NCBI GenBank assembly: GCA_030698885.1
Contig: JAUYLN010000016.1
Location: 1 to 49,896 of the forward strand
Source of the DNA: a bacterium
GTDB lineage: Bacteria > Patescibacteriota > Minisyncoccia > 2-02-FULL-40-12 > IGHO2-01-FULL-4-A
Direction of reading: 5' to 3'
DNA length: 49,896 nt
Shown here: positions 1 to 49,896 of the stretch, piece by piece
How the letters are laid out: every line of letters starts with the position of its first letter
Numbering within the stretch: the stretch's first letter is position 1
Notes under the pieces: generated by a model
Databases searched by the model: none
What the model saw: the letters and a program-made list of their open reading frames with translations, nothing else
Told to the model about the DNA's origin: nothing
Program-made: the position numbers and the translations under genes

Positions 1-588
1 AGATACGCCTATAACTACAAGCAAAGGCAGGACGAAAATAAAGTTGTAAAGCAATAGCATCGGTACTGCCTCGGCGTATGAGCCCTTGGCGAGCAAGCCC
101 AGAATGGCAAAATATGGAGCGCCGGTGCATGGGAGCTCAACCAGCACGACGAATACGCCAAGAGCTGCTGTTATCAGCATTAAAGTAGCCGGATGCTTCT
201 TTTCCATCGCCTCTATTTTCTTTGTGTAATATTTTAATCGTGATGCTCCTCCGGGTATCATTTGAAGAGTAAATCCTTTGCCGTACCAGAAGTAATCTTT
301 TATTTCCAGTCCTCCGGCGACAAGAGCAATAATAGCAACTATCAAATAAAAGAATCCGGCTATACTGGTACCAAGAGTCAGTTTTAATATTCCAAATCCT
401 AATAACAGGTAGGTTGCATAAACTACGCCTGAGTACAGGAGGCCACCTAGAAGCATCTTTTTGCGACTCTTGAATACGCGGGTCATGAAAGCAATTAAAA
501 ATATAAGGACACCAAAAACACATGGATTTATACTATCCACGAGTGCCGCGCCTATTACAATCGGTAGCGTGAGTGTGTCTCCGAACAT
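1..588 (-). CDS. CcdA/DsbD-like thiol-disulfide membrane carrier, C-terminus outside the window
   Basis: Reading the minus strand from the ATG at 586-588 gives 196 codons open to the window edge, so the C-terminus is missing. The product is a multi-span membrane protein with the motif INPCVFG near residue 21 and VELPCTGAPYF near residue 153. Paired Cys-Pro motifs of this kind are typical of the CcdA/DsbD transmembrane family, which passes electrons from cytoplasmic thioredoxin to envelope thiols. A charged loop (about residues 98-130) separates the two halves. It lies downstream of a VKOR-thioredoxin fusion on the same strand, which fits a shared role in envelope disulfide chemistry. Another open frame over the same bases (137-523) is a shadow. 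Family assignment is good; the exact partner is inferred. Confidence 0.85.
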   Translation of the reverse strand, partial: MFGDTLTLPIVIGAALVDSINPCVFGVLIFLIAFMTRVFKSRKKMLLGGLLYSGVVYATYLLLGFGILKLTLGTSIAGFFYLIVAIIALVAGGLEIKDYFWYGKGFTLQMIPGGASRLKYYTKKIEAMEKKHPATLMLITAALGVFVVLVELPCTGAPYFAILGLLAKGSYAEAVPMLLLYNFIFVLPLLVVIGVS

Positions 589-593
589 ATAAA

Positions 594-640
594 AATCATT
601 TTAACACCTTAACATACTAACATATTAACATATTAACAAA
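594..640. repeat. tandem-word spacer repeat
   Basis: The spacer is built from the word TTAACATA reiterated with small changes. It resembles other word-repeat spacers in this window (14121-14222, 15647-15775) and carries no recognisable gene. Confidence 0.6.
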
Positions 641-653
641 AAATTAGAATAGA

Positions 654-1259
654 TTAAAAATCGAAACCTTCTTTTTTGGAATATTCTATTTCTGCTAATA
701 TTTTTTTCTCATATCTTTGTTTAATACGTTGTAATATACCATGGTTGGCAGTAACGATGGGTAATATTTTAAAACCCAAATTATTCAATTCCTCTTCTAA
801 ATCATCACTTATATTTTTTATTTTAGACGTGTCTATCATGACCTCGCTTATGTTGCCCTCCTTATCAAAATACGTAAGCTCACAGACAACATAAAATCCA
901 GATTCTAGTCTTTTTTTACTCTCGTAGGAGCTTATAACTGCATCCCCAGTTTTAAAATCTGAATTTGAAAGCTCGGGCATTTTTTCAATATTCTTCAGGT
1001 TTTCTAAGTATTCCTTTGGTATTGCTAATCTACGGTGTAGTTTAATGTATGTAGCTAAGTTTTCCGCTGGGTCTTCTTGTTCAAGTCTCGCGCGCTGTTG
1101 CTGTCTTTCCGAAGCGTTGCCTATAATAACTGCCGCACCACCTTCTTCGTCCCCTTCCCAGCCTTCCTCAACTATTTCTTTTTTAGCCGCCTCATATTCC
1201 GGGTGGCCCGGACCGAATTCTTTTGATTCCATTGACATTTTATATTCATAATCAAGCAC
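654..1259 (-). CDS. hypothetical acidic protein, 201 aa
   Basis: No family recognised. The product is soluble and charged, rich in Glu and Lys, with an acidic N-terminal third, a Gln/Arg stretch near residues 52-60 and a C-terminal helix of alternating charges. No signal peptide or membrane segment is visible. The longest frame begins with GTG at 1259, but the strong AGGAGG sequence ends only 2 bases before it, so the start is uncertain; in-frame ATG codons at 1238 and 1232 are alternatives. It lies between the redox genes on the same strand and is flanked on both sides by word-repeat spacers. Confidence 0.6.
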   Translation of the reverse strand: MLDYEYKMSMESKEFGPGHPEYEAAKKEIVEEGWEGDEEGGAAVIIGNASERQQQRARLEQEDPAENLATYIKLHRRLAIPKEYLENLKNIEKMPELSNSDFKTGDAVISSYESKKRLESGFYVVCELTYFDKEGNISEVMIDTSKIKNISDDLEEELNNLGFKILPIVTANHGILQRIKQRYEKKILAEIEYSKKEGFDF

Positions 1260-1269
1260 TTCCTCCTAA

Positions 1270-1322
1270 TTATGCTTGATTAAGTTAACTTTATAAACTT
1301 TAAAAACTTTATTAACTTTTAG
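1270..1322. repeat. tandem-word spacer (AACTTTATAAACTTT type)
   Basis: A/T-rich spacer of reiterated AACTTTA-like words. The same word type fills the rpsD-rpoA spacer at 30841-30936. Confidence 0.5.
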
Positions 1323-2141
1323 CTACTGGGGTAATGCACAGCCGGAAACTTCTGATAATTTTTCAAATGGTATTACACCTGCGTCAAATCTATAAAGCTC
1401 TCTCCCCTGCTCATCTTCCTGTATCCACGTTGGCGTGCCTGCAATATTTTTACCGTTAATACCGCAGTCGGTTACGTTACCGGGGTTTCTGGGGTCGCAC
1501 TCTATCTCTTCAATGTATTTGAATGCATCTCCGAAATCGCCTCTTTGCTTGGCACAGTAAGCGCAAGTTATGGAACCGTACATTTTAAAGCCCTTGCTAT
1601 CCAGGCATTGGGCAAATTCGTTGTATCTATCGCCAGGCCCCGTGCTGGAATGAACTCCGTATGTCATAAGAGCCAAAATTATCCCTAATACTACCGCGGC
1701 TGTTAAATTTTTTTGCCTGAATTCTTTTTCTGATGCCTTCCAGGCAGTAATGGCTATTATTAGCATCAAAATTTTTGATGTCTCGCAAAAAACGCAAATA
1801 CTTTTAATGACTGTAAATTCAATTAATGTAAGGTAAAGCGACGGGCCTAGAAAAGCTATCGTAACAAATGCCACATTGCGCAGCATTTTTTTATTGTATT
1901 TCCAGATGGCAACCACCAATACAGCGATAAAATAGAGAAAACCGAGAGCTGAAACAGGTATGCCGGCCACCTTTGCGTAAATGCTTTTATTGACTATATC
2001 ACAGGATAATCCTTCTCCCAGATTACAGAAAGAACCACCTTCATCAGAAAATTGCAAAGAAAACAGGTAGCCCATAATTAGGCCCCCCAAAATAGACAAT
2101 ACGATTAGGGCTATTCTTTTTTTGTCGCTATGTTTAGGCAA
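1323..2141 (-). CDS. VKOR-family disulfide-forming protein fused to a thioredoxin-like domain
   Basis: This 272-residue protein has about five membrane helices followed by a thioredoxin-like domain. The VKOR part shows the loop cysteines C39 and C47 and the catalytic CVFC at 116-119. The C-terminal domain has CAYC at 193-196 and the cis-proline motif GTP at 235-237. In known bacterial VKOR homologues the membrane domain re-oxidises the thioredoxin partner and passes electrons to quinone, replacing DsbB; the fused domain then acts like DsbA. The start is a TTG at 2141 with no Shine-Dalgarno sequence, so it is only likely. It sits upstream of the CcdA-like gene at 1-588, which fits an envelope thiol-redox pair. 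Confidence 0.92.
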   Translation of the reverse strand: MPKHSDKKRIALIVLSILGGLIMGYLFSLQFSDEGGSFCNLGEGLSCDIVNKSIYAKVAGIPVSALGFLYFIAVLVVAIWKYNKKMLRNVAFVTIAFLGPSLYLTLIEFTVIKSICVFCETSKILMLIIAITAWKASEKEFRQKNLTAAVVLGIILALMTYGVHSSTGPGDRYNEFAQCLDSKGFKMYGSITCAYCAKQRGDFGDAFKYIEEIECDPRNPGNVTDCGINGKNIAGTPTWIQEDEQGRELYRFDAGVIPFEKLSEVSGCALPQ

Positions 2142-2165
2142 AGTGTATTAACCGCTATTCCCTTG

Positions 2166-2336
2166 TTAGCAAAATTCACAAACATTTTTATCCTTGCTTT
2201 TTGCGCCTTTTTTACAGCACTTGTTACAGCAAAAAGTAGAGCCACCCCAAATAAATGAGCCTTCGCTTTTTTTCTTGGTCTTACCACATTTAGCGCACTT
2301 GAAGGTGCCTCCTGATTTTGATTTTTTTATCGCCAT
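2166..2336 (-). CDS. small Cys-rich zinc-ribbon-like protein, 56 aa
   Basis: A 56-residue, strongly basic protein that is easily missed because of its size. It starts with MAIKKSKSGG and has cysteine pairs CAKC, FCC, KCC and a C-terminal CEFC, spaced as expected for one or two zinc-binding knuckles. The rest is mostly Lys, Gly and Ser. No strong Shine-Dalgarno sequence precedes the ATG at 2334-2336; instead the start abuts the arm of a long inverted repeat (2338-2472). It lies just upstream of the VKOR-Trx gene on the same strand. Nucleic-acid binding or metal buffering is possible but not shown. Confidence 0.6.
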   Translation of the reverse strand: MAIKKSKSGGTFKCAKCGKTKKKSEGSFIWGGSTFCCNKCCKKGAKSKDKNVCEFC

Positions 2337-2337
2337 A

Positions 2338-2472
2338 CCCGGTAGTGAAACTTACGATTGCCTTTTGGGTTTATTTAACCGTCAAAGAACCAAAAGTTTA
2401 ACTAATTTTATCCTGATAATCGGTTTGTGCAGAGGTCCCGGCTAGAAACATTTCGTAAGTTCTGCTACCGGG
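2338..2472. repeat. 135-bp region closed by an imperfect inverted repeat
   Basis: Arms of 19 bp at 2338-2356 and 2454-2472 match at 16 positions, both carrying CCCGGTAG and AACTTACG. An inner CTTTTGG / CCAAAAG pair (about 2362 and 2390) could stack inside. In RNA of the minus strand this makes a long stem whose 3' arm ends directly at the start codon of the small Cys-rich gene. It could be a leader structure, an independent small RNA or a miniature mobile element. Confidence 0.5.
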
Positions 2473-2535
2473 CATGCTTTAATTATACCAAAATAATCTC
2501 TTGTGCCATCTAGGAGTTATCCCCAGCCGGATTTC

Positions 2536-5190
2536 TTATTGAGTCGCAGAGCCTGGTCTTAAATCTGTCTGGTTTTTTCTATAGAACCACCATTTTATTA
2601 TTTCTATTACTCCCATCTGGCCAAGACCTAATCCGACGACCAGAAGCCAATGAGAAGCCACTAGGGGCTGAGTTTTAAGTACTTGGTTTAGGACAGGTAA
2701 GTGTATGGCTCCAAACATCATTAAAAATCCTATGCCAATGGCTATAAGCAGATACATATTATTAAAAGGATTGGTCTTAAGAACAGACTTGCTTAAAGAC
2801 TTTAGGCCGAATATTAAAAATAGCGAGTTTGTACCAAGGGCAGCAAATATAAGTGTTCTTATATAGCCGATATCATAGCTGGTATGTTTTAGGAACCACA
2901 AAAATATTCCAAATAAAACTAAGTCAGCGAATATACCACTAGGATAAGCTATCAACGTGGCTTCTTTATCCAGGATACTTTCTTTTCTGCTTATGGGTTT
3001 TCGTTTGAGGGCATCTTTTTCTGAAGGTTCAAAAGCCAGGGCGAGATTAGGAAGGCCGTCTTCCACTAGGTTGGTCCATAGTATTTGAACTGCTGTAATA
3101 GGAAGCGGCATCCTAAGCACCAGTGCGCCGAGGACTATAATTAATTCCGTAAACGAATCTGAAAGTAGGAATATAGTAACCTTTCTTATGTTATCAAAAG
3201 CCGTTCTCCCCTGCTTTATGGCTTCAATTATTGACACGAAACTATCATCAAGAAGGACCAGGTCGGCCGCCTCTTTTGTAACATCGGTGCCGGAGTTTAG
3301 GGCGATGCCAATGTCGGCGACTTTTAGGGCCGGGGCATCATTTATACCGTCACCGGTCATTGCTACCGACTCCCCTATTTTTTTCCATGCAGACGCTATT
3401 TTTAATTTATGACTGGGACTTACACGGGCAAAAATATGAATATCTTTTATTCTTTTTTCAAGCTCTTCTTCGGACATTTTATCAAGTTCGGTTCCCTCCA
3501 TGACTGCTTCTGGAGTTGTTCTCATCCCAAGCTCTTTTCCAATGGCGACTGCCGTCAATTTATGGTCGCCGGTAAGCATTACTACCCTTAGGCCGGCATC
3601 TTGAACCTCGGCCATGATTTTTTTGACGTCTTCCCTTAGGGGGTCTTTAATTTCGACCAGCCCAATAAATATTAAGTCGGTTATATATTTTTGAAGCTCT
3701 TTTTCTTCTGCTTTGGTAATCTCATCTATACTGGCTTCTGTCTCCAGATATGCAGCGCCTATGACCCGAAGGCCCTGACCGGCCCTTCTCTCATTATCTG
3801 CCATGAGCTCGTTTCTTTCTGTCGCAGTAAGTTCATTTACTGAGCTGTCTTCCTGTATTGAAGAACATAACTCCAGTAAAATTTCCGGGGCGCCGGTGAC
3901 AAATATGCCTACCTTTCCATTCTCAATTTTATGGAAAGAAGCCACATATTTATATACTGAATCAAAGGGTATCATATTCAGCCGGGGCATCATTTCTAAT
4001 AATTTTTCAGGATTTAAGCCGTTGTCCAGGGCATACTGCATTTTTGCCTGGTCAGTAGTATCCCCTTTTGTCTGATAGGTGTTTCCATTTTTTTCAAGAA
4101 GTGCTTCATTCGCGAATATTATCGCGTTCATTATTTTATTTTTATCAGCCTTGCTTATTATATTTTCCAGTTTCATTTTTCCCTCTGTTAATGTGCCGGT
4201 TTTATCCACACATATTACTGATGTTGAACCCAGCGATTCGGCCGATATGAGGTGTTTTACCAGGCCATTTTTTGCCAGAATTCGCCTGCTTGATACGGCC
4301 AGTATTACGGCAATGGCCGCCGGTAAACCTTCCGGTATTGCCGCCACCGCTACGGCGATAGAGGTTATGAATATTTCGGTGAATTTGAGTTTTTCAATAA
4401 GACCAACAACTATAATAATAAGTGCGCCGAGGGTGACGATAATAGTGATGACTTTGCCCAGGTGGCCTATTTTCTTCTGGAGAGGCGTTTCTTCTTCGGC
4501 GGCAGATTTTGTCATCATGGCTATCTTGCCTATCTCCGTGTCTTTCCCTGTAGCAGTAATAACCGCTATTCCTTCGCCTTCTTCAACGGTCGTGCCCATG
4601 AAGACCATATTTTTTTGATCTCCGGTTGAGACGTCTTTATTAATCGGATCTATTGTTTTTTTGACTGTAGCTGATTCTCCCGTTAAAAGAGATTCATTTG
4701 TGTGTAAATTTTTAATATATATCAGCCGTCCGTCTGCAGGGATTTTCATTCCGGGCTTAAGGCTTATAATATCCCCCGCGACTAAAAATTCAGAATCTAA
4801 TTCTTTTATCTCTTTATTTCTTTTAACCCTCGCTAAAACGCGAACTATTTTGGATAGTTTTTCTAAAACTTTGCTTGAGCTATATTCCTGATAAAACCCT
4901 ATGCCGATATTTACTCCGACAGCGGCAAAAATTATAAGGGCATCAAAATTGTGCCCGATGCCAAGAGATATCGCTCCGGCCAGAACGAGTATATAAACCA
5001 GGGGGCTTTTAAGCTGGCCCAATAAAAAAAGCCATACCCGAAAACGTTTTTCTTTGGGCAATTCATTGCGACCTTGTTTTTCCAGTCTGATCTGTGCCTC
5101 TTCTTGATTTAGACCGTTCTCGCTTGTGCCCAATAATTTAAAAACTTCTTCCGTGCCAAGCTGGTACCATTTTGTCGTTGTGTCTCGCAT
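2536..5190 (-). CDS. P-type cation-transporting ATPase, Ca2+-type (P2)
   Basis: A full-length (884 aa) P-type ATPase. An N-terminal cation-ATPase domain is followed by the actuator motif TGES at 170-173, PEGLP in helix M4 at 286-290, the phosphorylated Asp D329 in DKTGTLT, and the hinge TGDGIND at 612-618. Helix M6 carries NLVEDGLP, which keeps the Asn and Asp used by SERCA/PMR1-like pumps. This supports Ca2+ (possibly Mn2+) export, though M5 has SDSFTE rather than the usual Asn-x-x-Glu arrangement, so the ion is not certain. A leaderless-type promoter sits directly upstream (5197-5225). Confidence 0.93.
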   Translation of the reverse strand: MRDTTTKWYQLGTEEVFKLLGTSENGLNQEEAQIRLEKQGRNELPKEKRFRVWLFLLGQLKSPLVYILVLAGAISLGIGHNFDALIIFAAVGVNIGIGFYQEYSSSKVLEKLSKIVRVLARVKRNKEIKELDSEFLVAGDIISLKPGMKIPADGRLIYIKNLHTNESLLTGESATVKKTIDPINKDVSTGDQKNMVFMGTTVEEGEGIAVITATGKDTEIGKIAMMTKSAAEEETPLQKKIGHLGKVITIIVTLGALIIIVVGLIEKLKFTEIFITSIAVAVAAIPEGLPAAIAVILAVSSRRILAKNGLVKHLISAESLGSTSVICVDKTGTLTEGKMKLENIISKADKNKIMNAIIFANEALLEKNGNTYQTKGDTTDQAKMQYALDNGLNPEKLLEMMPRLNMIPFDSVYKYVASFHKIENGKVGIFVTGAPEILLELCSSIQEDSSVNELTATERNELMADNERRAGQGLRVIGAAYLETEASIDEITKAEEKELQKYITDLIFIGLVEIKDPLREDVKKIMAEVQDAGLRVVMLTGDHKLTAVAIGKELGMRTTPEAVMEGTELDKMSEEELEKRIKDIHIFARVSPSHKLKIASAWKKIGESVAMTGDGINDAPALKVADIGIALNSGTDVTKEAADLVLLDDSFVSIIEAIKQGRTAFDNIRKVTIFLLSDSFTELIIVLGALVLRMPLPITAVQILWTNLVEDGLPNLALAFEPSEKDALKRKPISRKESILDKEATLIAYPSGIFADLVLFGIFLWFLKHTSYDIGYIRTLIFAALGTNSLFLIFGLKSLSKSVLKTNPFNNMYLLIAIGIGFLMMFGAIHLPVLNQVLKTQPLVASHWLLVVGLGLGQMGVIEIIKWWFYRKNQTDLRPGSATQ

Positions 5191-5196
5191 AGTATT

Positions 5197-5225
5197 ATTC
5201 TACAAGCTCAAAGCTAAAATCGCAA
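5197..5225 (-). promoter_or_regulatory. promoter of the P-type ATPase gene, leaderless geometry
   Basis: On the minus strand TTGCGA, 17 bases, TAGAAT. Seven bases after the -10 box falls on the first base of the ATG at 5190, so the transcript would have no 5' leader. Confidence 0.5.
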
Positions 5226-5231
5226 AATAAA

Positions 5232-5320
5232 ACCAGGAAGTAGATTTTTGAAAGGCTCGCCTCCGCCAGCTGGCGGAGGCGAGCTAGGGCCGAAAGGCGA
5301 TTCAAAAATTCACTTCCTGG
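5232..5320. repeat. nested hairpin: 20-bp unique stem around a GC-rich palindrome
   Basis: The outer arms at 5232-5251 and 5301-5320 match at 18 of 20 bases. Inside sits a perfect GC-rich palindrome centred on CCAGCTGG (about 5257-5284) and a short CGCCxxxxGGCG-like element. The layout matches the element at 27397-27478: an A/T-rich outer stem with a GC-rich palindrome inside. Confidence 0.65.
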
Positions 5321-5348
5321 AAATAAAAATCCGGCATTTTTGCCGGGT
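5321..5348 (-). terminator. rho-independent terminator after the 5357-5677 gene
   Basis: On the minus strand CCGGCA, AAAA loop, TGCCGG, then a T-rich run (ATTTTTATTT). It lies 9 bases after the stop codon. Confidence 0.7.
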
Positions 5349-5356
5349 TGCTATAT

Positions 5357-5677
5357 CTAGTTTTGCCTAATTTTTTTAAGAGTATTTTTTACTAGCTCCT
5401 TAAACTTGCGCCAGCTCAAAAATTCATCGCCGCGTTCTTTCTCTATTAATTCCGCCACTGCATAAACTTCTTTTCTGGAGTTAAATACACAATCGCAGGA
5501 CTCAAATTTTTTTCTGGCTAATTTCTTGCGTTCCTTGACAGTTGTGTCAAGCTTCGGGCGCCTTTTTTCCTTGTCAGCTTTTTTAATTTCTTCAAAGTTA
5601 TATACGTAGCCGTAATAAATATCTGATGCCCCCATTAATATACCTGCTCTTTCCCAGGCTCGTAATTTCCAGGCCAT
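5357..5677 (-). CDS. hypothetical basic protein, 106 aa
   Basis: No family recognised. The product is very basic, with a Trp-rich N-terminus (MAWKLRAWERAG), a YYGYVY patch near residue 22, one CDC motif near residue 63 and a Lys-rich C-terminus. No membrane segment is seen. It is a self-contained unit: a promoter with a perfect TTGACA at 5713-5741, a GGGAGG Shine-Dalgarno sequence 9 bases before the ATG, and a terminator just downstream. This makes it a real gene rather than a chance frame. Strong Shine-Dalgarno use sets it apart from many housekeeping genes here. Confidence 0.7.
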   Translation of the reverse strand: MAWKLRAWERAGILMGASDIYYGYVYNFEEIKKADKEKRRPKLDTTVKERKKLARKKFESCDCVFNSRKEVYAVAELIEKERGDEFLSWRKFKELVKNTLKKIRQN

Positions 5678-5712
5678 TTAAGTTTCCTCCCACAATTTAA
5701 AGAACACTTAAA

Positions 5713-5741
5713 GTATTAGCAGGTTGTAATTATATTGTCAA
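5713..5741 (-). promoter_or_regulatory. promoter of the 5357-5677 gene
   Basis: On the minus strand a perfect TTGACA is followed by 17 bases and TAATAC. Confidence 0.55.
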
Positions 5742-5780
5742 GGTCTAATAATTCCGGACATGCAATTATATATTTGTATT

Positions 5781-7079
5781 CTAATTCAAATAATCTGATG
5801 GGTTTAGAGAACCGTCAAAATAGTTGAAATACAGCTGGCCATTTTTTTCGTTAATATAGGTGAAGAAGTCGCGATACAAACTCAAGTGAAGATGTGAGCC
5901 GGTGGCGTTTCCGGTTGCACCCTCATAGCCAATTATGTCCCCCGATTTGACTTGGGTGGTGTTGGCCAGGCCGGATGGGGCATTCATATGAGCATAAACG
6001 CTAACCATATTGTTGGTATGTCTTACGGCAACCCAGTTGCCAAAGCCATTATTAAATCCACTGGCGAGTATCGTGCCCTCGCCTATTGAACGAATGGCCG
6101 AACCAAATCCGCCCGCAAGGTCTATGCCGTTGTGCGGTGCGCCTCCGTATGCTCCTCTGCGGGCATATGTCGTCATACCATAACCCTGGGTCAGTCTATA
6201 ATCATCTTCCGGCCAGCGGAATAGTTTAGTACCTTTTGGAGCTATATTGGTAGCAGTTACGTGAACTATAAAAGCGCCTGATTCCAGAGCTTTTGTTTCA
6301 AGCGATTTTAGCTCGCTAAAGAATGCCTCTTTCTTTTTTTCTACTTCAGTTAGGAGTTGTTGATAGCGGGCCTCTTCTCCTTTGGTCTTAGTAAGTAAGC
6401 TGTCTTTGTTGGTTTTAGCCGAAGATAGTGAAATATTTTGGCTTACTTGGGATTTATACAGACCCTCCAGCTCATTTTTTTTACCTTCCAGATTATTTCT
6501 TTGTTCATCAAGCGCAAATTTACGGTCTTTGAGGTCCGATAGTAGTCCCGTCAACTGTTGGCTAAGATTACTTGACTGTTGTGCTTCGCTGAAAAAATCA
6601 GAAAGCCGTGTATTGGCAAGCAATATAGCAACCAGGCTTTGTCTCTCGCGCTCATACATTTTTTTTATCATTTCACTGATAGCCTCCTTGTCAAAGTCTA
6701 TGGTTTCCTGGGTATCAAAAATAAGTTCATTAAGCTCCAGTATCTCCAAGCCTGTGGTGTCTATGGTTCTTTCAGTTATCTTAAGCTGAACCTGAAGTCT
6801 AGATATCTGGCTATTTAATAGGTTAATTTGGCGCGAGAGTGTATCCGCTTCTTTTTGGGTTTTGGCCACGGCGTTGCGGTACTTATCCGCTTCCTTGGTC
6901 AGCTGTTCTATTTGTTCGCGAAGATCAAGGATTTTAGTGTTGAGGTCTTCGGCGGCGTAAACATTGGAAGCCGCTGAGCCGTAAAGCCATAAGGCTATAA
7001 AGCCTAAAACCAAAAGCCATTGACATAACGATGGTTTCTTGTTATATTTGTTGTAGTTTTTTGAGTTTCGGGAGGTCAT
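5781..7079 (-). CDS. M23-family peptidoglycan hydrolase with coiled-coil stalk (EnvC-like)
   Basis: A 432-residue exported protein. An N-terminal hydrophobic segment (about 19-42, ending in VYAAE) is a signal peptide or anchor. Residues about 45-265 form a long coiled coil of heptads. The C-terminal LytM/M23 domain keeps the zinc and catalytic residues: H316-x3-D320, H364 in YAHMN, and H396-L-H398. EnvC/NlpD-type proteins of this build cut peptidoglycan cross-links or activate amidases during growth and division. Its start codon lies one base from that of a divergent small gene (7081), so the two promoters overlap the opposite gene. Confidence 0.92.
   Translation of the reverse strand: MTSRNSKNYNKYNKKPSLCQWLLVLGFIALWLYGSAASNVYAAEDLNTKILDLREQIEQLTKEADKYRNAVAKTQKEADTLSRQINLLNSQISRLQVQLKITERTIDTTGLEILELNELIFDTQETIDFDKEAISEMIKKMYERERQSLVAILLANTRLSDFFSEAQQSSNLSQQLTGLLSDLKDRKFALDEQRNNLEGKKNELEGLYKSQVSQNISLSSAKTNKDSLLTKTKGEEARYQQLLTEVEKKKEAFFSELKSLETKALESGAFIVHVTATNIAPKGTKLFRWPEDDYRLTQGYGMTTYARRGAYGGAPHNGIDLAGGFGSAIRSIGEGTILASGFNNGFGNWVAVRHTNNMVSVYAHMNAPSGLANTTQVKSGDIIGYEGATGNATGSHLHLSLYRDFFTYINEKNGQLYFNYFDGSLNPSDYLN
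7020..7048 (+). promoter_or_regulatory. promoter of the 7081-7356 gene
   Basis: TTGACA, 17 bases, TATATT, lying inside the first codons of the opposing M23 gene. Predicted start near 7055 leaves about 25 bases of leader containing GGGAGG. Confidence 0.6.
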
Positions 7080-7080
7080 T

Positions 7081-7356
7081 ATGGGCGAGGTAGTGTCAAA
7101 AGATTTTAGATTTAGTTTTTACGAACAAGAATACCGGGCTACTGTGTCGGGTAGGTTTGTATATATTGATTTGGCAATGAGGGATCGTAGACCCATAGAT
7201 TATATTAGCACTTTTGTGGTCCCAGCTCTTTTGGCTACATTTGAAAAAGAATTTAATGTAATAATTAGCAACTATTTAGTAGAGTCAGATAGACAGAAAA
7301 CTGTAAGAGAAATATGGCTGACCTTAGATAAACCCTGTGAAACCCTTCAGGCTTAA
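7081..7356 (+). CDS. hypothetical protein, 91 aa
   Basis: No family recognised. The product is a small soluble alpha/beta-type protein with an aromatic N-terminus (FRFSFYEQEYRA), a central hydrophobic stretch around FVVPALLATF and no signal peptide. GGGAGG lies 6 bases before the ATG, and a good promoter is placed inside the divergent M23 gene. Its 3' end overlaps the end of gltX by 4 bases (convergent). The defined promoter and ribosome binding site argue that it is real. Confidence 0.65.
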   Translation: MGEVVSKDFRFSFYEQEYRATVSGRFVYIDLAMRDRRPIDYISTFVVPALLATFEKEFNVIISNYLVESDRQKTVREIWLTLDKPCETLQA

Positions 7357-8789
7357 CCTAATTTTTCTATTCCGCCCCGGATATGTTCCAGGGTTTTTTC
7401 TTTGCCGAGAATATTTGCAATATCAACCGGGTCAGGCGATGCCTTCATGCCCGATAGTGCCACTCGTAATGGCCAGTACACCAATCCTCTATCCTCTAAC
7501 TCTTTTCCGAGCACATCCAGTTCGGCACGTAATTTATCCTTGTCATCGGTTCCGATTTTTTCAATTATATCTCTAACCTTTGATAGTGAACCGGTAACCT
7601 CTTCATCGGTTCGCTCCTTCCATTTTAGCAACCCTTTTTCATATTCATTGGGTCCGTCCAGGAAAAACTCAAATTCTTTTATGTCGGATATTTTTTTTAT
7701 TCTCTCGCGTACCATATTAAGGAATGGCTTGCCCATGACTTCGGTCAGCTGATAGTTGTGATGGATGCCTGAAAGCAATGCCTTCTCCAGCTCGTCGTCG
7801 CTTAATCTTTTAATGTATTCGCCGTTTAGCCAATCAAGTTTTTTTATATCAAAAACAGCTCCGCCCTTGTGGACTTTTTCAAGGTCAAAAATCTCTATTA
7901 ATTCGTCTAAGCTTAATATCTGCCTGTCATCCGGAGGTGTAAATCCAAGCATGGCCATAAAATTAACCATGGATTGAGGCAAATATCCTAATTTTGAATA
8001 CTCTACTACTGCGGTTGCGCCATGACGTTTGGACATTTTAGATCTGTCCTGACCTAAAATAAGCGGAAGGTGTGCATATTGAGGCATGTCAAAACCGAGG
8101 GCCTCCTGAATAAGGATTTGTTTGGGCGTATTGGCGATGTGATCTTCTCCCCTTATGATGTGGGAGATATTGTTCTCATAATCATCCACCACCACGGCAA
8201 AATTATATAACGGGGTGCTTTCATCTTTTGCGATGCTTAAATCGCCAAGTAATTTTTCTTCAAATTCAATATCTCCTCTGATTATGTCCCTGAATTTTAT
8301 TTTTCTCTCTGAGTTTTCATCCACCTTTAACCTTATGATTCCTTTGGAGCCTGTCTCTTGCCTGCCTGCCGAAGCCTCGGCGTAGGCAGGTGATTTGTGA
8401 TTTTCACCTTTGTAACTACAAAGATGACGCGGTGGTTGCTTGCCGGCCATTTGTTCCTGCTGTTCATTGGCTAGTTCTTCTTTTGTGTGATAACACCAAA
8501 ACGCTTTGCCGTTATCCAAAAGTTGTTTTACATATTTGGTATATATCGGAAGCCGGTCACTTTGCTTATAAAATTCATCCCATTCAAGCCCGAGCCATTT
8601 CAGGCTATCCAAAATGTCATCCTCATAGTATTTTGTTGACCGCTCAAGGTCGGTATCCTCAATCCTTAAAATAAATTTGCCGTTATTGCGCTTGGCAAAA
8701 AGATAATTAAAAAGCGCGGTACGGGCGGTACCGATGTGCAGATATCCTGTTGGGGAGGGTGCTATGCGCACCCGGATTTGATTTGACAT
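7353..8789 (-). CDS. gltX: glutamyl-tRNA synthetase
   Basis: A class I tRNA synthetase of 478 residues that charges tRNA-Glu, and in genomes with GatCAB often also mischarges tRNA-Gln. The HIGH-type motif is HIGT at 18-21 and the KMSKS-type motif is KMSKR at 251-255. The C-terminal helical anticodon-binding region is present. Near residues 134-144 the protein carries PAYAEASAGRQ, encoded by a palindromic element (8360-8390) inserted in frame into a surface loop; the rest of the enzyme looks intact. An extended -10 (TGATAGAAT) at 8798-8806 predicts a 5' leader of only about 2 bases. Confidence 0.96.
   Translation of the reverse strand: MSNQIRVRIAPSPTGYLHIGTARTALFNYLFAKRNNGKFILRIEDTDLERSTKYYEDDILDSLKWLGLEWDEFYKQSDRLPIYTKYVKQLLDNGKAFWCYHTKEELANEQQEQMAGKQPPRHLCSYKGENHKSPAYAEASAGRQETGSKGIIRLKVDENSERKIKFRDIIRGDIEFEEKLLGDLSIAKDESTPLYNFAVVVDDYENNISHIIRGEDHIANTPKQILIQEALGFDMPQYAHLPLILGQDRSKMSKRHGATAVVEYSKLGYLPQSMVNFMAMLGFTPPDDRQILSLDELIEIFDLEKVHKGGAVFDIKKLDWLNGEYIKRLSDDELEKALLSGIHHNYQLTEVMGKPFLNMVRERIKKISDIKEFEFFLDGPNEYEKGLLKWKERTDEEVTGSLSKVRDIIEKIGTDDKDKLRAELDVLGKELEDRGLVYWPLRVALSGMKASPDPVDIANILGKEKTLEHIRGGIEKLG
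8360..8390. repeat. in-frame palindromic element inside gltX
   Basis: Imperfect palindrome of the GCCTGCC...GGCAGG type within the coding sequence. It adds about 11 residues without breaking the frame. Related palindromes lie at 9255-9277, 20358-20377, 41999-42018 and 48461-48480. Confidence 0.75.
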
Positions 8790-8797
8790 GTATATTT

Positions 8798-8806
8798 ATT
8801 CTATCA
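8798..8806 (-). promoter_or_regulatory. extended -10 promoter of gltX
   Basis: Minus strand TGATAGAAT. Seven bases downstream is about 2 bases before the start codon, so the mRNA would be nearly leaderless. No clear -35 box. Confidence 0.45.
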
Positions 8807-8901
8807 CATTTTTTATTGAAATACAGGTTTTTCTGCATAATTATTTAAAATAAGCAACATGTCCAGTTTTTGTTAAATTGTTAAGGTGTTAAATTGTTAA
8901 T

Positions 8902-10890
8902 ATGTATATTATTGACGTTATTCCCCTGGCCTTTGTTCCCAGGAATCAGTCACAAATTTTAAGTTACTTCAATAAAGAACCTCTGGAACGTGGGGCAGTA
9001 GTTGAGGTTGCTTTAGGCAGACAAAAAATAAAAGGTGTGGTTATCGGTTCAGATAATATAAAAAACCGGAAGCTGGATTTTAAAAAGAGTGTTGATTTTA
9101 GTTTAAAAAATATCAGCAAAGTAGTTAGCAAGGAGCCGATAGTTTCCGGCAGTCAGCTGGAAATAGCACGATGGATGTCAAATTATTATTACGCTCCGCT
9201 TGGTGTTTGCCTAAAAACGGTATTGCCTCCATTTTGGATGAAGAAAAAGTATCAAGCCTGCCTGTCCGGTAGGCAGGTATCAAGCCACCGCCAAGGGCGG
9301 GGCCCCGCTGAAAGCGGTGGTAGTAAGTATCAAGCGCTTAATACTAAATACTTAATACCTAATACTAAATTTTTAACAACAAAATTAAAACAACATGAAC
9401 TTGATTATAAAAATGATATTGACAAAACTCTTCAAGATAAAAAACAAGTCTTTCTTCTTGTTGCCGAAAATACTGCTGGAAATTATTTTCTGGAAGCATA
9501 CAAAAAATATAATCCTGTTTTTATATCCAGCGACTTATCTAATAAGGAGTATTATAAAATTTGGCAGGATGTTGACTCCGGCAATGCCAGGCTTATTATA
9601 GGAACAAGAATCGGGCTATTTTTACCGTTTAAAAATTTAGGATTAATTATCGTAGACGATGAATCAAACGAATTTTATAAATCAGATATGATGCCAAGAT
9701 ATAGCGGAGTTGAGCTCGCGGAGCTTGTAGCCGGTTTAAATGGGGTGGAAGTCATCAGAAGCGCGGTAGTGCCGAGGGTAGAGAGTCAAGTAGTAAGTAG
9801 TAAGTATCAAGTATTAAGCGGAAACAAAAACACGAAAATTATTGATATGGTACAGGAAATAAAGGCGGGGAATTTTTCGGTTTTCAGCCGGGAGCTTAAG
9901 GAAAGTATCTTTGAAAATATTGAGGATGGCAAAAATACAATTTTATATATTCCGCGCAGAGGGCTTGCTAATTTTATAATATGCGAGAAATGCGGATATA
10001 TTTTAAAATGTCCTAATTGCACAGCTTCTCTAGTCCCCCATGAGGCAAGTCAGAGTTTGTTCTGTCATCATTGCAATCATCAAGAGCCGAAGCCAAAACT
10101 ATGTTCAAACTGTGGGAGTTATAAATTAAAACTGTATGGTCTTGGCATAGAGAAAGCAGAGAAAGAGCTTAAAAAACTTTTTGAATACACCGGGATGAAG
10201 TTGCCGGAAGTATTTCATTTAGACAGTGACTCAACTAAAAATGATGATAAAGTAGAAAAAGAAGTTATTAATAAATTCATGACGTCTGGGGGCGGGATAT
10301 TGCTGGCTACCCAGATATTATTTAGCCATAAATATTACGTGCGAGTACCGTTGATAGGAATAATTAATGGTGATACATTGATAAATATTCCTGATTTTAA
10401 AGCCGAAGAGTCGCTTTTCAGGCAAATTTATACGCTTAAGAGCATGGCAGATGAGCTAATTGTTCAGACGCATAACCCTGAAGATGTTGCGATAAAATTA
10501 GCAAGCAAGGGAAGCTTGGAAGAATTTGCTACAGGAGAGCTTGAGAACCGAAAAGAGTTTGCCTATCCCCCGTTCGCGCAGTTCATTAAATTAACCTATC
10601 GCCACAAAAATCCAGTTAAGGCTCGGAACGAAGCAAAGATATTAGCAGAAAAGTTAAAGTACCGTGTACGAGTTACGAGTTACGAGTTACGAGCTACGGA
10701 TATTATTGGACCTACTCCGGCTTTTATTAGCAGAGAGAGGGGGATGTATGTGTGGAACATAATTTTAAAGACGCAAGACACAAGAAACAATAACCAAATA
10801 AATTCAGAGGAAATTAAAAAGCGTAACGAATTGTTACGCATGGTTCCGGCCGGGTGGCTTGTGGATGTGGAACCGGTAAAACTTATTTGA
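8902..10890 (+). CDS. priA: PriA-like primosomal protein lacking helicase ATPase motifs
   Basis: A 662-residue protein clearly related to PriA, the replication-restart initiator. The N-terminal DNA-binding region and the zinc-binding segment are kept: eight cysteines at 361, 364, 370, 373, 388, 391, 401 and 404. The segment GTRIGLFLPFKNLGLIIVD matches the region around the DEAH box, but the box itself reads DDES, no Walker A (GxxGSGKT) is present before KQVFLLVAENTAG, and the QVAGRAGR motif VI is replaced by QIYTLKSMAD. The protein therefore should not hydrolyse ATP. Actinobacterial PriA has a comparable loss. Three repeat elements are inserted in frame (9249-9372, 9785-9820, 10665-10699). 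The start is directly preceded by word repeats. Confidence 0.88.
   Translation: MYIIDVIPLAFVPRNQSQILSYFNKEPLERGAVVEVALGRQKIKGVVIGSDNIKNRKLDFKKSVDFSLKNISKVVSKEPIVSGSQLEIARWMSNYYYAPLGVCLKTVLPPFWMKKKYQACLSGRQVSSHRQGRGPAESGGSKYQALNTKYLIPNTKFLTTKLKQHELDYKNDIDKTLQDKKQVFLLVAENTAGNYFLEAYKKYNPVFISSDLSNKEYYKIWQDVDSGNARLIIGTRIGLFLPFKNLGLIIVDDESNEFYKSDMMPRYSGVELAELVAGLNGVEVIRSAVVPRVESQVVSSKYQVLSGNKNTKIIDMVQEIKAGNFSVFSRELKESIFENIEDGKNTILYIPRRGLANFIICEKCGYILKCPNCTASLVPHEASQSLFCHHCNHQEPKPKLCSNCGSYKLKLYGLGIEKAEKELKKLFEYTGMKLPEVFHLDSDSTKNDDKVEKEVINKFMTSGGGILLATQILFSHKYYVRVPLIGIINGDTLINIPDFKAEESLFRQIYTLKSMADELIVQTHNPEDVAIKLASKGSLEEFATGELENRKEFAYPPFAQFIKLTYRHKNPVKARNEAKILAEKLKYRVRVTSYELRATDIIGPTPAFISRERGMYVWNIILKTQDTRNNNQINSEEIKKRNELLRMVPAGWLVDVEPVKLI
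9249..9372. repeat. composite in-frame repeat insertion inside priA
   Basis: Three units in a row: a GCCTGCC/GGCAGG-type palindrome (about 9255-9277), a second GC-rich hairpin (CCACCGC...GCGGTGG, 9285-9320) and a run of AGTATTA/AATACTA words. Together they code about 41 residues (YQACLSGRQ..., NTKYLIPNTK) with no frame break, between the N-terminal domain and the helicase-like core. Confidence 0.75.
9785..9820. repeat. in-frame AGTAAGTA word repeat inside priA
   Basis: Reiterated AAGTAGTAAGTAT words encoding SSKYQVLS. Nearly the same string occurs inside fmt at 12640-12671. Confidence 0.7.
10665..10699. repeat. in-frame GAGTTAC word repeat inside priA
   Basis: ACGAGTT repeated four times with small changes, encoding TSYELRAT near the C-terminus. 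Confidence 0.7.
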
Positions 10891-10926
10891 TGTATCAGCA
10901 CGTTGCAATGGTAGCTATTAATAACT

Positions 10927-11073
10927 TTATTTGAATTTTTTTATAAGTAACCACAGGGTTTTTATTAAAAAACCGATTGCGAATAAAATTAATATCGTAT
11001 TTATTGCGTGGGCTATATTTGGGTTAGGCGGAGCATATCGATAAGCCGATAAAATAAAAAATACGTATATCAC
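10927..11073 (-). CDS. small membrane protein, 48 aa
   Basis: A GTG-initiated frame on the minus strand with GGAG six bases before the start. The product has a short hydrophobic N-terminus (MIYVFFIL), a Pro/Asn-rich turn (YAPPNPN) and one clear membrane helix (about residues 24-43), ending in KKFK. No family recognised. It fills the gap between priA and def in the opposite direction. Support is the ribosome binding site and the membrane-protein composition only. Confidence 0.45.
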   Translation of the reverse strand: MIYVFFILSAYRYAPPNPNIAHAINTILILFAIGFLIKTLWLLIKKFK

Positions 11074-11195
11074 AATTTACTCCAATACAAATTATAAAAT
11101 AACCAAATATATCCTGGCACTTCAATTGACTTTAGTCAACATTAAGATATAGAATATCTTCTATCTTGACCTTTAAAAATATGGGAAAGATAACA

Positions 11196-11642
11196 ATGAA
11201 TATTACAAAAGAACCAAATAAGATATTGCATAAAAAACTGGCCGAAATCAAAGAAATTACTCCTGAAATTACGGAGCTGATTTTGGATATGAAAAAAACC
11301 ATGGTTGAAGCTAAGGGTGTGGGATTAGCCGGTAATCAAGTCGGGAAAGATTTACAAATATTTGTGATTGATGAAAACCTAGCGAAAGAAAACGGCGTGC
11401 CGGATGTATATTTAAATCCCGAGATAACCGAATTATCAAAAGATTTGGCCGAAATGGAAGAAGGATGCTTGAGCATTCCGGATTTCTGGGTAAATATAAA
11501 ACGTTCTAAAAAAATAAAGATTAAATTTATGGATGAGAACGGTAAAAAACAGAAACTAAAAGCGCGAGGGTTTCTCGCGCGGGTGCTTCAGCATGAGTAT
11601 GATCATTTGCAGGGAATGCTTATTAAAAATCGCATTAAGTAG
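11196..11642 (+). CDS. def: peptide deformylase
   Basis: Removes the formyl group from the N-terminus of new proteins. All three family motifs are present: GVGLAGNQ (41-48; consensus GxGLAAxQ, so Gly-Asn replaces Ala-x), EGCLSIP with metal ligand C91, and HEYDH with H133, catalytic E134 and H137. Length (148 aa from this ATG) is normal or slightly short. An upstream in-frame ATG at 11181 is also possible. It pairs functionally with fmt 0.5 kb downstream, although two small convergent genes lie between them. Confidence 0.95.
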   Translation: MNITKEPNKILHKKLAEIKEITPEITELILDMKKTMVEAKGVGLAGNQVGKDLQIFVIDENLAKENGVPDVYLNPEITELSKDLAEMEEGCLSIPDFWVNIKRSKKIKIKFMDENGKKQKLKARGFLARVLQHEYDHLQGMLIKNRIK

Positions 11643-11681
11643 TGAGTGGTTTGTAGTGAGTAGAGAGCAAGAAAAGAAAAA

Positions 11682-11739
11682 GCGCCGTGTGCTTGTCCCG
11701 TATGACTGGGACGATGCTTTGCATCACGGCGCCTTATTT
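11682..11739. terminator. bidirectional terminator-like hairpin
   Basis: Outer stem GCGCCGTG / CACGGCGC (11682-11689 and 11725-11732) with an inner GTCCC / GGGAC stem. On the minus strand it is followed by TTTTTCTTTTC, on the plus strand by TTATTTT, so it can end both def and the two minus-strand small genes. Confidence 0.7.
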
Positions 11740-11742
11740 TAA

Positions 11743-11976
11743 TCACTGGGCGACTTCATTCAGGGCCCTATCAACGGCGGCGGTTCCGAAGGCCAGCGAG
11801 TAGCCATCTTTCATTAGTTCCTTGATGGCGTTGATGCGCTGGAAGTGTCGGTTTTCTTTCTTGTGGAGTTCAAGAGCAATCTTGGCCATCTCAAGATGCT
11901 TTTCGGTAATCTCCACGTCAGCCAGACTTATGGCACGCCTTATCCTGGCCACTTGCACGGGCACGTATGGTCTCAT
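11743..11976 (-). CDS. hypothetical helical protein, 77 aa
   Basis: No family recognised. The product is an all-helical small protein with many Arg, Lys, Glu and Ala residues (for example EITEKHLEMAKIALELHKK). It is the second gene of a two-gene unit with the basic 49-residue protein at 11987-12136, 10 bases apart, ending at a strong terminator. The pair is visibly richer in G and C than its neighbours, which hints at a different history or at selection on a highly expressed short unit. Confidence 0.65.
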   Translation of the reverse strand: MRPYVPVQVARIRRAISLADVEITEKHLEMAKIALELHKKENRHFQRINAIKELMKDGYSLAFGTAAVDRALNEVAQ

Positions 11977-11986
11977 AGGTTACTCT

Positions 11987-12136
11987 CTATTGAGCCCTCC
12001 GAAGTTTGGTGCGAATCGCGGCCTTCAGCTTAACCGAAGATTGTGCGGCGCCTCGAATACTCTTGGTGCCTCTCCTACGCTGGGATCTACTTCCCAGATC
12101 CTCGCGCATTTTCCGGCGTTCCTTTTTGGTGATCAT
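11987..12136 (-). CDS. small, very basic protein, 49 aa
   Basis: Begins with MITKKERRKMRED and is about 40 percent Lys and Arg with no aromatic residue, so it probably binds nucleic acid or the ribosome. A perfect GGAGG lies 6 bases before the ATG. No family is recognised with certainty; the composition recalls short ribosome-associated proteins. The start region overlaps the fmt promoter on the other strand. Confidence 0.65.
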   Translation of the reverse strand: MITKKERRKMREDLGSRSQRRRGTKSIRGAAQSSVKLKAAIRTKLRRAQ

Positions 12137-12164
12137 TGTAAACCTCCTTTTATAATGATATCAT
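12136..12164 (+). promoter_or_regulatory. promoter of fmt, leaderless geometry
   Basis: TTGTAA, 17 bases, TATCAT. Seven bases after the -10 box is exactly the A of the fmt start codon at 12171. Confidence 0.5.
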
Positions 12165-12170
12165 AATTAT

Positions 12171-13112
12171 ATGGAAAAGTCAAGTATAAAACTAATATTT
12201 TTTGGAACGCCTGATTTTGCTGTGTCTGCGCTGGAGGCGTTGATTAAAGATGGCTATAATATCATGGCCGTAATAACTGAACCGGACAAAGAAGTCGGCC
12301 GGAAAAAGATTCTAACCTCGTCGCCTGTAAAAATAGCTGCAGAGAACCGCGGCATTCCTGTTTTACAGCCGGTAAAACTTAAAAACAATGAAGAGTTTCT
12401 AAATACGCTTAATACTAAATACTTAATACATAATACTGACTGCGGGGTGGTCGCCGCTTACGGCAAAATAATACCACCTGAAATTTTAAATTTGCCCAAG
12501 CATGGCCTGCTCAATATCCACCCGTCTCTTTTGCCGAAATACCGCGGTCCATCCCCTATTCAAACGGCAATATTAAATGGCGATAAAGAAACGGGGGTGA
12601 CAATTATGAGGGTAGGGCCGGAGCTGGATAGCGGAGATATAGTAGTAAGTAGTAAGTATCAAGTATCAAGCGAAAAATATTCCCCAGAAATTCACAAAGA
12701 ACTGTTTAAAATGGGCGGAGAACTTTTGGCAAAAATTATCCCGGAATATATTGAAGGAAAATTGAAGCCTATACCGCAGGACCATACTGAAGCTACCTTT
12801 ACCAAAAAATTTAGTTTAGCTGATGGAGAAATAAAACCTGAAGATATAGCTGAGCAGGCATATAATAAAATCCGGGCATTGAACCCGGAACCGGGAACCT
12901 ATTGGGCTTTGCCGGATGGCAAAAAACTCAAAATTTTGGAAGTTTACCTAGCGGTTCAACCGCTAGGTAAAAAGGGGCTTGTGCTAAAAGAGAATAAGCC
13001 CATCTTAGCTTTGGCGGACGGATTTTTGGCATTAAAAGTAGTACAGCCGGAGGGCAAGAAACCAATGGCCGGTACTGACTTCGCAAACGGCCATAGTCAT
13101 CTATTTAAATAA
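12171..13112 (+). CDS. fmt: methionyl-tRNA formyltransferase
   Basis: Formylates initiator Met-tRNA. The N-terminal catalytic domain has FFGTPDFA, the NIHPSLLPKYRG active-site stretch and the ELDSGD motif; the C-terminal OB-like tRNA-binding domain follows. Length (313 aa) is normal. Two word-repeat segments sit in frame: NTKYLIHNT (12403-12436) and VVSSKYQVSS (12640-12671), the second almost identical in DNA to a segment of priA. The gene has a leaderless-type promoter and no Shine-Dalgarno sequence. Confidence 0.96.
   Translation: MEKSSIKLIFFGTPDFAVSALEALIKDGYNIMAVITEPDKEVGRKKILTSSPVKIAAENRGIPVLQPVKLKNNEEFLNTLNTKYLIHNTDCGVVAAYGKIIPPEILNLPKHGLLNIHPSLLPKYRGPSPIQTAILNGDKETGVTIMRVGPELDSGDIVVSSKYQVSSEKYSPEIHKELFKMGGELLAKIIPEYIEGKLKPIPQDHTEATFTKKFSLADGEIKPEDIAEQAYNKIRALNPEPGTYWALPDGKKLKILEVYLAVQPLGKKGLVLKENKPILALADGFLALKVVQPEGKKPMAGTDFANGHSHLFK
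12403..12436. repeat. in-frame AATACTTAATAC word repeat inside fmt
   Basis: Reiterated ATACTTA/AATACTA words encoding NTKYLIHNT, close to the priA copy at 9340-9372. Confidence 0.7.
12640..12671. repeat. in-frame AGTAAGTA word repeat inside fmt
   Basis: Reiterated AGTAGTAAGTATCAAG words encoding SSKYQVSS, shared with priA 9785-9820 and with the spacer at 26850-26880. Confidence 0.7.
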
Positions 13113-13337
13113 TTTACTGAAGATTTCTTCAATCTTCAGTTTTTTTGATATTTTAGGCCCTAAAATTTTCTCAACAATATGCCTTGATCTATCTTTGCCG
13201 AATATCCAGACAAGGCCAATGAGTATCAGCCACGCTCCCGGGGTAAATGGCGTGATGAGTGCGACAAAACCTATGATAATTAAAATTACGGCTAATGCGA
13301 AATTAAGGTCGTAGATTATTTTTTTATGCTCGGGCAT
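13101..13337 (-). CDS. small two-helix membrane protein, PGPGW-like
   Basis: A 78-residue protein with two hydrophobic helices (about 12-30 and 35-49) joined by the loop TPFTPGAW, followed by a basic amphipathic tail. The loop resembles the motif of the putative PGPGW membrane family, whose role is unknown. It converges with fmt and overlaps its end by 12 bases. Confidence 0.65.
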   Translation of the reverse strand: MPEHKKIIYDLNFALAVILIIIGFVALITPFTPGAWLILIGLVWIFGKDRSRHIVEKILGPKISKKLKIEEIFSKLFK

Positions 13338-13361
13338 AGGAGCGTAGGATTAGAACTCATG

Positions 13362-13390
13362 TTGAATAAGTAGTGATTTAATCATATAAT
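13362..13390 (+). promoter_or_regulatory. promoter of the ABC-3 transporter operon, near-leaderless
   Basis: TTGAAT, 17 bases, perfect TATAAT. Predicted start about 3 bases before the ATG at 13400. Confidence 0.55.
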
Positions 13391-13399
13391 AAAATCATC

Positions 13400-14122
13400 A
13401 TGGAAGGAAACAAAATATTAGAAGTAAGCGACTTGTCCGTGAGCTTTGACGGTTTAAATGTTTTAGAAAACCTTAATTTTAATGTGGAGAAAGGCAGTTC
13501 CCTCGCGGTAATCGGACCTAATGGCGCAGGTAAAAGCGTTTTATTCCGGGCATTGCTAGGCTTGATACCGTACAAAGGGACAATTGACTGGTCTCCCGGT
13601 ATAAAAATAAGTTATGTGCCTCAAAGGCTTGAGATAGAAAGGACTATGCCCCTGACGGTTTTAGAATTTCTAAAACTCAAAACTGAAAATTTTGAAGAGA
13701 TAAAAGAAGTTCTTGAGGTTGCCGGAATTAAAACCGGCCCCGACCATGAATATCATCTTGAGCAGCATGTTTTAAATAGAAAAATAGGCCTGGTATCCGG
13801 AGGAGAATTTCAAAGGATTCTAATTGCCTGGGCATTGATAGGGAGTCCTGATGTCTTGCTTTTTGACGAGCCTACTTCGGGCATTGATGTCGGCGGTGAG
13901 CAGACCATATATAATCTTCTTACAAAATTAAGGCAAGAAAAAGGCATGACCATAATTTTAGTTTCCCACGATTTAAACATAGTTTATAAATATGCCGGAA
14001 TGGTTTTATGCATAAATAAAGCTTCGGCCGTTTGTTTCGGCCATCCTGAAACCGTTCTTAAGCCCGAGGATCTTACGGCGCTTTACGGAGGCGAAGCGGA
14101 GTTTTATAAACATAACCACTAA
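13400..14122 (+). CDS. metal ABC transporter ATP-binding protein (ZnuC/MntA type)
   Basis: A complete 240-residue ABC ATPase: Walker A GPNGAGKS at 39-46, Q-loop near VPQRLE, signature VSGGE (consensus LSGGQ), Walker B LLFDEP and the switch histidine in LVSHD. Together with the ABC-3 permease 100 bases downstream it should form an importer for Zn2+ or Mn2+. No periplasmic binding protein gene is adjacent. The two genes are separated by a repeat element (14121-14222). Confidence 0.9.
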   Translation: MEGNKILEVSDLSVSFDGLNVLENLNFNVEKGSSLAVIGPNGAGKSVLFRALLGLIPYKGTIDWSPGIKISYVPQRLEIERTMPLTVLEFLKLKTENFEEIKEVLEVAGIKTGPDHEYHLEQHVLNRKIGLVSGGEFQRILIAWALIGSPDVLLFDEPTSGIDVGGEQTIYNLLTKLRQEKGMTIILVSHDLNIVYKYAGMVLCINKASAVCFGHPETVLKPEDLTALYGGEAEFYKHNH

Positions 14123-14185
14123 AATCATTTTAGCATTTTAACATTTAAGCATCTTAACATAATAAAACCCCGTAATTGGGGCCTC
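14121..14185 (+). repeat. 65-bp repeat, copy A of an inverted pair
   Basis: A 65-base unit containing CCCCGTAATTGGGG and words such as TTAACAT and TTTAAGCAT. It is 64/65 identical to the reverse complement of 15711-15775. The remaining spacer to 14222 consists of related words. Confidence 0.85.
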
Positions 14186-14222
14186 GTTAAATGCTCATAT
14201 GTTTTAATGTTTAAATGATTAT

Positions 14223-14981
14223 ATGGATTATTTGCAATTAATAGCTGCTATATTCGTAGGCGCTACGGCCGGTTATCTCGGCTCTTTTATGGTGCTCCGA
14301 AGAATGGCTTTGGTCGGCGATGCGCTTTCGCATGTGGCTTTGCCGGGAATTGCCCTGGCTCTAATGTTTAATTTCAGTCCCCCCATAGGGGCGTTTGCAG
14401 CGCTTTTTGGCGGAATAATTGTGGTATGGCTTCTTGAAAATAAAACTAAAATTGCAACTGAAGCTTTAATCGGGCTTATATTTACCGTGAGCTTATCAAT
14501 CGGACTTTTGATTACGCCCGATGAAGAACTTTTAGAAGCGCTGTTCGGGGATATTTCAACCATCAGTTTGTTTGAGGGCTTAGTGACTATTTTTCTTTCT
14601 ATTTTGGTTCTGCTTGTGATGAAAAAAATATCTAAAAGTTTTATGCTGTCAACTATCTCAAATGACCTTGCTAAGTCAGTAAAAATAAGGACATCGTTGG
14701 TTAATTTTGGATATTTAATGCTGGTAGCTGTTATAGTTGCCCTAGGCATAAAAACAGTCGGGACGTTACTTATGGGCGCTCTTGTCGTGATACCTGCCAT
14801 TGCTTCAAAAAACGTTTCAGGCGGGCTTTCTTCTTATGTTAAGGCATCTACCTTCTTCGGAGCTTTAAGTGGTGCCATAGGCGTTCTGTTAGCATTTAAA
14901 TATGGATTTGCCCCGGGTCCTATGGTAGTTCTTGCCAGCGCTGGGATATTTTTGATTACGTTGGTTTTTAAGAAAAATTAA
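14223..14981 (+). CDS. metal ABC transporter permease, ABC-3 family (ZnuB/MntB type)
   Basis: A 252-residue membrane protein with about 7-8 hydrophobic helices. The N-terminal pattern GSFMVLRRMALVGDALSHVALPG is typical of ABC-3 permeases that carry zinc or manganese. The partner ATPase precedes it. The distance is filled by an inverted-repeat element, which may decouple or tune the two genes. Confidence 0.92.
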   Translation: MDYLQLIAAIFVGATAGYLGSFMVLRRMALVGDALSHVALPGIALALMFNFSPPIGAFAALFGGIIVVWLLENKTKIATEALIGLIFTVSLSIGLLITPDEELLEALFGDISTISLFEGLVTIFLSILVLLVMKKISKSFMLSTISNDLAKSVKIRTSLVNFGYLMLVAVIVALGIKTVGTLLMGALVVIPAIASKNVSGGLSSYVKASTFFGALSGAIGVLLAFKYGFAPGPMVVLASAGIFLITLVFKKN

Positions 14982-15070
14982 CGCGCTTGGTAAGCGGTCT
15001 ACATCAAACAGGAATAACCCGCTGTGGTTGGTCTTTTATTTTTGTTGATTTATGCTACTATATCTAAACT

Positions 15071-15646
15071 ATGTCACTAACATCAAACGACCTAAAACCG
15101 AAAGTTTTCTTCATCTACGAGGGTCAGCCCTGGGTGGTTTTAGAGTCCCACCATCTTAAAATGCAACAGCGTCGACCGGTAGTTCAAACCAGAATGCGAA
15201 ATCTCATCAACGGTAAAATCATTGAGCGTAATTTTCAGCAATCGGATAATTTTGAGGAGGCGGATATTGCCCGCAAAACAGTAAAATTTATATATGCCAA
15301 CAGGGGTGAGTTTTGGTTCACTGAATTGAACGACCCTTCAAAAAGATTTAAATTGACTGATGAAGTTCTGGGTGACAGCAGTAAGTTCTTGAAAGCTAAT
15401 ATTGATATAGAAGCCGTGATGTTTAATGGCGAGATAATCAACATAGAACTACCTATTAAAATTGACTACAAGGTTACCGAGGCTCCGCCGGCTATAAAGG
15501 GCAACACCGCCCAAGGTGGAGTTAAGCAGATTACAATTGAAACGGGTGCGGTTATAAATGCCCCGCTCTTTATAAATGAGGGCGACGTCATCAGAATAAA
15601 TACAGAGACCGGAGAGTACGCGGAGAGAGTAGAGAAATCAAACTAA
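15071..15646 (+). CDS. efp: elongation factor P
   Basis: Three beta-barrel domains and normal length (191 aa). EF-P relieves ribosomes stalled at proline runs. The domain I loop that normally reads PGKG, with the modified Lys34 of E. coli, here reads KMQQRRPV: the aligned position is Q33, followed by R34 and R35. Neither the lysine (EpmA) nor the standard arginine (EarP) loop context is seen. A TGCTACTAT extended -10 lies just upstream, giving a leader of about 3 bases. The gene is bracketed with the permease by the two inverted repeat copies. Confidence 0.95.
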   Translation: MSLTSNDLKPKVFFIYEGQPWVVLESHHLKMQQRRPVVQTRMRNLINGKIIERNFQQSDNFEEADIARKTVKFIYANRGEFWFTELNDPSKRFKLTDEVLGDSSKFLKANIDIEAVMFNGEIINIELPIKIDYKVTEAPPAIKGNTAQGGVKQITIETGAVINAPLFINEGDVIRINTETGEYAERVEKSN

Positions 15647-15710
15647 CATTAAAACATATAAGCATATAAGCATTTAAACATCTAAGCATCTAAGCATCTA
15701 AGCATCTGGT
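15647..15710. repeat. AAGCATCT tandem words next to repeat copy B
   Basis: Reiterated ATAAGCAT/CTAAGCAT words that can pair in part with the ATGCTTA-like words on the other side of the copy B core. Confidence 0.6.
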
Positions 15711-15775
15711 GAGGCCCCAATTACGGGGTTTTATTATGTTAAGATGCTCAAATGTTAAAATGCTAAAATGATTTT
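15711..15775 (-). repeat. 65-bp repeat, copy B of an inverted pair
   Basis: Reverse-complement copy of 14121-14185 with one mismatch. The GC-rich core followed by T-rich sequence can act as a terminator for efp. Confidence 0.85.
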
Positions 15776-16357
15776 TTAGCTTTCTTTCGGTTTTAAAAAC
15801 AAGGTTCCCAGTATCGGCACTACTGCCCACCAAAAGCGGGCTGTGCCGGAAACGAAATAGGTGCTGATGGTAGGGGCCCTTTCTGTGATGAGGTCCGGCG
15901 GCAGGTAGCTTAAGATGATGCTTAACAGAAAACCAAATTTAAGCATGGCCAAAAAAATTATAGGACCAAGAGAGAACTCTTTCAGGCTAAAGCGTGATTT
16001 TAAGGAGGATCTGTTTAGGAGGACAAATACTATGAAGTAAATAATGAAGAACAGTATGATGTGGACTATATAGATATTTTCGGTCTCTATAAAAGAAGCT
16101 GTTTTTTCAAAATAAACGAACAGGGGTTCTATAAATGCCGCAATATATAAGCCCAGAAGACTGACAAATAATCGGGATTTACCGTAGCTGAAACCGGAAA
16201 GAAATATTACAAAAACAATAAAAAATGCTATCCACCACTCCCAGGGTACTTCGGAAAAATTGATACCGCCGATATCTTTTATAAATCCCCCCATTGTACT
16301 TGAAAGGTCTGATAAAAAAACAAGGGATTTTTGTAGAATGTTATTGAGCATCTGCAT
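15776..16357 (-). CDS. membrane protein of unknown function, 193 aa
   Basis: About five hydrophobic helices, with WWIAFFIVFVIFL near residue 42 and a FWWAVVPILG end. The general pattern recalls CvpA-like or colicin-V-production-type membrane proteins but no motif is decisive. It overlaps the end of the LCP gene by 17 bases, so it is translated from the same message; the second in-frame ATG (16351) is an equally possible start. Confidence 0.7.
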   Translation of the reverse strand: MQMLNNILQKSLVFLSDLSSTMGGFIKDIGGINFSEVPWEWWIAFFIVFVIFLSGFSYGKSRLFVSLLGLYIAAFIEPLFVYFEKTASFIETENIYIVHIILFFIIYFIVFVLLNRSSLKSRFSLKEFSLGPIIFLAMLKFGFLLSIILSYLPPDLITERAPTISTYFVSGTARFWWAVVPILGTLFLKPKES

Positions 16358-17399
16358 CTGTTAGGATAGAGCTAAATAGAGATTTAATCTGCGAGTAATC
16401 ACCGCTTTTAGGATTCAATTCATATATCCCCCCTACTATTTCTTGGTTTAGTAAATTATCTGTTGATATAACGTATGTTTCCGGGGAGGTTTTAGAAATG
16501 GATTTGAGCAGGCCTATCATGTTGCCACTATCCAGTATCCCTATATCTGTTCTTATGTGATTTTTAAACTCTGATATTAAGCCAGAAACCTTGATTGGAT
16601 TAAGCAGGGTCTCAAGTGAAACTATTTTATTTTTTAATGCCAGAAGAACCTGTTGTTGGCGCCTTGAACGGTCAAAATCTGTAGTTGAATATCTTGAGCG
16701 GACATAGTAAAGGGCCTGCTGGCTGTCTAAGTGATTTTCTCCGGCCGGCAGATAAAATTCATAACCCCACTGTTCCCCTTCCCTAAATTCTTTCTCTAGG
16801 GTTATGTCTACTCCGCCCACCTCATCTATTATACCTATAAAACCATCAAAATCTAAAACAATTATTTTGTCTATGTAAACCCCTGTTATTTTAGATATTA
16901 TTTCTTTTGGCAGACTGAACCCGGCATTTCTGGCCAGTCCCCTTGAGTATATCTCATTTAACTTTCCGCTTACGCCGGAAACGTCTTTGATGAATAAATC
17001 TCTGGGCAGGGATACTATGGATGTCTTTTTAGTTTTTTGGTCAATACTTAAAACCTGGATGGTATCGGCCAGGAGGCCTCCATTCTCAAGGTCATCTTCT
17101 CCGCGGATGCCAAATATCAATATATCAAGCCGGTCCTGTTCTTTTTCTGGCACCGGATTCGGGTCAGGAGTTGGTTCTGGGTCATCTTTGCCGAATGGTA
17201 AAATACTGGCCACCCTTCCCCACCACGGACCTTTATCGGATTTATCTACCACGATGGTGTTATAGGCAATGCCAATGTGAAAGGCAAAATATCCTACAAA
17301 AAAAGCGATGCCGGCCAAAACCCAAAAACGCCTAGTTCTCCACCAGGGTTTTGGCATTTTAATATATTCAGGATTGTAGTTTATTGTAATTTGGTCCAT
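16341..17399 (-). CDS. LytR-CpsA-Psr (LCP) family cell-wall ligase
   Basis: A 352-residue membrane-anchored enzyme with one N-terminal helix (about 25-48). The LCP domain shows LPRDLFI near residue 133, the central IDEVGGVDI and the arginine-rich YVRSRYSTTDFDRSRRQQ. LCP enzymes attach glycopolymers from undecaprenyl-phosphate carriers to the cell wall. It opens a block of glycosyltransferase and polymer genes, which gives it a likely substrate. A Pro/Glu-rich linker (PEPTPDPNPVPEKEQ) joins anchor and domain. Confidence 0.92.
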   Translation of the reverse strand: MDQITINYNPEYIKMPKPWWRTRRFWVLAGIAFFVGYFAFHIGIAYNTIVVDKSDKGPWWGRVASILPFGKDDPEPTPDPNPVPEKEQDRLDILIFGIRGEDDLENGGLLADTIQVLSIDQKTKKTSIVSLPRDLFIKDVSGVSGKLNEIYSRGLARNAGFSLPKEIISKITGVYIDKIIVLDFDGFIGIIDEVGGVDITLEKEFREGEQWGYEFYLPAGENHLDSQQALYYVRSRYSTTDFDRSRRQQQVLLALKNKIVSLETLLNPIKVSGLISEFKNHIRTDIGILDSGNMIGLLKSISKTSPETYVISTDNLLNQEIVGGIYELNPKSGDYSQIKSLFSSILTDADAQ

Positions 17400-17412
17400 T
17401 GTATGTTATTAT
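17384..17412 (+). promoter_or_regulatory. promoter of the 17435-17653 gene
   Basis: TTGTAA, 17 bases, TATTAT, overlapping the start of the divergent LCP gene. Predicted start near 17419, directly before the AAGGAG ribosome binding site. Confidence 0.55.
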
Positions 17413-17434
17413 AACAAAAGAAGGAGCTTTAATC

Positions 17435-17653
17435 ATGAAGTCAGCATCAAGAGGAAGAGGTAAACCCACCTTGCGCCATGTTAGTTCCGTATGTAGGCCT
17501 CCTAATGGTGACATATGTCCCTCTTTGGCGGAGATTAACGGACAGCCAGAATGTAGCAGTAAAGAAAAAAAACCCGAAGAAAAGCTGAATGATAATTGTT
17601 CCGGTCCGCCTCTTTTTCTGGTTTCAATAAAAACAGAATCAGTTCTTTCGTAA
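17435..17653 (+). CDS. small Cys/Pro-containing hypothetical protein, 72 aa
   Basis: No family recognised. It is short, polar and rich in Ser, Pro, Lys and Cys, with four cysteines (VCRPP, ICPS, ECSS, NCSG) and no membrane helix; it is probably largely unstructured. AAGGAG lies 8 bases before the ATG, a TTGTAA-17-TATTAT promoter precedes it, and a strong terminator starts 2 bases after the stop codon. This complete transcription unit makes a chance frame unlikely. It stands alone among minus-strand envelope genes. Confidence 0.6.
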   Translation: MKSASRGRGKPTLRHVSSVCRPPNGDICPSLAEINGQPECSSKEKKPEEKLNDNCSGPPLFLVSIKTESVLS

Positions 17654-17654
17654 T

Positions 17655-17681
17655 CCCGGGCCTGGCTCGGGTATTTTTTTA
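17655..17681 (+). terminator. rho-independent terminator
   Basis: CCCGGGC, CTG loop, GCTCGGG, then TATTTTTTT. It also overlaps the end of the convergent glycosyltransferase. Confidence 0.8.
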
Positions 17682-18725
17682 TTTAAACCACTTTCTTATT
17701 TTTTTTGCTTCTATCCTGGTTTTTTTCATAACCCCCTTTCTTCTTTTTACCATTTTTGGCACCATCTTGACAATAGTAGGTATTTCAAGCACCATCCATG
17801 GTTCAAAGACTAAGAAGTAGGCCCAAAGCATGACTTGACGCTTTAATATCGGCCCAAAATCTTTAATTATATTTGAAGTGAAATCATTCTTAATAATCGT
17901 AAAAAGCCAGTTTCTGTAATCTAGCCTCCTCTTGAATTTAGGCACAGTTTTACGGATTTTTATAAAACTTTTCCATTTTCCGCCGGCTAGTTCTTTGGTG
18001 GTTTTTCTGTCATGCCATGCAATAACATTTGGGGTATAAACCTGTTTCCAACCGAACATATTTATCCGCCAAGCTAAATCAAGGTCGTCTCCATACCAAA
18101 AGAAATCCGGGTCAATAATATGTCCGTCAATTTTTATATTATCTAGCGCCTCTTTTCTAAATATAGGGACAGCACCCTCTACTCCAAAAATCTCTACCTT
18201 TTTTTCATACTGTCCTATATCTTTTTCGCCATGGCCAATATTAACTATTCGTCTGGATTTATATATTTCAAATCCCACAGTATCAATCACGTCGGTTTTT
18301 TTGATGGAGCCATAATTCATACTTCCTAATTCATACTTCATTATCTTCCCTTGCAGTGCTCCTATTTTTTCATCTTCTTCCATCGCCTTAACCACATTTT
18401 TTATAAAATTGTGCTCCAAAAGAACGTCAACTGACAGCGCAACTATGTATTTGCCGTGGCTGTGCTCAAGTAGCCATTCCTGCCCCGGCCACATGCCAAG
18501 ATTTTTTTCTTGAGTAAAAAATGACAGTTTAGGAATCTGCATTTTCCAGACTTCACTTTCTGCGTCTATTATCTCCCAAGTATTATCATCAGAATTATTA
18601 TCCAGAATATTTATTTCTATTTGCTCATGGGGGTATGTCTGTTTTAGTACGGAATCTAAACACCAGCGAATATACTTTCCGCCGTTATGAACTACAATGT
18701 TAATTGTAACCAGGGGCTGTGTCAT
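17679..18725 (-). CDS. family 2 glycosyltransferase
   Basis: A 348-residue GT-A enzyme. The N-terminus VTINIVVHNGGKYIRWCLDS and the LDNNSDDNTWE stretch are the nucleotide-sugar binding start of GT2; ALSVDVLL carries the DxD-like motif, and DFFWYGDDLDLAWR is the acceptor-side signature of rhamnosyl-type GT2 enzymes. A C-terminal hydrophobic region may bind the membrane. Its ATG overlaps the stop of the upstream O-antigen ligase gene by one base (TAATG). A word repeat (18311-18341) is in frame, encoding YELGSMNYG. Confidence 0.9.
   Translation of the reverse strand: MTQPLVTINIVVHNGGKYIRWCLDSVLKQTYPHEQIEINILDNNSDDNTWEIIDAESEVWKMQIPKLSFFTQEKNLGMWPGQEWLLEHSHGKYIVALSVDVLLEHNFIKNVVKAMEEDEKIGALQGKIMKYELGSMNYGSIKKTDVIDTVGFEIYKSRRIVNIGHGEKDIGQYEKKVEIFGVEGAVPIFRKEALDNIKIDGHIIDPDFFWYGDDLDLAWRINMFGWKQVYTPNVIAWHDRKTTKELAGGKWKSFIKIRKTVPKFKRRLDYRNWLFTIIKNDFTSNIIKDFGPILKRQVMLWAYFLVFEPWMVLEIPTIVKMVPKMVKRRKGVMKKTRIEAKKIRKWFK
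18311..18341. repeat. in-frame ATTCATACTT word repeat inside a GT2 gene
   Basis: Two copies of TAATTCATACTTC in a row within the coding sequence. Confidence 0.6.
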
Positions 18726-20320
18726 TATGGCACTTGAAGTTTTTTATTAACTCCCAAAATTACAGCGACCACCGTCGCAAACATTAGAAATGCACGTTCA
18801 TCAAATATGGCAATATCGGTCATTGAATAAGCCATAACCCAAAAAATAAACATCAATGCCGACATATTATATACAAGCAAAAACGAATCCCCTGTTGTTA
18901 TTATATTTTCATAAACTTTTTTAAGCAGTAGCCACAGAAACCAAGCTGATAGAATAAACGCCAGCGCACCCATTTCAGCGAAAATGTTCAAATATAGATT
19001 ATGCGCCGATGAACCGGCTCGGGCCAATTTTACGTCCTGACCCAATACCACTGGGAAATTTCCTATCCCAACGCCTAAGAGGGGGCGTTTTTTTATTGAT
19101 TCAAATGTCTGCTTCCATATTTCAAGGCGCAATTTATTAGACGTTTCTCCAAAATCAATAATTGAGCGGACTCGCTTACTCAACAGTTCTGAATTATCCT
19201 TGCTCAATAAAAATTGAGGTGATGCAAAAATAGGATAAGCCAAGCCAAAAAGAAGAACGAATATAAAAATATATGAAGCCAGATAACGGAATATATTTTT
19301 TGAAGTAGGTTTATTTTTAAAAAATAAATAGCTAAAAATAAAAGCACAGATAAGTGTTACGCCTCCGGCCAGCCACATTCCCCTGGTACCGGACAATATT
19401 ACTGCCAAGAATATTACAGGTACAAATAATACGGACATTTTTGCTCTAATTTTATAAAGTTGTTTCGCATTGTTTCCGGCTTTTTCTGTCACTTTATAAA
19501 TTGAAACGGCAAATATAGACGAAAGGCCAAGCAGTATAAAAATCGGGAAGGAGTGGCTGTCAGGAAATATAGAAAACATTCTTAATGATAATTGGTCTCC
19601 AAAATATGCAAACCATGTGTTCCCTACCCAGCTTGCGATGTAGCACCACTCATTACCAAAAAGCCGGCACTCTATTCCCTCGCCCCATATCCGCATGAAC
19701 TGATAAATATCCATCAGATAGGTCATGGCAAGCTGAATGAAACCAATTATTGCTACGGCAACAGTGGGAATGGCAATATTTTTGATGACTCTTTTCGCGA
19801 AATCTTTATTTCGCGAAATTAAGTCGTAAGCTACTATTCCTACCAATGACAAATTTATAAAATATATTATCCTTTTGACGCCGGCTGTTAAGTTTTGGGC
19901 TTGAGATAAGGACAAGACAGCCACCAACAGTATGGCCGAAGTTAGGAATATAAATTTATGTTCTTTCAAAAAATTAACAGGTTTTTTAAAGAAATTTCTG
20001 ACTCCTAGCCAAAGAATGTTAAAACCTCCTTCAACTAGCCATTTCAAAAAAATTATGCCGGAAATTATCCGCCATGTATTTAACTGATCAAAGGTTGTGG
20101 TGATGGGTAGGGCTATAAAAAACGGTATTGAACGAACAAAAAAGATTGCGGAGTCTTCTAGTTTGGTAAAAGCAATGTAAAATATAAGCCAGGCCACAAA
20201 TACCAAAATAACTTCGCGTGGAATAAAGCCGGCTATAACTAAGCCCACGGTGATGAGTTGGATTGTGTAAACGATATCCAGAATTTTTAATTTTAAATTT
20301 TTAATTTTAATTGAGATCAA
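18725..20320 (-). CDS. O-antigen ligase/polymerase family membrane protein
   Basis: A 531-residue integral membrane protein with about 12 helices. The periplasmic loop holds RLEIWKQTFESIKKRPLLG, then GVGIGNFP and HNLYLNIFAEMG, which are the conserved pieces of the Wzy/WaaL family. It polymerises or transfers lipid-linked polysaccharide outside the membrane. Its place among four glycosyltransferases and an LCP ligase supports a surface-polymer pathway. The N-terminal residues (ISIKIKNLKLKILD) are encoded by A/T word repeats, so the true start could be slightly downstream. Confidence 0.92.
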   Translation of the reverse strand: MISIKIKNLKLKILDIVYTIQLITVGLVIAGFIPREVILVFVAWLIFYIAFTKLEDSAIFFVRSIPFFIALPITTTFDQLNTWRIISGIIFLKWLVEGGFNILWLGVRNFFKKPVNFLKEHKFIFLTSAILLVAVLSLSQAQNLTAGVKRIIYFINLSLVGIVAYDLISRNKDFAKRVIKNIAIPTVAVAIIGFIQLAMTYLMDIYQFMRIWGEGIECRLFGNEWCYIASWVGNTWFAYFGDQLSLRMFSIFPDSHSFPIFILLGLSSIFAVSIYKVTEKAGNNAKQLYKIRAKMSVLFVPVIFLAVILSGTRGMWLAGGVTLICAFIFSYLFFKNKPTSKNIFRYLASYIFIFVLLFGLAYPIFASPQFLLSKDNSELLSKRVRSIIDFGETSNKLRLEIWKQTFESIKKRPLLGVGIGNFPVVLGQDVKLARAGSSAHNLYLNIFAEMGALAFILSAWFLWLLLKKVYENIITTGDSFLLVYNMSALMFIFWVMAYSMTDIAIFDERAFLMFATVVAVILGVNKKLQVP

Positions 20321-20338
20321 AAGATTTTAATAATTTAA

Positions 20339-20377
20339 TTTTAAAAAATTGATTTAACCTGCCTGCCGGCAGGCAGG
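20339..20377 (+). repeat. 39-bp palindromic element, shared with 41999-42036
   Basis: The palindrome CCTGCCTGCCGGCAGGCAGG plus an A/T flank containing TTGATTTAA. The flank is conserved in the copy at 41999-42036 in inverted orientation, so more than the palindrome is repeated. Next to it (20389-20405) lies a second palindrome, AACTCGTC-GACGAGTT. Confidence 0.8.
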
Positions 20378-20406
20378 AACTTAGAACTCGTCTGACGAGT
20401 TAGAAC

Positions 20407-21558
20407 TTAAAATTTAGAATTACTATTTTTGGTTTCTGTAACTTTTCTTATTATTTCCAAAAATAGGCTGGTATGTTCTTTCCAAGTATATTTTTCCAGT
20501 ATTTTCGGGGCGGCATTTAAAATTTGCTGCCTTTTTTGTTGGTTAGTAAGCGATTCTTTTATGGCTTTAGCAATACCGCTTATACTTATCGGCTCACTTA
20601 CTTTAAAAGCATTTTCGCCGTATATTTCATCATTTAGTTTTGTATCGGCGACTATAGGTACGGTACCCGCCGCCAACGCTTCAAGGGGCGGGAGGCCGAA
20701 TGCTTCATGTGGGGAAACATAAATGAATGAATTAGCATTTTGATACAGGGCAAGCAGTTCTTTTTCAGGCACGTAGTCTTTATATATTATAACTTCTTTT
20801 CCGTGTTTTTTATTTATTTTATAGGCCAATTCTTCTATTATAGGTAGTTGATATTTGTCTTTACCTACGGCAACTAATTTTAACTCAGGAAAATCATTAA
20901 CCAGTTCGTCTACGGCTATAATCGTCTCCCTTAAATGTCGGCGCGGGAAGGCTTGGCCTACGAATAACAAATAGTTTGTGGTTTGTGGTTTGTGGTTTGT
21001 GGTTTTTTGAAGTTTATCAGTATCAACGCCCAATGGGGTGGCAAAAACCCGTTCTTTGGGGATTTTAAAAAGTTCAGAAACTTCTTTAGCTGCTGTTTCC
21101 GAAACACTAGTTATGGCTGTGGCGTGGCGGGCGGCATGTTCAGCGAATATTTTATAGGCCAGACGATATCTGAACGGCAGGTTTTTATTTCTTATTTCAT
21201 AATAAATATCACCGGTTAAGGTTACTATGGACTTGCCTTTGTGTATCAGGGGCAGCATATAGTTCGGATAAAACATTACATCAAGTTTTTCAAAGTATAA
21301 TTTTATCGGTAAAAATACGTAGTAGTACAAACTAAAAGAAGGCCGGGCAAAAGGAATTTTAACTATTTTTTTAATAAATATTGGACTGGCCAAATGAATA
21401 TTATCCGGTATTCGTGATTTAAAATATAGATAAAAACGGAACTCATCTACGAGTTCCGGCCGTTTTGCAATCTCTTCTATCAGTTTGCTTACTATCCTGC
21501 CTACTCCCCATTGTTCTCCTTCTTCAATTGATTCGCATTCAATGCCTATTCTATACAA
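20407..21558 (-). CDS. family 4 glycosyltransferase (GT-B)
   Basis: A 383-residue GT-B enzyme. The C-terminal Rossmann half has YVSPHEAFGLPPLEALAAG, in which two glutamates spaced by seven residues (EAFGLPPLE) are the GT4 signature. The N-terminal acceptor half starts MYRIGIECESIEEGEQWGVGR. An in-frame word repeat (20974-21006) encodes TTNHKPQTTN at the linker between the halves, a tolerant position. Confidence 0.9.
   Translation of the reverse strand: MYRIGIECESIEEGEQWGVGRIVSKLIEEIAKRPELVDEFRFYLYFKSRIPDNIHLASPIFIKKIVKIPFARPSFSLYYYVFLPIKLYFEKLDVMFYPNYMLPLIHKGKSIVTLTGDIYYEIRNKNLPFRYRLAYKIFAEHAARHATAITSVSETAAKEVSELFKIPKERVFATPLGVDTDKLQKTTNHKPQTTNYLLFVGQAFPRRHLRETIIAVDELVNDFPELKLVAVGKDKYQLPIIEELAYKINKKHGKEVIIYKDYVPEKELLALYQNANSFIYVSPHEAFGLPPLEALAAGTVPIVADTKLNDEIYGENAFKVSEPISISGIAKAIKESLTNQQKRQQILNAAPKILEKYTWKEHTSLFLEIIRKVTETKNSNSKF
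20974..21006. repeat. in-frame GTTTGTG word repeat inside a GT4 gene
   Basis: GTTTGTG repeated four to five times; encodes a polar linker (TTNHKPQTTN). Confidence 0.7.
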
Positions 21559-21577
21559 ATAGCTTGTGGCTTATAGC

Positions 21578-22498
21578 TTATAGACTATTGCTATTGCCCA
21601 TAGTCCATCGGTTATTAGCCATTTTACCGAAACGACCCATATAAAAATCCATTACTCCCATCAGTATTGCTATAGAAACTGACCGTTTTGATGGTATTAA
21701 CAGAATTTTAGCTAACTGCTTTAAAATAACATAAATAGACCAAAACGGCAATAATAATTTTGCCCAAATAGGCCCATTTTTGATATTGAATAAATGGACA
21801 TTGCGGTAATGGTAATAAAGCAATTTCGCTGGGCCAAGTGAGCCGGTAGAGCTGGACACACTATGTTTTGCTATTGCTTCCGGTTCTAAGGCTAATTTAA
21901 ATCTGGCCTTTTGCGCCCGAACATTAAAATCCGCATCCTCAAAATATAGAAAGTAGCGTTCATCAAAGAGTCCTATTTTTTCAATGACCTTTTTCTTAAT
22001 GAGCATACTTGACCCGATTACGTATAGCTTATGGCTTATAGCTTTATGGCTGTGATTAAGTTCCGGTTTTAGCCAGGATATTTCTCCGCCATAAACAATT
22101 CTGTCACCCTCATTAACGGCCGGGCCGACAATGCCGATTTTTTCATCTGATTCAGCTTTTGCAACCAGTTTATCCAGTAAATCGGGCTCAACTAAAACAT
22201 CAGGATTTAAAATAAATACATAGTCTGCTTTATTTTCCAGGGCTTGTTTTATTCCCTCATTATTACCTCCAGAGTAGCCAAGATTTAAATTTAAAATTTT
22301 AAATTTAAAATTTAAATTATCTTGACTAGCAAGATAATTTTTGGTATTCTGCTGATGTTCGGGTGCCGAGGCGTTGTCAATGACAATAACCTCAAGATTC
22401 CCGTATTTGAGTTCTCTGACACTTTCAAGACACCGAATTGTATCTTCGGAGTTATTGAACTGGAGGATGATGATAGAAACTTTTGGTATAGTTATCAT
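21578..22498 (-). CDS. family 2 glycosyltransferase
   Basis: A 306-residue GT2 enzyme: VSIIILQFNNSEDTIRCLES at the N-terminus, VIVIDNAS, the DxD-like ILNPDVLV, and YFLYFEDADFNVRAQ near the acceptor site, as in rhamnosyltransferase-like members. The C-terminus is hydrophobic and may associate with the membrane. A/T word repeats (22281-22319) are in frame, encoding NLNFKFKILNLN. Confidence 0.9.
   Translation of the reverse strand: MITIPKVSIIILQFNNSEDTIRCLESVRELKYGNLEVIVIDNASAPEHQQNTKNYLASQDNLNFKFKILNLNLGYSGGNNEGIKQALENKADYVFILNPDVLVEPDLLDKLVAKAESDEKIGIVGPAVNEGDRIVYGGEISWLKPELNHSHKAISHKLYVIGSSMLIKKKVIEKIGLFDERYFLYFEDADFNVRAQKARFKLALEPEAIAKHSVSSSTGSLGPAKLLYYHYRNVHLFNIKNGPIWAKLLLPFWSIYVILKQLAKILLIPSKRSVSIAILMGVMDFYMGRFGKMANNRWTMGNSNSL
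22281..22319. repeat. in-frame AAATTTAAA word repeat inside a GT2 gene
   Basis: Perfectly symmetrical A/T run of TTTAAATT words, self-complementary, kept in frame. Confidence 0.65.
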
Positions 22499-22547
22499 AT
22501 GCTTAACGGCAACATGGTTTATTTCTGGCTCTCTGGCTTATGGTGTC

Positions 22548-22553
22548 TATAAT
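22548..22553 (+). promoter_or_regulatory. -10 box in front of a small plus-strand frame
   Basis: Perfect TATAAT whose predicted start (+7) falls on the A of the ATG at 22560. No good -35 box. Confidence 0.35.
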
Positions 22554-22559
22554 TACAAT

Positions 22560-22727
22560 ATGAAAATTCATTATACGCCAAAACACAAGTGGCCTCTTTC
22601 TAAATTAAAAACTGCTGCTATTTCTATTGTGGCAGGACCATTTATTTTTTTATTTATGAACTCGGCTGCTCGTATGGGTAAACAAAAAATTTATTGGCAC
22701 ATTAAATTTGGGTCGTTTGTGCTGTAA
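22560..22727 (+). CDS. possible small membrane protein, 55 aa
   Basis: A basic protein (MKIHYTPKHKWPLSKLK) with one hydrophobic helix (about 18-38) and a basic tail. No family recognised. It fills the only sizeable gap in the glycosyltransferase cluster, on the opposite strand, and has a perfect -10 box in leaderless position. It overlaps the end of the next glycosyltransferase by 26 bases. It could still be a chance frame. Confidence 0.35.
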   Translation: MKIHYTPKHKWPLSKLKTAAISIVAGPFIFLFMNSAARMGKQKIYWHIKFGSFVL

Positions 22728-23856
22728 GATTTAATATCTTATTTCTAAACACATTTTTCGAGAACCGCTCCGCGGTTCTTTTTATTTCTTCCGGGTCATA
22801 TTTTTTTATATTCTTTTTCAGTAACATGGCATTGTAAGCTAGGACATCAGAATGAGGGTCAGTAAAAAATTCGCCATTAACACCCGACTTTATGTATTCT
22901 AGCGCGCCCCCGCGCTTTAATGCCAATACCGGTTTGCCGAAACTCATTGCTTCAATAGGAGTAATACCAAAGTCTTCTTCCTGGGGCATGATAAAGGCCA
23001 GGCAATTGGTGTAGTATTCCTTAAGTTTGTTGTCAGGTATAAATCCTAATATCTGAATATTATTTTTAGCCATTTTTTTGAGACGGTTTTTTTCGGGCCC
23101 GTCTCCTATTATCACCAACGGCCAGCCAAGTTTATTAAAGGCCCGGACCGCAATTTCAACATTTTTATGAGGAAAGAGGCGGGAGACCACAAGGAAATAA
23201 TCGGTAATCGGTAACTGGTAATCCCGACGATTCTGTCGGGACCCCGACCCAAAGGCGTCGGGGCTGGTAATTGTTTTGTAATTCAATATGTTTACCGGAG
23301 GATAAATAACCGAAGAATCTCTCTGGTAGTATTTTTTTATTCTTTCTGAAATATTTTTTGAATTAGCTATAAAATAGTCTACCCTTGCCGATGCATGCCT
23401 GTCCCATATTCTCACAAAGTGCTGAAGAAGAGATGTGGCAATTCTCGGTGTTCTTTTTGACTCGGTTTTGTATTCTATGTGCCAATCCCAAAGCTGTCTG
23501 GTTGGGCTGTGGCAATAACAGATGTGGACTGTCCGGGGCTTAACTATAAGTCCTTTGGCAAAGTAGGCGGACGAAGATATGACAATATCAAAATCAGCAA
23601 AATCAAAAGATTCCACGGCTATAGGCATGAAGGGCATCAAGAGTTTATGATTTTTTAACCGTCGGTAGTGTTTTTGTAAAAAAGATGCCCTTATTTCGGT
23701 CTTTGGTAAAAATTCTTTAACAAATTTTTCATTGTAAAACAAAACATATACCGGCGCCTCCGGAAATATTTCATGGAGTTCTTTGAGGACATTTTCCGCT
23801 CCCCCGACTCCCAAAAGCCAATCATGGACTAATGCAATCCTTAGGTTAGTTGACAT
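22702..23856 (-). CDS. family 4 glycosyltransferase (GT-B)
   Basis: A 384-residue enzyme starting LRIALVHDWLLGVGGAENVL, with the donor-side EEDFGITPIEAMSFGKPV (two Glu spaced by seven residues). It resembles mannosyl- or related sugar transferases of surface-polymer clusters. Between the two halves, residues near 203-217 (SPDAFGSGSRQNRRD) come from a GC-rich double palindrome (23223-23263) inserted in frame. The divergent small gene at 23899 has its promoter over this start codon. Confidence 0.9.
   Translation of the reverse strand: MSTNLRIALVHDWLLGVGGAENVLKELHEIFPEAPVYVLFYNEKFVKEFLPKTEIRASFLQKHYRRLKNHKLLMPFMPIAVESFDFADFDIVISSSAYFAKGLIVKPRTVHICYCHSPTRQLWDWHIEYKTESKRTPRIATSLLQHFVRIWDRHASARVDYFIANSKNISERIKKYYQRDSSVIYPPVNILNYKTITSPDAFGSGSRQNRRDYQLPITDYFLVVSRLFPHKNVEIAVRAFNKLGWPLVIIGDGPEKNRLKKMAKNNIQILGFIPDNKLKEYYTNCLAFIMPQEEDFGITPIEAMSFGKPVLALKRGGALEYIKSGVNGEFFTDPHSDVLAYNAMLLKKNIKKYDPEEIKRTAERFSKNVFRNKILNLTAQTTQI
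23223..23263. repeat. in-frame double GC-rich palindrome inside a GT4 gene
   Basis: CCCGACGA...TCGTCGGG-like hairpin followed by CCCCGAC...GTCGGGG. Frame is kept. Confidence 0.7.
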
Positions 23857-23878
23857 TTTCTATAAAAAGTGTAAAAAT
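23850..23878 (+). promoter_or_regulatory. promoter of the 23899-24392 gene pair
   Basis: Perfect TTGACA, 17 bases, AAAAAT with an upstream TG. The -35 overlaps the start of the divergent glycosyltransferase. Confidence 0.5.
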
Positions 23879-23898
23879 ATAAACAGGAGGGTTAAGAA

Positions 23899-24141
23899 AT
23901 GATCGATAAGCCCCAAGTAGGTCAGGATTACTCTATAGAGGAGATTCAGAAAGATATCCTCTATATGTTAATAGTTAATGTGGGTAGGCTCAATTGGGCG
24001 CACCAGAATCAGGCTTGTTTTCTGGAGGGCTTAAAGGAAATTGCTAAAAAATACAAAATCTGTAAGATAGTTACCTTGCAAAGCAATTATAGCTACGCGA
24101 ATCCAACTTCAGCTCTTTGCGTTTTTGTTGAGCCAAAATAG
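23899..24141 (+). CDS. hypothetical protein, 80 aa
   Basis: No family recognised. The product is soluble, alpha/beta, beginning MIDKPQVGQDYSIEEIQKD, with two cysteines. A perfect AGGAGG lies 8 bases before the ATG. It is the first gene of a two-gene unit with its own promoter and a strong terminator (24406-24427), typical of the small orphan units in this window. Confidence 0.7.
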   Translation: MIDKPQVGQDYSIEEIQKDILYMLIVNVGRLNWAHQNQACFLEGLKEIAKKYKICKIVTLQSNYSYANPTSALCVFVEPK

Positions 24142-24155
24142 AAAAGGAGTTGCCC

Positions 24156-24392
24156 ATGGGCCTAGATAGATATTTACGTGTTTCGGCAATGGTCCTATCC
24201 TATGTTTTTTGCTTAGGGTATGTTTATAAGTCTGACATGGAATTTATTAAATTATTGCTATTTATATTTGCTGGCGTAGTGAATTTAATATTGGTCGTCA
24301 GTATATTAAAAAATGGAATTAAAGAGAAAAAGGAGAAAGCTGCAATTATAGAACGCATTCGAACTCGGTCAGGGAAAATAGATATAGATTAA
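24156..24392 (+). CDS. small membrane protein, 78 aa
   Basis: Starts MGLDRYLRVSAMVLSYVF with AAGGAG 6 bases upstream. Two hydrophobic helices (about 7-24 and 31-51) are followed by a strongly basic tail. No family recognised. It is the second gene of the pair and 14 bases downstream of the first. The pairing of a soluble and a two-helix membrane protein recurs at 27581-28128. Confidence 0.7.
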   Translation: MGLDRYLRVSAMVLSYVFCLGYVYKSDMEFIKLLLFIFAGVVNLILVVSILKNGIKEKKEKAAIIERIRTRSGKIDID

Positions 24393-24405
24393 CTTTTATT
24401 GGTGA

Positions 24406-24430
24406 GGGACCTGTCGGTCCCTTTTTTATT
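24406..24430 (+). terminator. rho-independent terminator
   Basis: GGGACC, TGTC loop, GGTCCC, TTTTTT. Ends the two-gene unit. Confidence 0.9.
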
Positions 24431-24495
24431 TATCCAATTAATATTTTACTGTCTGCGTATGTCAGCGTCTAGTCGGCGTGTGTCTGCGAGCGAAG

Positions 24496-25503
24496 CTATC
24501 GTTTAGCTATCACGTTCCTCTTGTATGTATCCAGGTTATCCAATACGGCGCCTGTGCCTTTGGCAACACACAAAAGGGATTCTTCTGCGATATGTGCCGG
24601 AACACCGGTAACGGAGGTTATCAAAGAATCAATATTTTTTAACATAGCTCCCCCACCTGATATTGTAATGCCCTTATCCATTATATCAGAACAGAGTTCC
24701 GGTGGCGTTTCCTGGAGCACATTTTTTACGGTTTGAACTATCTCACGGAGCTGTTCCTGTATGGCATCGGTTATTTCATTTGTTGTCAGTTCCACTGTTT
24801 TAGGATAACCGCTGGCCAAGTCTCTTCCACGAACATTTAGCAATTCCTGCTCGGAAACCTTAACCGCGCTGCCGATAGCTTTTTTAATAAGTTCAGCAGT
24901 TCTCTCCCCGATGGCCAGGCCATGTTTTTTCTTTACGTACTCAACAATCGCTTGGTCTATTTTATTTCCTCCCACCCTAACCGAAGACCAGCTGACGATA
25001 CCGCCAAGACTGATAACTGCAATTTCAGTCGTACCTCCGCCGATGTTTAATATTAAATTTCCTGAAGCGCTGTTGATTGAAATTTTGGCTCCAATAGCCG
25101 CAAGTACGGGTTCTTTTACTAAATAAACAGCCTTTGCGCCCGAATTTAATGTAGCTTCAATAACCGCCCTCCGTTCAGTAGAGGTTATGCCGGCCGGTAC
25201 GGATATCAAAACTTCCGGCTTTAAAAAAGCCATTTTGCCTATGGCCTTGCCTATAAAATATTTGAGCATGGCTTCAGTTACCCGATAGTCAGCAATGACT
25301 CCATCTTTGAGGGGTCTTGAAACCATGATACTGTCGGGCGCCCGGCCTATCATCTCTTTGGCCTCTGCTCCGACAGCTATTATCTTATTGTCCAGGATTG
25401 ATATTGCTACAACTGATGGCTCATTTATTATCAAGCCCTTACCCGGTATAAATACCAGGGTGTTAGTTGTGCCAAGATCTATGCCTATCTTTTTTATAAA
25501 CAT
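24496..25503 (-). CDS. mreB: rod-shape-determining protein MreB
   Basis: An actin-fold ATPase of normal length (335 aa). Phosphate-1 loop IGIDLGTTNT near the N-terminus, the LNIGGGTTEIAV phosphate-2 motif and the TISGGGAML adenosine motif are all present. MreB filaments guide lateral cell-wall synthesis, so this cell probably has a rod stage or wall patterning. mreC, mreD and rodA are not adjacent. Confidence 0.96.
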   Translation of the reverse strand: MFIKKIGIDLGTTNTLVFIPGKGLIINEPSVVAISILDNKIIAVGAEAKEMIGRAPDSIMVSRPLKDGVIADYRVTEAMLKYFIGKAIGKMAFLKPEVLISVPAGITSTERRAVIEATLNSGAKAVYLVKEPVLAAIGAKISINSASGNLILNIGGGTTEIAVISLGGIVSWSSVRVGGNKIDQAIVEYVKKKHGLAIGERTAELIKKAIGSAVKVSEQELLNVRGRDLASGYPKTVELTTNEITDAIQEQLREIVQTVKNVLQETPPELCSDIMDKGITISGGGAMLKNIDSLITSVTGVPAHIAEESLLCVAKGTGAVLDNLDTYKRNVIAKR

Positions 25504-25567
25504 TTGGTAAGAGAATTAATAAGTGGGTTAAACCAAATAATATCTGAATATGCTTAATATTCTAGTA

Positions 25568-25596
25568 TTAACAAAATGATGATTTTGTGGTATAAA
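25568..25596 (+). promoter_or_regulatory. promoter of the PEGA gene, leaderless
   Basis: TTAACA, 17 bases, TATAAA with extended TGG. Start prediction falls on the ATG at 25604. Confidence 0.6.
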
Positions 25597-25603
25597 TTAA
25601 TTA

Positions 25604-26848
25604 ATGACTAAAAAAATGAGGAAGGGGCTTTTATACGGAGCATTTATATTATTTGCCGTTTTAAGCATAATTACGGTACTTTTCTCCCTCGGCTATAATT
25701 ATGACTTTGTTGAAAATAAACTTGTTAAGACGGGTTCTTTCAGGGTGGCTACAAACGTTTCTGGAGCGGAGGTTTATATCAATTCCCACTTAGCCGGTAA
25801 AACCTCTTTTCTGACTAATAATTTTTCTAAAGGCCGTCTTTTGCCCAGGACCTATGACATAAGGATTCAAAAAGAAAATTACCAGCTATGGGAAAAAAAT
25901 ATAACTATAGGCAGCGGTCTCTTTTCCGATTTTCCGGTTATCATCTTGATTAAAGACGAAATTGAGCCGGCCCTTGTATCGTCGGCATCGGCTAATGTTG
26001 GACCTGGCAAAACCATAATGACGGTATTTGATTCTGAAAATAGGTATGCCTATCTTGAACAAGAAAGTAAATCTGCCGGTATGGGTTCTGTTTTGCTGTT
26101 AGATTTGAATAACAATGCAGCCGCTCAGGATGTGCTAGACATTCCGTATGCGGTTTTAGACAGAAGCCCGGTTATATACGATAAAAAGTTATATTTTTTA
26201 AGCATGAATAACCTGATATCATATGATCCCAGTTCAGATAGAAGCTCTACCCTGTTCACCGGTGCAAGCATATTTTATTTTACGGATAACCAGATAATTG
26301 TTGCCGGCACAAAAGACAATGTCATATATTCTTTGAGGCCCGACGGTGCCGGGAGCGGGCAGATAATTGCTGAATTACCCAAAAATTATTCCCTGGTGTC
26401 TGGCCATGTTTTAGGCAATATTCACTTTTTTATTTTAAATAACGGCTTTAGGACGGATCTCTTTAAATTTGAGAGCGGAGAGTGGCTTAAAATAAAAGAG
26501 AGTATATCAAGTATAAAATTATCACCTGACGGCAAGAAGCTGATTTATGCCGGCAGAAACGAGCTTTGGGCCAGATGGCTGGCAAATAGTACTTCACAGC
26601 CGGCCAGGATTGCCGATGAAGAGGAGCTTATAACTAGATTTTCTCAAAAAATTGATGACTTTGCCTGGTATAAGGATTCCGAGCATGTATTCGTAAATAC
26701 CGGCTCGGTTATAAAATTCATAGAGCTTGATGGACGAGGAGGTAGTAGAAATATTTTTGATGTATCCTCTGCCGACGGCAAAATGGTATACCGAAACAAC
26801 AAACTCTGGTTTTTTGATAAGCTGGCCTTGATGGTAGTTGAACTATAG
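25604..26848 (+). CDS. membrane-anchored PEGA-domain protein
   Basis: A 414-residue protein with one N-terminal helix (about 8-30) and the rest outside. A PEGA domain (about 43-105) has GAEVYINSHLAGKTSF and LLPRTYDIRIQKENYQLWEK, a pattern found in surface proteins. The remainder consists of repeated beta-strand units (for example SPDGKKLIYAGRNELW) that look like a beta-propeller. Probably an envelope protein; partner unknown. It ends at a strong terminator. Confidence 0.85.
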   Translation: MTKKMRKGLLYGAFILFAVLSIITVLFSLGYNYDFVENKLVKTGSFRVATNVSGAEVYINSHLAGKTSFLTNNFSKGRLLPRTYDIRIQKENYQLWEKNITIGSGLFSDFPVIILIKDEIEPALVSSASANVGPGKTIMTVFDSENRYAYLEQESKSAGMGSVLLLDLNNNAAAQDVLDIPYAVLDRSPVIYDKKLYFLSMNNLISYDPSSDRSSTLFTGASIFYFTDNQIIVAGTKDNVIYSLRPDGAGSGQIIAELPKNYSLVSGHVLGNIHFFILNNGFRTDLFKFESGEWLKIKESISSIKLSPDGKKLIYAGRNELWARWLANSTSQPARIADEEELITRFSQKIDDFAWYKDSEHVFVNTGSVIKFIELDGRGGSRNIFDVSSADGKMVYRNNKLWFFDKLALMVVEL

Positions 26849-26849
26849 A

Positions 26850-26880
26850 TAGGTATTGAGCAATAAGTAGTAAGTATTAA
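26850..26880. repeat. AAGTAGTAAGTATTAAG word repeat
   Basis: Same word type as inside priA and fmt, here in a spacer after the stop codon. Confidence 0.6.
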
Positions 26881-26882
26881 GC

Positions 26883-26919
26883 AAAAACAACTCCGATGCA
26901 AAGTCGGAGTTGTTTTTAT
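26883..26919 (+). terminator. rho-independent terminator
   Basis: 14-bp perfect stem AAAAACAACTCCGA / TCGGAGTTGTTTTT with a 7-base loop. Confidence 0.85.
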
Positions 26920-26972
26920 GTTTGATGAGAATTATAGTTCACCGATGACCTGACAACTTGAGACAGGACTAA

Positions 26973-27329
26973 CTATTCTGTTTTTATTTCGGCAGTGTTT
27001 GAAGCAGTGTTCATTGGGGCGCCATATTTATTATCGCCTGTATCTCCTCGTCTGAGGGCTAGTATTAGATTATAAATCGGAATTAAAATAAACCAACCAC
27101 TTTTGCTAACATCATGCATACGCCTAATAGCTACACCGAGGCTGGGTAGTAAAACGGCTAAATGATAAATATTGCTTAGGGGGCCGTCTCCCTTAAAATT
27201 AGAACCTTCAATAAAGCCCAGAACAAATCCGATAATAATATTAAACAGCACGAAATACCAATATTCCGCCCTGCCTGCGCGCCCGCTGAATACGGCATAT
27301 TTTTTTAATACTTCTATGTAGTAGTGCAT
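26973..27329 (-). CDS. DUF805 family membrane protein
   Basis: 118 residues: the family pattern FSGRAGRAEYWYFVLFN at the N-terminus, three to four membrane helices and RRMHDVSKSGWFILIP. DUF805 proteins are widespread inner-membrane proteins without an assigned role. The gene has a clear leaderless promoter (27336-27364). Confidence 0.92.
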   Translation of the reverse strand: MHYYIEVLKKYAVFSGRAGRAEYWYFVLFNIIIGFVLGFIEGSNFKGDGPLSNIYHLAVLLPSLGVAIRRMHDVSKSGWFILIPIYNLILALRRGDTGDNKYGAPMNTASNTAEIKTE

Positions 27330-27335
27330 ATTTAT

Positions 27336-27364
27336 ATTTTATCAAATATATTTTATCTTGCCAA
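27336..27364 (-). promoter_or_regulatory. promoter of the DUF805 gene, leaderless
   Basis: Minus strand TTGGCA, 17 bases including extended TGA, TAAAAT. Seven bases on is exactly the A of the ATG at 27329. Confidence 0.6.
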
Positions 27365-27396
27365 TCGCCCACTCTTAACGGGCATGTTTTATGACT

Positions 27397-27478
27397 CACA
27401 AAAATAACATCCTTAAGTTCTCCCGCCTACGCCAAGGCTTTGGCGGGCAGGCAAGTTTTTAAGGATGTTATTTTTGTG
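27397..27478. repeat. nested hairpin: perfect 20-bp stem around a GC-rich palindrome
   Basis: Arms 27397-27416 and 27459-27478 are perfectly complementary. The loop region holds CCCGCC...GGCGGG (about 27422-27446). Same design as 5232-5320. Confidence 0.75.
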
Positions 27479-27530
27479 GTGTAGTATTAAATTAAAATAT
27501 TAATTATCAAAAATTCATACGAATTATGCT

Positions 27531-27556
27531 AAAAGAAAACCCAGTCAAGCTGGGTT
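27531..27556 (-). terminator. rho-independent terminator
   Basis: Minus strand AACCCAG, CTTGA loop, CTGGGTT, then TTCTTTT. Ends the two-gene unit at 27581-28128. Confidence 0.8.
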
Positions 27557-27580
27557 GGTGGGAAGAGCTGGCCTGCTAAT

Positions 27581-27748
27581 TTAGCTGGTAGGTTGATAGA
27601 AAAATAATAGCAGAAAGAACACAGATGACAAGCACAGGAATAGAGTGCCGGTCTTTAGGGATTTCTTAGTAACAGGCATAGCCGCAAGGCAGAATATAAA
27701 CCCGTAGAATAAAAGTATGGCGAGAAAAATCAATAGAAAGATTATCAT
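27581..27748 (-). CDS. small two-helix membrane protein, 55 aa
   Basis: Two hydrophobic helices (about 1-23 and 36-51) with a short basic loop (TKKSLKTG). The ATG overlaps the TGA of the preceding gene by 4 bases (ATGA), so translation is probably coupled. A terminator follows 24 bases after the stop. No family recognised. Confidence 0.6.
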   Translation of the reverse strand: MIIFLLIFLAILLFYGFIFCLAAMPVTKKSLKTGTLFLCLSSVFFLLLFFYQPTS

Positions 27749-28128
27749 TTTACACTTTTCTGTTTGCCAAATAATTTTTCTATGTCTTGCGTCGGCATGA
27801 ATATCTTTCCATCTGTTAGGTATAGATAGCTCGTTTCATAAATTTTGTTATCAACCCATTTTATCTGTTTATTTTTCAATTTGAAAAGTTTTCCACCCGA
27901 TTTTCCTTCGGTTAAGCCGCAGATTAAGCAAATTCCTTCCTCTTCTTCGTTGCGGGTGGCTGTTTTTTGATAAATTGTCGCAACAACATTATTATGACTA
28001 CATCTCTTTTCAAGCTCATCGCGCAACTGTTGCAGTGTATCCTTTGTTTCTATAATCTTTTCTCTTAACTGCCCTACATTCATTTTCCAACTTTTTTTAA
28101 GTGACGTCTTTATCTTCTGCTTTTTCAT
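27745..28128 (-). CDS. hypothetical protein with a possible zinc site, 127 aa
   Basis: N-terminal basic helix and coiled-coil-like stretch (QLREKIIETKDTLQQLRDELEKR), then RCSHN and ICLICGL, which could form a Cys/His zinc site, then a beta-rich C-terminus. GGAGG lies 5 bases before the ATG. It is the first gene of a two-gene unit with a membrane partner (27581-27748). No family recognised. Confidence 0.65.
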   Translation of the reverse strand: MKKQKIKTSLKKSWKMNVGQLREKIIETKDTLQQLRDELEKRCSHNNVVATIYQKTATRNEEEEGICLICGLTEGKSGGKLFKLKNKQIKWVDNKIYETSYLYLTDGKIFMPTQDIEKLFGKQKSVK

Positions 28129-28210
28129 AAGTACCTCCGACTCAATGTAAAAGAAACTAAAACCATATTACCGCATTCCCCCGCTCTGCGTCAACTTCAT
28201 TATGTACCTA

Positions 28211-28347
28211 CCCCTAATTCGCGCGAATTAGGGGTAAAATCAAACGGCTCAACGGTTTTACCGTTGAGCCGTTTAGCATAGTGGCCGCTCACCCAGAAAG
28301 TACTATTTCTAATCGGGCAACTGTGCTACCTGTACTTTCTGAGTGAG
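28211..28347. repeat. three consecutive hairpins in a non-coding stretch
   Basis: 28211-28234 is a perfect 24-base palindrome (CCCCTAATTCGC...). 28242-28274 is a perfect 14-bp stem with a TTTTA loop (AAACGGCTCAACGG). 28288-28303 pairs with 28332-28347 at 14 of 16 positions (CAGAAAGTAC / GTACTTTCTG). They lie in the 512-base gap 28129-28641, which holds no convincing gene. Confidence 0.7.
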
Positions 28348-28408
28348 GGACTATCCTTATCCCCCCTTCCTTCTTAAGGCTATTTGCAAGACACTTTTTA
28401 ACGAAAAC

Positions 28409-28557
28409 ACTGTGTCTCTCGGGACTTCCAGAATTGTCCAGAGCACGGTCTTGTCAATGATTGAGTAGGCGAATATCTTGACAAGGATGGGCAATTTTAC
28501 AAGAACAAAAAATCCCTGCTGGGGATTTTTTGTGGTCTCCGAGAGACATAGTGTTGA
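28409..28557. other. structured non-coding segment closed by an inverted repeat
   Basis: Ends CACTGTGTCTCTCGG and CCGAGAGACATAGTG are complementary except one base. Inside are further pairs (CTTGTCAA / TTGACAAG; GGAC / GTCC) and a terminator. It could be the 3' end of the ribosomal transcript, an independent small RNA or a remnant element. A frame over it (28454-28657) has no gene-like features. Confidence 0.4.
28507..28531. terminator. bidirectional terminator after rpsI
   Basis: AAAAAATCCC, TGCTG loop, GGGATTTTTT. Likely end of the ribosomal-protein transcript. Confidence 0.75.
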
Positions 28558-28560
28558 GTG

Positions 28561-28626
28561 TTAACGTTTTGACCATTGAGGAGCCTTCCTTGCCCCTTCG
28601 GAGATACTCAGGACTGCGAAAAGCAT
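28561..28626 (-). pseudogene. duplicated C-terminal end of ribosomal protein S9
   Basis: In the same frame as rpsI and directly behind its TAG stop, 27 codons later, the sequence again encodes ARKAPQWSKR followed by a stop (TAA). These ten residues are identical to the true S9 tail, but the codons differ at many third positions. Upstream of them the frame (MLFAVLSISEG) has no similarity to S9. It looks like a leftover 3' end from a replaced or recombined rpsI copy. Confidence 0.6.
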
Positions 28627-28641
28627 ACACACTGTCGCAAA

Positions 28642-29226
28642 CTATCGCTTGCTCCATTGTGGTGCTTTTCTTGCTTTCTTGAGGCCGTACTTTCTTCTTT
28701 CTTTGACACGGGCATCTGTGGTCAGATAGCCTGACCTTTTTAATTTTTTGGCAAAATTCTTATCAAACATTACCAGCGCTTTAGACAGTCCCAGCCGGGC
28801 CGCCATAGCTTGTCCGCTTGTTCCGCCACCGTTAACCAAAATCGTTGCTTTAAATCTGTTGGTAGATTTCAATTTTTTCATCGGAGAATCAACGGCGCTA
28901 TGTAAATAGTCCGTAGCAAAATATTCCCTATATGGTTTTGTATTTATGGTTATCATGGCCATATCTTCGGGTAATTGTTCGTCGGTTGATTTTTTAGTAA
29001 AAAGCCTGACCCTCGCTACAGATTCTTTGCGCCTGCCTACAGCTTCGTAATATTTCTCAATTGCTGCTTTTGGTTCTTTTGGTGTTAGGGCTTCTTCTTT
29101 TTTCTCTACCGCAATAGCCTGTTCGATTTCAACAGGTTTTGGTTTGGCAGTTTTCTTGGCCGGCTGTTTTTTCTTGACAGCAACCTTCGGGGTAGCTTTC
29201 TTTTTAGTTTTTGGTTCAGTGACCAT
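28642..29226 (-). CDS. rpsI: 30S ribosomal protein S9 (uS9)
   Basis: The S9 core begins near residue 57 (YYEAVGRRKESVARVRLF) and ends with the conserved KARKAPQWSKR tail that reaches the P-site tRNA. A 55-60 residue Lys/Pro/Ala/Glu-rich N-terminal extension makes it 194 aa, longer than the usual ~130. It follows rplM by 4 bases, the usual L13-S9 pair. A second copy of its last codons lies downstream (28561-28626). Confidence 0.95.
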   Translation of the reverse strand: MVTEPKTKKKATPKVAVKKKQPAKKTAKPKPVEIEQAIAVEKKEEALTPKEPKAAIEKYYEAVGRRKESVARVRLFTKKSTDEQLPEDMAMITINTKPYREYFATDYLHSAVDSPMKKLKSTNRFKATILVNGGGTSGQAMAARLGLSKALVMFDKNFAKKLKRSGYLTTDARVKERRKYGLKKARKAPQWSKR

Positions 29227-29230
29227 AGAT

Positions 29231-29572
29231 TTATTTTATTTCTAAATGTTTAATTATCTTAGCTCTCATTCTGTTTTTAGGAAGCATAGCATATACTGCA
29301 GTTCGTAAAACATCAGCCGGACTTTTAGCCATGCGTTCTTTTAGTTTGGTGGCCCTAATACCCCCCGGATATCCGGAATATTTGTAATAGACTTTTTGCT
29401 CAAGTTTTTTACCGGTAAATTGCATCTTGGCTGAATTAATAACCTCCACCTTCTCGTTGGGCAAAACATTTGGCTTGAAAGTGGCCCTATTTTTACCACG
29501 CAAAAGAATAGCGATTTTACTTGCTACTCTACCCAATGATTGATTTGTGGCGTCTACTTTGTGCTCGTTCAT
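29231..29572 (-). CDS. rplM: 50S ribosomal protein L13 (uL13), short form
   Basis: Conserved L13 pieces: VDATNQSLGRVASKIA, YYKYSGYPGGI and AVYAMLPKNRMRAK. At 113 aa it lacks the first ~13 residues and the C-terminal tail present in the ~142-residue E. coli protein. No Shine-Dalgarno sequence; the start lies about 10 bases after the arm of a spacer hairpin. Confidence 0.95.
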   Translation of the reverse strand: MNEHKVDATNQSLGRVASKIAILLRGKNRATFKPNVLPNEKVEVINSAKMQFTGKKLEQKVYYKYSGYPGGIRATKLKERMAKSPADVLRTAVYAMLPKNRMRAKIIKHLEIK

Positions 29573-29659
29573 ACAAATGTCTACTAATTACTAATAAAAT
29601 CACTAATATACTAATCTGATTTCATTCGTACATTCGTATCTTAATTAGTAATTGGTAGA
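29573..29659 (-). repeat. stop-to-start spacer hairpin, copy 1 (rplQ-rplM)
   Basis: Arms TCTACCAATTACTAAT and ATTAGTAATTAGTAGA pair at 15 of 16 positions; inner ACGAATGTACGAAT-type and ATTAGTATATTAGT-type words extend the stem with G-U pairs. The 5' arm starts at the rplQ stop codon. Confidence 0.8.
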
Positions 29660-30016
29660 CTACTCTACGAATTCTATTTTTGCCATTTTGGCCCCATCAC
29701 CTATCCTCCTTGGCATTTTAGTTATTCTTGTATAACCTCCGGGTCTTTGGCTGAATTTGGGGCCTATTTCGCTCATCAATTTTTGCATAGCGTCTTTATT
29801 AACCAAAGATACTAAAAGTTTTTTTGATGAAAGGTCGTTCTTCTTGGCTTTTGTAACCATGGTTTCTACTACAGGCCTAAGTGATTTTACTTTTGCCTCG
29901 CTACTTATAAGCTTACCATTTAAAATAAAAGAAGAAGCCAAGTTTTTAAACAAGGCATTTCGTTGTTTCTTTACTCGGCCGAATTTTTTTACCTTACTGT
30001 GATGTCTCATATACAT
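29660..30016 (-). CDS. rplQ: 50S ribosomal protein L17 (bL17)
   Basis: 118 residues with the family start RHHSKVKKFGRVKKQRNALFKNLA and the end RIGDGAKMAKIEFVE. The likely start is the second ATG at 30010 (MRHHSKV), as in other L17 proteins. It directly follows rpoA, the normal bacterial order. Confidence 0.96.
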   Translation of the reverse strand: MYMRHHSKVKKFGRVKKQRNALFKNLASSFILNGKLISSEAKVKSLRPVVETMVTKAKKNDLSSKKLLVSLVNKDAMQKLMSEIGPKFSQRPGGYTRITKMPRRIGDGAKMAKIEFVE

Positions 30017-30096
30017 CTACTAATTACGAATAGAATCACTAATATACGAATCTTGAATTCCATTGGTATATTAGTAAAAGATTAGTAATCGGTAGA
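30017..30096 (-). repeat. stop-to-start spacer hairpin, copy 2 (rpoA-rplQ)
   Basis: Same arms as copy 1 (TCTACCGATTACTAAT / ATTCGTAATTAGTAGA, compensated in part by G-U pairs). It starts at the rpoA stop codon. Confidence 0.8.
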
Positions 30097-30840
30097 TTAT
30101 TTTTTCTTGGTTTTCTTGGCTACTTTGACTTTAATTGCTTTAGCCGGTTTAGACTTAGGAACCTCTACTTCATTTATTATAGTAAAGTAATCAATGAGTA
30201 TTTTTGATGCTCTCTGGAGAGCTTCCTGCGGGCTTATACTACCATCTGTTTCCAGATCCAGCAATACTTTGTTGTAGTCCGTCCTTTGGCCTACGCGGAT
30301 ATTCTCAACTCTGTAATTTACGCTTTTGATAGGTGTAAAAATTGCATCAACTGCTATAGAGCCCACTCCGAGCTTCTCTTTCTGCCTTTGCTCAACAGGA
30401 ACATAGCCAACACCTTTTTCAATCTTAAGCTCCATATTTATATCAGTCTTCTTGTCTGTGACCGTGGCTATAACCTGGTCGGTATTAACAACCTCAATAT
30501 CGGCAGTGGTTTGAATATCAGCTGCGGTAATAGTTTTCTGTCCTTTAGACTGGAGAGTCAGTATAACCGGCTCTTCAGAAAACATCTTGAACCTCACCCT
30601 CTTTAAATTGAGAATTAATTCAATGACATCTTCAACTACGCCTTCTACGCTTGAAAATTCATGGTCAACACCCTTTATTTTTATTGAAGTTACGGCCGCG
30701 CCATCAATTGAAGAAACTAAAACTCTTCTCAGGGAATTGCCCATGGTAACGCCATACCCCGGATAAAGAGGCCCTATCTCAAAGGTTGTTTTATTACCAT
30801 CTTCTGACACGACCTTGGGTTGTATTGGAAGTTGTATCAT
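30097..30840 (-). CDS. rpoA: RNA polymerase alpha subunit lacking the C-terminal domain
   Basis: The N-terminal assembly domains are complete (LYPGYGVTMGNSLRRVLVSS, then IRVGQRTDYNKVLLDLETDGSISPQEAL). After about residue 230 there is only a Lys/Ala-rich tail (PKSKPAKAIKVKVAKKTKKK). The alphaCTD, which binds UP elements and activators, is absent; total length is 247 rather than ~320-330 aa. Confidence 0.96.
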   Translation of the reverse strand: MIQLPIQPKVVSEDGNKTTFEIGPLYPGYGVTMGNSLRRVLVSSIDGAAVTSIKIKGVDHEFSSVEGVVEDVIELILNLKRVRFKMFSEEPVILTLQSKGQKTITAADIQTTADIEVVNTDQVIATVTDKKTDINMELKIEKGVGYVPVEQRQKEKLGVGSIAVDAIFTPIKSVNYRVENIRVGQRTDYNKVLLDLETDGSISPQEALQRASKILIDYFTIINEVEVPKSKPAKAIKVKVAKKTKKK

Positions 30841-30936
30841 GTACTAAGTTAAAAGTTAGAAAGTTTTTAAAGTTTGTAAAGTAATTGGGTATTAGCTTTA
30901 TAAACTTTCAACTTTATGAACTTTATAAACTATTGT
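30841..30936 (-). repeat. stop-to-start spacer hairpin of a different word type (rpsD-rpoA)
   Basis: Arms of GTTTATAAAGTT words pair with AACTTTAAAAACTTT words. Sequence is unrelated to copies 1-7, but the layout is the same. Confidence 0.6.
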
Positions 30937-31578
30937 TTATCTTGAATAAAATTCAATTATTGAACGTAAGTCCTTTGCTTCGACGCCGCTCTCATTTATC
31001 GCCGGCCTTCCATTTATCTTTGCCGTAAAACTGGCCTTGTCTACGCTTACCCAGCTCGGTGGTTCATGCTGTGCAAACCATTGAGGCATAAGATTTGAAA
31101 AGTAGGGTAACTTTTTGCTGGCCTCTCTTATAGATATCATGCTGTCTTTTTTAACATTGCTTGAAGCTATATCAACTTTCTTTTTGTTAACTACTATATG
31201 GCCGTGGTTGACTATCTGCCGGGCCTGATCTCTTGACTGGGCAAATCCGCATCTGAATACTACGTTGTCCAGGCGGCTTTCCAACTTCTCAACAATCAGG
31301 TTTGTGCTCTCATCCTTTGATTTCATTGACTCCTGAACCAGATTTTTGAACTGCCTTTCAAGCATTCTATACATATTCTTAACTTTTTGTTTTGACTGAA
31401 GTTGCTGTCCATATTCTGATAGCCTTCTTTTGCCGGCTAATTTATTGCCGTGAGCTCCCGGCGGGTAAGGCCTTTTGGTCATTGCTGATTTTGGCGAATA
31501 TGAACGTTCCCCCTTTAAGAAGAGTTTGACTCCTAAACGTCGTTCTATTTTTTCTTTTGGACCTGTATATCGTGCCAT
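30937..31578 (-). CDS. rpsD: 30S ribosomal protein S4 (uS4)
   Basis: 213 residues with the S4 start YTGPKEKIERRLGVKLFLKGERSY, the SEYGQQLQSKQKVKNMYRMLERQF stretch and the S4 RNA-binding domain LESRLDNVVFRCGFAQSRDQARQIVNHGHIVVN. No N-terminal zinc cysteines. No Shine-Dalgarno sequence. Confidence 0.97.
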   Translation of the reverse strand: MARYTGPKEKIERRLGVKLFLKGERSYSPKSAMTKRPYPPGAHGNKLAGKRRLSEYGQQLQSKQKVKNMYRMLERQFKNLVQESMKSKDESTNLIVEKLESRLDNVVFRCGFAQSRDQARQIVNHGHIVVNKKKVDIASSNVKKDSMISIREASKKLPYFSNLMPQWFAQHEPPSWVSVDKASFTAKINGRPAINESGVEAKDLRSIIEFYSR

Positions 31579-31667
31579 ATTGATCTACTAATTACTAATT
31601 AGGATACGAATGTACGAATGAAATCAGATTAGTATATTAGTGATTTTATTAGTAATTGGTAGGCTGT
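31579..31667 (-). repeat. stop-to-start spacer hairpin, copy 3 (rpsK-rpsD)
   Basis: Same family as copy 1; almost identical inner part. The 3' arm ends 5 bases before the rpsD start codon. Confidence 0.8.
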
Positions 31668-32108
31668 CTATACTCTTCTTGGCTTGGGCGGCTTTACGCC
31701 ATTATGCGGTATGGGTGTTTCATCAACGATTGATGTAATACTTATGCCACTTCCGGCTACGCCTCTTATTGCTGCTTCCCGTCCTGAACCTATTCCTTTA
31801 ACGACCAAAGTCGCTTCGGCAAGTCCTAACACCTTTGCTTTTTCAACTGCATCTTTAGCTACCAGTGTCGCGGCATAAGGCGTGGATTTTCGTGAACCTT
31901 TAAATCCCAATGTTCCTGCTGAAGACCAGACAGCAATTTCTCCTCTTGGATTAGCGATGCTAACTATAGTGTTATTGTAAGAAGAAGAGATGTTTATGAT
32001 GCCTTTAGCAATCTGCTTACCTTTTTTCTTGCCCGTCTTTAAACCAGCCGACTTATCGCCTGTCTGTCCCGAGCTATCTGTTTTTGTAATAATACGTTTT
32101 TGTCCCAT
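31668..32108 (-). CDS. rpsK: 30S ribosomal protein S11 (uS11)
   Basis: 146 residues. The core runs from GIINISSSYNNTIVSIANPRGE to TPIPHNGVKPPKPRRV, the conserved tail. A 30-residue basic N-terminal extension (SGQTGDKSAGLKTGKKKGKQ) precedes it. Confidence 0.97.
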   Translation of the reverse strand: MGQKRIITKTDSSGQTGDKSAGLKTGKKKGKQIAKGIINISSSYNNTIVSIANPRGEIAVWSSAGTLGFKGSRKSTPYAATLVAKDAVEKAKVLGLAEATLVVKGIGSGREAAIRGVAGSGISITSIVDETPIPHNGVKPPKPRRV

Positions 32109-32193
32109 GTCATCTACTAATTACTAATTAGGATACGAATGTACGAATTTATTTCCTATTAGTATATTAGTGACTCTATTGGTAATTGGTAGA
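32109..32193 (-). repeat. stop-to-start spacer hairpin, copy 4 (rpsM-rpsK)
   Basis: Same family; the 5' arm starts at the rpsM TAA and the 3' arm (TTAGTAATTAGTAGA) ends 5 bases before the rpsK ATG. Confidence 0.8.
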
Positions 32194-32577
32194 TTATGTT
32201 TTCTGCGAGGACGGCTTTCTGCCTGAACCCATTGTCTTTCTCACATTTCCTCTGGTAGTCCTTGAATTTGTCTTAGTCCTCCCATGTATCGGCAGCCTCC
32301 TTGAATGCCTCAGCCCTCTCCAGGCTCCGGTTTCTTTAAGGTGCTTAACATTATCGGAAATCTCTCTTCTTAGGTCACCTCCTATTTTATAATTTTTATC
32401 TATAATATTTTGTATCTTTGCGATCTCATCGCTACTCAACTCTTTTGCTTTTTTATCAAAATCAACACCAGCAGATTTCAAAATAATTCTGCTGGTCTTA
32501 GGACCGACGCCGTAAATATACGGCAATGAAAATTCTATCTTTTTATTGTCGGGAATGTCTATACCGCTAATACGCAT
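32194..32577 (-). CDS. rpsM: 30S ribosomal protein S13 (uS13)
   Basis: 127 residues: ISGIDIPDNKKIEFSLPYIYGVG at the N-terminus and GLRHSRRLPIHGRTKTNSRTTRG near the C-terminus are diagnostic. No Shine-Dalgarno sequence. Confidence 0.97.
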   Translation of the reverse strand: MRISGIDIPDNKKIEFSLPYIYGVGPKTSRIILKSAGVDFDKKAKELSSDEIAKIQNIIDKNYKIGGDLRREISDNVKHLKETGAWRGLRHSRRLPIHGRTKTNSRTTRGNVRKTMGSGRKPSSQKT

Positions 32578-32660
32578 GTACTCATCTACTAATTACTAAT
32601 CTGTTACGAATATACTAATGATACGATTCGTATATTAGTAATAAATTCGTAATTGGTAGA
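32578..32660 (-). repeat. stop-to-start spacer hairpin, copy 5 (rpmJ-rpsM)
   Basis: Same family; lies between the rpmJ TAA and the rpsM ATG. Confidence 0.8.
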
Positions 32661-32774
32661 TTATCCTTGTCTTTGCTTATGCTTCTTAATTTTGCAGATG
32701 CAATAAATCCTACCTTTTCTGCGGACTATCTTGCAATTCTTACACATTTTTTTTACTGATGTACGGACTTTCAA
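32661..32774 (-). CDS. rpmJ: 50S ribosomal protein L36 (bL36)
   Basis: A 37-residue protein, too short to be noticed by length alone. It reads [18 protein letters not shown], then CIC and KHKQRQG: the zinc-ribbon pattern C-x2-C with later ligands and the conserved tail. The start must be a TTG at 32772-32774, because the next ATG is after residue 9. It lies in the usual infA-rpmJ-rpsM order. Confidence 0.9.
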
Positions 32775-32851
32775 AATAGCTGCTTAGCTTTTTAGCTGCT
32801 TAGCTTTTTAGCTTTTAGGTTTTAATCCTAATCAGCTAGGAAGCTAGGAAG
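32775..32851 (-). repeat. stop-to-start spacer hairpin of AGCTAGGA / AGCTAAAA words (infA-rpmJ)
   Basis: TAGCTTCCTAGCTTCCTAGC words pair imperfectly with AGCTAAAAAGCTAAGCAGCT words. A third word type in the same position and layout. Confidence 0.6.
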
Positions 32852-33061
32852 CTAATTCCTAAATATTATCCTTCCTTTATCTCCTTCCGGACTTAGCTCT
32901 AAAGTAACCTTGTCGCCCGGTATAACTTTGATATAGTTCATTCTCATTTTTCCTGATAAGTATGCCAAAACCTCTTTACCATCGTCAAGTTTAACTTTAA
33001 ATTTTGTATCAGGCAATGCCTCCAGAATCTCGCCTTCTACTTTTGTCTTATCTTCAGACAT
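32852..33061 (-). CDS. infA: translation initiation factor IF-1
   Basis: 69 residues, a single OB-fold: VEGEILEALPDTKFKVKLDDGKEVLAYLSGKMR and the end KGRIIFRN. It is the first gene of the ribosomal-protein run; a promoter lies 110 bases upstream. Confidence 0.96.
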   Translation of the reverse strand: MSEDKTKVEGEILEALPDTKFKVKLDDGKEVLAYLSGKMRMNYIKVIPGDKVTLELSPEGDKGRIIFRN

Positions 33062-33122
33062 CTATTTTTATTAAAATAAATACAATCCTTCCCAATAAGG
33101 AAGAATTGCTTCCCTAAATCCT

Positions 33123-33200
33123 ATTATATTGAATAACCAGGCTGTTTTATAACTATTTTAACGCGTTAATAAATATACCACAATGTATAAATTAATGCAA
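33123..33200 (-). promoter_or_regulatory. promoter region of the infA-rpsI run
   Basis: On the minus strand TTGCAT (33195-33200), 17 bases, TATATT (33172-33177). A second perfect TATAAT (33123-33128) lies closer to infA. The leader contains a short hairpin CTTCC-TTATTG-GGAAGG near 33089-33107. Confidence 0.45.
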
Positions 33201-33234
33201 ATATCAGGCCTAAAAGCAAGGGTGTTTTATGAGA

Positions 33235-35067
33235 TTACTCCTTTTCTATGATTATTTCTACCTTTGCAGTATCAACAGGTATCTCTCTTATCCAAAACGG
33301 CGAAAGGGTTATCTTGGCTTTTTCTATCTCGTCAAATTTCTCAAAATAAGTCCTTACCTCAGATTCTTTTAGGCCTATTATATCAGACAATATGGCTTCT
33401 TTATCAATAGTGGATATGGCCGTTACGATTGCCGATACCGAGAAATTAGCAATATCTCCGGCTTCGCTTATTGAAGTATTGGCATAATCTATTTTAGTTT
33501 TGCTGGGCAAAATCTCCATAGGGTTATTCCCAAGCTTATTTTTCTCTATAATTTTAGTTATGTCATCCTCTCTAAAAGCAATAACCTTGGCCGAGCCGGT
33601 TACGGACATGGTAAATGAGCCGGTTGCATCGCCTAGTTTAAAATTAGTTTCAGGCTCACCTATATCAAATGCGATATTACCGGCAGTGGTTAAATCTCCC
33701 GCCTTGGAACGCAAAGTGTCACCAAGCTCTTTTTGGAGCTGATCCGAGAGTTTGACTTGGGCATCTGTCAGGTCCTGCTCAGTCACCGTACTTGAAGGTC
33801 CGATTATGCCGCCGGTCATAGATTCCTGGGACTGAGCATAAAATTCGGTAAACTTAGGCGAGCCTTCAAGGCCGGGAATGGTGAACCTGGCCGGACCAAT
33901 ATTATATTCATCGCCGGCCTTGTCCGCAAATAGTTCAGATTCTATTGAGCCGGGACCCTGGCCTGTTGCTGCCGGTATGGTTATGCTTTTCGGAATCCTG
34001 AATATTAATCCCGCCGGAGATTCAAATCTGGTCGTGGCTACAAAAATTTGAGGAGCAGATGTGGTATTATATATTATTATTTTTCCCCTTGCTTTTTGAG
34101 CAACTTCTTTCTGGCCCGTGGCTTTAAAATCAGAAGTTAATTTTTTAGTATCACTGAACTGCTGTCCCGGAATGGTATCAGTGCTGTAGTCTATGGACGA
34201 TGATTTGGTGGAGGCAGTAACGTCAAACTTTATATTTAGCTCATTGCCCTGTGGCGTAATTATTATTTTAGCGTTTCCAAAAGTAATATAAAAAACAGTT
34301 ATCATAACAACTGCCAGAATAACTATCCCCGGAATCATTATCTTTTTAAAATTTTTCCCGGAACCAAACGGGTGAATGTTGCGTTCCTTCCCTGATTTTT
34401 TATGAATATCATGCAACGGTTTCACATCTTTTCTGGCAAGCCACATTTTGGCAATATTATCCGTTTGCTTATCCCGGCTAATCTCAGCTGATTTTATTTC
34501 TATCTTATCTTCTTTTACCCTCTCTTTGGTCACCTTTACTTTGTTATCTTCCTCCTCTATCGCTGGGGGGATAATATCGTTTAATATTTTTTTTGATGCC
34601 GGCCGGCTGTATTTTGCCGAAGCCATTGCCGCAATAGGCATACTGTCCTCCATGTCCCGCGCAACGCCGCCCCTAAGTAATTCCTCAAAGGCTGAATCTT
34701 CATTATTACCTGTATCTTCCTGCTCGGTTATTTCCCGGACGGGTTCTTCTTCGGCAACAACCTCGGTTTCAGATAATTTAATTTTAGCCGGTTTCTTGGC
34801 TGTGGAGTTTTTCTTATTTTCTAAAACTTCAATACCGGCTTCTGAAGCCAGGTTAGCCGCAATAGCGTCACCGGTCATTACGGTAATTTTTTGCCCCTTG
34901 GCGTCGGCCAGTTCTTTGAAAGTAGCAAAGGAAGCGCTCTTTTTTGAGAAGGCAGAACGCTTAGGCAATATAAAGATAACCTCATCCGCGACAACATCCT
35001 GAAATTCATTAAAAACTTCATCTATAGAATCCCCTTTTGTAATATTAATTATTTTTGTTCCCGCCAT
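33235..35067 (-). CDS. large anchored protein with a baseplate-J-like outer part, 610 aa
   Basis: Residues 1-85 form an alpha/beta domain (VIFILPKRSAFSKKSASFATFKELADAKGQKITVMT). A charged linker of about 160 residues follows, then one membrane helix (about 244-264, MIPGIVILAVVMITVFYI), then a long beta-rich outer part with ARGKIIIYNTTSAPQIFVA and RIPKSITIPAA. The outer part resembles proteins labelled baseplate-J-like in candidate phyla genomes; this is a resemblance, not a demonstrated function. The cytoplasmic domain could sense or bind a ligand and connect across the membrane. Confidence 0.75.
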   Translation of the reverse strand: MAGTKIINITKGDSIDEVFNEFQDVVADEVIFILPKRSAFSKKSASFATFKELADAKGQKITVMTGDAIAANLASEAGIEVLENKKNSTAKKPAKIKLSETEVVAEEEPVREITEQEDTGNNEDSAFEELLRGGVARDMEDSMPIAAMASAKYSRPASKKILNDIIPPAIEEEDNKVKVTKERVKEDKIEIKSAEISRDKQTDNIAKMWLARKDVKPLHDIHKKSGKERNIHPFGSGKNFKKIMIPGIVILAVVMITVFYITFGNAKIIITPQGNELNIKFDVTASTKSSSIDYSTDTIPGQQFSDTKKLTSDFKATGQKEVAQKARGKIIIYNTTSAPQIFVATTRFESPAGLIFRIPKSITIPAATGQGPGSIESELFADKAGDEYNIGPARFTIPGLEGSPKFTEFYAQSQESMTGGIIGPSSTVTEQDLTDAQVKLSDQLQKELGDTLRSKAGDLTTAGNIAFDIGEPETNFKLGDATGSFTMSVTGSAKVIAFREDDITKIIEKNKLGNNPMEILPSKTKIDYANTSISEAGDIANFSVSAIVTAISTIDKEAILSDIIGLKESEVRTYFEKFDEIEKAKITLSPFWIREIPVDTAKVEIIIEKE

Positions 35068-35131
35068 TATTAGTTTAATACTCTTATCTTACATACACCT
35101 GGTGAATGAGAATAAAATCGTATCAAAATTA

Positions 35132-35140
35132 ATTATAACA
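35132..35140 (-). promoter_or_regulatory. extended -10 promoter upstream of the 610-aa gene
   Basis: Minus strand TGTTATAAT (perfect TATAAT with extended TG), about 65 bases before the start codon. Confidence 0.4.
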
Positions 35141-35160
35141 TACTTTAAAATTTTGAAGGC

Positions 35161-36969
35161 CTAATTTTTATCCACTAGAGTCGCTCTGATTCTTCTGACC
35201 CCGGCTCCGACTGCTTCTTCTTTTTTAATTTTTATTTTGCCGATTTCACCGGTGTGAGTAACATGAGGGCCTCCACAAAGCTCACGGCTGAACACTTCGG
35301 CAGGCTCAGTGCTAGTGGCTTCCTTACCGACCGTATATACTTTTACAACGGCAGGGTATTTCTCTTTAAAGAATGATAACGCGCCAAGATGAACTGCTTC
35401 TTCATACGGCATTTCTCTCATAACAACGGGCAAATCTTGGCCTACCGCATCATTGGCGATATCTTCAACTTTTTTTATTTCCTCCGGTGTCATTTTACGG
35501 TCAAAATTAAAATCAAACCTTAATCTTTCCGCAGTAATATCCGAACCGGCCTGATGAACGTTTTCGCCAAGCACCTTTCTTAATGATGCATGCAAGAGAT
35601 GAGTAGCCGTGTGGAGGCGGGTTACCTGTTTGAGCTCTTCTTCGTTTCCGGCTTTTAATTCGCCTGTGTCCAGCAACAATCCATGCCCGCCGAATTTTTT
35701 TTCTATACCGGCACGGGATTTAGCTCTGTGTTCCTCCGTTTCTTTTTGAAAATCTGAAACATCCACAGTCACATCATTTTCTTTGGCCAGCTCTTCTATG
35801 AGTTCTATTGGGAAACCGAAAGTTGAATACAAACCAAAGGCCTCCTTGCCGGAAATATTTTTTTCATTTGCCTGCTGATGATTTTCTATAAGACCGGCGA
35901 ATTCTTTAAGCCCTCTGCCCAGTGTTGCAGTAAATTTATTTCTCTCCGTTTCTATAACTTCAATAATATTTTCTTCTTTTCGAACCAGTTCCGGATAAAT
36001 ATTGCCATAAATACTATACGCCAGGACATGCAAAATTCTTTTATAAATATCGTCGGGGATATTCAGGAGATTAATATGCCTTATGGCACGCCGTAGAAGT
36101 CTTCTTAAAATATATCCCTGCTCCGTATTTGACGGCAGAACTCCATCTGATATTAAAAATATGCCTGCCCGCAGATGGTCGGCAATTATTCTTTCCGAGG
36201 GCTTGTTTTTCTCATAGTCATACAAATTTTTACCCCTTACTTCCGTTATTATGGGGGTGAACAAATCTGTTTCAAAAATATTTGTCTTGCCCTGCATTAT
36301 CATAGCGAGGCGCTCAAGGCCCATACCTGTATCTATGCCCTTAGTCGCAAGCGGAACAAAATGTTTTTTGCCATTTTCCTCATCACAAAAATACTCATTA
36401 AATACGATGTTCCAAATTTCTATGCCGTCAATATAAATTTCAGTTGTCGGACCGCATGGGCCTTTATTTCCTGTCGGGCCCCAGAAATTATCTTTTCTTT
36501 CCCCAAGTATTATTTGAGCGTCAGGAATTCCCAAAGACTTCCAAATATCTAAAGACTCACGATCTTCCGGCGTTTCCGAATCACCCTTAAAAATAGATAC
36601 TGTTATTCTATCCAAAGACATTTTGAGTTCTTTAACTATAAAATCGTAGCCGTATTGAATGGCCTCTTTTTTCCAATATTGACCGAAACTAAAATTACCC
36701 AGCATTTCAAAGAAAGTTAGATGAGAATCATCCCCCACTTCATCTATGTCCGAGGTACGCATGGATTTTTGGATTGATGCCGTATTTAATGAACCAAAAT
36801 CCTTCATGGCATCAGCCTCACCGGTATAATATTTTTTGAACTGCTGCATTCCGGCTGTAGTAAAAAGCACCGACGGGTCATCGGGTAAAAGTGACGAAGA
36901 AGGTACTATTTTATGCCCCCTCTCCTCAAAGAATTTTAGAAATTTAGTTCGGATTTCCTGGTGAGTCAT
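35161..36969 (-). CDS. alaS: alanyl-tRNA synthetase, short form without C-Ala
   Basis: 602 residues. The class II catalytic domain (IRTKFLKFFEERGHKIVPSSSL, FTTAGMQQFKKYYTG), tRNA-recognition region and editing domain (HTATH with two zinc His, CGGPH with Cys and His) are complete. The ~270-residue C-terminal part (DHHA1/C-Ala) that most AlaS proteins have is missing; the protein ends right after the editing domain (VGAGVRRIRATLVDKN). It should still charge and edit, probably as a monomer. Confidence 0.97.
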   Translation of the reverse strand: MTHQEIRTKFLKFFEERGHKIVPSSSLLPDDPSVLFTTAGMQQFKKYYTGEADAMKDFGSLNTASIQKSMRTSDIDEVGDDSHLTFFEMLGNFSFGQYWKKEAIQYGYDFIVKELKMSLDRITVSIFKGDSETPEDRESLDIWKSLGIPDAQIILGERKDNFWGPTGNKGPCGPTTEIYIDGIEIWNIVFNEYFCDEENGKKHFVPLATKGIDTGMGLERLAMIMQGKTNIFETDLFTPIITEVRGKNLYDYEKNKPSERIIADHLRAGIFLISDGVLPSNTEQGYILRRLLRRAIRHINLLNIPDDIYKRILHVLAYSIYGNIYPELVRKEENIIEVIETERNKFTATLGRGLKEFAGLIENHQQANEKNISGKEAFGLYSTFGFPIELIEELAKENDVTVDVSDFQKETEEHRAKSRAGIEKKFGGHGLLLDTGELKAGNEEELKQVTRLHTATHLLHASLRKVLGENVHQAGSDITAERLRFDFNFDRKMTPEEIKKVEDIANDAVGQDLPVVMREMPYEEAVHLGALSFFKEKYPAVVKVYTVGKEATSTEPAEVFSRELCGGPHVTHTGEIGKIKIKKEEAVGAGVRRIRATLVDKN

Positions 36970-37023
36970 GTAGTAAATTTAAAAATTAAAGATTAAAAAT
37001 CAAAATTTAAATTCATAATAATA
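36970..37023. repeat. A/T word-repeat spacer upstream of alaS
   Basis: Reiterated AATTTAAA and ATTAAAA words with an ATAATA run. No Shine-Dalgarno sequence for alaS. Confidence 0.5.
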
Positions 37024-37054
37024 ATAAAATAAAAACGCCTTTATTGCTAGGCGT
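37024..37054 (-). terminator. rho-independent terminator after ccdA
   Basis: Minus strand ACGCCT, 8-base loop, AGGCGT, then TTTTATTTTATT. Confidence 0.8.
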
Positions 37055-37073
37055 ATGCGTGCCATAAGTTATC

Positions 37074-37826
37074 CTACAAAAACATCTCTACAAATTTTTG
37101 AAAGCCGTCAAACCGGAAGAAGTAAGTTTGGAATCTGACGAATACATTTGAGAACTGGTCAATTAATAAAAGTATGCCGATGGCTATCAAAAAAAATCCG
37201 GCAATAATATTTATCACTTTTATAACTCTCTCCATTCTGCCAAAAGCCTGAAATGCCCGGCCTATTAATAGCGCCGTTATCAGGAATGGCAGTGCAAGAC
37301 CGGCAGAGAATAAGCCCAAAAGGACAACGCCATGTAAAATCTGTCCTTGAGTAGAGGCCACAAGTAAAATTGAACCCAAGATTGGTCCGACGCATGGCGA
37401 CCAGCCCAAGGCAAAAAGCGAGCCGATAAAAAAAGAGTTGCCTTTTGTTGGTTTTTGAAAAAATGCCGGAATATGGATTCGCTTTTCCTGATTTAAAAAA
37501 TCTAACCTTAGCGCGCCCATTATAAAAAGACCGAATGAGATTATAAGAATTCCGCCGATACGCTGAAGCCAAAGCCTAATTCCTACAAACTGACCTATAA
37601 AAGAAAAGGCCACCCCGAACAAGATAAATATAATTGAAAAACCTAGAACATAAAAAATAGCATTGCCTAATATTTTCCAGCGGATTTTTTTTAATTTTTC
37701 CGGATCCAAAAGCTCTTCCTGCGGGACGCCGGAAATTAAACCTAAAAATGCCGGCACCAAAGGCAAGGTGCACGGCGCAAAAAAAGTAAAAAATCCTGCG
37801 ATGAAAGAAGAGATGGCTAGACCCAC
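37074..37826 (-). CDS. ccdA: CcdA-family thiol-disulfide membrane carrier
   Basis: A 250-residue six-helix protein with two Cys-Pro motifs: FAPCTLPLVPAFLGLISG near residue 18 and GWSPCVGPILGS near residue 143. CcdA moves reducing equivalents from cytoplasmic thioredoxin to the outside. It follows a small CGHC thioredoxin-like gene on the same strand, and a second CcdA-like gene is at 1-588. The start is a GTG at 37826, five bases after a spacer hairpin. Confidence 0.93.
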   Translation of the reverse strand: MGLAISSFIAGFFTFFAPCTLPLVPAFLGLISGVPQEELLDPEKLKKIRWKILGNAIFYVLGFSIIFILFGVAFSFIGQFVGIRLWLQRIGGILIISFGLFIMGALRLDFLNQEKRIHIPAFFQKPTKGNSFFIGSLFALGWSPCVGPILGSILLVASTQGQILHGVVLLGLFSAGLALPFLITALLIGRAFQAFGRMERVIKVINIIAGFFLIAIGILLLIDQFSNVFVRFQTYFFRFDGFQKFVEMFL

Positions 37827-37910
37827 TTTATCTACTAATTACTAATTAAAATACGAATGTACGAATGAAATCATATTAGTATATTAGTGATTTGATTGGT
37901 AATTAGTAAA
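37827..37910 (-). repeat. stop-to-start spacer hairpin, copy 6 (thioredoxin-like gene to ccdA)
   Basis: Same family as in the ribosomal run, between the TAG of the thioredoxin-like gene and the GTG of ccdA. Confidence 0.8.
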
Positions 37911-38168
37911 CTATTTTATTCCCGCTAACTCCTTTAGTCTTTCATAAGACTCTTCTCCGCAAATAAAATCTTTAGTTTCGGTATTATAGAAAAATGGCAC
38001 CCCTCCGCAAAGCCCTTTGTCGTACTCGTCCATTTTTTTCATATTCTCTTCGTTATGCCAAACCTCATATTTTTCAAACTTAACACCGTGCTCTTTTTCA
38101 AGCTTTTCAATAAGAGGCCTCATTTTGAAACAGTGACCGCATTCCTGGCCGTAGAACTCTAACAACAT
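37911..38168 (-). CDS. small thioredoxin-like protein with CGHC
   Basis: 85 residues: MLLEFYGQECGHCFKMRP contains the active-site C-G-H-C (residues 10-13), and GVPFF carries the cis-proline. It lacks most of the strands before the active site, so it is closer to glutaredoxin-size folds. No signal peptide, so it is probably cytoplasmic and could feed CcdA encoded next. Confidence 0.85.
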   Translation of the reverse strand: MLLEFYGQECGHCFKMRPLIEKLEKEHGVKFEKYEVWHNEENMKKMDEYDKGLCGGVPFFYNTETKDFICGEESYERLKELAGIK

Positions 38169-38255
38169 TTATCAGTCTACCAATTACTAATTTTTTACGA
38201 ATGTACTAATCTGTTTATTATTAGTATATTAGTGATTTAATTCGTAATTAGTAGA
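38169..38255 (-). repeat. stop-to-start spacer hairpin, copy 7 (isomerase to thioredoxin-like gene)
   Basis: Same family; the 5' arm starts at the TAA of the isomerase gene. Confidence 0.8.
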
Positions 38256-39215
38256 TTAAGGCTTTATGAGCCGTTTAAATTCTTCTACCATCGGGACCTT
38301 TTCGGGGTCAAGGCCATAATTTTTAGCCGTATAGTAAGATGCCCAGAGCGACAAAATAACAGACGAAAATATTTTATACAACAGTCCTCGGTCATTATCA
38401 AGTACTACATTTTCCATGGCCAGATTCTTATCTGAAAATAATTTAGATGTAATATCCATTCTGTTTTGAATCTGTGGCAAGTCGCTCAAATCTTTTAGAA
38501 ATATGAAATAAAAATTATTTGACAGCTCCTTTACTTCTCCGAAACCTGTCATTTCGTTGTGGTTTAACTCCGGCCAAATATTAAAAAATGCCGGTATTTT
38601 GCCGTTCTCGTTAAAATTTATTTTCCAATCGCGGGCCAACGGTCCGTTAATCGTTGAAGAATAAATAATTGGGATTTTACCTTCTATCTTTTCGGCTAAA
38701 GACTTACCGGCCAATTCAGAATCTAAATTTAAACCTTCTGTTAGTTTGTTAGCCTCCCTAAGCCCGTCTTCATCACTAAGCGCTTTTAACATTGCCATAA
38801 AACTGAAACCGAGAGCCATTCTCGGCTGAATACCGGTATCAGGCATTTGGATGTAGGGAGTATCTTGTTCTTTAGCCAGCTCCAGAAGTTTACCCCCAAC
38901 CGTAATTAAAATGACAGAAAGACCCTTGTCGCGGGCTTCATTGTAAGAATTTACCGCCTCTTCTGTATTGCCGGAGTATGAACTGACAATGACTGTATAG
39001 TCTGTGATGTTTTTAACGATAGGTAAGCCATAACTGCGATGGGAAATAATTTCAAGCTCCGGCCTGTAAATCCATAGAAAATCGGAAGCGATGTTTGAAC
39101 CGCCCATTCCGGCGATTATAAACTTACGGGTAGGTTTAAAATTATCCCGGTTTTTTATTTCGGGATTAAATCTGAACTGCTCATTGAATTTCTTAATAGA
39201 TTCGTGCATATCCAT
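38256..39215 (-). CDS. bifunctional phosphoglucose/phosphomannose isomerase
   Basis: 319 residues with two SIS folds. FIIAGMGGSNIASDF and VIVSSYSGNTEEAV bind the sugar phosphate; the end GLDPEKVPMVEEFKRLI is typical of the bifunctional PGI/PMI family first known from archaea. It interconverts glucose-6-P, fructose-6-P and mannose-6-P and could feed sugar nucleotides to the surface-polymer genes. It heads a three-gene run with the thioredoxin-like gene and ccdA. Confidence 0.93.
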   Translation of the reverse strand: MDMHESIKKFNEQFRFNPEIKNRDNFKPTRKFIIAGMGGSNIASDFLWIYRPELEIISHRSYGLPIVKNITDYTVIVSSYSGNTEEAVNSYNEARDKGLSVILITVGGKLLELAKEQDTPYIQMPDTGIQPRMALGFSFMAMLKALSDEDGLREANKLTEGLNLDSELAGKSLAEKIEGKIPIIYSSTINGPLARDWKINFNENGKIPAFFNIWPELNHNEMTGFGEVKELSNNFYFIFLKDLSDLPQIQNRMDITSKLFSDKNLAMENVVLDNDRGLLYKIFSSVILSLWASYYTAKNYGLDPEKVPMVEEFKRLIKP

Positions 39216-39279
39216 ATTATTGAGATGGTTTCAAAACCCCATATTCAGCTATAATTTCCATATCTGGCCTACATGCTTG

Positions 39280-39321
39280 CGAAAATTATTCAACATATCA
39301 AAGGATATGCTTCATAATTTT
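39280..39321. repeat. hairpin in the 39216-39436 spacer
   Basis: GAAAATTAT / ATAATTTTC outer arms with inner ATATC / GATAT and a 4-base loop. The rest of this spacer shows no gene. Confidence 0.55.
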
Positions 39322-39395
39322 CACTTCACCCTAGGCACATATATGAAAATTCTATCTTGAAAGAGGGCCTTGAAGCCATCTCGTTGATTTTAGCA

Positions 39396-39425
39396 AAAAT
39401 AAAAAGGGAGCGCCACTGCGCTCCC
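39396..39425 (-). terminator. rho-independent terminator after the SPFH gene
   Basis: Minus strand GGGAGCGC, AGTG loop, GCGCTCCC, then TTTTTATTTTT. Confidence 0.9.
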
Positions 39426-39436
39426 TGTCAGAAAAC

Positions 39437-41389
39437 TTACCTCTTTGTTTTTCCGGTCTTGTCCATTTTGTCTTTCGGGGGTCTCGTAGGAGGCGCGCCC
39501 CCTGCCCGCTCTATTCTTATAGGCTGGGCTTCCTTCGCCTGCGTAGGGCCTGGTCCGACAGCATAACCACCGCCCAGATTGACCTCCACCAAACGAAATG
39601 TCTCAAGCATCTTTGCGGCATCATATGGATTGACCATGCCCACGCTCGCTATTTTTACCGGCCATGGCGCGTCACCCAGACTATTATTTAGACCGGTTAA
39701 CGCTTCTCCCCTTGTATTCATAGCATCCCTGCTAAACCCCGATGCTTCTTTCTGGAGCTCAGCTTCAACGGGAATATGCTGAAATTTTGTTTTTGCTTGC
39801 TGGCTGGCAAGCGCCGTTCGCCTTTCTTCTGTTTTCTTTTCCTCTGTCAGGGTTACCGCCTCTTTTTTGGCATTAACCTTGCGGGTCGCCAGATTAAAGT
39901 ATGCCTGGAGATTAGCATCACTTGAAGTATCAATATTTTTAATATTGAAGTACTCAAGCTCCACATGCTTTTTATTTACGATTTCTTCAAGGGCGGTCTC
40001 CATTTCTTGCTGGAGCTTCTCGCGTCTTTCGATAAAATCATTGGGAGACCACCGGACGGCTTCTCTTTGAGTCACCTCATTAATCTGGCGAACTAAGGTG
40101 TCTCGTACGAATTCTTTTAGGCTTCTGTTGGTAACCAGGAAAGCCGGGACATTCTCACGCTTTACTCTGATGCCAACCTCTACCTCAAGTTTCGGTCTAT
40201 ACCCGCCCTTAATGATGACCTCAATGGGACTAAAACTGTATTCATTATTAGGTCCCTTATCAAAACAGATGCCAAGCGGAGTAGTATTAACCGGCTCCAC
40301 CTTAGCTACTATCGGATGAATATTATGGAAACCCGACCCCAGGGTTTCTGACAAAACCCCAATCTTTAGATTTCCGCCCAGTTTGAAACCAGGCTTTAGC
40401 ACGCCGTCAGTATCTAGGTCAGATTCTTTGGGCCTTGGTCCGGCATTAGAGATTAGTCCTCCAATCCACCCTTGCGGAATGAAGGTTGCCCTGACAATTC
40501 TTTTTTCTATTGCCTCGGTATTTAAAGCATAGGCACCAGGCTCTATGATATCGGGCTGAACCCCTCTCTGAAGCCCTGCCTTAAGAGCCACTTCAAGATT
40601 CTGGAAATTATTGTGGCTCAATGCATCACCATCTTCAGTAACTACTTCTAGCCTGTCCGCCACCGAAGCGCCTTCGGTTGAAGGATCGCCGATATTAGAG
40701 ATGACATAGGCAAATTGTGGCCACTCTACTTCTACCTCTTTTTCTTTTTTATGATCATCCGGATCTTGTTCTTTAATTTTTACTTTTTCCGGATATATTT
40801 TGACCAAATCAATTAATTCTATGTCAAATAGACTTAAGTTAAACGGATATCTCCCCGGAGGCACGAGAGGTAATTGAGTGCCTACTTCTCCGCCGTCTTT
40901 TAAGAATTTTTCTCCATTCGCAAAATTATCACATTCAATAAATTTTTGCGATATGATTTGGCTTTGTGGGAGGGGTCTTCCGGTCTTTGCTTTTATTAAT
41001 CCGCGTTTGTTATCCGGAATCAAAAACATATCCCTAACTGTAATCTTGCCGAAAAATCGGACAAAAGGAATTAAATGCCATCCGGGACCATAAGTCTTTG
41101 CCCATATTCCTTGTTCCCCGCCTATGGCGATATTTCGCCAAGAAGGCATTTTAGGAGACAAGATAAATTCCCATTCTATGGTTGCGTATTGCGGAACGCC
41201 ATTAAGAGTTCCAACTCGAAATGCGCCGGCCCACCAAAAGAATCCTAACAAAACCATTACCAGCAACGCCTCAACTATCGCTATAACCGGATTGCCGGTT
41301 GCGAGATTTTGGCCAAATTTAATTCCCGCCTCGTAAAATAAAAGACAAAGCAATACGGCCAACAATATCTTGAACACTACTTTCCACAT
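39437..41389 (-). CDS. SPFH/band-7 (flotillin/stomatin-like) membrane protein
   Basis: 650 residues. Two N-terminal hydrophobic helices (about 5-22 and 33-55), a central SPFH domain, then the helical part REAVRWSPNDFIERREKLQQEMETALEE with FNIKNID and an Ala/Glu/Lys-rich coiled-coil (NAKKEAVTLTEEKKTEERRTALASQQAK), and a Pro-rich basic tail (GGAPPTRPPKDK). SPFH proteins form ring- or cage-like membrane scaffolds. GAGGTG lies 5 bases before the ATG, and a TTGACA-17-TAATAT promoter precedes it. A C39-like peptidase gene is divergent. Confidence 0.88.
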   Translation of the reverse strand: MWKVVFKILLAVLLCLLFYEAGIKFGQNLATGNPVIAIVEALLVMVLLGFFWWAGAFRVGTLNGVPQYATIEWEFILSPKMPSWRNIAIGGEQGIWAKTYGPGWHLIPFVRFFGKITVRDMFLIPDNKRGLIKAKTGRPLPQSQIISQKFIECDNFANGEKFLKDGGEVGTQLPLVPPGRYPFNLSLFDIELIDLVKIYPEKVKIKEQDPDDHKKEKEVEVEWPQFAYVISNIGDPSTEGASVADRLEVVTEDGDALSHNNFQNLEVALKAGLQRGVQPDIIEPGAYALNTEAIEKRIVRATFIPQGWIGGLISNAGPRPKESDLDTDGVLKPGFKLGGNLKIGVLSETLGSGFHNIHPIVAKVEPVNTTPLGICFDKGPNNEYSFSPIEVIIKGGYRPKLEVEVGIRVKRENVPAFLVTNRSLKEFVRDTLVRQINEVTQREAVRWSPNDFIERREKLQQEMETALEEIVNKKHVELEYFNIKNIDTSSDANLQAYFNLATRKVNAKKEAVTLTEEKKTEERRTALASQQAKTKFQHIPVEAELQKEASGFSRDAMNTRGEALTGLNNSLGDAPWPVKIASVGMVNPYDAAKMLETFRLVEVNLGGGYAVGPGPTQAKEAQPIRIERAGGAPPTRPPKDKMDKTGKTKR

Positions 41390-41428
41390 AACTCACCTCG
41401 TTGTAAAAGATCGTTAAAAACCTAATTT

Positions 41429-41457
41429 ATATTAACAATTATATGATGTTTTGTCAA
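41429..41457 (-). promoter_or_regulatory. promoter of the SPFH gene
   Basis: Minus strand perfect TTGACA, 17 bases, TAATAT; leader carries GAGGTG. Confidence 0.55.
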
Positions 41458-41530
41458 TATTTGCCTTCGTCCTGTGGAACGTGCTTTACTTGGTCCAACA
41501 CACCTGCCGGAGGGGCCGGTTGACACTAAT

Positions 41531-41965
41531 ATGCGTCTATTGCGCTATGGCTTTATGCAACCGAATGACTGGACCTGTGTCCCTGCCGCAACCAGGATTA
41601 TCCTGCATAATTTTGGCCTCAATCAAAGCGTTTCTGCCATAGCCAAAGAAATGGGAACCGTCAGGGGCGGAACCACTGAATCTGCCCTAATCAGGTTCAT
41701 GAAGAAAAAGGGCCTTAAGTTTACAATAAAAAGAAAGGCCGGCCTCAAAGACATTGGGGTTCGGCTAAAAAATGGCAAAATGATATTAGTAAGCTACTGG
41801 ATACCTTTTTATAAGGAGTACCACATTGCCATAGTTAAAAAAGTTACGGCAAAAAGAATTTATTTTCATGACACCTGGTTTGGTTCCAGCCACAGCTACT
41901 CGCTGGAATATTTCAAACTGCAGTGGAAGAAAGACGATAACTGGATGCTGACGATAAAAAAGTAG
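41531..41965 (+). CDS. C39-like peptidase-domain protein
   Basis: 144 residues from this ATG (163 from a GTG at 41474). FMQPNDWTCVPAATRIIL holds the oxyanion Gln and nucleophile Cys, HIAIVKK the catalytic His and FHDTWFG the Asp, the layout of C39 and C39-like papain folds. It is a bare domain without transporter parts or a signal peptide, so substrate and location are unknown. The start is uncertain: GGAGGGG at 41510-41516 lies 14 bases before the chosen ATG. Confidence 0.78.
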   Translation: MRLLRYGFMQPNDWTCVPAATRIILHNFGLNQSVSAIAKEMGTVRGGTTESALIRFMKKKGLKFTIKRKAGLKDIGVRLKNGKMILVSYWIPFYKEYHIAIVKKVTAKRIYFHDTWFGSSHSYSLEYFKLQWKKDDNWMLTIKK

Positions 41966-41998
41966 CATCCAAGAATTTTAAATTTATAATTTTAAATT

Positions 41999-42036
41999 CC
42001 TGCCTGCCGGCAGGCAGGTTAAATCAATTTTTAAAA
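41999..42036 (-). repeat. palindromic element, inverted copy of 20339-20377
   Basis: CCTGCCTGCCGGCAGGCAGG plus the conserved flank TTAAATCAATTTTTAAAA. Surrounding bases (41970-42079) are AATTTTAAA/AGTTTTAAC words. Confidence 0.8.
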
Positions 42037-42079
42037 TCCGATTTTTTTAAATATTCTAGCCTCAATTAAAAGTTAAAAC

Positions 42080-42727
42080 TTAAAATTTGGATTTATTGTC
42101 TTTATACACCTCAAACTGTCTTAATTCTTTTCTTTCTATCGGATCAGCCGGCCGCAAATCGCGGATGGCTGATTTTTTTATTAACGGATAGTGCCGGGCA
42201 TTTTCAAGAGCCTCATCCATATACCACATGTCTTCTTCCGATGTGAGCCAATTTTTATGGGCTAATTTAGATAAGTCAAAAGGTGCGGAATAGCTCCTTA
42301 AAGTTTTTTTACCGTTTTTGCCAAGAAAGTATTCATTAAAATATGACATGGCAAGCTCCCGGGGGTCTCGGTAAATCGGGTCTCGGTAGCGTAAAACAGT
42401 ATGATTGGTTTTGCTTATTGCACCCCAAAGCCCGTCTTTCTTAAATGGGGCCACAACATGGCTTTCGTCAGTGTCTTCAGTTTTAAGGTCAAGCAATAAA
42501 GGCCTTTGTCCGTGAAACCAAAAGATGGCCGCTCCGAATATAGCGGCCTCAATGCAATGGCATACACCCTCCCGCATAACCCTTCGTGGCGACATCAAAG
42601 TTTCGCCTTTGGGTTCAAAATTAATCGGCAATTTTTCCAGATAGTCCTGTACTTTGACGGGGGTGTTCAGTTTTTTAAATATTTGGAGCTCTCCGGGAGT
42701 TAAGAGTTTGAGATAGCTTTTATCCAT
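42080..42727 (-). CDS. transglutaminase-like-fold protein of unknown role, 215 aa
   Basis: The pattern EGVCHCIEAAIFGAA...GQRPLLLDL...SHVVAPFKKDGLWGAISKTNHTVLRYRDPIYR is that of a widespread bacterial family related to transglutaminase-like cysteine proteins: Cys in VCHCIEA, His in SHVVA. Substrate unknown. No signal peptide. An extended -10 box in leaderless position lies directly upstream. Confidence 0.75.
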   Translation of the reverse strand: MDKSYLKLLTPGELQIFKKLNTPVKVQDYLEKLPINFEPKGETLMSPRRVMREGVCHCIEAAIFGAAIFWFHGQRPLLLDLKTEDTDESHVVAPFKKDGLWGAISKTNHTVLRYRDPIYRDPRELAMSYFNEYFLGKNGKKTLRSYSAPFDLSKLAHKNWLTSEEDMWYMDEALENARHYPLIKKSAIRDLRPADPIERKELRQFEVYKDNKSKF

Positions 42728-42733
42728 GAACTT

Positions 42734-42742
42734 AGTCTATCA
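42734..42742 (-). promoter_or_regulatory. extended -10, leaderless position
   Basis: Minus strand TGATAGACT; seven bases on is the A of the ATG at 42727. Confidence 0.4.
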
Positions 42743-42767
42743 AACTTTGAGACCTTATGAAAAATAT

Positions 42768-43154
42768 CTAGGACTTGCTGGCGCTGGGGCTTTTTAAAGC
42801 CCCAGCGCGTAAGTACTGCACTATATAAACAGTGGCCCCGAGCTGTATTAGCGGAGAAAGGCCGATGTTTAAATATGGGACCGTAGGCATTAAGTTTCTA
42901 TACCCCCACCAGTTGAATTTAAGCGCCAAAAGCTCCATAAAAACCGATAAAAGCACCGCGATAAGCGCCTTGACCCAAACGGGCTTTTTTCTGAATATAA
43001 AAATTATGGCCGTAACATAAATGGCGTCCAAAATGGCAGCACCCGGTAATGTGTACCACTGATTTGTCAGATAAGAAGTTCTTAAGTACAAAAAAGCATG
43101 GGCATGTTCCCACACTAGGTTAACGGCCAGAGATATCAAAAATGTTGAAGCCAT
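42768..43154 (-). CDS. membrane protein of unknown function, 128 aa
   Basis: Four hydrophobic helices with WEHAHAFLYLRTSYLTNQWYTLPGA between the first two and KFNWWGYRNLMPTVPYLN between the last two. No family recognised. The last codons (ALKSPSAS) lie in a perfect GC-rich hairpin at 42780-42807, which may be a repeat insertion or protect the mRNA end. Confidence 0.65.
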   Translation of the reverse strand: MASTFLISLAVNLVWEHAHAFLYLRTSYLTNQWYTLPGAAILDAIYVTAIIFIFRKKPVWVKALIAVLLSVFMELLALKFNWWGYRNLMPTVPYLNIGLSPLIQLGATVYIVQYLRAGALKSPSASKS

Positions 43155-43171
43155 TTTATATGGGGCGCTAA

Positions 43172-44458
43172 TTATAAGACGCTAAGTTTAATCTCCTCAG
43201 TAATAGATTGGGTCAGAATGTCTAAGGGATATGCATTTAATTCCGTACTGTTAACCGGCGCAATTTCACTATCGTGCAACCCAAGCTGGGCCTGGAATTC
43301 CGGTGAAATATAATATTTTTTGCCCTTATTTATGTAATAAACTTGTTTTACCCTGTTGAACTCAAGAAATATAAATTTATTTTCTGGCGTAGAGCTTAGT
43401 TTAGCAGAAGTGCTACCGGGCAAAATTAATACATCGGACCACTTATTTCCGTAGGACAAAAACACCCCTTCATTGGGTACATGTCTTTTTAAGCCCTTTT
43501 GAGTAATATAATAAATTTTATTATCACCCTGCAGTCTGACCAGCGAACCCGGAACTATCTGGATGTCTTGAGTGCCCAAAACTATACCGTTAGATACTTT
43601 TTTATTTGATATGCCACCAATTATACAATAAGCAGAGTCATTGCAGTTTATACCTCCGATAGCCCCATCTATATCCTTGGCAAGCTTTTTATTGTTAGAA
43701 TTTTCCAGAGTTACTGCTAAAACATATCCTTTTTCAGAGGTAACATTAGTAAATCGGCCATAGTCATAACTAACCGTCTCATTATTTATGGACAGTATGG
43801 ACTCCGGCATCTTACTAATATATGCGGTACCGCGTCTATTTTTTTTGGTCAGAATAAGACCAAGCTCCCTCCAGCGAACATCAGCAGTGGCGCCACCCAC
43901 ATAAGGATAGTCGTTCCTATCTTTAAAGTATTTTTTAAGGGCAGTAGAAACTTTATTCAAGTCGGACATTCTTTTTGAATCATTTTTATCTTTAAGCTTT
44001 AATCCGCCCTCAGAAAAATTAATTCTTATTGATTCAATAAACGGACTCTGGTTTTCCTTTGAAGGCCTGGTTATAACAGCGGCCCACCTTAGCTCACGAC
44101 CCTGGCTTTGAAAATCATGAACAAGTCCCGGCTTGGTCCATTCCCAGGTGTCTCCGCCGTTATTGCTTAAATAATAAATTATTTCACCGCCGGTTGATGG
44201 TATGGAATAGGTTGAATTTAAGACGGCCCCAATTATGTCGTAGGACGTCTTTTTTATGGTCTTTGATTCTATCCTTGAAGATGAAGAATCATCCGATGTA
44301 AAAACTCTTCCGCTTATAATCTTAACCCTAGAAAAATTGGTATCTATTTTTGAAGCCGAATTAAACTCTTCAGTAAACACAAAAGTGCCGGCAAATGCCA
44401 ATTGTGGCCAAACTATAAATATAAGTGATAAGATGACAGGAAATACAAGGTATTTCAT
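43172..44458 (-). CDS. exported surface protein with a pseudopilin-like middle domain
   Basis: 428 residues with a signal peptide (KYLVFPVILSLIFIVWPQLAFAG). An N-terminal beta-sandwich-like part (EEFNSASKID...) is followed at about 164-245 by SDLNKVSTALKKYFKDRNDYPYVGG, which resembles the C-terminal region of type II pseudopilins without the N-terminal helix. The C-terminal part has repeat-like units with G-x-LVRLQGDNKIYYITQKGLKRHV and YYINKGKKYYISPEF, typical of surface proteins in these lineages. The gene has a leaderless promoter. Confidence 0.8.
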   Translation of the reverse strand: MKYLVFPVILSLIFIVWPQLAFAGTFVFTEEFNSASKIDTNFSRVKIISGRVFTSDDSSSSRIESKTIKKTSYDIIGAVLNSTYSIPSTGGEIIYYLSNNGGDTWEWTKPGLVHDFQSQGRELRWAAVITRPSKENQSPFIESIRINFSEGGLKLKDKNDSKRMSDLNKVSTALKKYFKDRNDYPYVGGATADVRWRELGLILTKKNRRGTAYISKMPESILSINNETVSYDYGRFTNVTSEKGYVLAVTLENSNNKKLAKDIDGAIGGINCNDSAYCIIGGISNKKVSNGIVLGTQDIQIVPGSLVRLQGDNKIYYITQKGLKRHVPNEGVFLSYGNKWSDVLILPGSTSAKLSSTPENKFIFLEFNRVKQVYYINKGKKYYISPEFQAQLGLHDSEIAPVNSTELNAYPLDILTQSITEEIKLSVL

Positions 44459-44465
44459 TATCTTA

Positions 44466-44493
44466 ATTATACAATTCTTATCAAAAAAGTCAA
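44466..44493 (-). promoter_or_regulatory. promoter of the 43172-44458 gene, overlapping a terminator
   Basis: Minus strand TTGACT, 16 bases, perfect TATAAT; start prediction at or one base before the ATG at 44458. The -35 lies in the 3' arm and T-run of the terminator of the upstream gene. Confidence 0.6.
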
Positions 44494-44525
44494 TTCCCTT
44501 ATCTATAATAGGTAAGGGAATTGAC
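44483..44525 (-). terminator. rho-independent terminator of the 44559 gene
   Basis: Minus strand GTCAATTCCCTTA, 11-base loop, TAAGGGAATTGAC (13-bp perfect stem), then TTTTTT. Confidence 0.9.
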
Positions 44526-44558
44526 GGGTAGTAACTATTGCCTTGTTTTATGAGGTTT

Positions 44559-45113
44559 TTAACCTATGAGCTCGCGGATAACCTCAAATAATTGAGTCTC
44601 TTTTATGCCCGAAATAGAAAATAGGACCGCTGCAATCAAGGCCACGCCTAGTGACAGGAGGGTGCCTATTCGCAAAATCGCAACTCCGCTAGCCTCATTT
44701 TTACTGTAATGACTGACAGATTTTAGAATTAACCATCCCGCTATCAGCAAAATCTGGTTAAACAAGAACAGTGCTGTATAGAAAATTATCTCAAACAAAC
44801 TTGCGAGATTCTTTAATTTAAACTTATACCATTCGGGATCAGACGCGTCCTTACCTGCAACACCACCCCATACGGGTTCGGCACTTCCGGATAAATCACC
44901 CGAAGACTGCAGGTACTCCCCTGTCTGAGAGTTTTCATGCCACCTTCTTGTGATATATCCTATCAGCAAATTACCTAGGATTATTATTTCAATAGCAATT
45001 GCGGGCCAAGGCTCAAGAGAAAAATAATATGCCAGCGCCACAAAAATATTGTTTATGACAAACAATATTATTAGATAAACCATCAGTACTCTGTTTAAAT
45101 AATTTTTGCTCAT
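44559..45113 (-). CDS. membrane protein of unknown function, about 184 aa
   Basis: Four hydrophobic helices (two N-terminal, two C-terminal) around a polar loop of about 45 residues (RRWHENSQTGEYLQSSGDLSGS). No family recognised. From the chosen ATG the product starts MSKNYLNRVLMVYLIILF, right before the first helix. Upstream in-frame starts at 45182 and 45203 would add 23-30 residues but overlap the promoter of the divergent CYTH gene, so they are less likely. Confidence 0.65.
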   Translation of the reverse strand: MSKNYLNRVLMVYLIILFVINNIFVALAYYFSLEPWPAIAIEIIILGNLLIGYITRRWHENSQTGEYLQSSGDLSGSAEPVWGGVAGKDASDPEWYKFKLKNLASLFEIIFYTALFLFNQILLIAGWLILKSVSHYSKNEASGVAILRIGTLLSLGVALIAAVLFSISGIKETQLFEVIRELIG

Positions 45114-45153
45114 TAAGATATCAAACTGACATCCATAGCGGTTAAATTCAACG

Positions 45154-45182
45154 TTGACTTTTGGCTGATAAATACTTATCAT
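45154..45182 (+). promoter_or_regulatory. promoter of the CYTH-P-loop gene
   Basis: TTGACT, 17 bases, TATCAT. Start prediction near 45189, followed by AAGGAG before the ATG at 45214. Confidence 0.6.
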
Positions 45183-45213
45183 CCTACTACCGTACGTTAA
45201 CAAGGAGCAGAAG

Positions 45214-46302
45214 ATGCCTAAAGAAACGGAACGCCGGTTTTTGGTAACGAGACCATCTAAAGGATTTCTTAATAAAAAATTTCCTCAAATTGAGATTGAG
45301 CAGGGATATTTTGAGCTTCTGTCGCCCGTAAAAAGTTTTAGAGTTAGAATTTCAAATAACAGCAGCGCCAGAAATGCATCTCTTACCATTAAATCCGGTA
45401 AAGGGATGGTCAGGGATGAAAATGAGCTAAAAAGAGTTCCCCTTAAGTTCGGCCAGCTTATGATGGATATTTCTCATCATAGATTATTTAAAACAAGAAG
45501 GCTTGTCTATAAATGGGAAGTTGATTCTTATGGCGGCCCTCTTTCGGGCATAGTTTTAGCCGAGCAAGAAAATCCTCCTGCCGGAAACCTTATTTTGCCC
45601 AAGATTATCGGCGACGGTATTGAGGTTACAGATATTCTCACTAACCTCCACCTGGCTCGTTTGTCAACTGACTTGGGAAATTCAGGTGAAAATCCCTTAT
45701 CCCATATACTAAAAATCGCCATTCCCATCAAAAAAATAGCACTCGTAGGCGGTCCCGGTTCGGGTAAGAGCGGGTTAATGAAATATCTGAAAGTTGTAAG
45801 ACCCGGACTTCAGATGGTACCTGAAACGGCAACTACTATAATGGAACGTCTAGAAATATCTCCCGGCGATTCAATCCCCGACAAGAGACGGTTTCAGCAA
45901 TTGATTTATAGGACTCAAAGCATTTTTGAGATTACATCAGCTCAAATAGCATCTCAAGAAGGAAAAACAGCTCTGGTTTTTGATAGAGGAACAGTAGACG
46001 GAGCCGTATACCTAGACGATGGCATCATGGAATTTGAGGGCCTCATGTGCACGAAATTAAGAGATGAATATCAAAGATACGACCTGGTAATAGCATTAGA
46101 AACTCCGCCCGAAGAAGTTTATAATAAAAACTGTAAAAACAATCCTAATAGATACGAAAAAAATTATCAGCAGGCCCTTGAAACCGGCTCGCGGACAATA
46201 AGCTGCTGGGGATGGCATCCCAACTTTAAATTTATTGCTAACGGCAGAAGCTGGGAAGATAAAGTATCCCGTGCGCTAAAAACCATAGACAACTTTGTTT
46301 AA
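45214..46302 (+). CDS. CYTH (triphosphate tunnel) domain fused to a P-loop ATPase/kinase domain
   Basis: 362 residues. Residues 1-155 form a CYTH domain: ETERRF at 4-9 matches the ExExK/R signature, with further charged strand residues (FRVRIS, LTIKSG, YKWEVD, LAEQE) that line the tunnel for triphosphate and metal. Residues 172-362 are an AAA_28-like P-loop domain: Walker A GGPGSGKS at 179-186, PETATT, VFDRG as the second motif and arginine-rich helices. CYTH enzymes act on inorganic triphosphate, thiamine triphosphate or cyclic nucleotides; the P-loop half probably phosphorylates or cleaves a nucleotide-type ligand. The fused pair is the notable point. It has its own promoter, AAGGAG and terminator. 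Confidence 0.88.
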   Translation: MPKETERRFLVTRPSKGFLNKKFPQIEIEQGYFELLSPVKSFRVRISNNSSARNASLTIKSGKGMVRDENELKRVPLKFGQLMMDISHHRLFKTRRLVYKWEVDSYGGPLSGIVLAEQENPPAGNLILPKIIGDGIEVTDILTNLHLARLSTDLGNSGENPLSHILKIAIPIKKIALVGGPGSGKSGLMKYLKVVRPGLQMVPETATTIMERLEISPGDSIPDKRRFQQLIYRTQSIFEITSAQIASQEGKTALVFDRGTVDGAVYLDDGIMEFEGLMCTKLRDEYQRYDLVIALETPPEEVYNKNCKNNPNRYEKNYQQALETGSRTISCWGWHPNFKFIANGRSWEDKVSRALKTIDNFV

Positions 46303-46310
46303 AACCAATC

Positions 46311-46351
46311 AAAAAGCCGCCAAACCTTATAACAAGGTCGGCGGCTTTTTT
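46311..46351. terminator. bidirectional terminator
   Basis: AAAAAGCCGCC-AACCTT / AAGGT-GGCGGCTTTTTT with an ATAAC loop; serves the CYTH gene and the convergent SurA-like gene. Confidence 0.9.
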
Positions 46352-46359
46352 AATTCAGA

Positions 46360-47088
46360 TTAAATTAATATCTCAATTTCTGCTGCTGCTTTCAAGCCAT
46401 CAAGGGCTTCTTTCAACGTTTGATTTACTTTTTGCTGTTGCAAGTAATTTTTGATATCTTCCCTTGTTTCATCAAGACTTCCGGCCCCCGGCTGAGTAGC
46501 TACCGACGCTTCGTAGAAAGCGGCAATTTCTTCTTCTGTAACCTGGGGCAACTCTTGGCCAAAATGTTTATCAAAATAATCCTGCGCGATAAATTGCCGG
46601 CGAATGTCTTCTCTGAATTCATCCGCGGTGAGATTACTGGCTGTTAACTCGGCTGTTAAATTTGCTTCACCACCCAGCTGTTCTACTACCTGATTATAAT
46701 ATTCGTCTACTCTTTCCTGACCAACTTCTATGCCCTCTGAAGTGGCCGCCTGTAAAACCAGGTTTTCATTAATTAAACCGTCCAGTATTTGCTTTTTAAT
46801 TTCGGTAACCTGGGCCGGGTCGGATAAGTCCATTCCCTGACTCTCATAGGTGGTTTTGCCACGCTCAAATCGGGCATCAACCTGAGACATCTTTATTTTC
46901 TCACCATTAACAATAGCTGCGACATCTTTATTTAAACCTACGATATCTGCCAGCTTCTCATAATTTAAAACGCCTCCGACAATAACTAGGCCAAGAATAA
47001 CTCCTGCCACCAACCCCTTTTTGCTTTTCTTGTGCCCTCCTGAACTGGAAGTGCTTTCTCCGGACTCCACTGTCTCGTTATCTTCCAT
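46360..47088 (-). CDS. SurA-N-like anchored chaperone without a PPIase domain
   Basis: 242 residues. A polar N-terminus with SSSGGHKKSKK, one membrane helix (about 25-43), then the SurA N-domain pattern: VAAIVNGEKIKMSQVDARFE, KKQILDGLINENLVLQAA and the helical tail. There is no parvulin PPIase domain, so the protein should act as a membrane-attached folding chaperone only. It ends at a shared terminator. Confidence 0.85.
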   Translation of the reverse strand: MEDNETVESGESTSSSGGHKKSKKGLVAGVILGLVIVGGVLNYEKLADIVGLNKDVAAIVNGEKIKMSQVDARFERGKTTYESQGMDLSDPAQVTEIKKQILDGLINENLVLQAATSEGIEVGQERVDEYYNQVVEQLGGEANLTAELTASNLTADEFREDIRRQFIAQDYFDKHFGQELPQVTEEEIAAFYEASVATQPGAGSLDETREDIKNYLQQQKVNQTLKEALDGLKAAAEIEILI

Positions 47089-47144
47089 ATTTACTTAATA
47101 AAAATGCAATTAATAAATAATTTAATTTATGTGAATTTAAAAAT

Positions 47145-47240
47145 TTATTTATTGGATTTTTTATATTTTAAATTTAATAACTGACGAGATAATACATAAT
47201 AACAAGTAGATATAAAATAGCAAATGACAACTATCATCAT
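47145..47240 (-). CDS. possible 31-aa membrane peptide
   Basis: MMIVVICYFISTCYYVLSR followed by a basic tail (LNLKYKKSNK), with AAGGA six bases before the ATG. One membrane helix then positive charges, a common layout of small membrane peptides. It lies between rarA and the SurA-like gene. It may be a chance frame in A/T-rich DNA. Confidence 0.3.
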   Translation of the reverse strand: MMIVVICYFISTCYYVLSRQLLNLKYKKSNK

Positions 47241-47252
47241 TGTATTTCCTTC

Positions 47253-48386
47253 TTACTTAAGATATTTCCTGCCTTTTAATTTTTCGGGCAAAAGATCTTC
47301 TTTAGTGTATCTGTCATATCCTTTGCCATAACCTACCTGCTTCATTAACTTTGTCGGGGCATTACGTATCTTCAACGGCACGGGGAGATTTCCATGTTTT
47401 TTTACATCCGCCATCGCAATACCCAGGGCCTCGTAAGAGCTTCTGTCTTTTTTACAGCCACAAAGATAGGCAACGCCATGGGCAAGGTTAATGGCGCACT
47501 CCGGCAGTCCTATCGTTTCAACGGCCCGGAATACTTCATTTGCAACCACAAGGGCTGTGGGCTGGGCAAGGCCTATGTCTTCGCTTGCAAAAATAACCAT
47601 CCGGCGGGCAATAAATTTGGGGTCTTCTCCTGAATCTATCATTCTGGCCAAATAATACATCGCGGCATCCGCCTGGCTTGCTCTCATGCTTTTAATGAAC
47701 GCGCTTATAACATTGTAGTGCTCTTCGCCTTTTTTATCATAGCGTAAAAATTTAGACTGAAGAGTATTCTTTAGGTTCTCAAGGGTTATCTTGTTTTTAT
47801 AAAGCTGGGCTGTATTTTCAAGCATACCTATCGCCTGCCTGGCATCTCCATTTGCCATAGCTATCAGCCATTCTCTCGCATCATTTTTTAGTTTAAAACC
47901 CGAGCGATTAATAACGCCTCCCATATCGTCATCAGACAGCTCGTTTAAAACAAATACCCTGCATCGGGACAGAAGAGCCGGAATAACCTCAAAACTGGGA
48001 TTTTCAGTGGTTGCCCCGACTAATGTTATGCGCCCGCTTTCTACATACGGTAATAAAAAATCTTGCTGGGCCTTATTAAAACGGTGTATTTCATCAAGAA
48101 ATAAAACTTTAGCTTTTTTCAGGGTAGGATATTCTATAAGCTTTTTTATATCATCTTTGCCGGCGGAAACTGCTGATAGCTCAAACAACTCCGCATCCAG
48201 GCTCTTAGCATATATCTTGGCTAATGTCGTCTTGCCTACTCCGGGCGGCCCCCACATTATAAAAGACATCAAATGGCCCCGCTCAATGGCATTCCTGATA
48301 GGCTTGCCCTTTCCTACCAGATGCTCTTGGCCAAAAAAATCGTCAATATTTTCAGGCCTTATTTTTGAAGCTAATGGTTCTGTCAT
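47253..48386 (-). CDS. rarA: replication-associated recombination protein A (RarA/MgsA)
   Basis: 377 residues from the ATG at 48386 (MTEPLASKIRPENIDDFFGQEHL). Walker A GPPGVGKTT, Walker B LFLDEIHRF, sensor-1 GATTENPSF and the C-terminal tetramerisation part ending RNAPTKLMKQVGYGKGYDRYTKEDLLPEKLKGRKY are all conserved. RarA is an AAA+ clamp-loader-like ATPase working at stalled forks, interesting beside the ATPase-dead PriA of this genome. A longer frame from 48422 is less likely. Confidence 0.96.
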   Translation of the reverse strand: MTEPLASKIRPENIDDFFGQEHLVGKGKPIRNAIERGHLMSFIMWGPPGVGKTTLAKIYAKSLDAELFELSAVSAGKDDIKKLIEYPTLKKAKVLFLDEIHRFNKAQQDFLLPYVESGRITLVGATTENPSFEVIPALLSRCRVFVLNELSDDDMGGVINRSGFKLKNDAREWLIAMANGDARQAIGMLENTAQLYKNKITLENLKNTLQSKFLRYDKKGEEHYNVISAFIKSMRASQADAAMYYLARMIDSGEDPKFIARRMVIFASEDIGLAQPTALVVANEVFRAVETIGLPECAINLAHGVAYLCGCKKDRSSYEALGIAMADVKKHGNLPVPLKIRNAPTKLMKQVGYGKGYDRYTKEDLLPEKLKGRKYLK

Positions 48387-48460
48387 ATAAAACAAACTCT
48401 CAAAAATTTTAATTTTGGTCAAATATCGTCACCTTAATTCAATAAAGCTCCCCGGATTTA

Positions 48461-48480
48461 CCTGCCTGCCGACAGGCAGG
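48461..48480. repeat. 20-bp GCCTGCC-type palindrome
   Basis: Same palindrome family as 20358-20377 and 41999-42018, with one central change. Confidence 0.75.
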
Positions 48481-48512
48481 CCTACTAGCCTCTGGAAGGT
48501 ACCCGGAATCAT

Positions 48513-48540
48513 AAAAATGACCCTTTTCAGGGTCATTTTT
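48513..48540. terminator. bidirectional terminator
   Basis: 12-bp perfect stem AAAAATGACCCT / AGGGTCATTTTT with a TTTC loop; ends the 48579 gene. Confidence 0.85.
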
Positions 48541-48578
48541 ATTCTGCAAACTACAAAACAGAGAGTCTGTCATATAAA

Positions 48579-49896
48579 CTATCTTTCATACGCTCCAATA
48601 TCATAGGCACTGCCCTGGGGACGGGAGACGCCGTCAAAATCTTTGGTGACTTCGGAAAGAGTAGTTCCTGCGTTAATCGCGGGAGAAGATGACTGGAGGT
48701 GGAAATCACGGGCAGAGACGTTGATGAATTTAGGGTCTACATTCACCAAGTTATTGTTTTGAGTGAAGCCCGATCCTGTTATCCCACTCCCGTTTTGGTA
48801 GACGATATTGTTCCTGATAAGCGAGCCCGACGCTTCGCTGTAGATGCCGTTATTGGCATTGCCGTAGACTGTATTGGAGTAGATTCTGGCGTTGCTTTCG
48901 CCGTACCGTGCGTCAATGCCGTCTTTGTTTCCCCATACCACGTTGTTGTAGACAAGATTATTGGTCCCGCCGTATATTCCAATGCCCATTCCCCGAAAGC
49001 CGTCCGCGGCGTTATTGTAGACCTTGTTATTCCTGATGATATTGTTGTCGCCGAGAGAATACTTGTGTATTCCCCAGCCGGCGTTATTGTAAAATGATGA
49101 ATTTTCAATCAGGGTATTGTTCACTCCGAAATAGATGCCGTGGTCGAAATCTGTTTTGCCATTGTCATGGACTTTCAGATTGATGAATTCGTTGAAATCA
49201 GACCCGGAGAGCAGGATACTTTGTGAGCAAGGGCCAGGGTTTGATCCTCCGCCCGAAGTTTTTGTACATGGGATATTTTTCCCCGCGTTCCTCACTTCAG
49301 AATTCTTGATCCTAATGTGATGCGCGGGATTACCGCCAGTAGAGATGGACATTTTCATGATGTTTTTGGTGTCGGATCCGTCCAGAATAAGCCCGTCAAG
49401 CACAATGTATTGCTGCGGCCCTACGAAATGCAAGACAAAATCACCACCGACATTAGGATGTATTATGACAGTCTCGCCCGGATAGGCTGCAACCGTAACG
49501 GGACTGGTCCAGGAAGTGCCGGCAGGGATGTTATTGATGAGGGATTCCGCATATGTTCCCGCTCTGATGTAGAGCGTCTTGCCTGCGGACAGGCATCCTA
49601 CGGCATTGTTGAGGGTCCTTTTTGGCGTAGCTGGATTTTGCGCTGTTGTGCAGGAATTTGAATCATTGCCGTTTGTTGCAACATAGTAGGCACCGGCCAT
49701 AGGGGCTGGAGTCGGGGTAGGAGTTGGAGTGGGGGTGGGTGTAGCTCCCCCATTGAACAAAGAGTTTATCTCGCTTCCTGACAGGGCTCTGCTATATACC
49801 CTCACATCATCAAGCCTGCCGGCAAAGTGAGGATCTGCGTTAAAGCTGCTTTTGCCAAGATAGTTGTTTATGGTATTAAGGATGTTTGGGTTTAGG
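48579..49896 (-). CDS. LamG and right-handed beta-helix surface protein, N-terminus outside the window
   Basis: The frame is open to the window end, so the N-terminus is missing. Coded so far: the end of a LamG/concanavalin-like domain (FAGRLDDVRVYSRALSGSEINSLF), a Thr-Pro repeat linker (about 14 residues) and a ~370-residue right-handed parallel beta-helix (DUF1565-like start YYVATNGNDSNSC, then repeated N-x-V-Y-x-N coils such as NNLVYNNVVWGNKDGIDARY). The pattern is typical of secreted carbohydrate-binding or adhesive proteins. The DNA is richer in G and C than the neighbouring genes. Confidence 0.85.
   Translation of the reverse strand, partial: LNPNILNTINNYLGKSSFNADPHFAGRLDDVRVYSRALSGSEINSLFNGGATPTPTPTPTPTPAPMAGAYYVATNGNDSNSCTTAQNPATPKRTLNNAVGCLSAGKTLYIRAGTYAESLINNIPAGTSWTSPVTVAAYPGETVIIHPNVGGDFVLHFVGPQQYIVLDGLILDGSDTKNIMKMSISTGGNPAHHIRIKNSEVRNAGKNIPCTKTSGGGSNPGPCSQSILLSGSDFNEFINLKVHDNGKTDFDHGIYFGVNNTLIENSSFYNNAGWGIHKYSLGDNNIIRNNKVYNNAADGFRGMGIGIYGGTNNLVYNNVVWGNKDGIDARYGESNARIYSNTVYGNANNGIYSEASGSLIRNNIVYQNGSGITGSGFTQNNNLVNVDPKFINVSARDFHLQSSSPAINAGTTLSEVTKDFDGVSRPQGSAYDIGAYER

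What the first reader, a model, noticed from the sequence alone, without database searches (positions are those of the whole stretch)
8360..23263. Palindromes and reiterated words inserted in frame in at least nine places of conserved proteins
gltX, priA (three sites), fmt (two sites) and four glycosyltransferases carry segments (PAYAEASAGRQ, NTKYLIPNT, SSKYQVLS, TSYELRAT, TTNHKPQTTN and others) whose DNA is a GC-rich palindrome or a run of short words also found in spacers. All keep the frame and lie at linkers or loops. Known parallel: Rickettsia palindromic elements. This suggests a mobile or copy-making process with selection for harmless in-frame landings.
Basis: partly seen in the sequence, partly recalled or inferred. 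Interest (0 to 1): 0.7.

Follow-up and report, generated by a model that had tools for sequence, protein, structure and literature searches.

The report
Seven-base repeat patches overwriting protein loops
In this tiny-genome bacterium (Patescibacteria-like) and its relatives, flexible loops of essential proteins are repeatedly rewritten, mostly without changing length, by short DNA patches that repeat a seven-letter word about four and a half times, and small GC-rich palindromes then insert inside some of these patches; the process that writes them is unknown.

Summary
The odd segments are real, in frame and far beyond chance, but "palindromes and words inserted in frame" merges two things. 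(1) Heptad arrays: about 30-33 nt of a 7-nt word repeated ~4.5 times. The genome (953 kb read) holds 91, against 9 for period 8, 8 for period 9 and at most 1 for periods 4-6 and 10-13; 35 lie in genes, including priA, fmt and glycosyltransferases. In most genes they are NOT insertions: protein length hardly changes against relatives, E. coli or B. anthracis. They overwrite variable loops in place. The same Fmt loop carries perfect arrays with different words in at least eight other Patescibacteria, at unchanged length, even within one genus. Within this genome words are shared between loci far above chance and arrays have preferred ends, so they are copied. (2) GC palindromes (PAYAEASAGRQ in gltX, LSGRQ in priA): true in-frame insertions (30, 21 nt), several inside a heptad array whose register continues when they are removed. 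No RAYT transposase, no detectable target-site duplication. Closest known: heptanucleotide repeats of Xanthomonas and Nostoc. Favoured but unproven mechanism: length-neutral short-patch copying or slippage in cells lacking MutS and RecJ but having ComEC. New variant of a known kind.

The parts
8361..8390 (-). GC palindrome CCTGCCTACGCCGAGGCTTCGGCAGGCAGG in gltX, read as PAYAEASAGRQ; true in-frame insertion, heptad-like TGATTTGTGATT beside it (8391-8402)
   Evidence: Exact copy in gatA (L056) and 1-3 mismatch copies in three other genes; absent from G003, G004 and other GltX loops
9247..9366 (+). priA site 1 composite: AAGTATCAAG | palindrome 9257-9277 (21 nt) | TATCAAG | palindrome 9285-9320 (36 nt) | TAGTAAGTATCAAG | inverted heptads 9335-9366
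   Evidence: Sequence; extra relative to 29 PriA relatives; heptad register continues across the 21-nt palindrome; G024 PriA has an AATTACA array at the same linker
9788..9821 (+). priA site 2 heptad array AAGTAGTAAGTAGTAAGTATCAAGTATTAAGCG (QVVSSKYQVLSG)
   Evidence: Nearly identical to the fmt array, 34/36; -1 aa against G003
10667..10698 (+). priA site 3 heptad array (ACGAGTT)n, VRVTSYELRAT
   Evidence: +3 aa against G003
12406..12437 (+). fmt site 1 heptad array CGCTTAATACTAAATACTTAATACATAATACT, inverted relative to site 2
   Evidence: 31/32 identical to 9335-9366; best inverted partner of site 2, 24/30
12641..12674 (+). fmt site 2 heptad array AGTAGTAAGTAGTAAGTATCAAGTATCAAGCG (VVSSKYQVSS): in-place overwrite of an ancestral loop
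   Evidence: Gap-free alignment with 4iqf and 1fmt; same loop holds other words in other genera at constant length
12943..12971 (+). perfect 29-nt palindrome in fmt (VYLAVQPLGKK)
18310..18340 (-). 14-nt doublet in the glycosyltransferase at 17679-18725 (YELGSMNYGS)
   Evidence: Sequence; weak, below the array threshold; family 2 glycosyltransferase
20974..21005 (-). perfect heptad array (AAACCAC)n in a group-1 glycosyltransferase, KTTNHKPQTTN
   Evidence: 0 to -2 aa against G004/G003; same word in uvrC-like gene L045
22019..22044 (-). heptad words GCTTATA/GCTTATG in a family 2 glycosyltransferase; also at 21554-21579 (spacer) and 20966-20991
   Evidence: family D8
22287..22316 (-). A/T heptad array (AAATTTA)n, NLNFKFKILNL, in the same glycosyltransferase
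   Evidence: -1 aa against G003
23197..23271 (-). heptads (GGTAATC) with two GC palindromes 23223-23240 and 23242-23263 inside, in a group-1 glycosyltransferase
   Evidence: Sequence; longer than G003, G004 and G028 homologues
20354..20377 (.). spacer copy of the 20-nt palindrome CCTGCCTGCCGGCAGGCAGG; others at 41995-42018 and 48457-48480
   Evidence: D9; 41 such elements in the genome
14121..14225 (.). octad (period 8) arms around a GC stem; inverted copy at 15671-15775
   Evidence: I1

Best explanation
Two layers. Layer 1 (shown): ~30-33-nt tracts of a 7-nt word, ~4.5 copies, dense in spacers and also written into variable loops of conserved genes, mostly replacing the codons there at constant length. 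Layer 2 (shown): short GC palindromes, 20-36 nt and a multiple of three in these genes, inserted in frame, often inside a heptad tract. Mechanism (inferred): heptad tracts are made and spread by length-neutral short-patch synthesis. A strand carrying a heptad tract (a 7-nt slipped nascent strand, or a short single strand from another tract or from outside) anneals at a partly matching loop and is copied or joined in, so ~32 nt are overwritten. Annealing between words explains the shared words and preferred ends; loss of MutS and RecJ removes the activities expected to reject loops and short single strands. Selection then keeps only stop-free, frame-keeping outcomes in tolerant loops.
For: Period 7 dominates in this and other Patescibacteria genomes. 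Length peaks at 30-33 nt (70 of 123 arrays), not at whole heptad numbers. Constant local length in 14 of 22 aligned genic arrays; gap-free with E. coli and B. anthracis in Fmt, -1 in LepA, -2 in TatD, -3 in LeuS. Same Fmt loop, same length, different words in G002, G018, G024, G031, G035, G039; in genus g19 two species have different arrays and a third has none. Words shared between loci 11 vs 0.47 expected (genic) and 100 vs 1.65 (intergenic), 9 genic-intergenic pairs. Same-word arrays share start and end phase in 12 and 16 of 29 pairs, ~4 expected. PriA and Fmt arrays share internal imperfections. A short seed TATCAAGTATCAAGC is already in G003 fmt. PolA gained exactly 21 nt = 3 heptads against G003. 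RecJ and MutS absent from this genome and the whole order sampled, RecA and ComEC present. RecJ is reported to suppress integration of short DNA by illegitimate recombination (title of Harms 2007, cited in PMC13344027). Palindromes split arrays in register.
Against: No strain-level before/after pair shows a patch being written. RecJ and MutS are missing also from relatives with few or no arrays, so their loss is at most permissive. A slip-and-return or annealing event that keeps length exactly is not the commonest outcome of slippage. Why 7 nt and why ~32 nt is not explained. Some arrays are real insertions (MnmA +20 aa, PolA +7 aa). Shared words could also reflect a common function. Homologue pairs are 50-75% identical, so gap placement in loops is uncertain outside Fmt.
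Confidence: 0.42

Rival explanations
1. Ordinary simple-sequence-repeat slippage: heptanucleotide repeats arise in situ by polymerase slippage, with 7 nt set by the polymerase-DNA contact, and selection keeps the frame.
For: [quoted passage not shown] PolA array is +21 nt (3 heptads). No MutS.
Against: In-situ slippage does not explain words shared between loci and preferred ends, the narrow 30-33 nt size, or unchanged protein length.
Confidence: 0.25
2. The arrays are DNA sites under selection: ~32 bp of 7-bp periodicity is recognised by a protein (for uptake, segregation or termination), as uptake sequences are, and they accumulate in permissive loops by point mutation and in spacers as inverted pairs.
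For: Fixed size, in-place occurrence in tolerant loops, recurrence at the same loops in different genera, 25% of spacer arrays with a >=75% inverted partner within 200 nt against 1% of controls; ComEC present.
Against: No constant word even within one genome; relatives use other words. Spacer arrays do not prefer convergent gene ends. Some relatives showed none in the stretch sampled.
Confidence: 0.2
3. A MITE/REP-like mobile palindromic element whose arms are heptads and whose core is the GC palindrome, moved by a transposase in trans.
For: Some spacer elements share >80 nt hairpins; the same palindrome occurs in five genes; PriA of G021 has PAGRHGQ that same-genus G027 lacks.
Against: No Y1_Tnp in the genome; no target-site duplication detectable; most genic heptad arrays add no length; only about 15 of 41 CCTGCC palindromes have periodic flanks.
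Confidence: 0.1

Closest known systems
Heptanucleotide simple sequence repeats of Xanthomonas (GGGAATC) and Nostoc (GGGGAYT) (PMC4692102)
   Same: 7-nt unit, clear preference for four units, over-represented in non-coding DNA, frequent inverted neighbouring pairs
   Different: There one G-rich word per organism, with four units linked to G-quadruplexes; here many mostly A/T-rich words, genome-specific, inside loops of essential proteins, usually without lengthening them
TAACTGA direct repeats of Beggiatoaceae and cyanobacteria (PMC4679880)
   Same: Heptamer arrays of a few units, mostly intergenic, with stop codons limiting their place in genes
   Different: A single word concentrated just upstream of start codons
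Rickettsia palindromic elements
   Same: Palindromic DNA inserted in frame in housekeeping genes and also present in spacers: applies to the CCTGCC...GGCAGG palindromes
   Different: RPE are about 100-150 bp; these are 20-36 nt and often sit inside heptad tracts; the heptad arrays themselves are mostly not insertions
Short-patch double illegitimate recombination (SPDIR, own knowledge; related RecJ work cited in PMC13344027)
   Same: Length-neutral templated overwriting by short intragenomic or foreign single strands, raised when RecJ is lost
   Different: Known as rare mutation clusters, not as periodic ~32-nt tracts recurring at the same loops
DNA uptake sequences (DUS/USS; own knowledge)
   Same: Embedded in tolerant coding positions without insertion, inverted pairs in spacers
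   Different: Fixed word per species; here no fixed word

Membership tests
Heptanucleotide SSR (long simple sequence repeats) | 7-nt head-to-tail repeats beyond chance | tested here: met
   91 period-7 arrays, at most 1 for periods 4-6 and 10-13
Heptanucleotide SSR (long simple sequence repeats) | Over-represented in non-coding DNA | tested here: met
   42 vs 4.3 per 100 kb
Heptanucleotide SSR (long simple sequence repeats) | Growth by whole-unit insertion (copy-number variation) | tested here: not met
   Lengths peak between whole units and proteins keep length; PolA +21 nt is the exception. Copy-number variation among strains was not testable here
Rickettsia palindromic element type | Palindrome inserted in frame in genes, copies in spacers | tested here: met
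   GC palindromes only: gltX, gatA, tsaD and others, plus spacers
Rickettsia palindromic element type | ~100-150 bp element | tested here: not met
   20-36 nt
REP / TnpA-REP (RAYT) | Genome encodes a Y1 transposase of the RAYT kind | tested here: not met
   No PF01797 match in the genome at 94.6% completeness; controls positive
MITE | Terminal inverted repeats with target-site duplication | tested here: inconclusive
   Hairpin spacer elements exist, no duplication visible, but repeated words would mask one
DNA uptake sequence | One conserved word per genome | tested here: not met
   Over 40 words in one genome
DNA uptake sequence | Preferential uptake of DNA carrying it | not testable with these tools
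   Needs an uptake assay
SPDIR | Length-neutral templated patch with microhomology ends and an identifiable donor | tested here: inconclusive
   Length-neutral and shared words shown; donor and ends not resolvable at 60% identity

The most novel reading that the evidence does not exclude
Patescibacteria have an active, dedicated or by-product DNA process that writes ~32-nt, 7-periodic patches in place into the genome, including loops of essential proteins, with a lexicon that turns over between species, so that heptad tracts act as self-propagating, length-neutral elements and as landing pads for small palindromes.
Probability: 0.25. Interest if true: 0.85.

Novelty: new variant of a known kind. 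Interest (0 to 1): 0.62.

Why it matters
It shows a mutational process that rewrites protein loops without changing their length, common enough to leave scores of marks per small genome and found in several Patescibacteria lineages, a large and mostly uncultured group. It also gives heptanucleotide repeats with a four-unit preference in words that are not G-rich, so the G-quadruplex account of that preference in Xanthomonas and Nostoc cannot be general. The arrays are readable traces that make the question "why seven nucleotides?" testable by comparing strains, and they warn annotators that odd peptides such as QITNHKSQITN or PAYAEASAGRQ reflect DNA-level events rather than domains.

Tried and rejected
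All-insertion reading: rejected for most arrays by alignments with relatives and solved structures. REP/RAYT: no transposase. Assembly artefact: rejected because intact frames run through the arrays and the pattern appears in independently assembled, named Patescibacteria (10 period-7 arrays in 78 kb) against 2 in 210 kb of other bacteria. Protein-level selection for the peptides: unlikely, since spacer arrays have the same form and 38 of 56 have stops in all six frames. Terminator role: spacer arrays do not prefer convergent gaps. Seeds in homologues: lag-7 identity of homologous segments is only marginally raised (0.313 against about 0.29), so only some arrays grew from visible seeds. RecJ/MutS loss as sole cause: rejected, array-poor relatives lack them too. 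Genus comparison: only one genome of the genus is held. First Fmt/MnmA alignment used unoriented loci and was redone. Literature searches found no paper on this in Patescibacteria; subscription journals are mostly not held.

Full report
WHAT IS THERE. The window is the whole contig C30 of a 957-kb, 38-contig genome. Its relatives, the names of matching records (Parcubacteria, Tagabacteria, Patescibacteria), small size and missing MutS/RecJ fit a Patescibacterium; this placement is inferred. I read 953 kb of it. All segments named in the finding exist in frame: GltX, PriA and Fmt score above NCBIfam cut-offs and the others are family 1 and 2 glycosyltransferases.

NOT CHANCE. A word-independent scan for period p gives 38 arrays at p = 7 in 831 kb against 0-6 for other non-multiple periods and 0 in a Markov-2 simulation. 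At the looser cut-off used afterwards: 91 at p = 7, 9 at 8, 8 at 9, at most 1 at 4-6 and 10-13, and 40 at the harmonic 14. Lengths peak at 30-33 nt: 70 of 123 arrays over all genomes scanned. Whole heptads would give 28 or 35; lengths of 2-5 beyond a multiple of seven make up 67 of 91. Density is 42 per 100 kb outside genes and 4.3 inside (genes were called by a simple longest-ORF rule).

TWO CLASSES. Heptad arrays (for example AAGTAGTAAGTAGTAAGTATCAAGTATTAAG, AAACCACx4.5, AAATCACx4.5) differ from GC palindromes (CCTGCCTACGCCGAGGCTTCGGCAGGCAGG and CCTGCCTGCCGGCAGGCAGG). The 30-nt palindrome is in gltX, gatA (L056), L072, L039 and tsaD (L139) with 0-3 mismatches; in four of the five it sits inside clear heptads of different words, and deleting it leaves the register intact, as in AAATCACAAATCA|pal|CAAATCACAAAA and AATTACAAATTA|pal|CAAATTACAAAA. 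priA site 1 is the same: AAGTATCAAG|21 nt|TATCAAG. About 15 of 41 such palindromes have periodic flanks. The Fmt loop of a Tagabacteria record carries heptads interrupted by a ~10-residue palindrome-like insert. These palindromes are insertions: GltX and GatA gain about 10-14 aa against homologues, and G021 PriA has PAGRHGQ that same-genus G027 lacks.

HEPTAD ARRAYS MOSTLY OVERWRITE. Against the best relative, 14 of 22 genic arrays change local length by at most 2 aa, one is 5 aa shorter, four add 3-4 aa and three (two in one MnmA insertion) add 7 or more. Against solved structures: Fmt 0 against E. coli and B. anthracis, LepA -1, TatD -2, LeuS -3, GatA site 1 about -3, KsgA -9, TsaD site 1 +5. 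Fmt is the clearest: its loop (GDIVVSSKYQVSSEKY) holds heptad arrays at the same columns in G002 (AATTGGC), G018, G024 (AAGCTAC), G031 (AACCTAC), G035 (AATTACG) and G039 (AATTTTC) and in named records L217 and L222. Within genus g19 G024 and G035 have different words and G038 none, with the same length. MnmA has three such loops in eight genomes, PriA site 1 an array in G024, and GltX a KVKSQKSKVKS array in G011.

COPYING AND FILTER. Words are genome-specific but shared within the genome: 11 pairs among genic arrays with G/C (0.47 expected; maximum 4 in 2000 draws), 100 among intergenic ones (1.65 expected), 9 across. Same-word arrays start and end in the same phase more often than chance (12 and 16 of 29 pairs, 4.1 expected, leaving out the largest family). 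The priA and fmt arrays share internal imperfections. These statistics treat arrays as independent and the spacer families are partly longer hairpins, so the genic numbers are the safer ones. The stop-rich word AAATTAG occurs 14 times, always in spacers; 38 of 56 spacer arrays have no open frame.

MECHANISM. Shown: periodicity, size, in-place replacement, shared words, palindrome insertion. Inferred: short-patch copying. The cell has RecA and ComEC, not MutS or RecJ; RecJ is reported to suppress integration of short DNA by illegitimate recombination (Harms 2007, cited in PMC13344027), and SPDIR is known to me as a length-neutral short-patch process. A purely mutational 7-nt slippage (proposed by Mrazek 2007, as told in PMC4679880 and PMC4692102) may start arrays, as the PolA case (+21 nt) suggests. 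A selected DNA site remains possible because size is fixed and loops recur. I cannot separate these without strain-level pairs.

KNOWN OR NEW. Heptanucleotide repeats with a four-unit preference and inverted pairs are known in Xanthomonas and Nostoc (PMC4692102), and TAACTGA arrays in Beggiatoaceae (PMC4679880). I found no description of many-worded, in-place arrays in conserved protein loops, nor of palindromes landing inside them; the library lacks most subscription papers. Hence: new variant of a known kind.

LIMITS. Thresholds are mine; relatives were sampled at 40-280 kb each; genome completeness is 94.6%; loop alignments at 50-75% identity can misplace gaps, and only Fmt is firmly anchored.

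Noticed in passing
29571-38260: Six spacers share an ~82-nt hairpin family built of TACTAAT/TACGAAT words (D1-D3, D5), sometimes in inverted orientation: a local dialect of this part of the window.
   Followed up: partly
14121-14225 and 15671-15775: Inverted 105-nt copies with octad (period 8) arms around a CCCCGTAATTGGGG stem, flanking an ABC-permease-like gene and an efp-like gene.
   Followed up: no
L038:13997-14054 and 14779-14813: Period-9 spacer arrays CTATCCGAC / GCCTATCCG, unlike the heptads.
   Followed up: no
L054:10782-10879: A gene with a run of about 33 prolines coded by CCGCCACCG repeats.
   Followed up: no
L243:2465-2567 (Thermaceae MAG): The only non-Patescibacteria record of the Fmt set with period-7 arrays (CGTAGTG, CGTAGTA).
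   Followed up: no
L118:16934-17623 (G037): A relative in which octads (ATATTTAA, GTTTCAAA) outnumber heptads, so unit length may differ between lineages.
   Followed up: no
L048:1429 and L084:684: 144-nt inverted near-identical stretches on two small contigs, possibly a repeat that broke the assembly.
   Followed up: no
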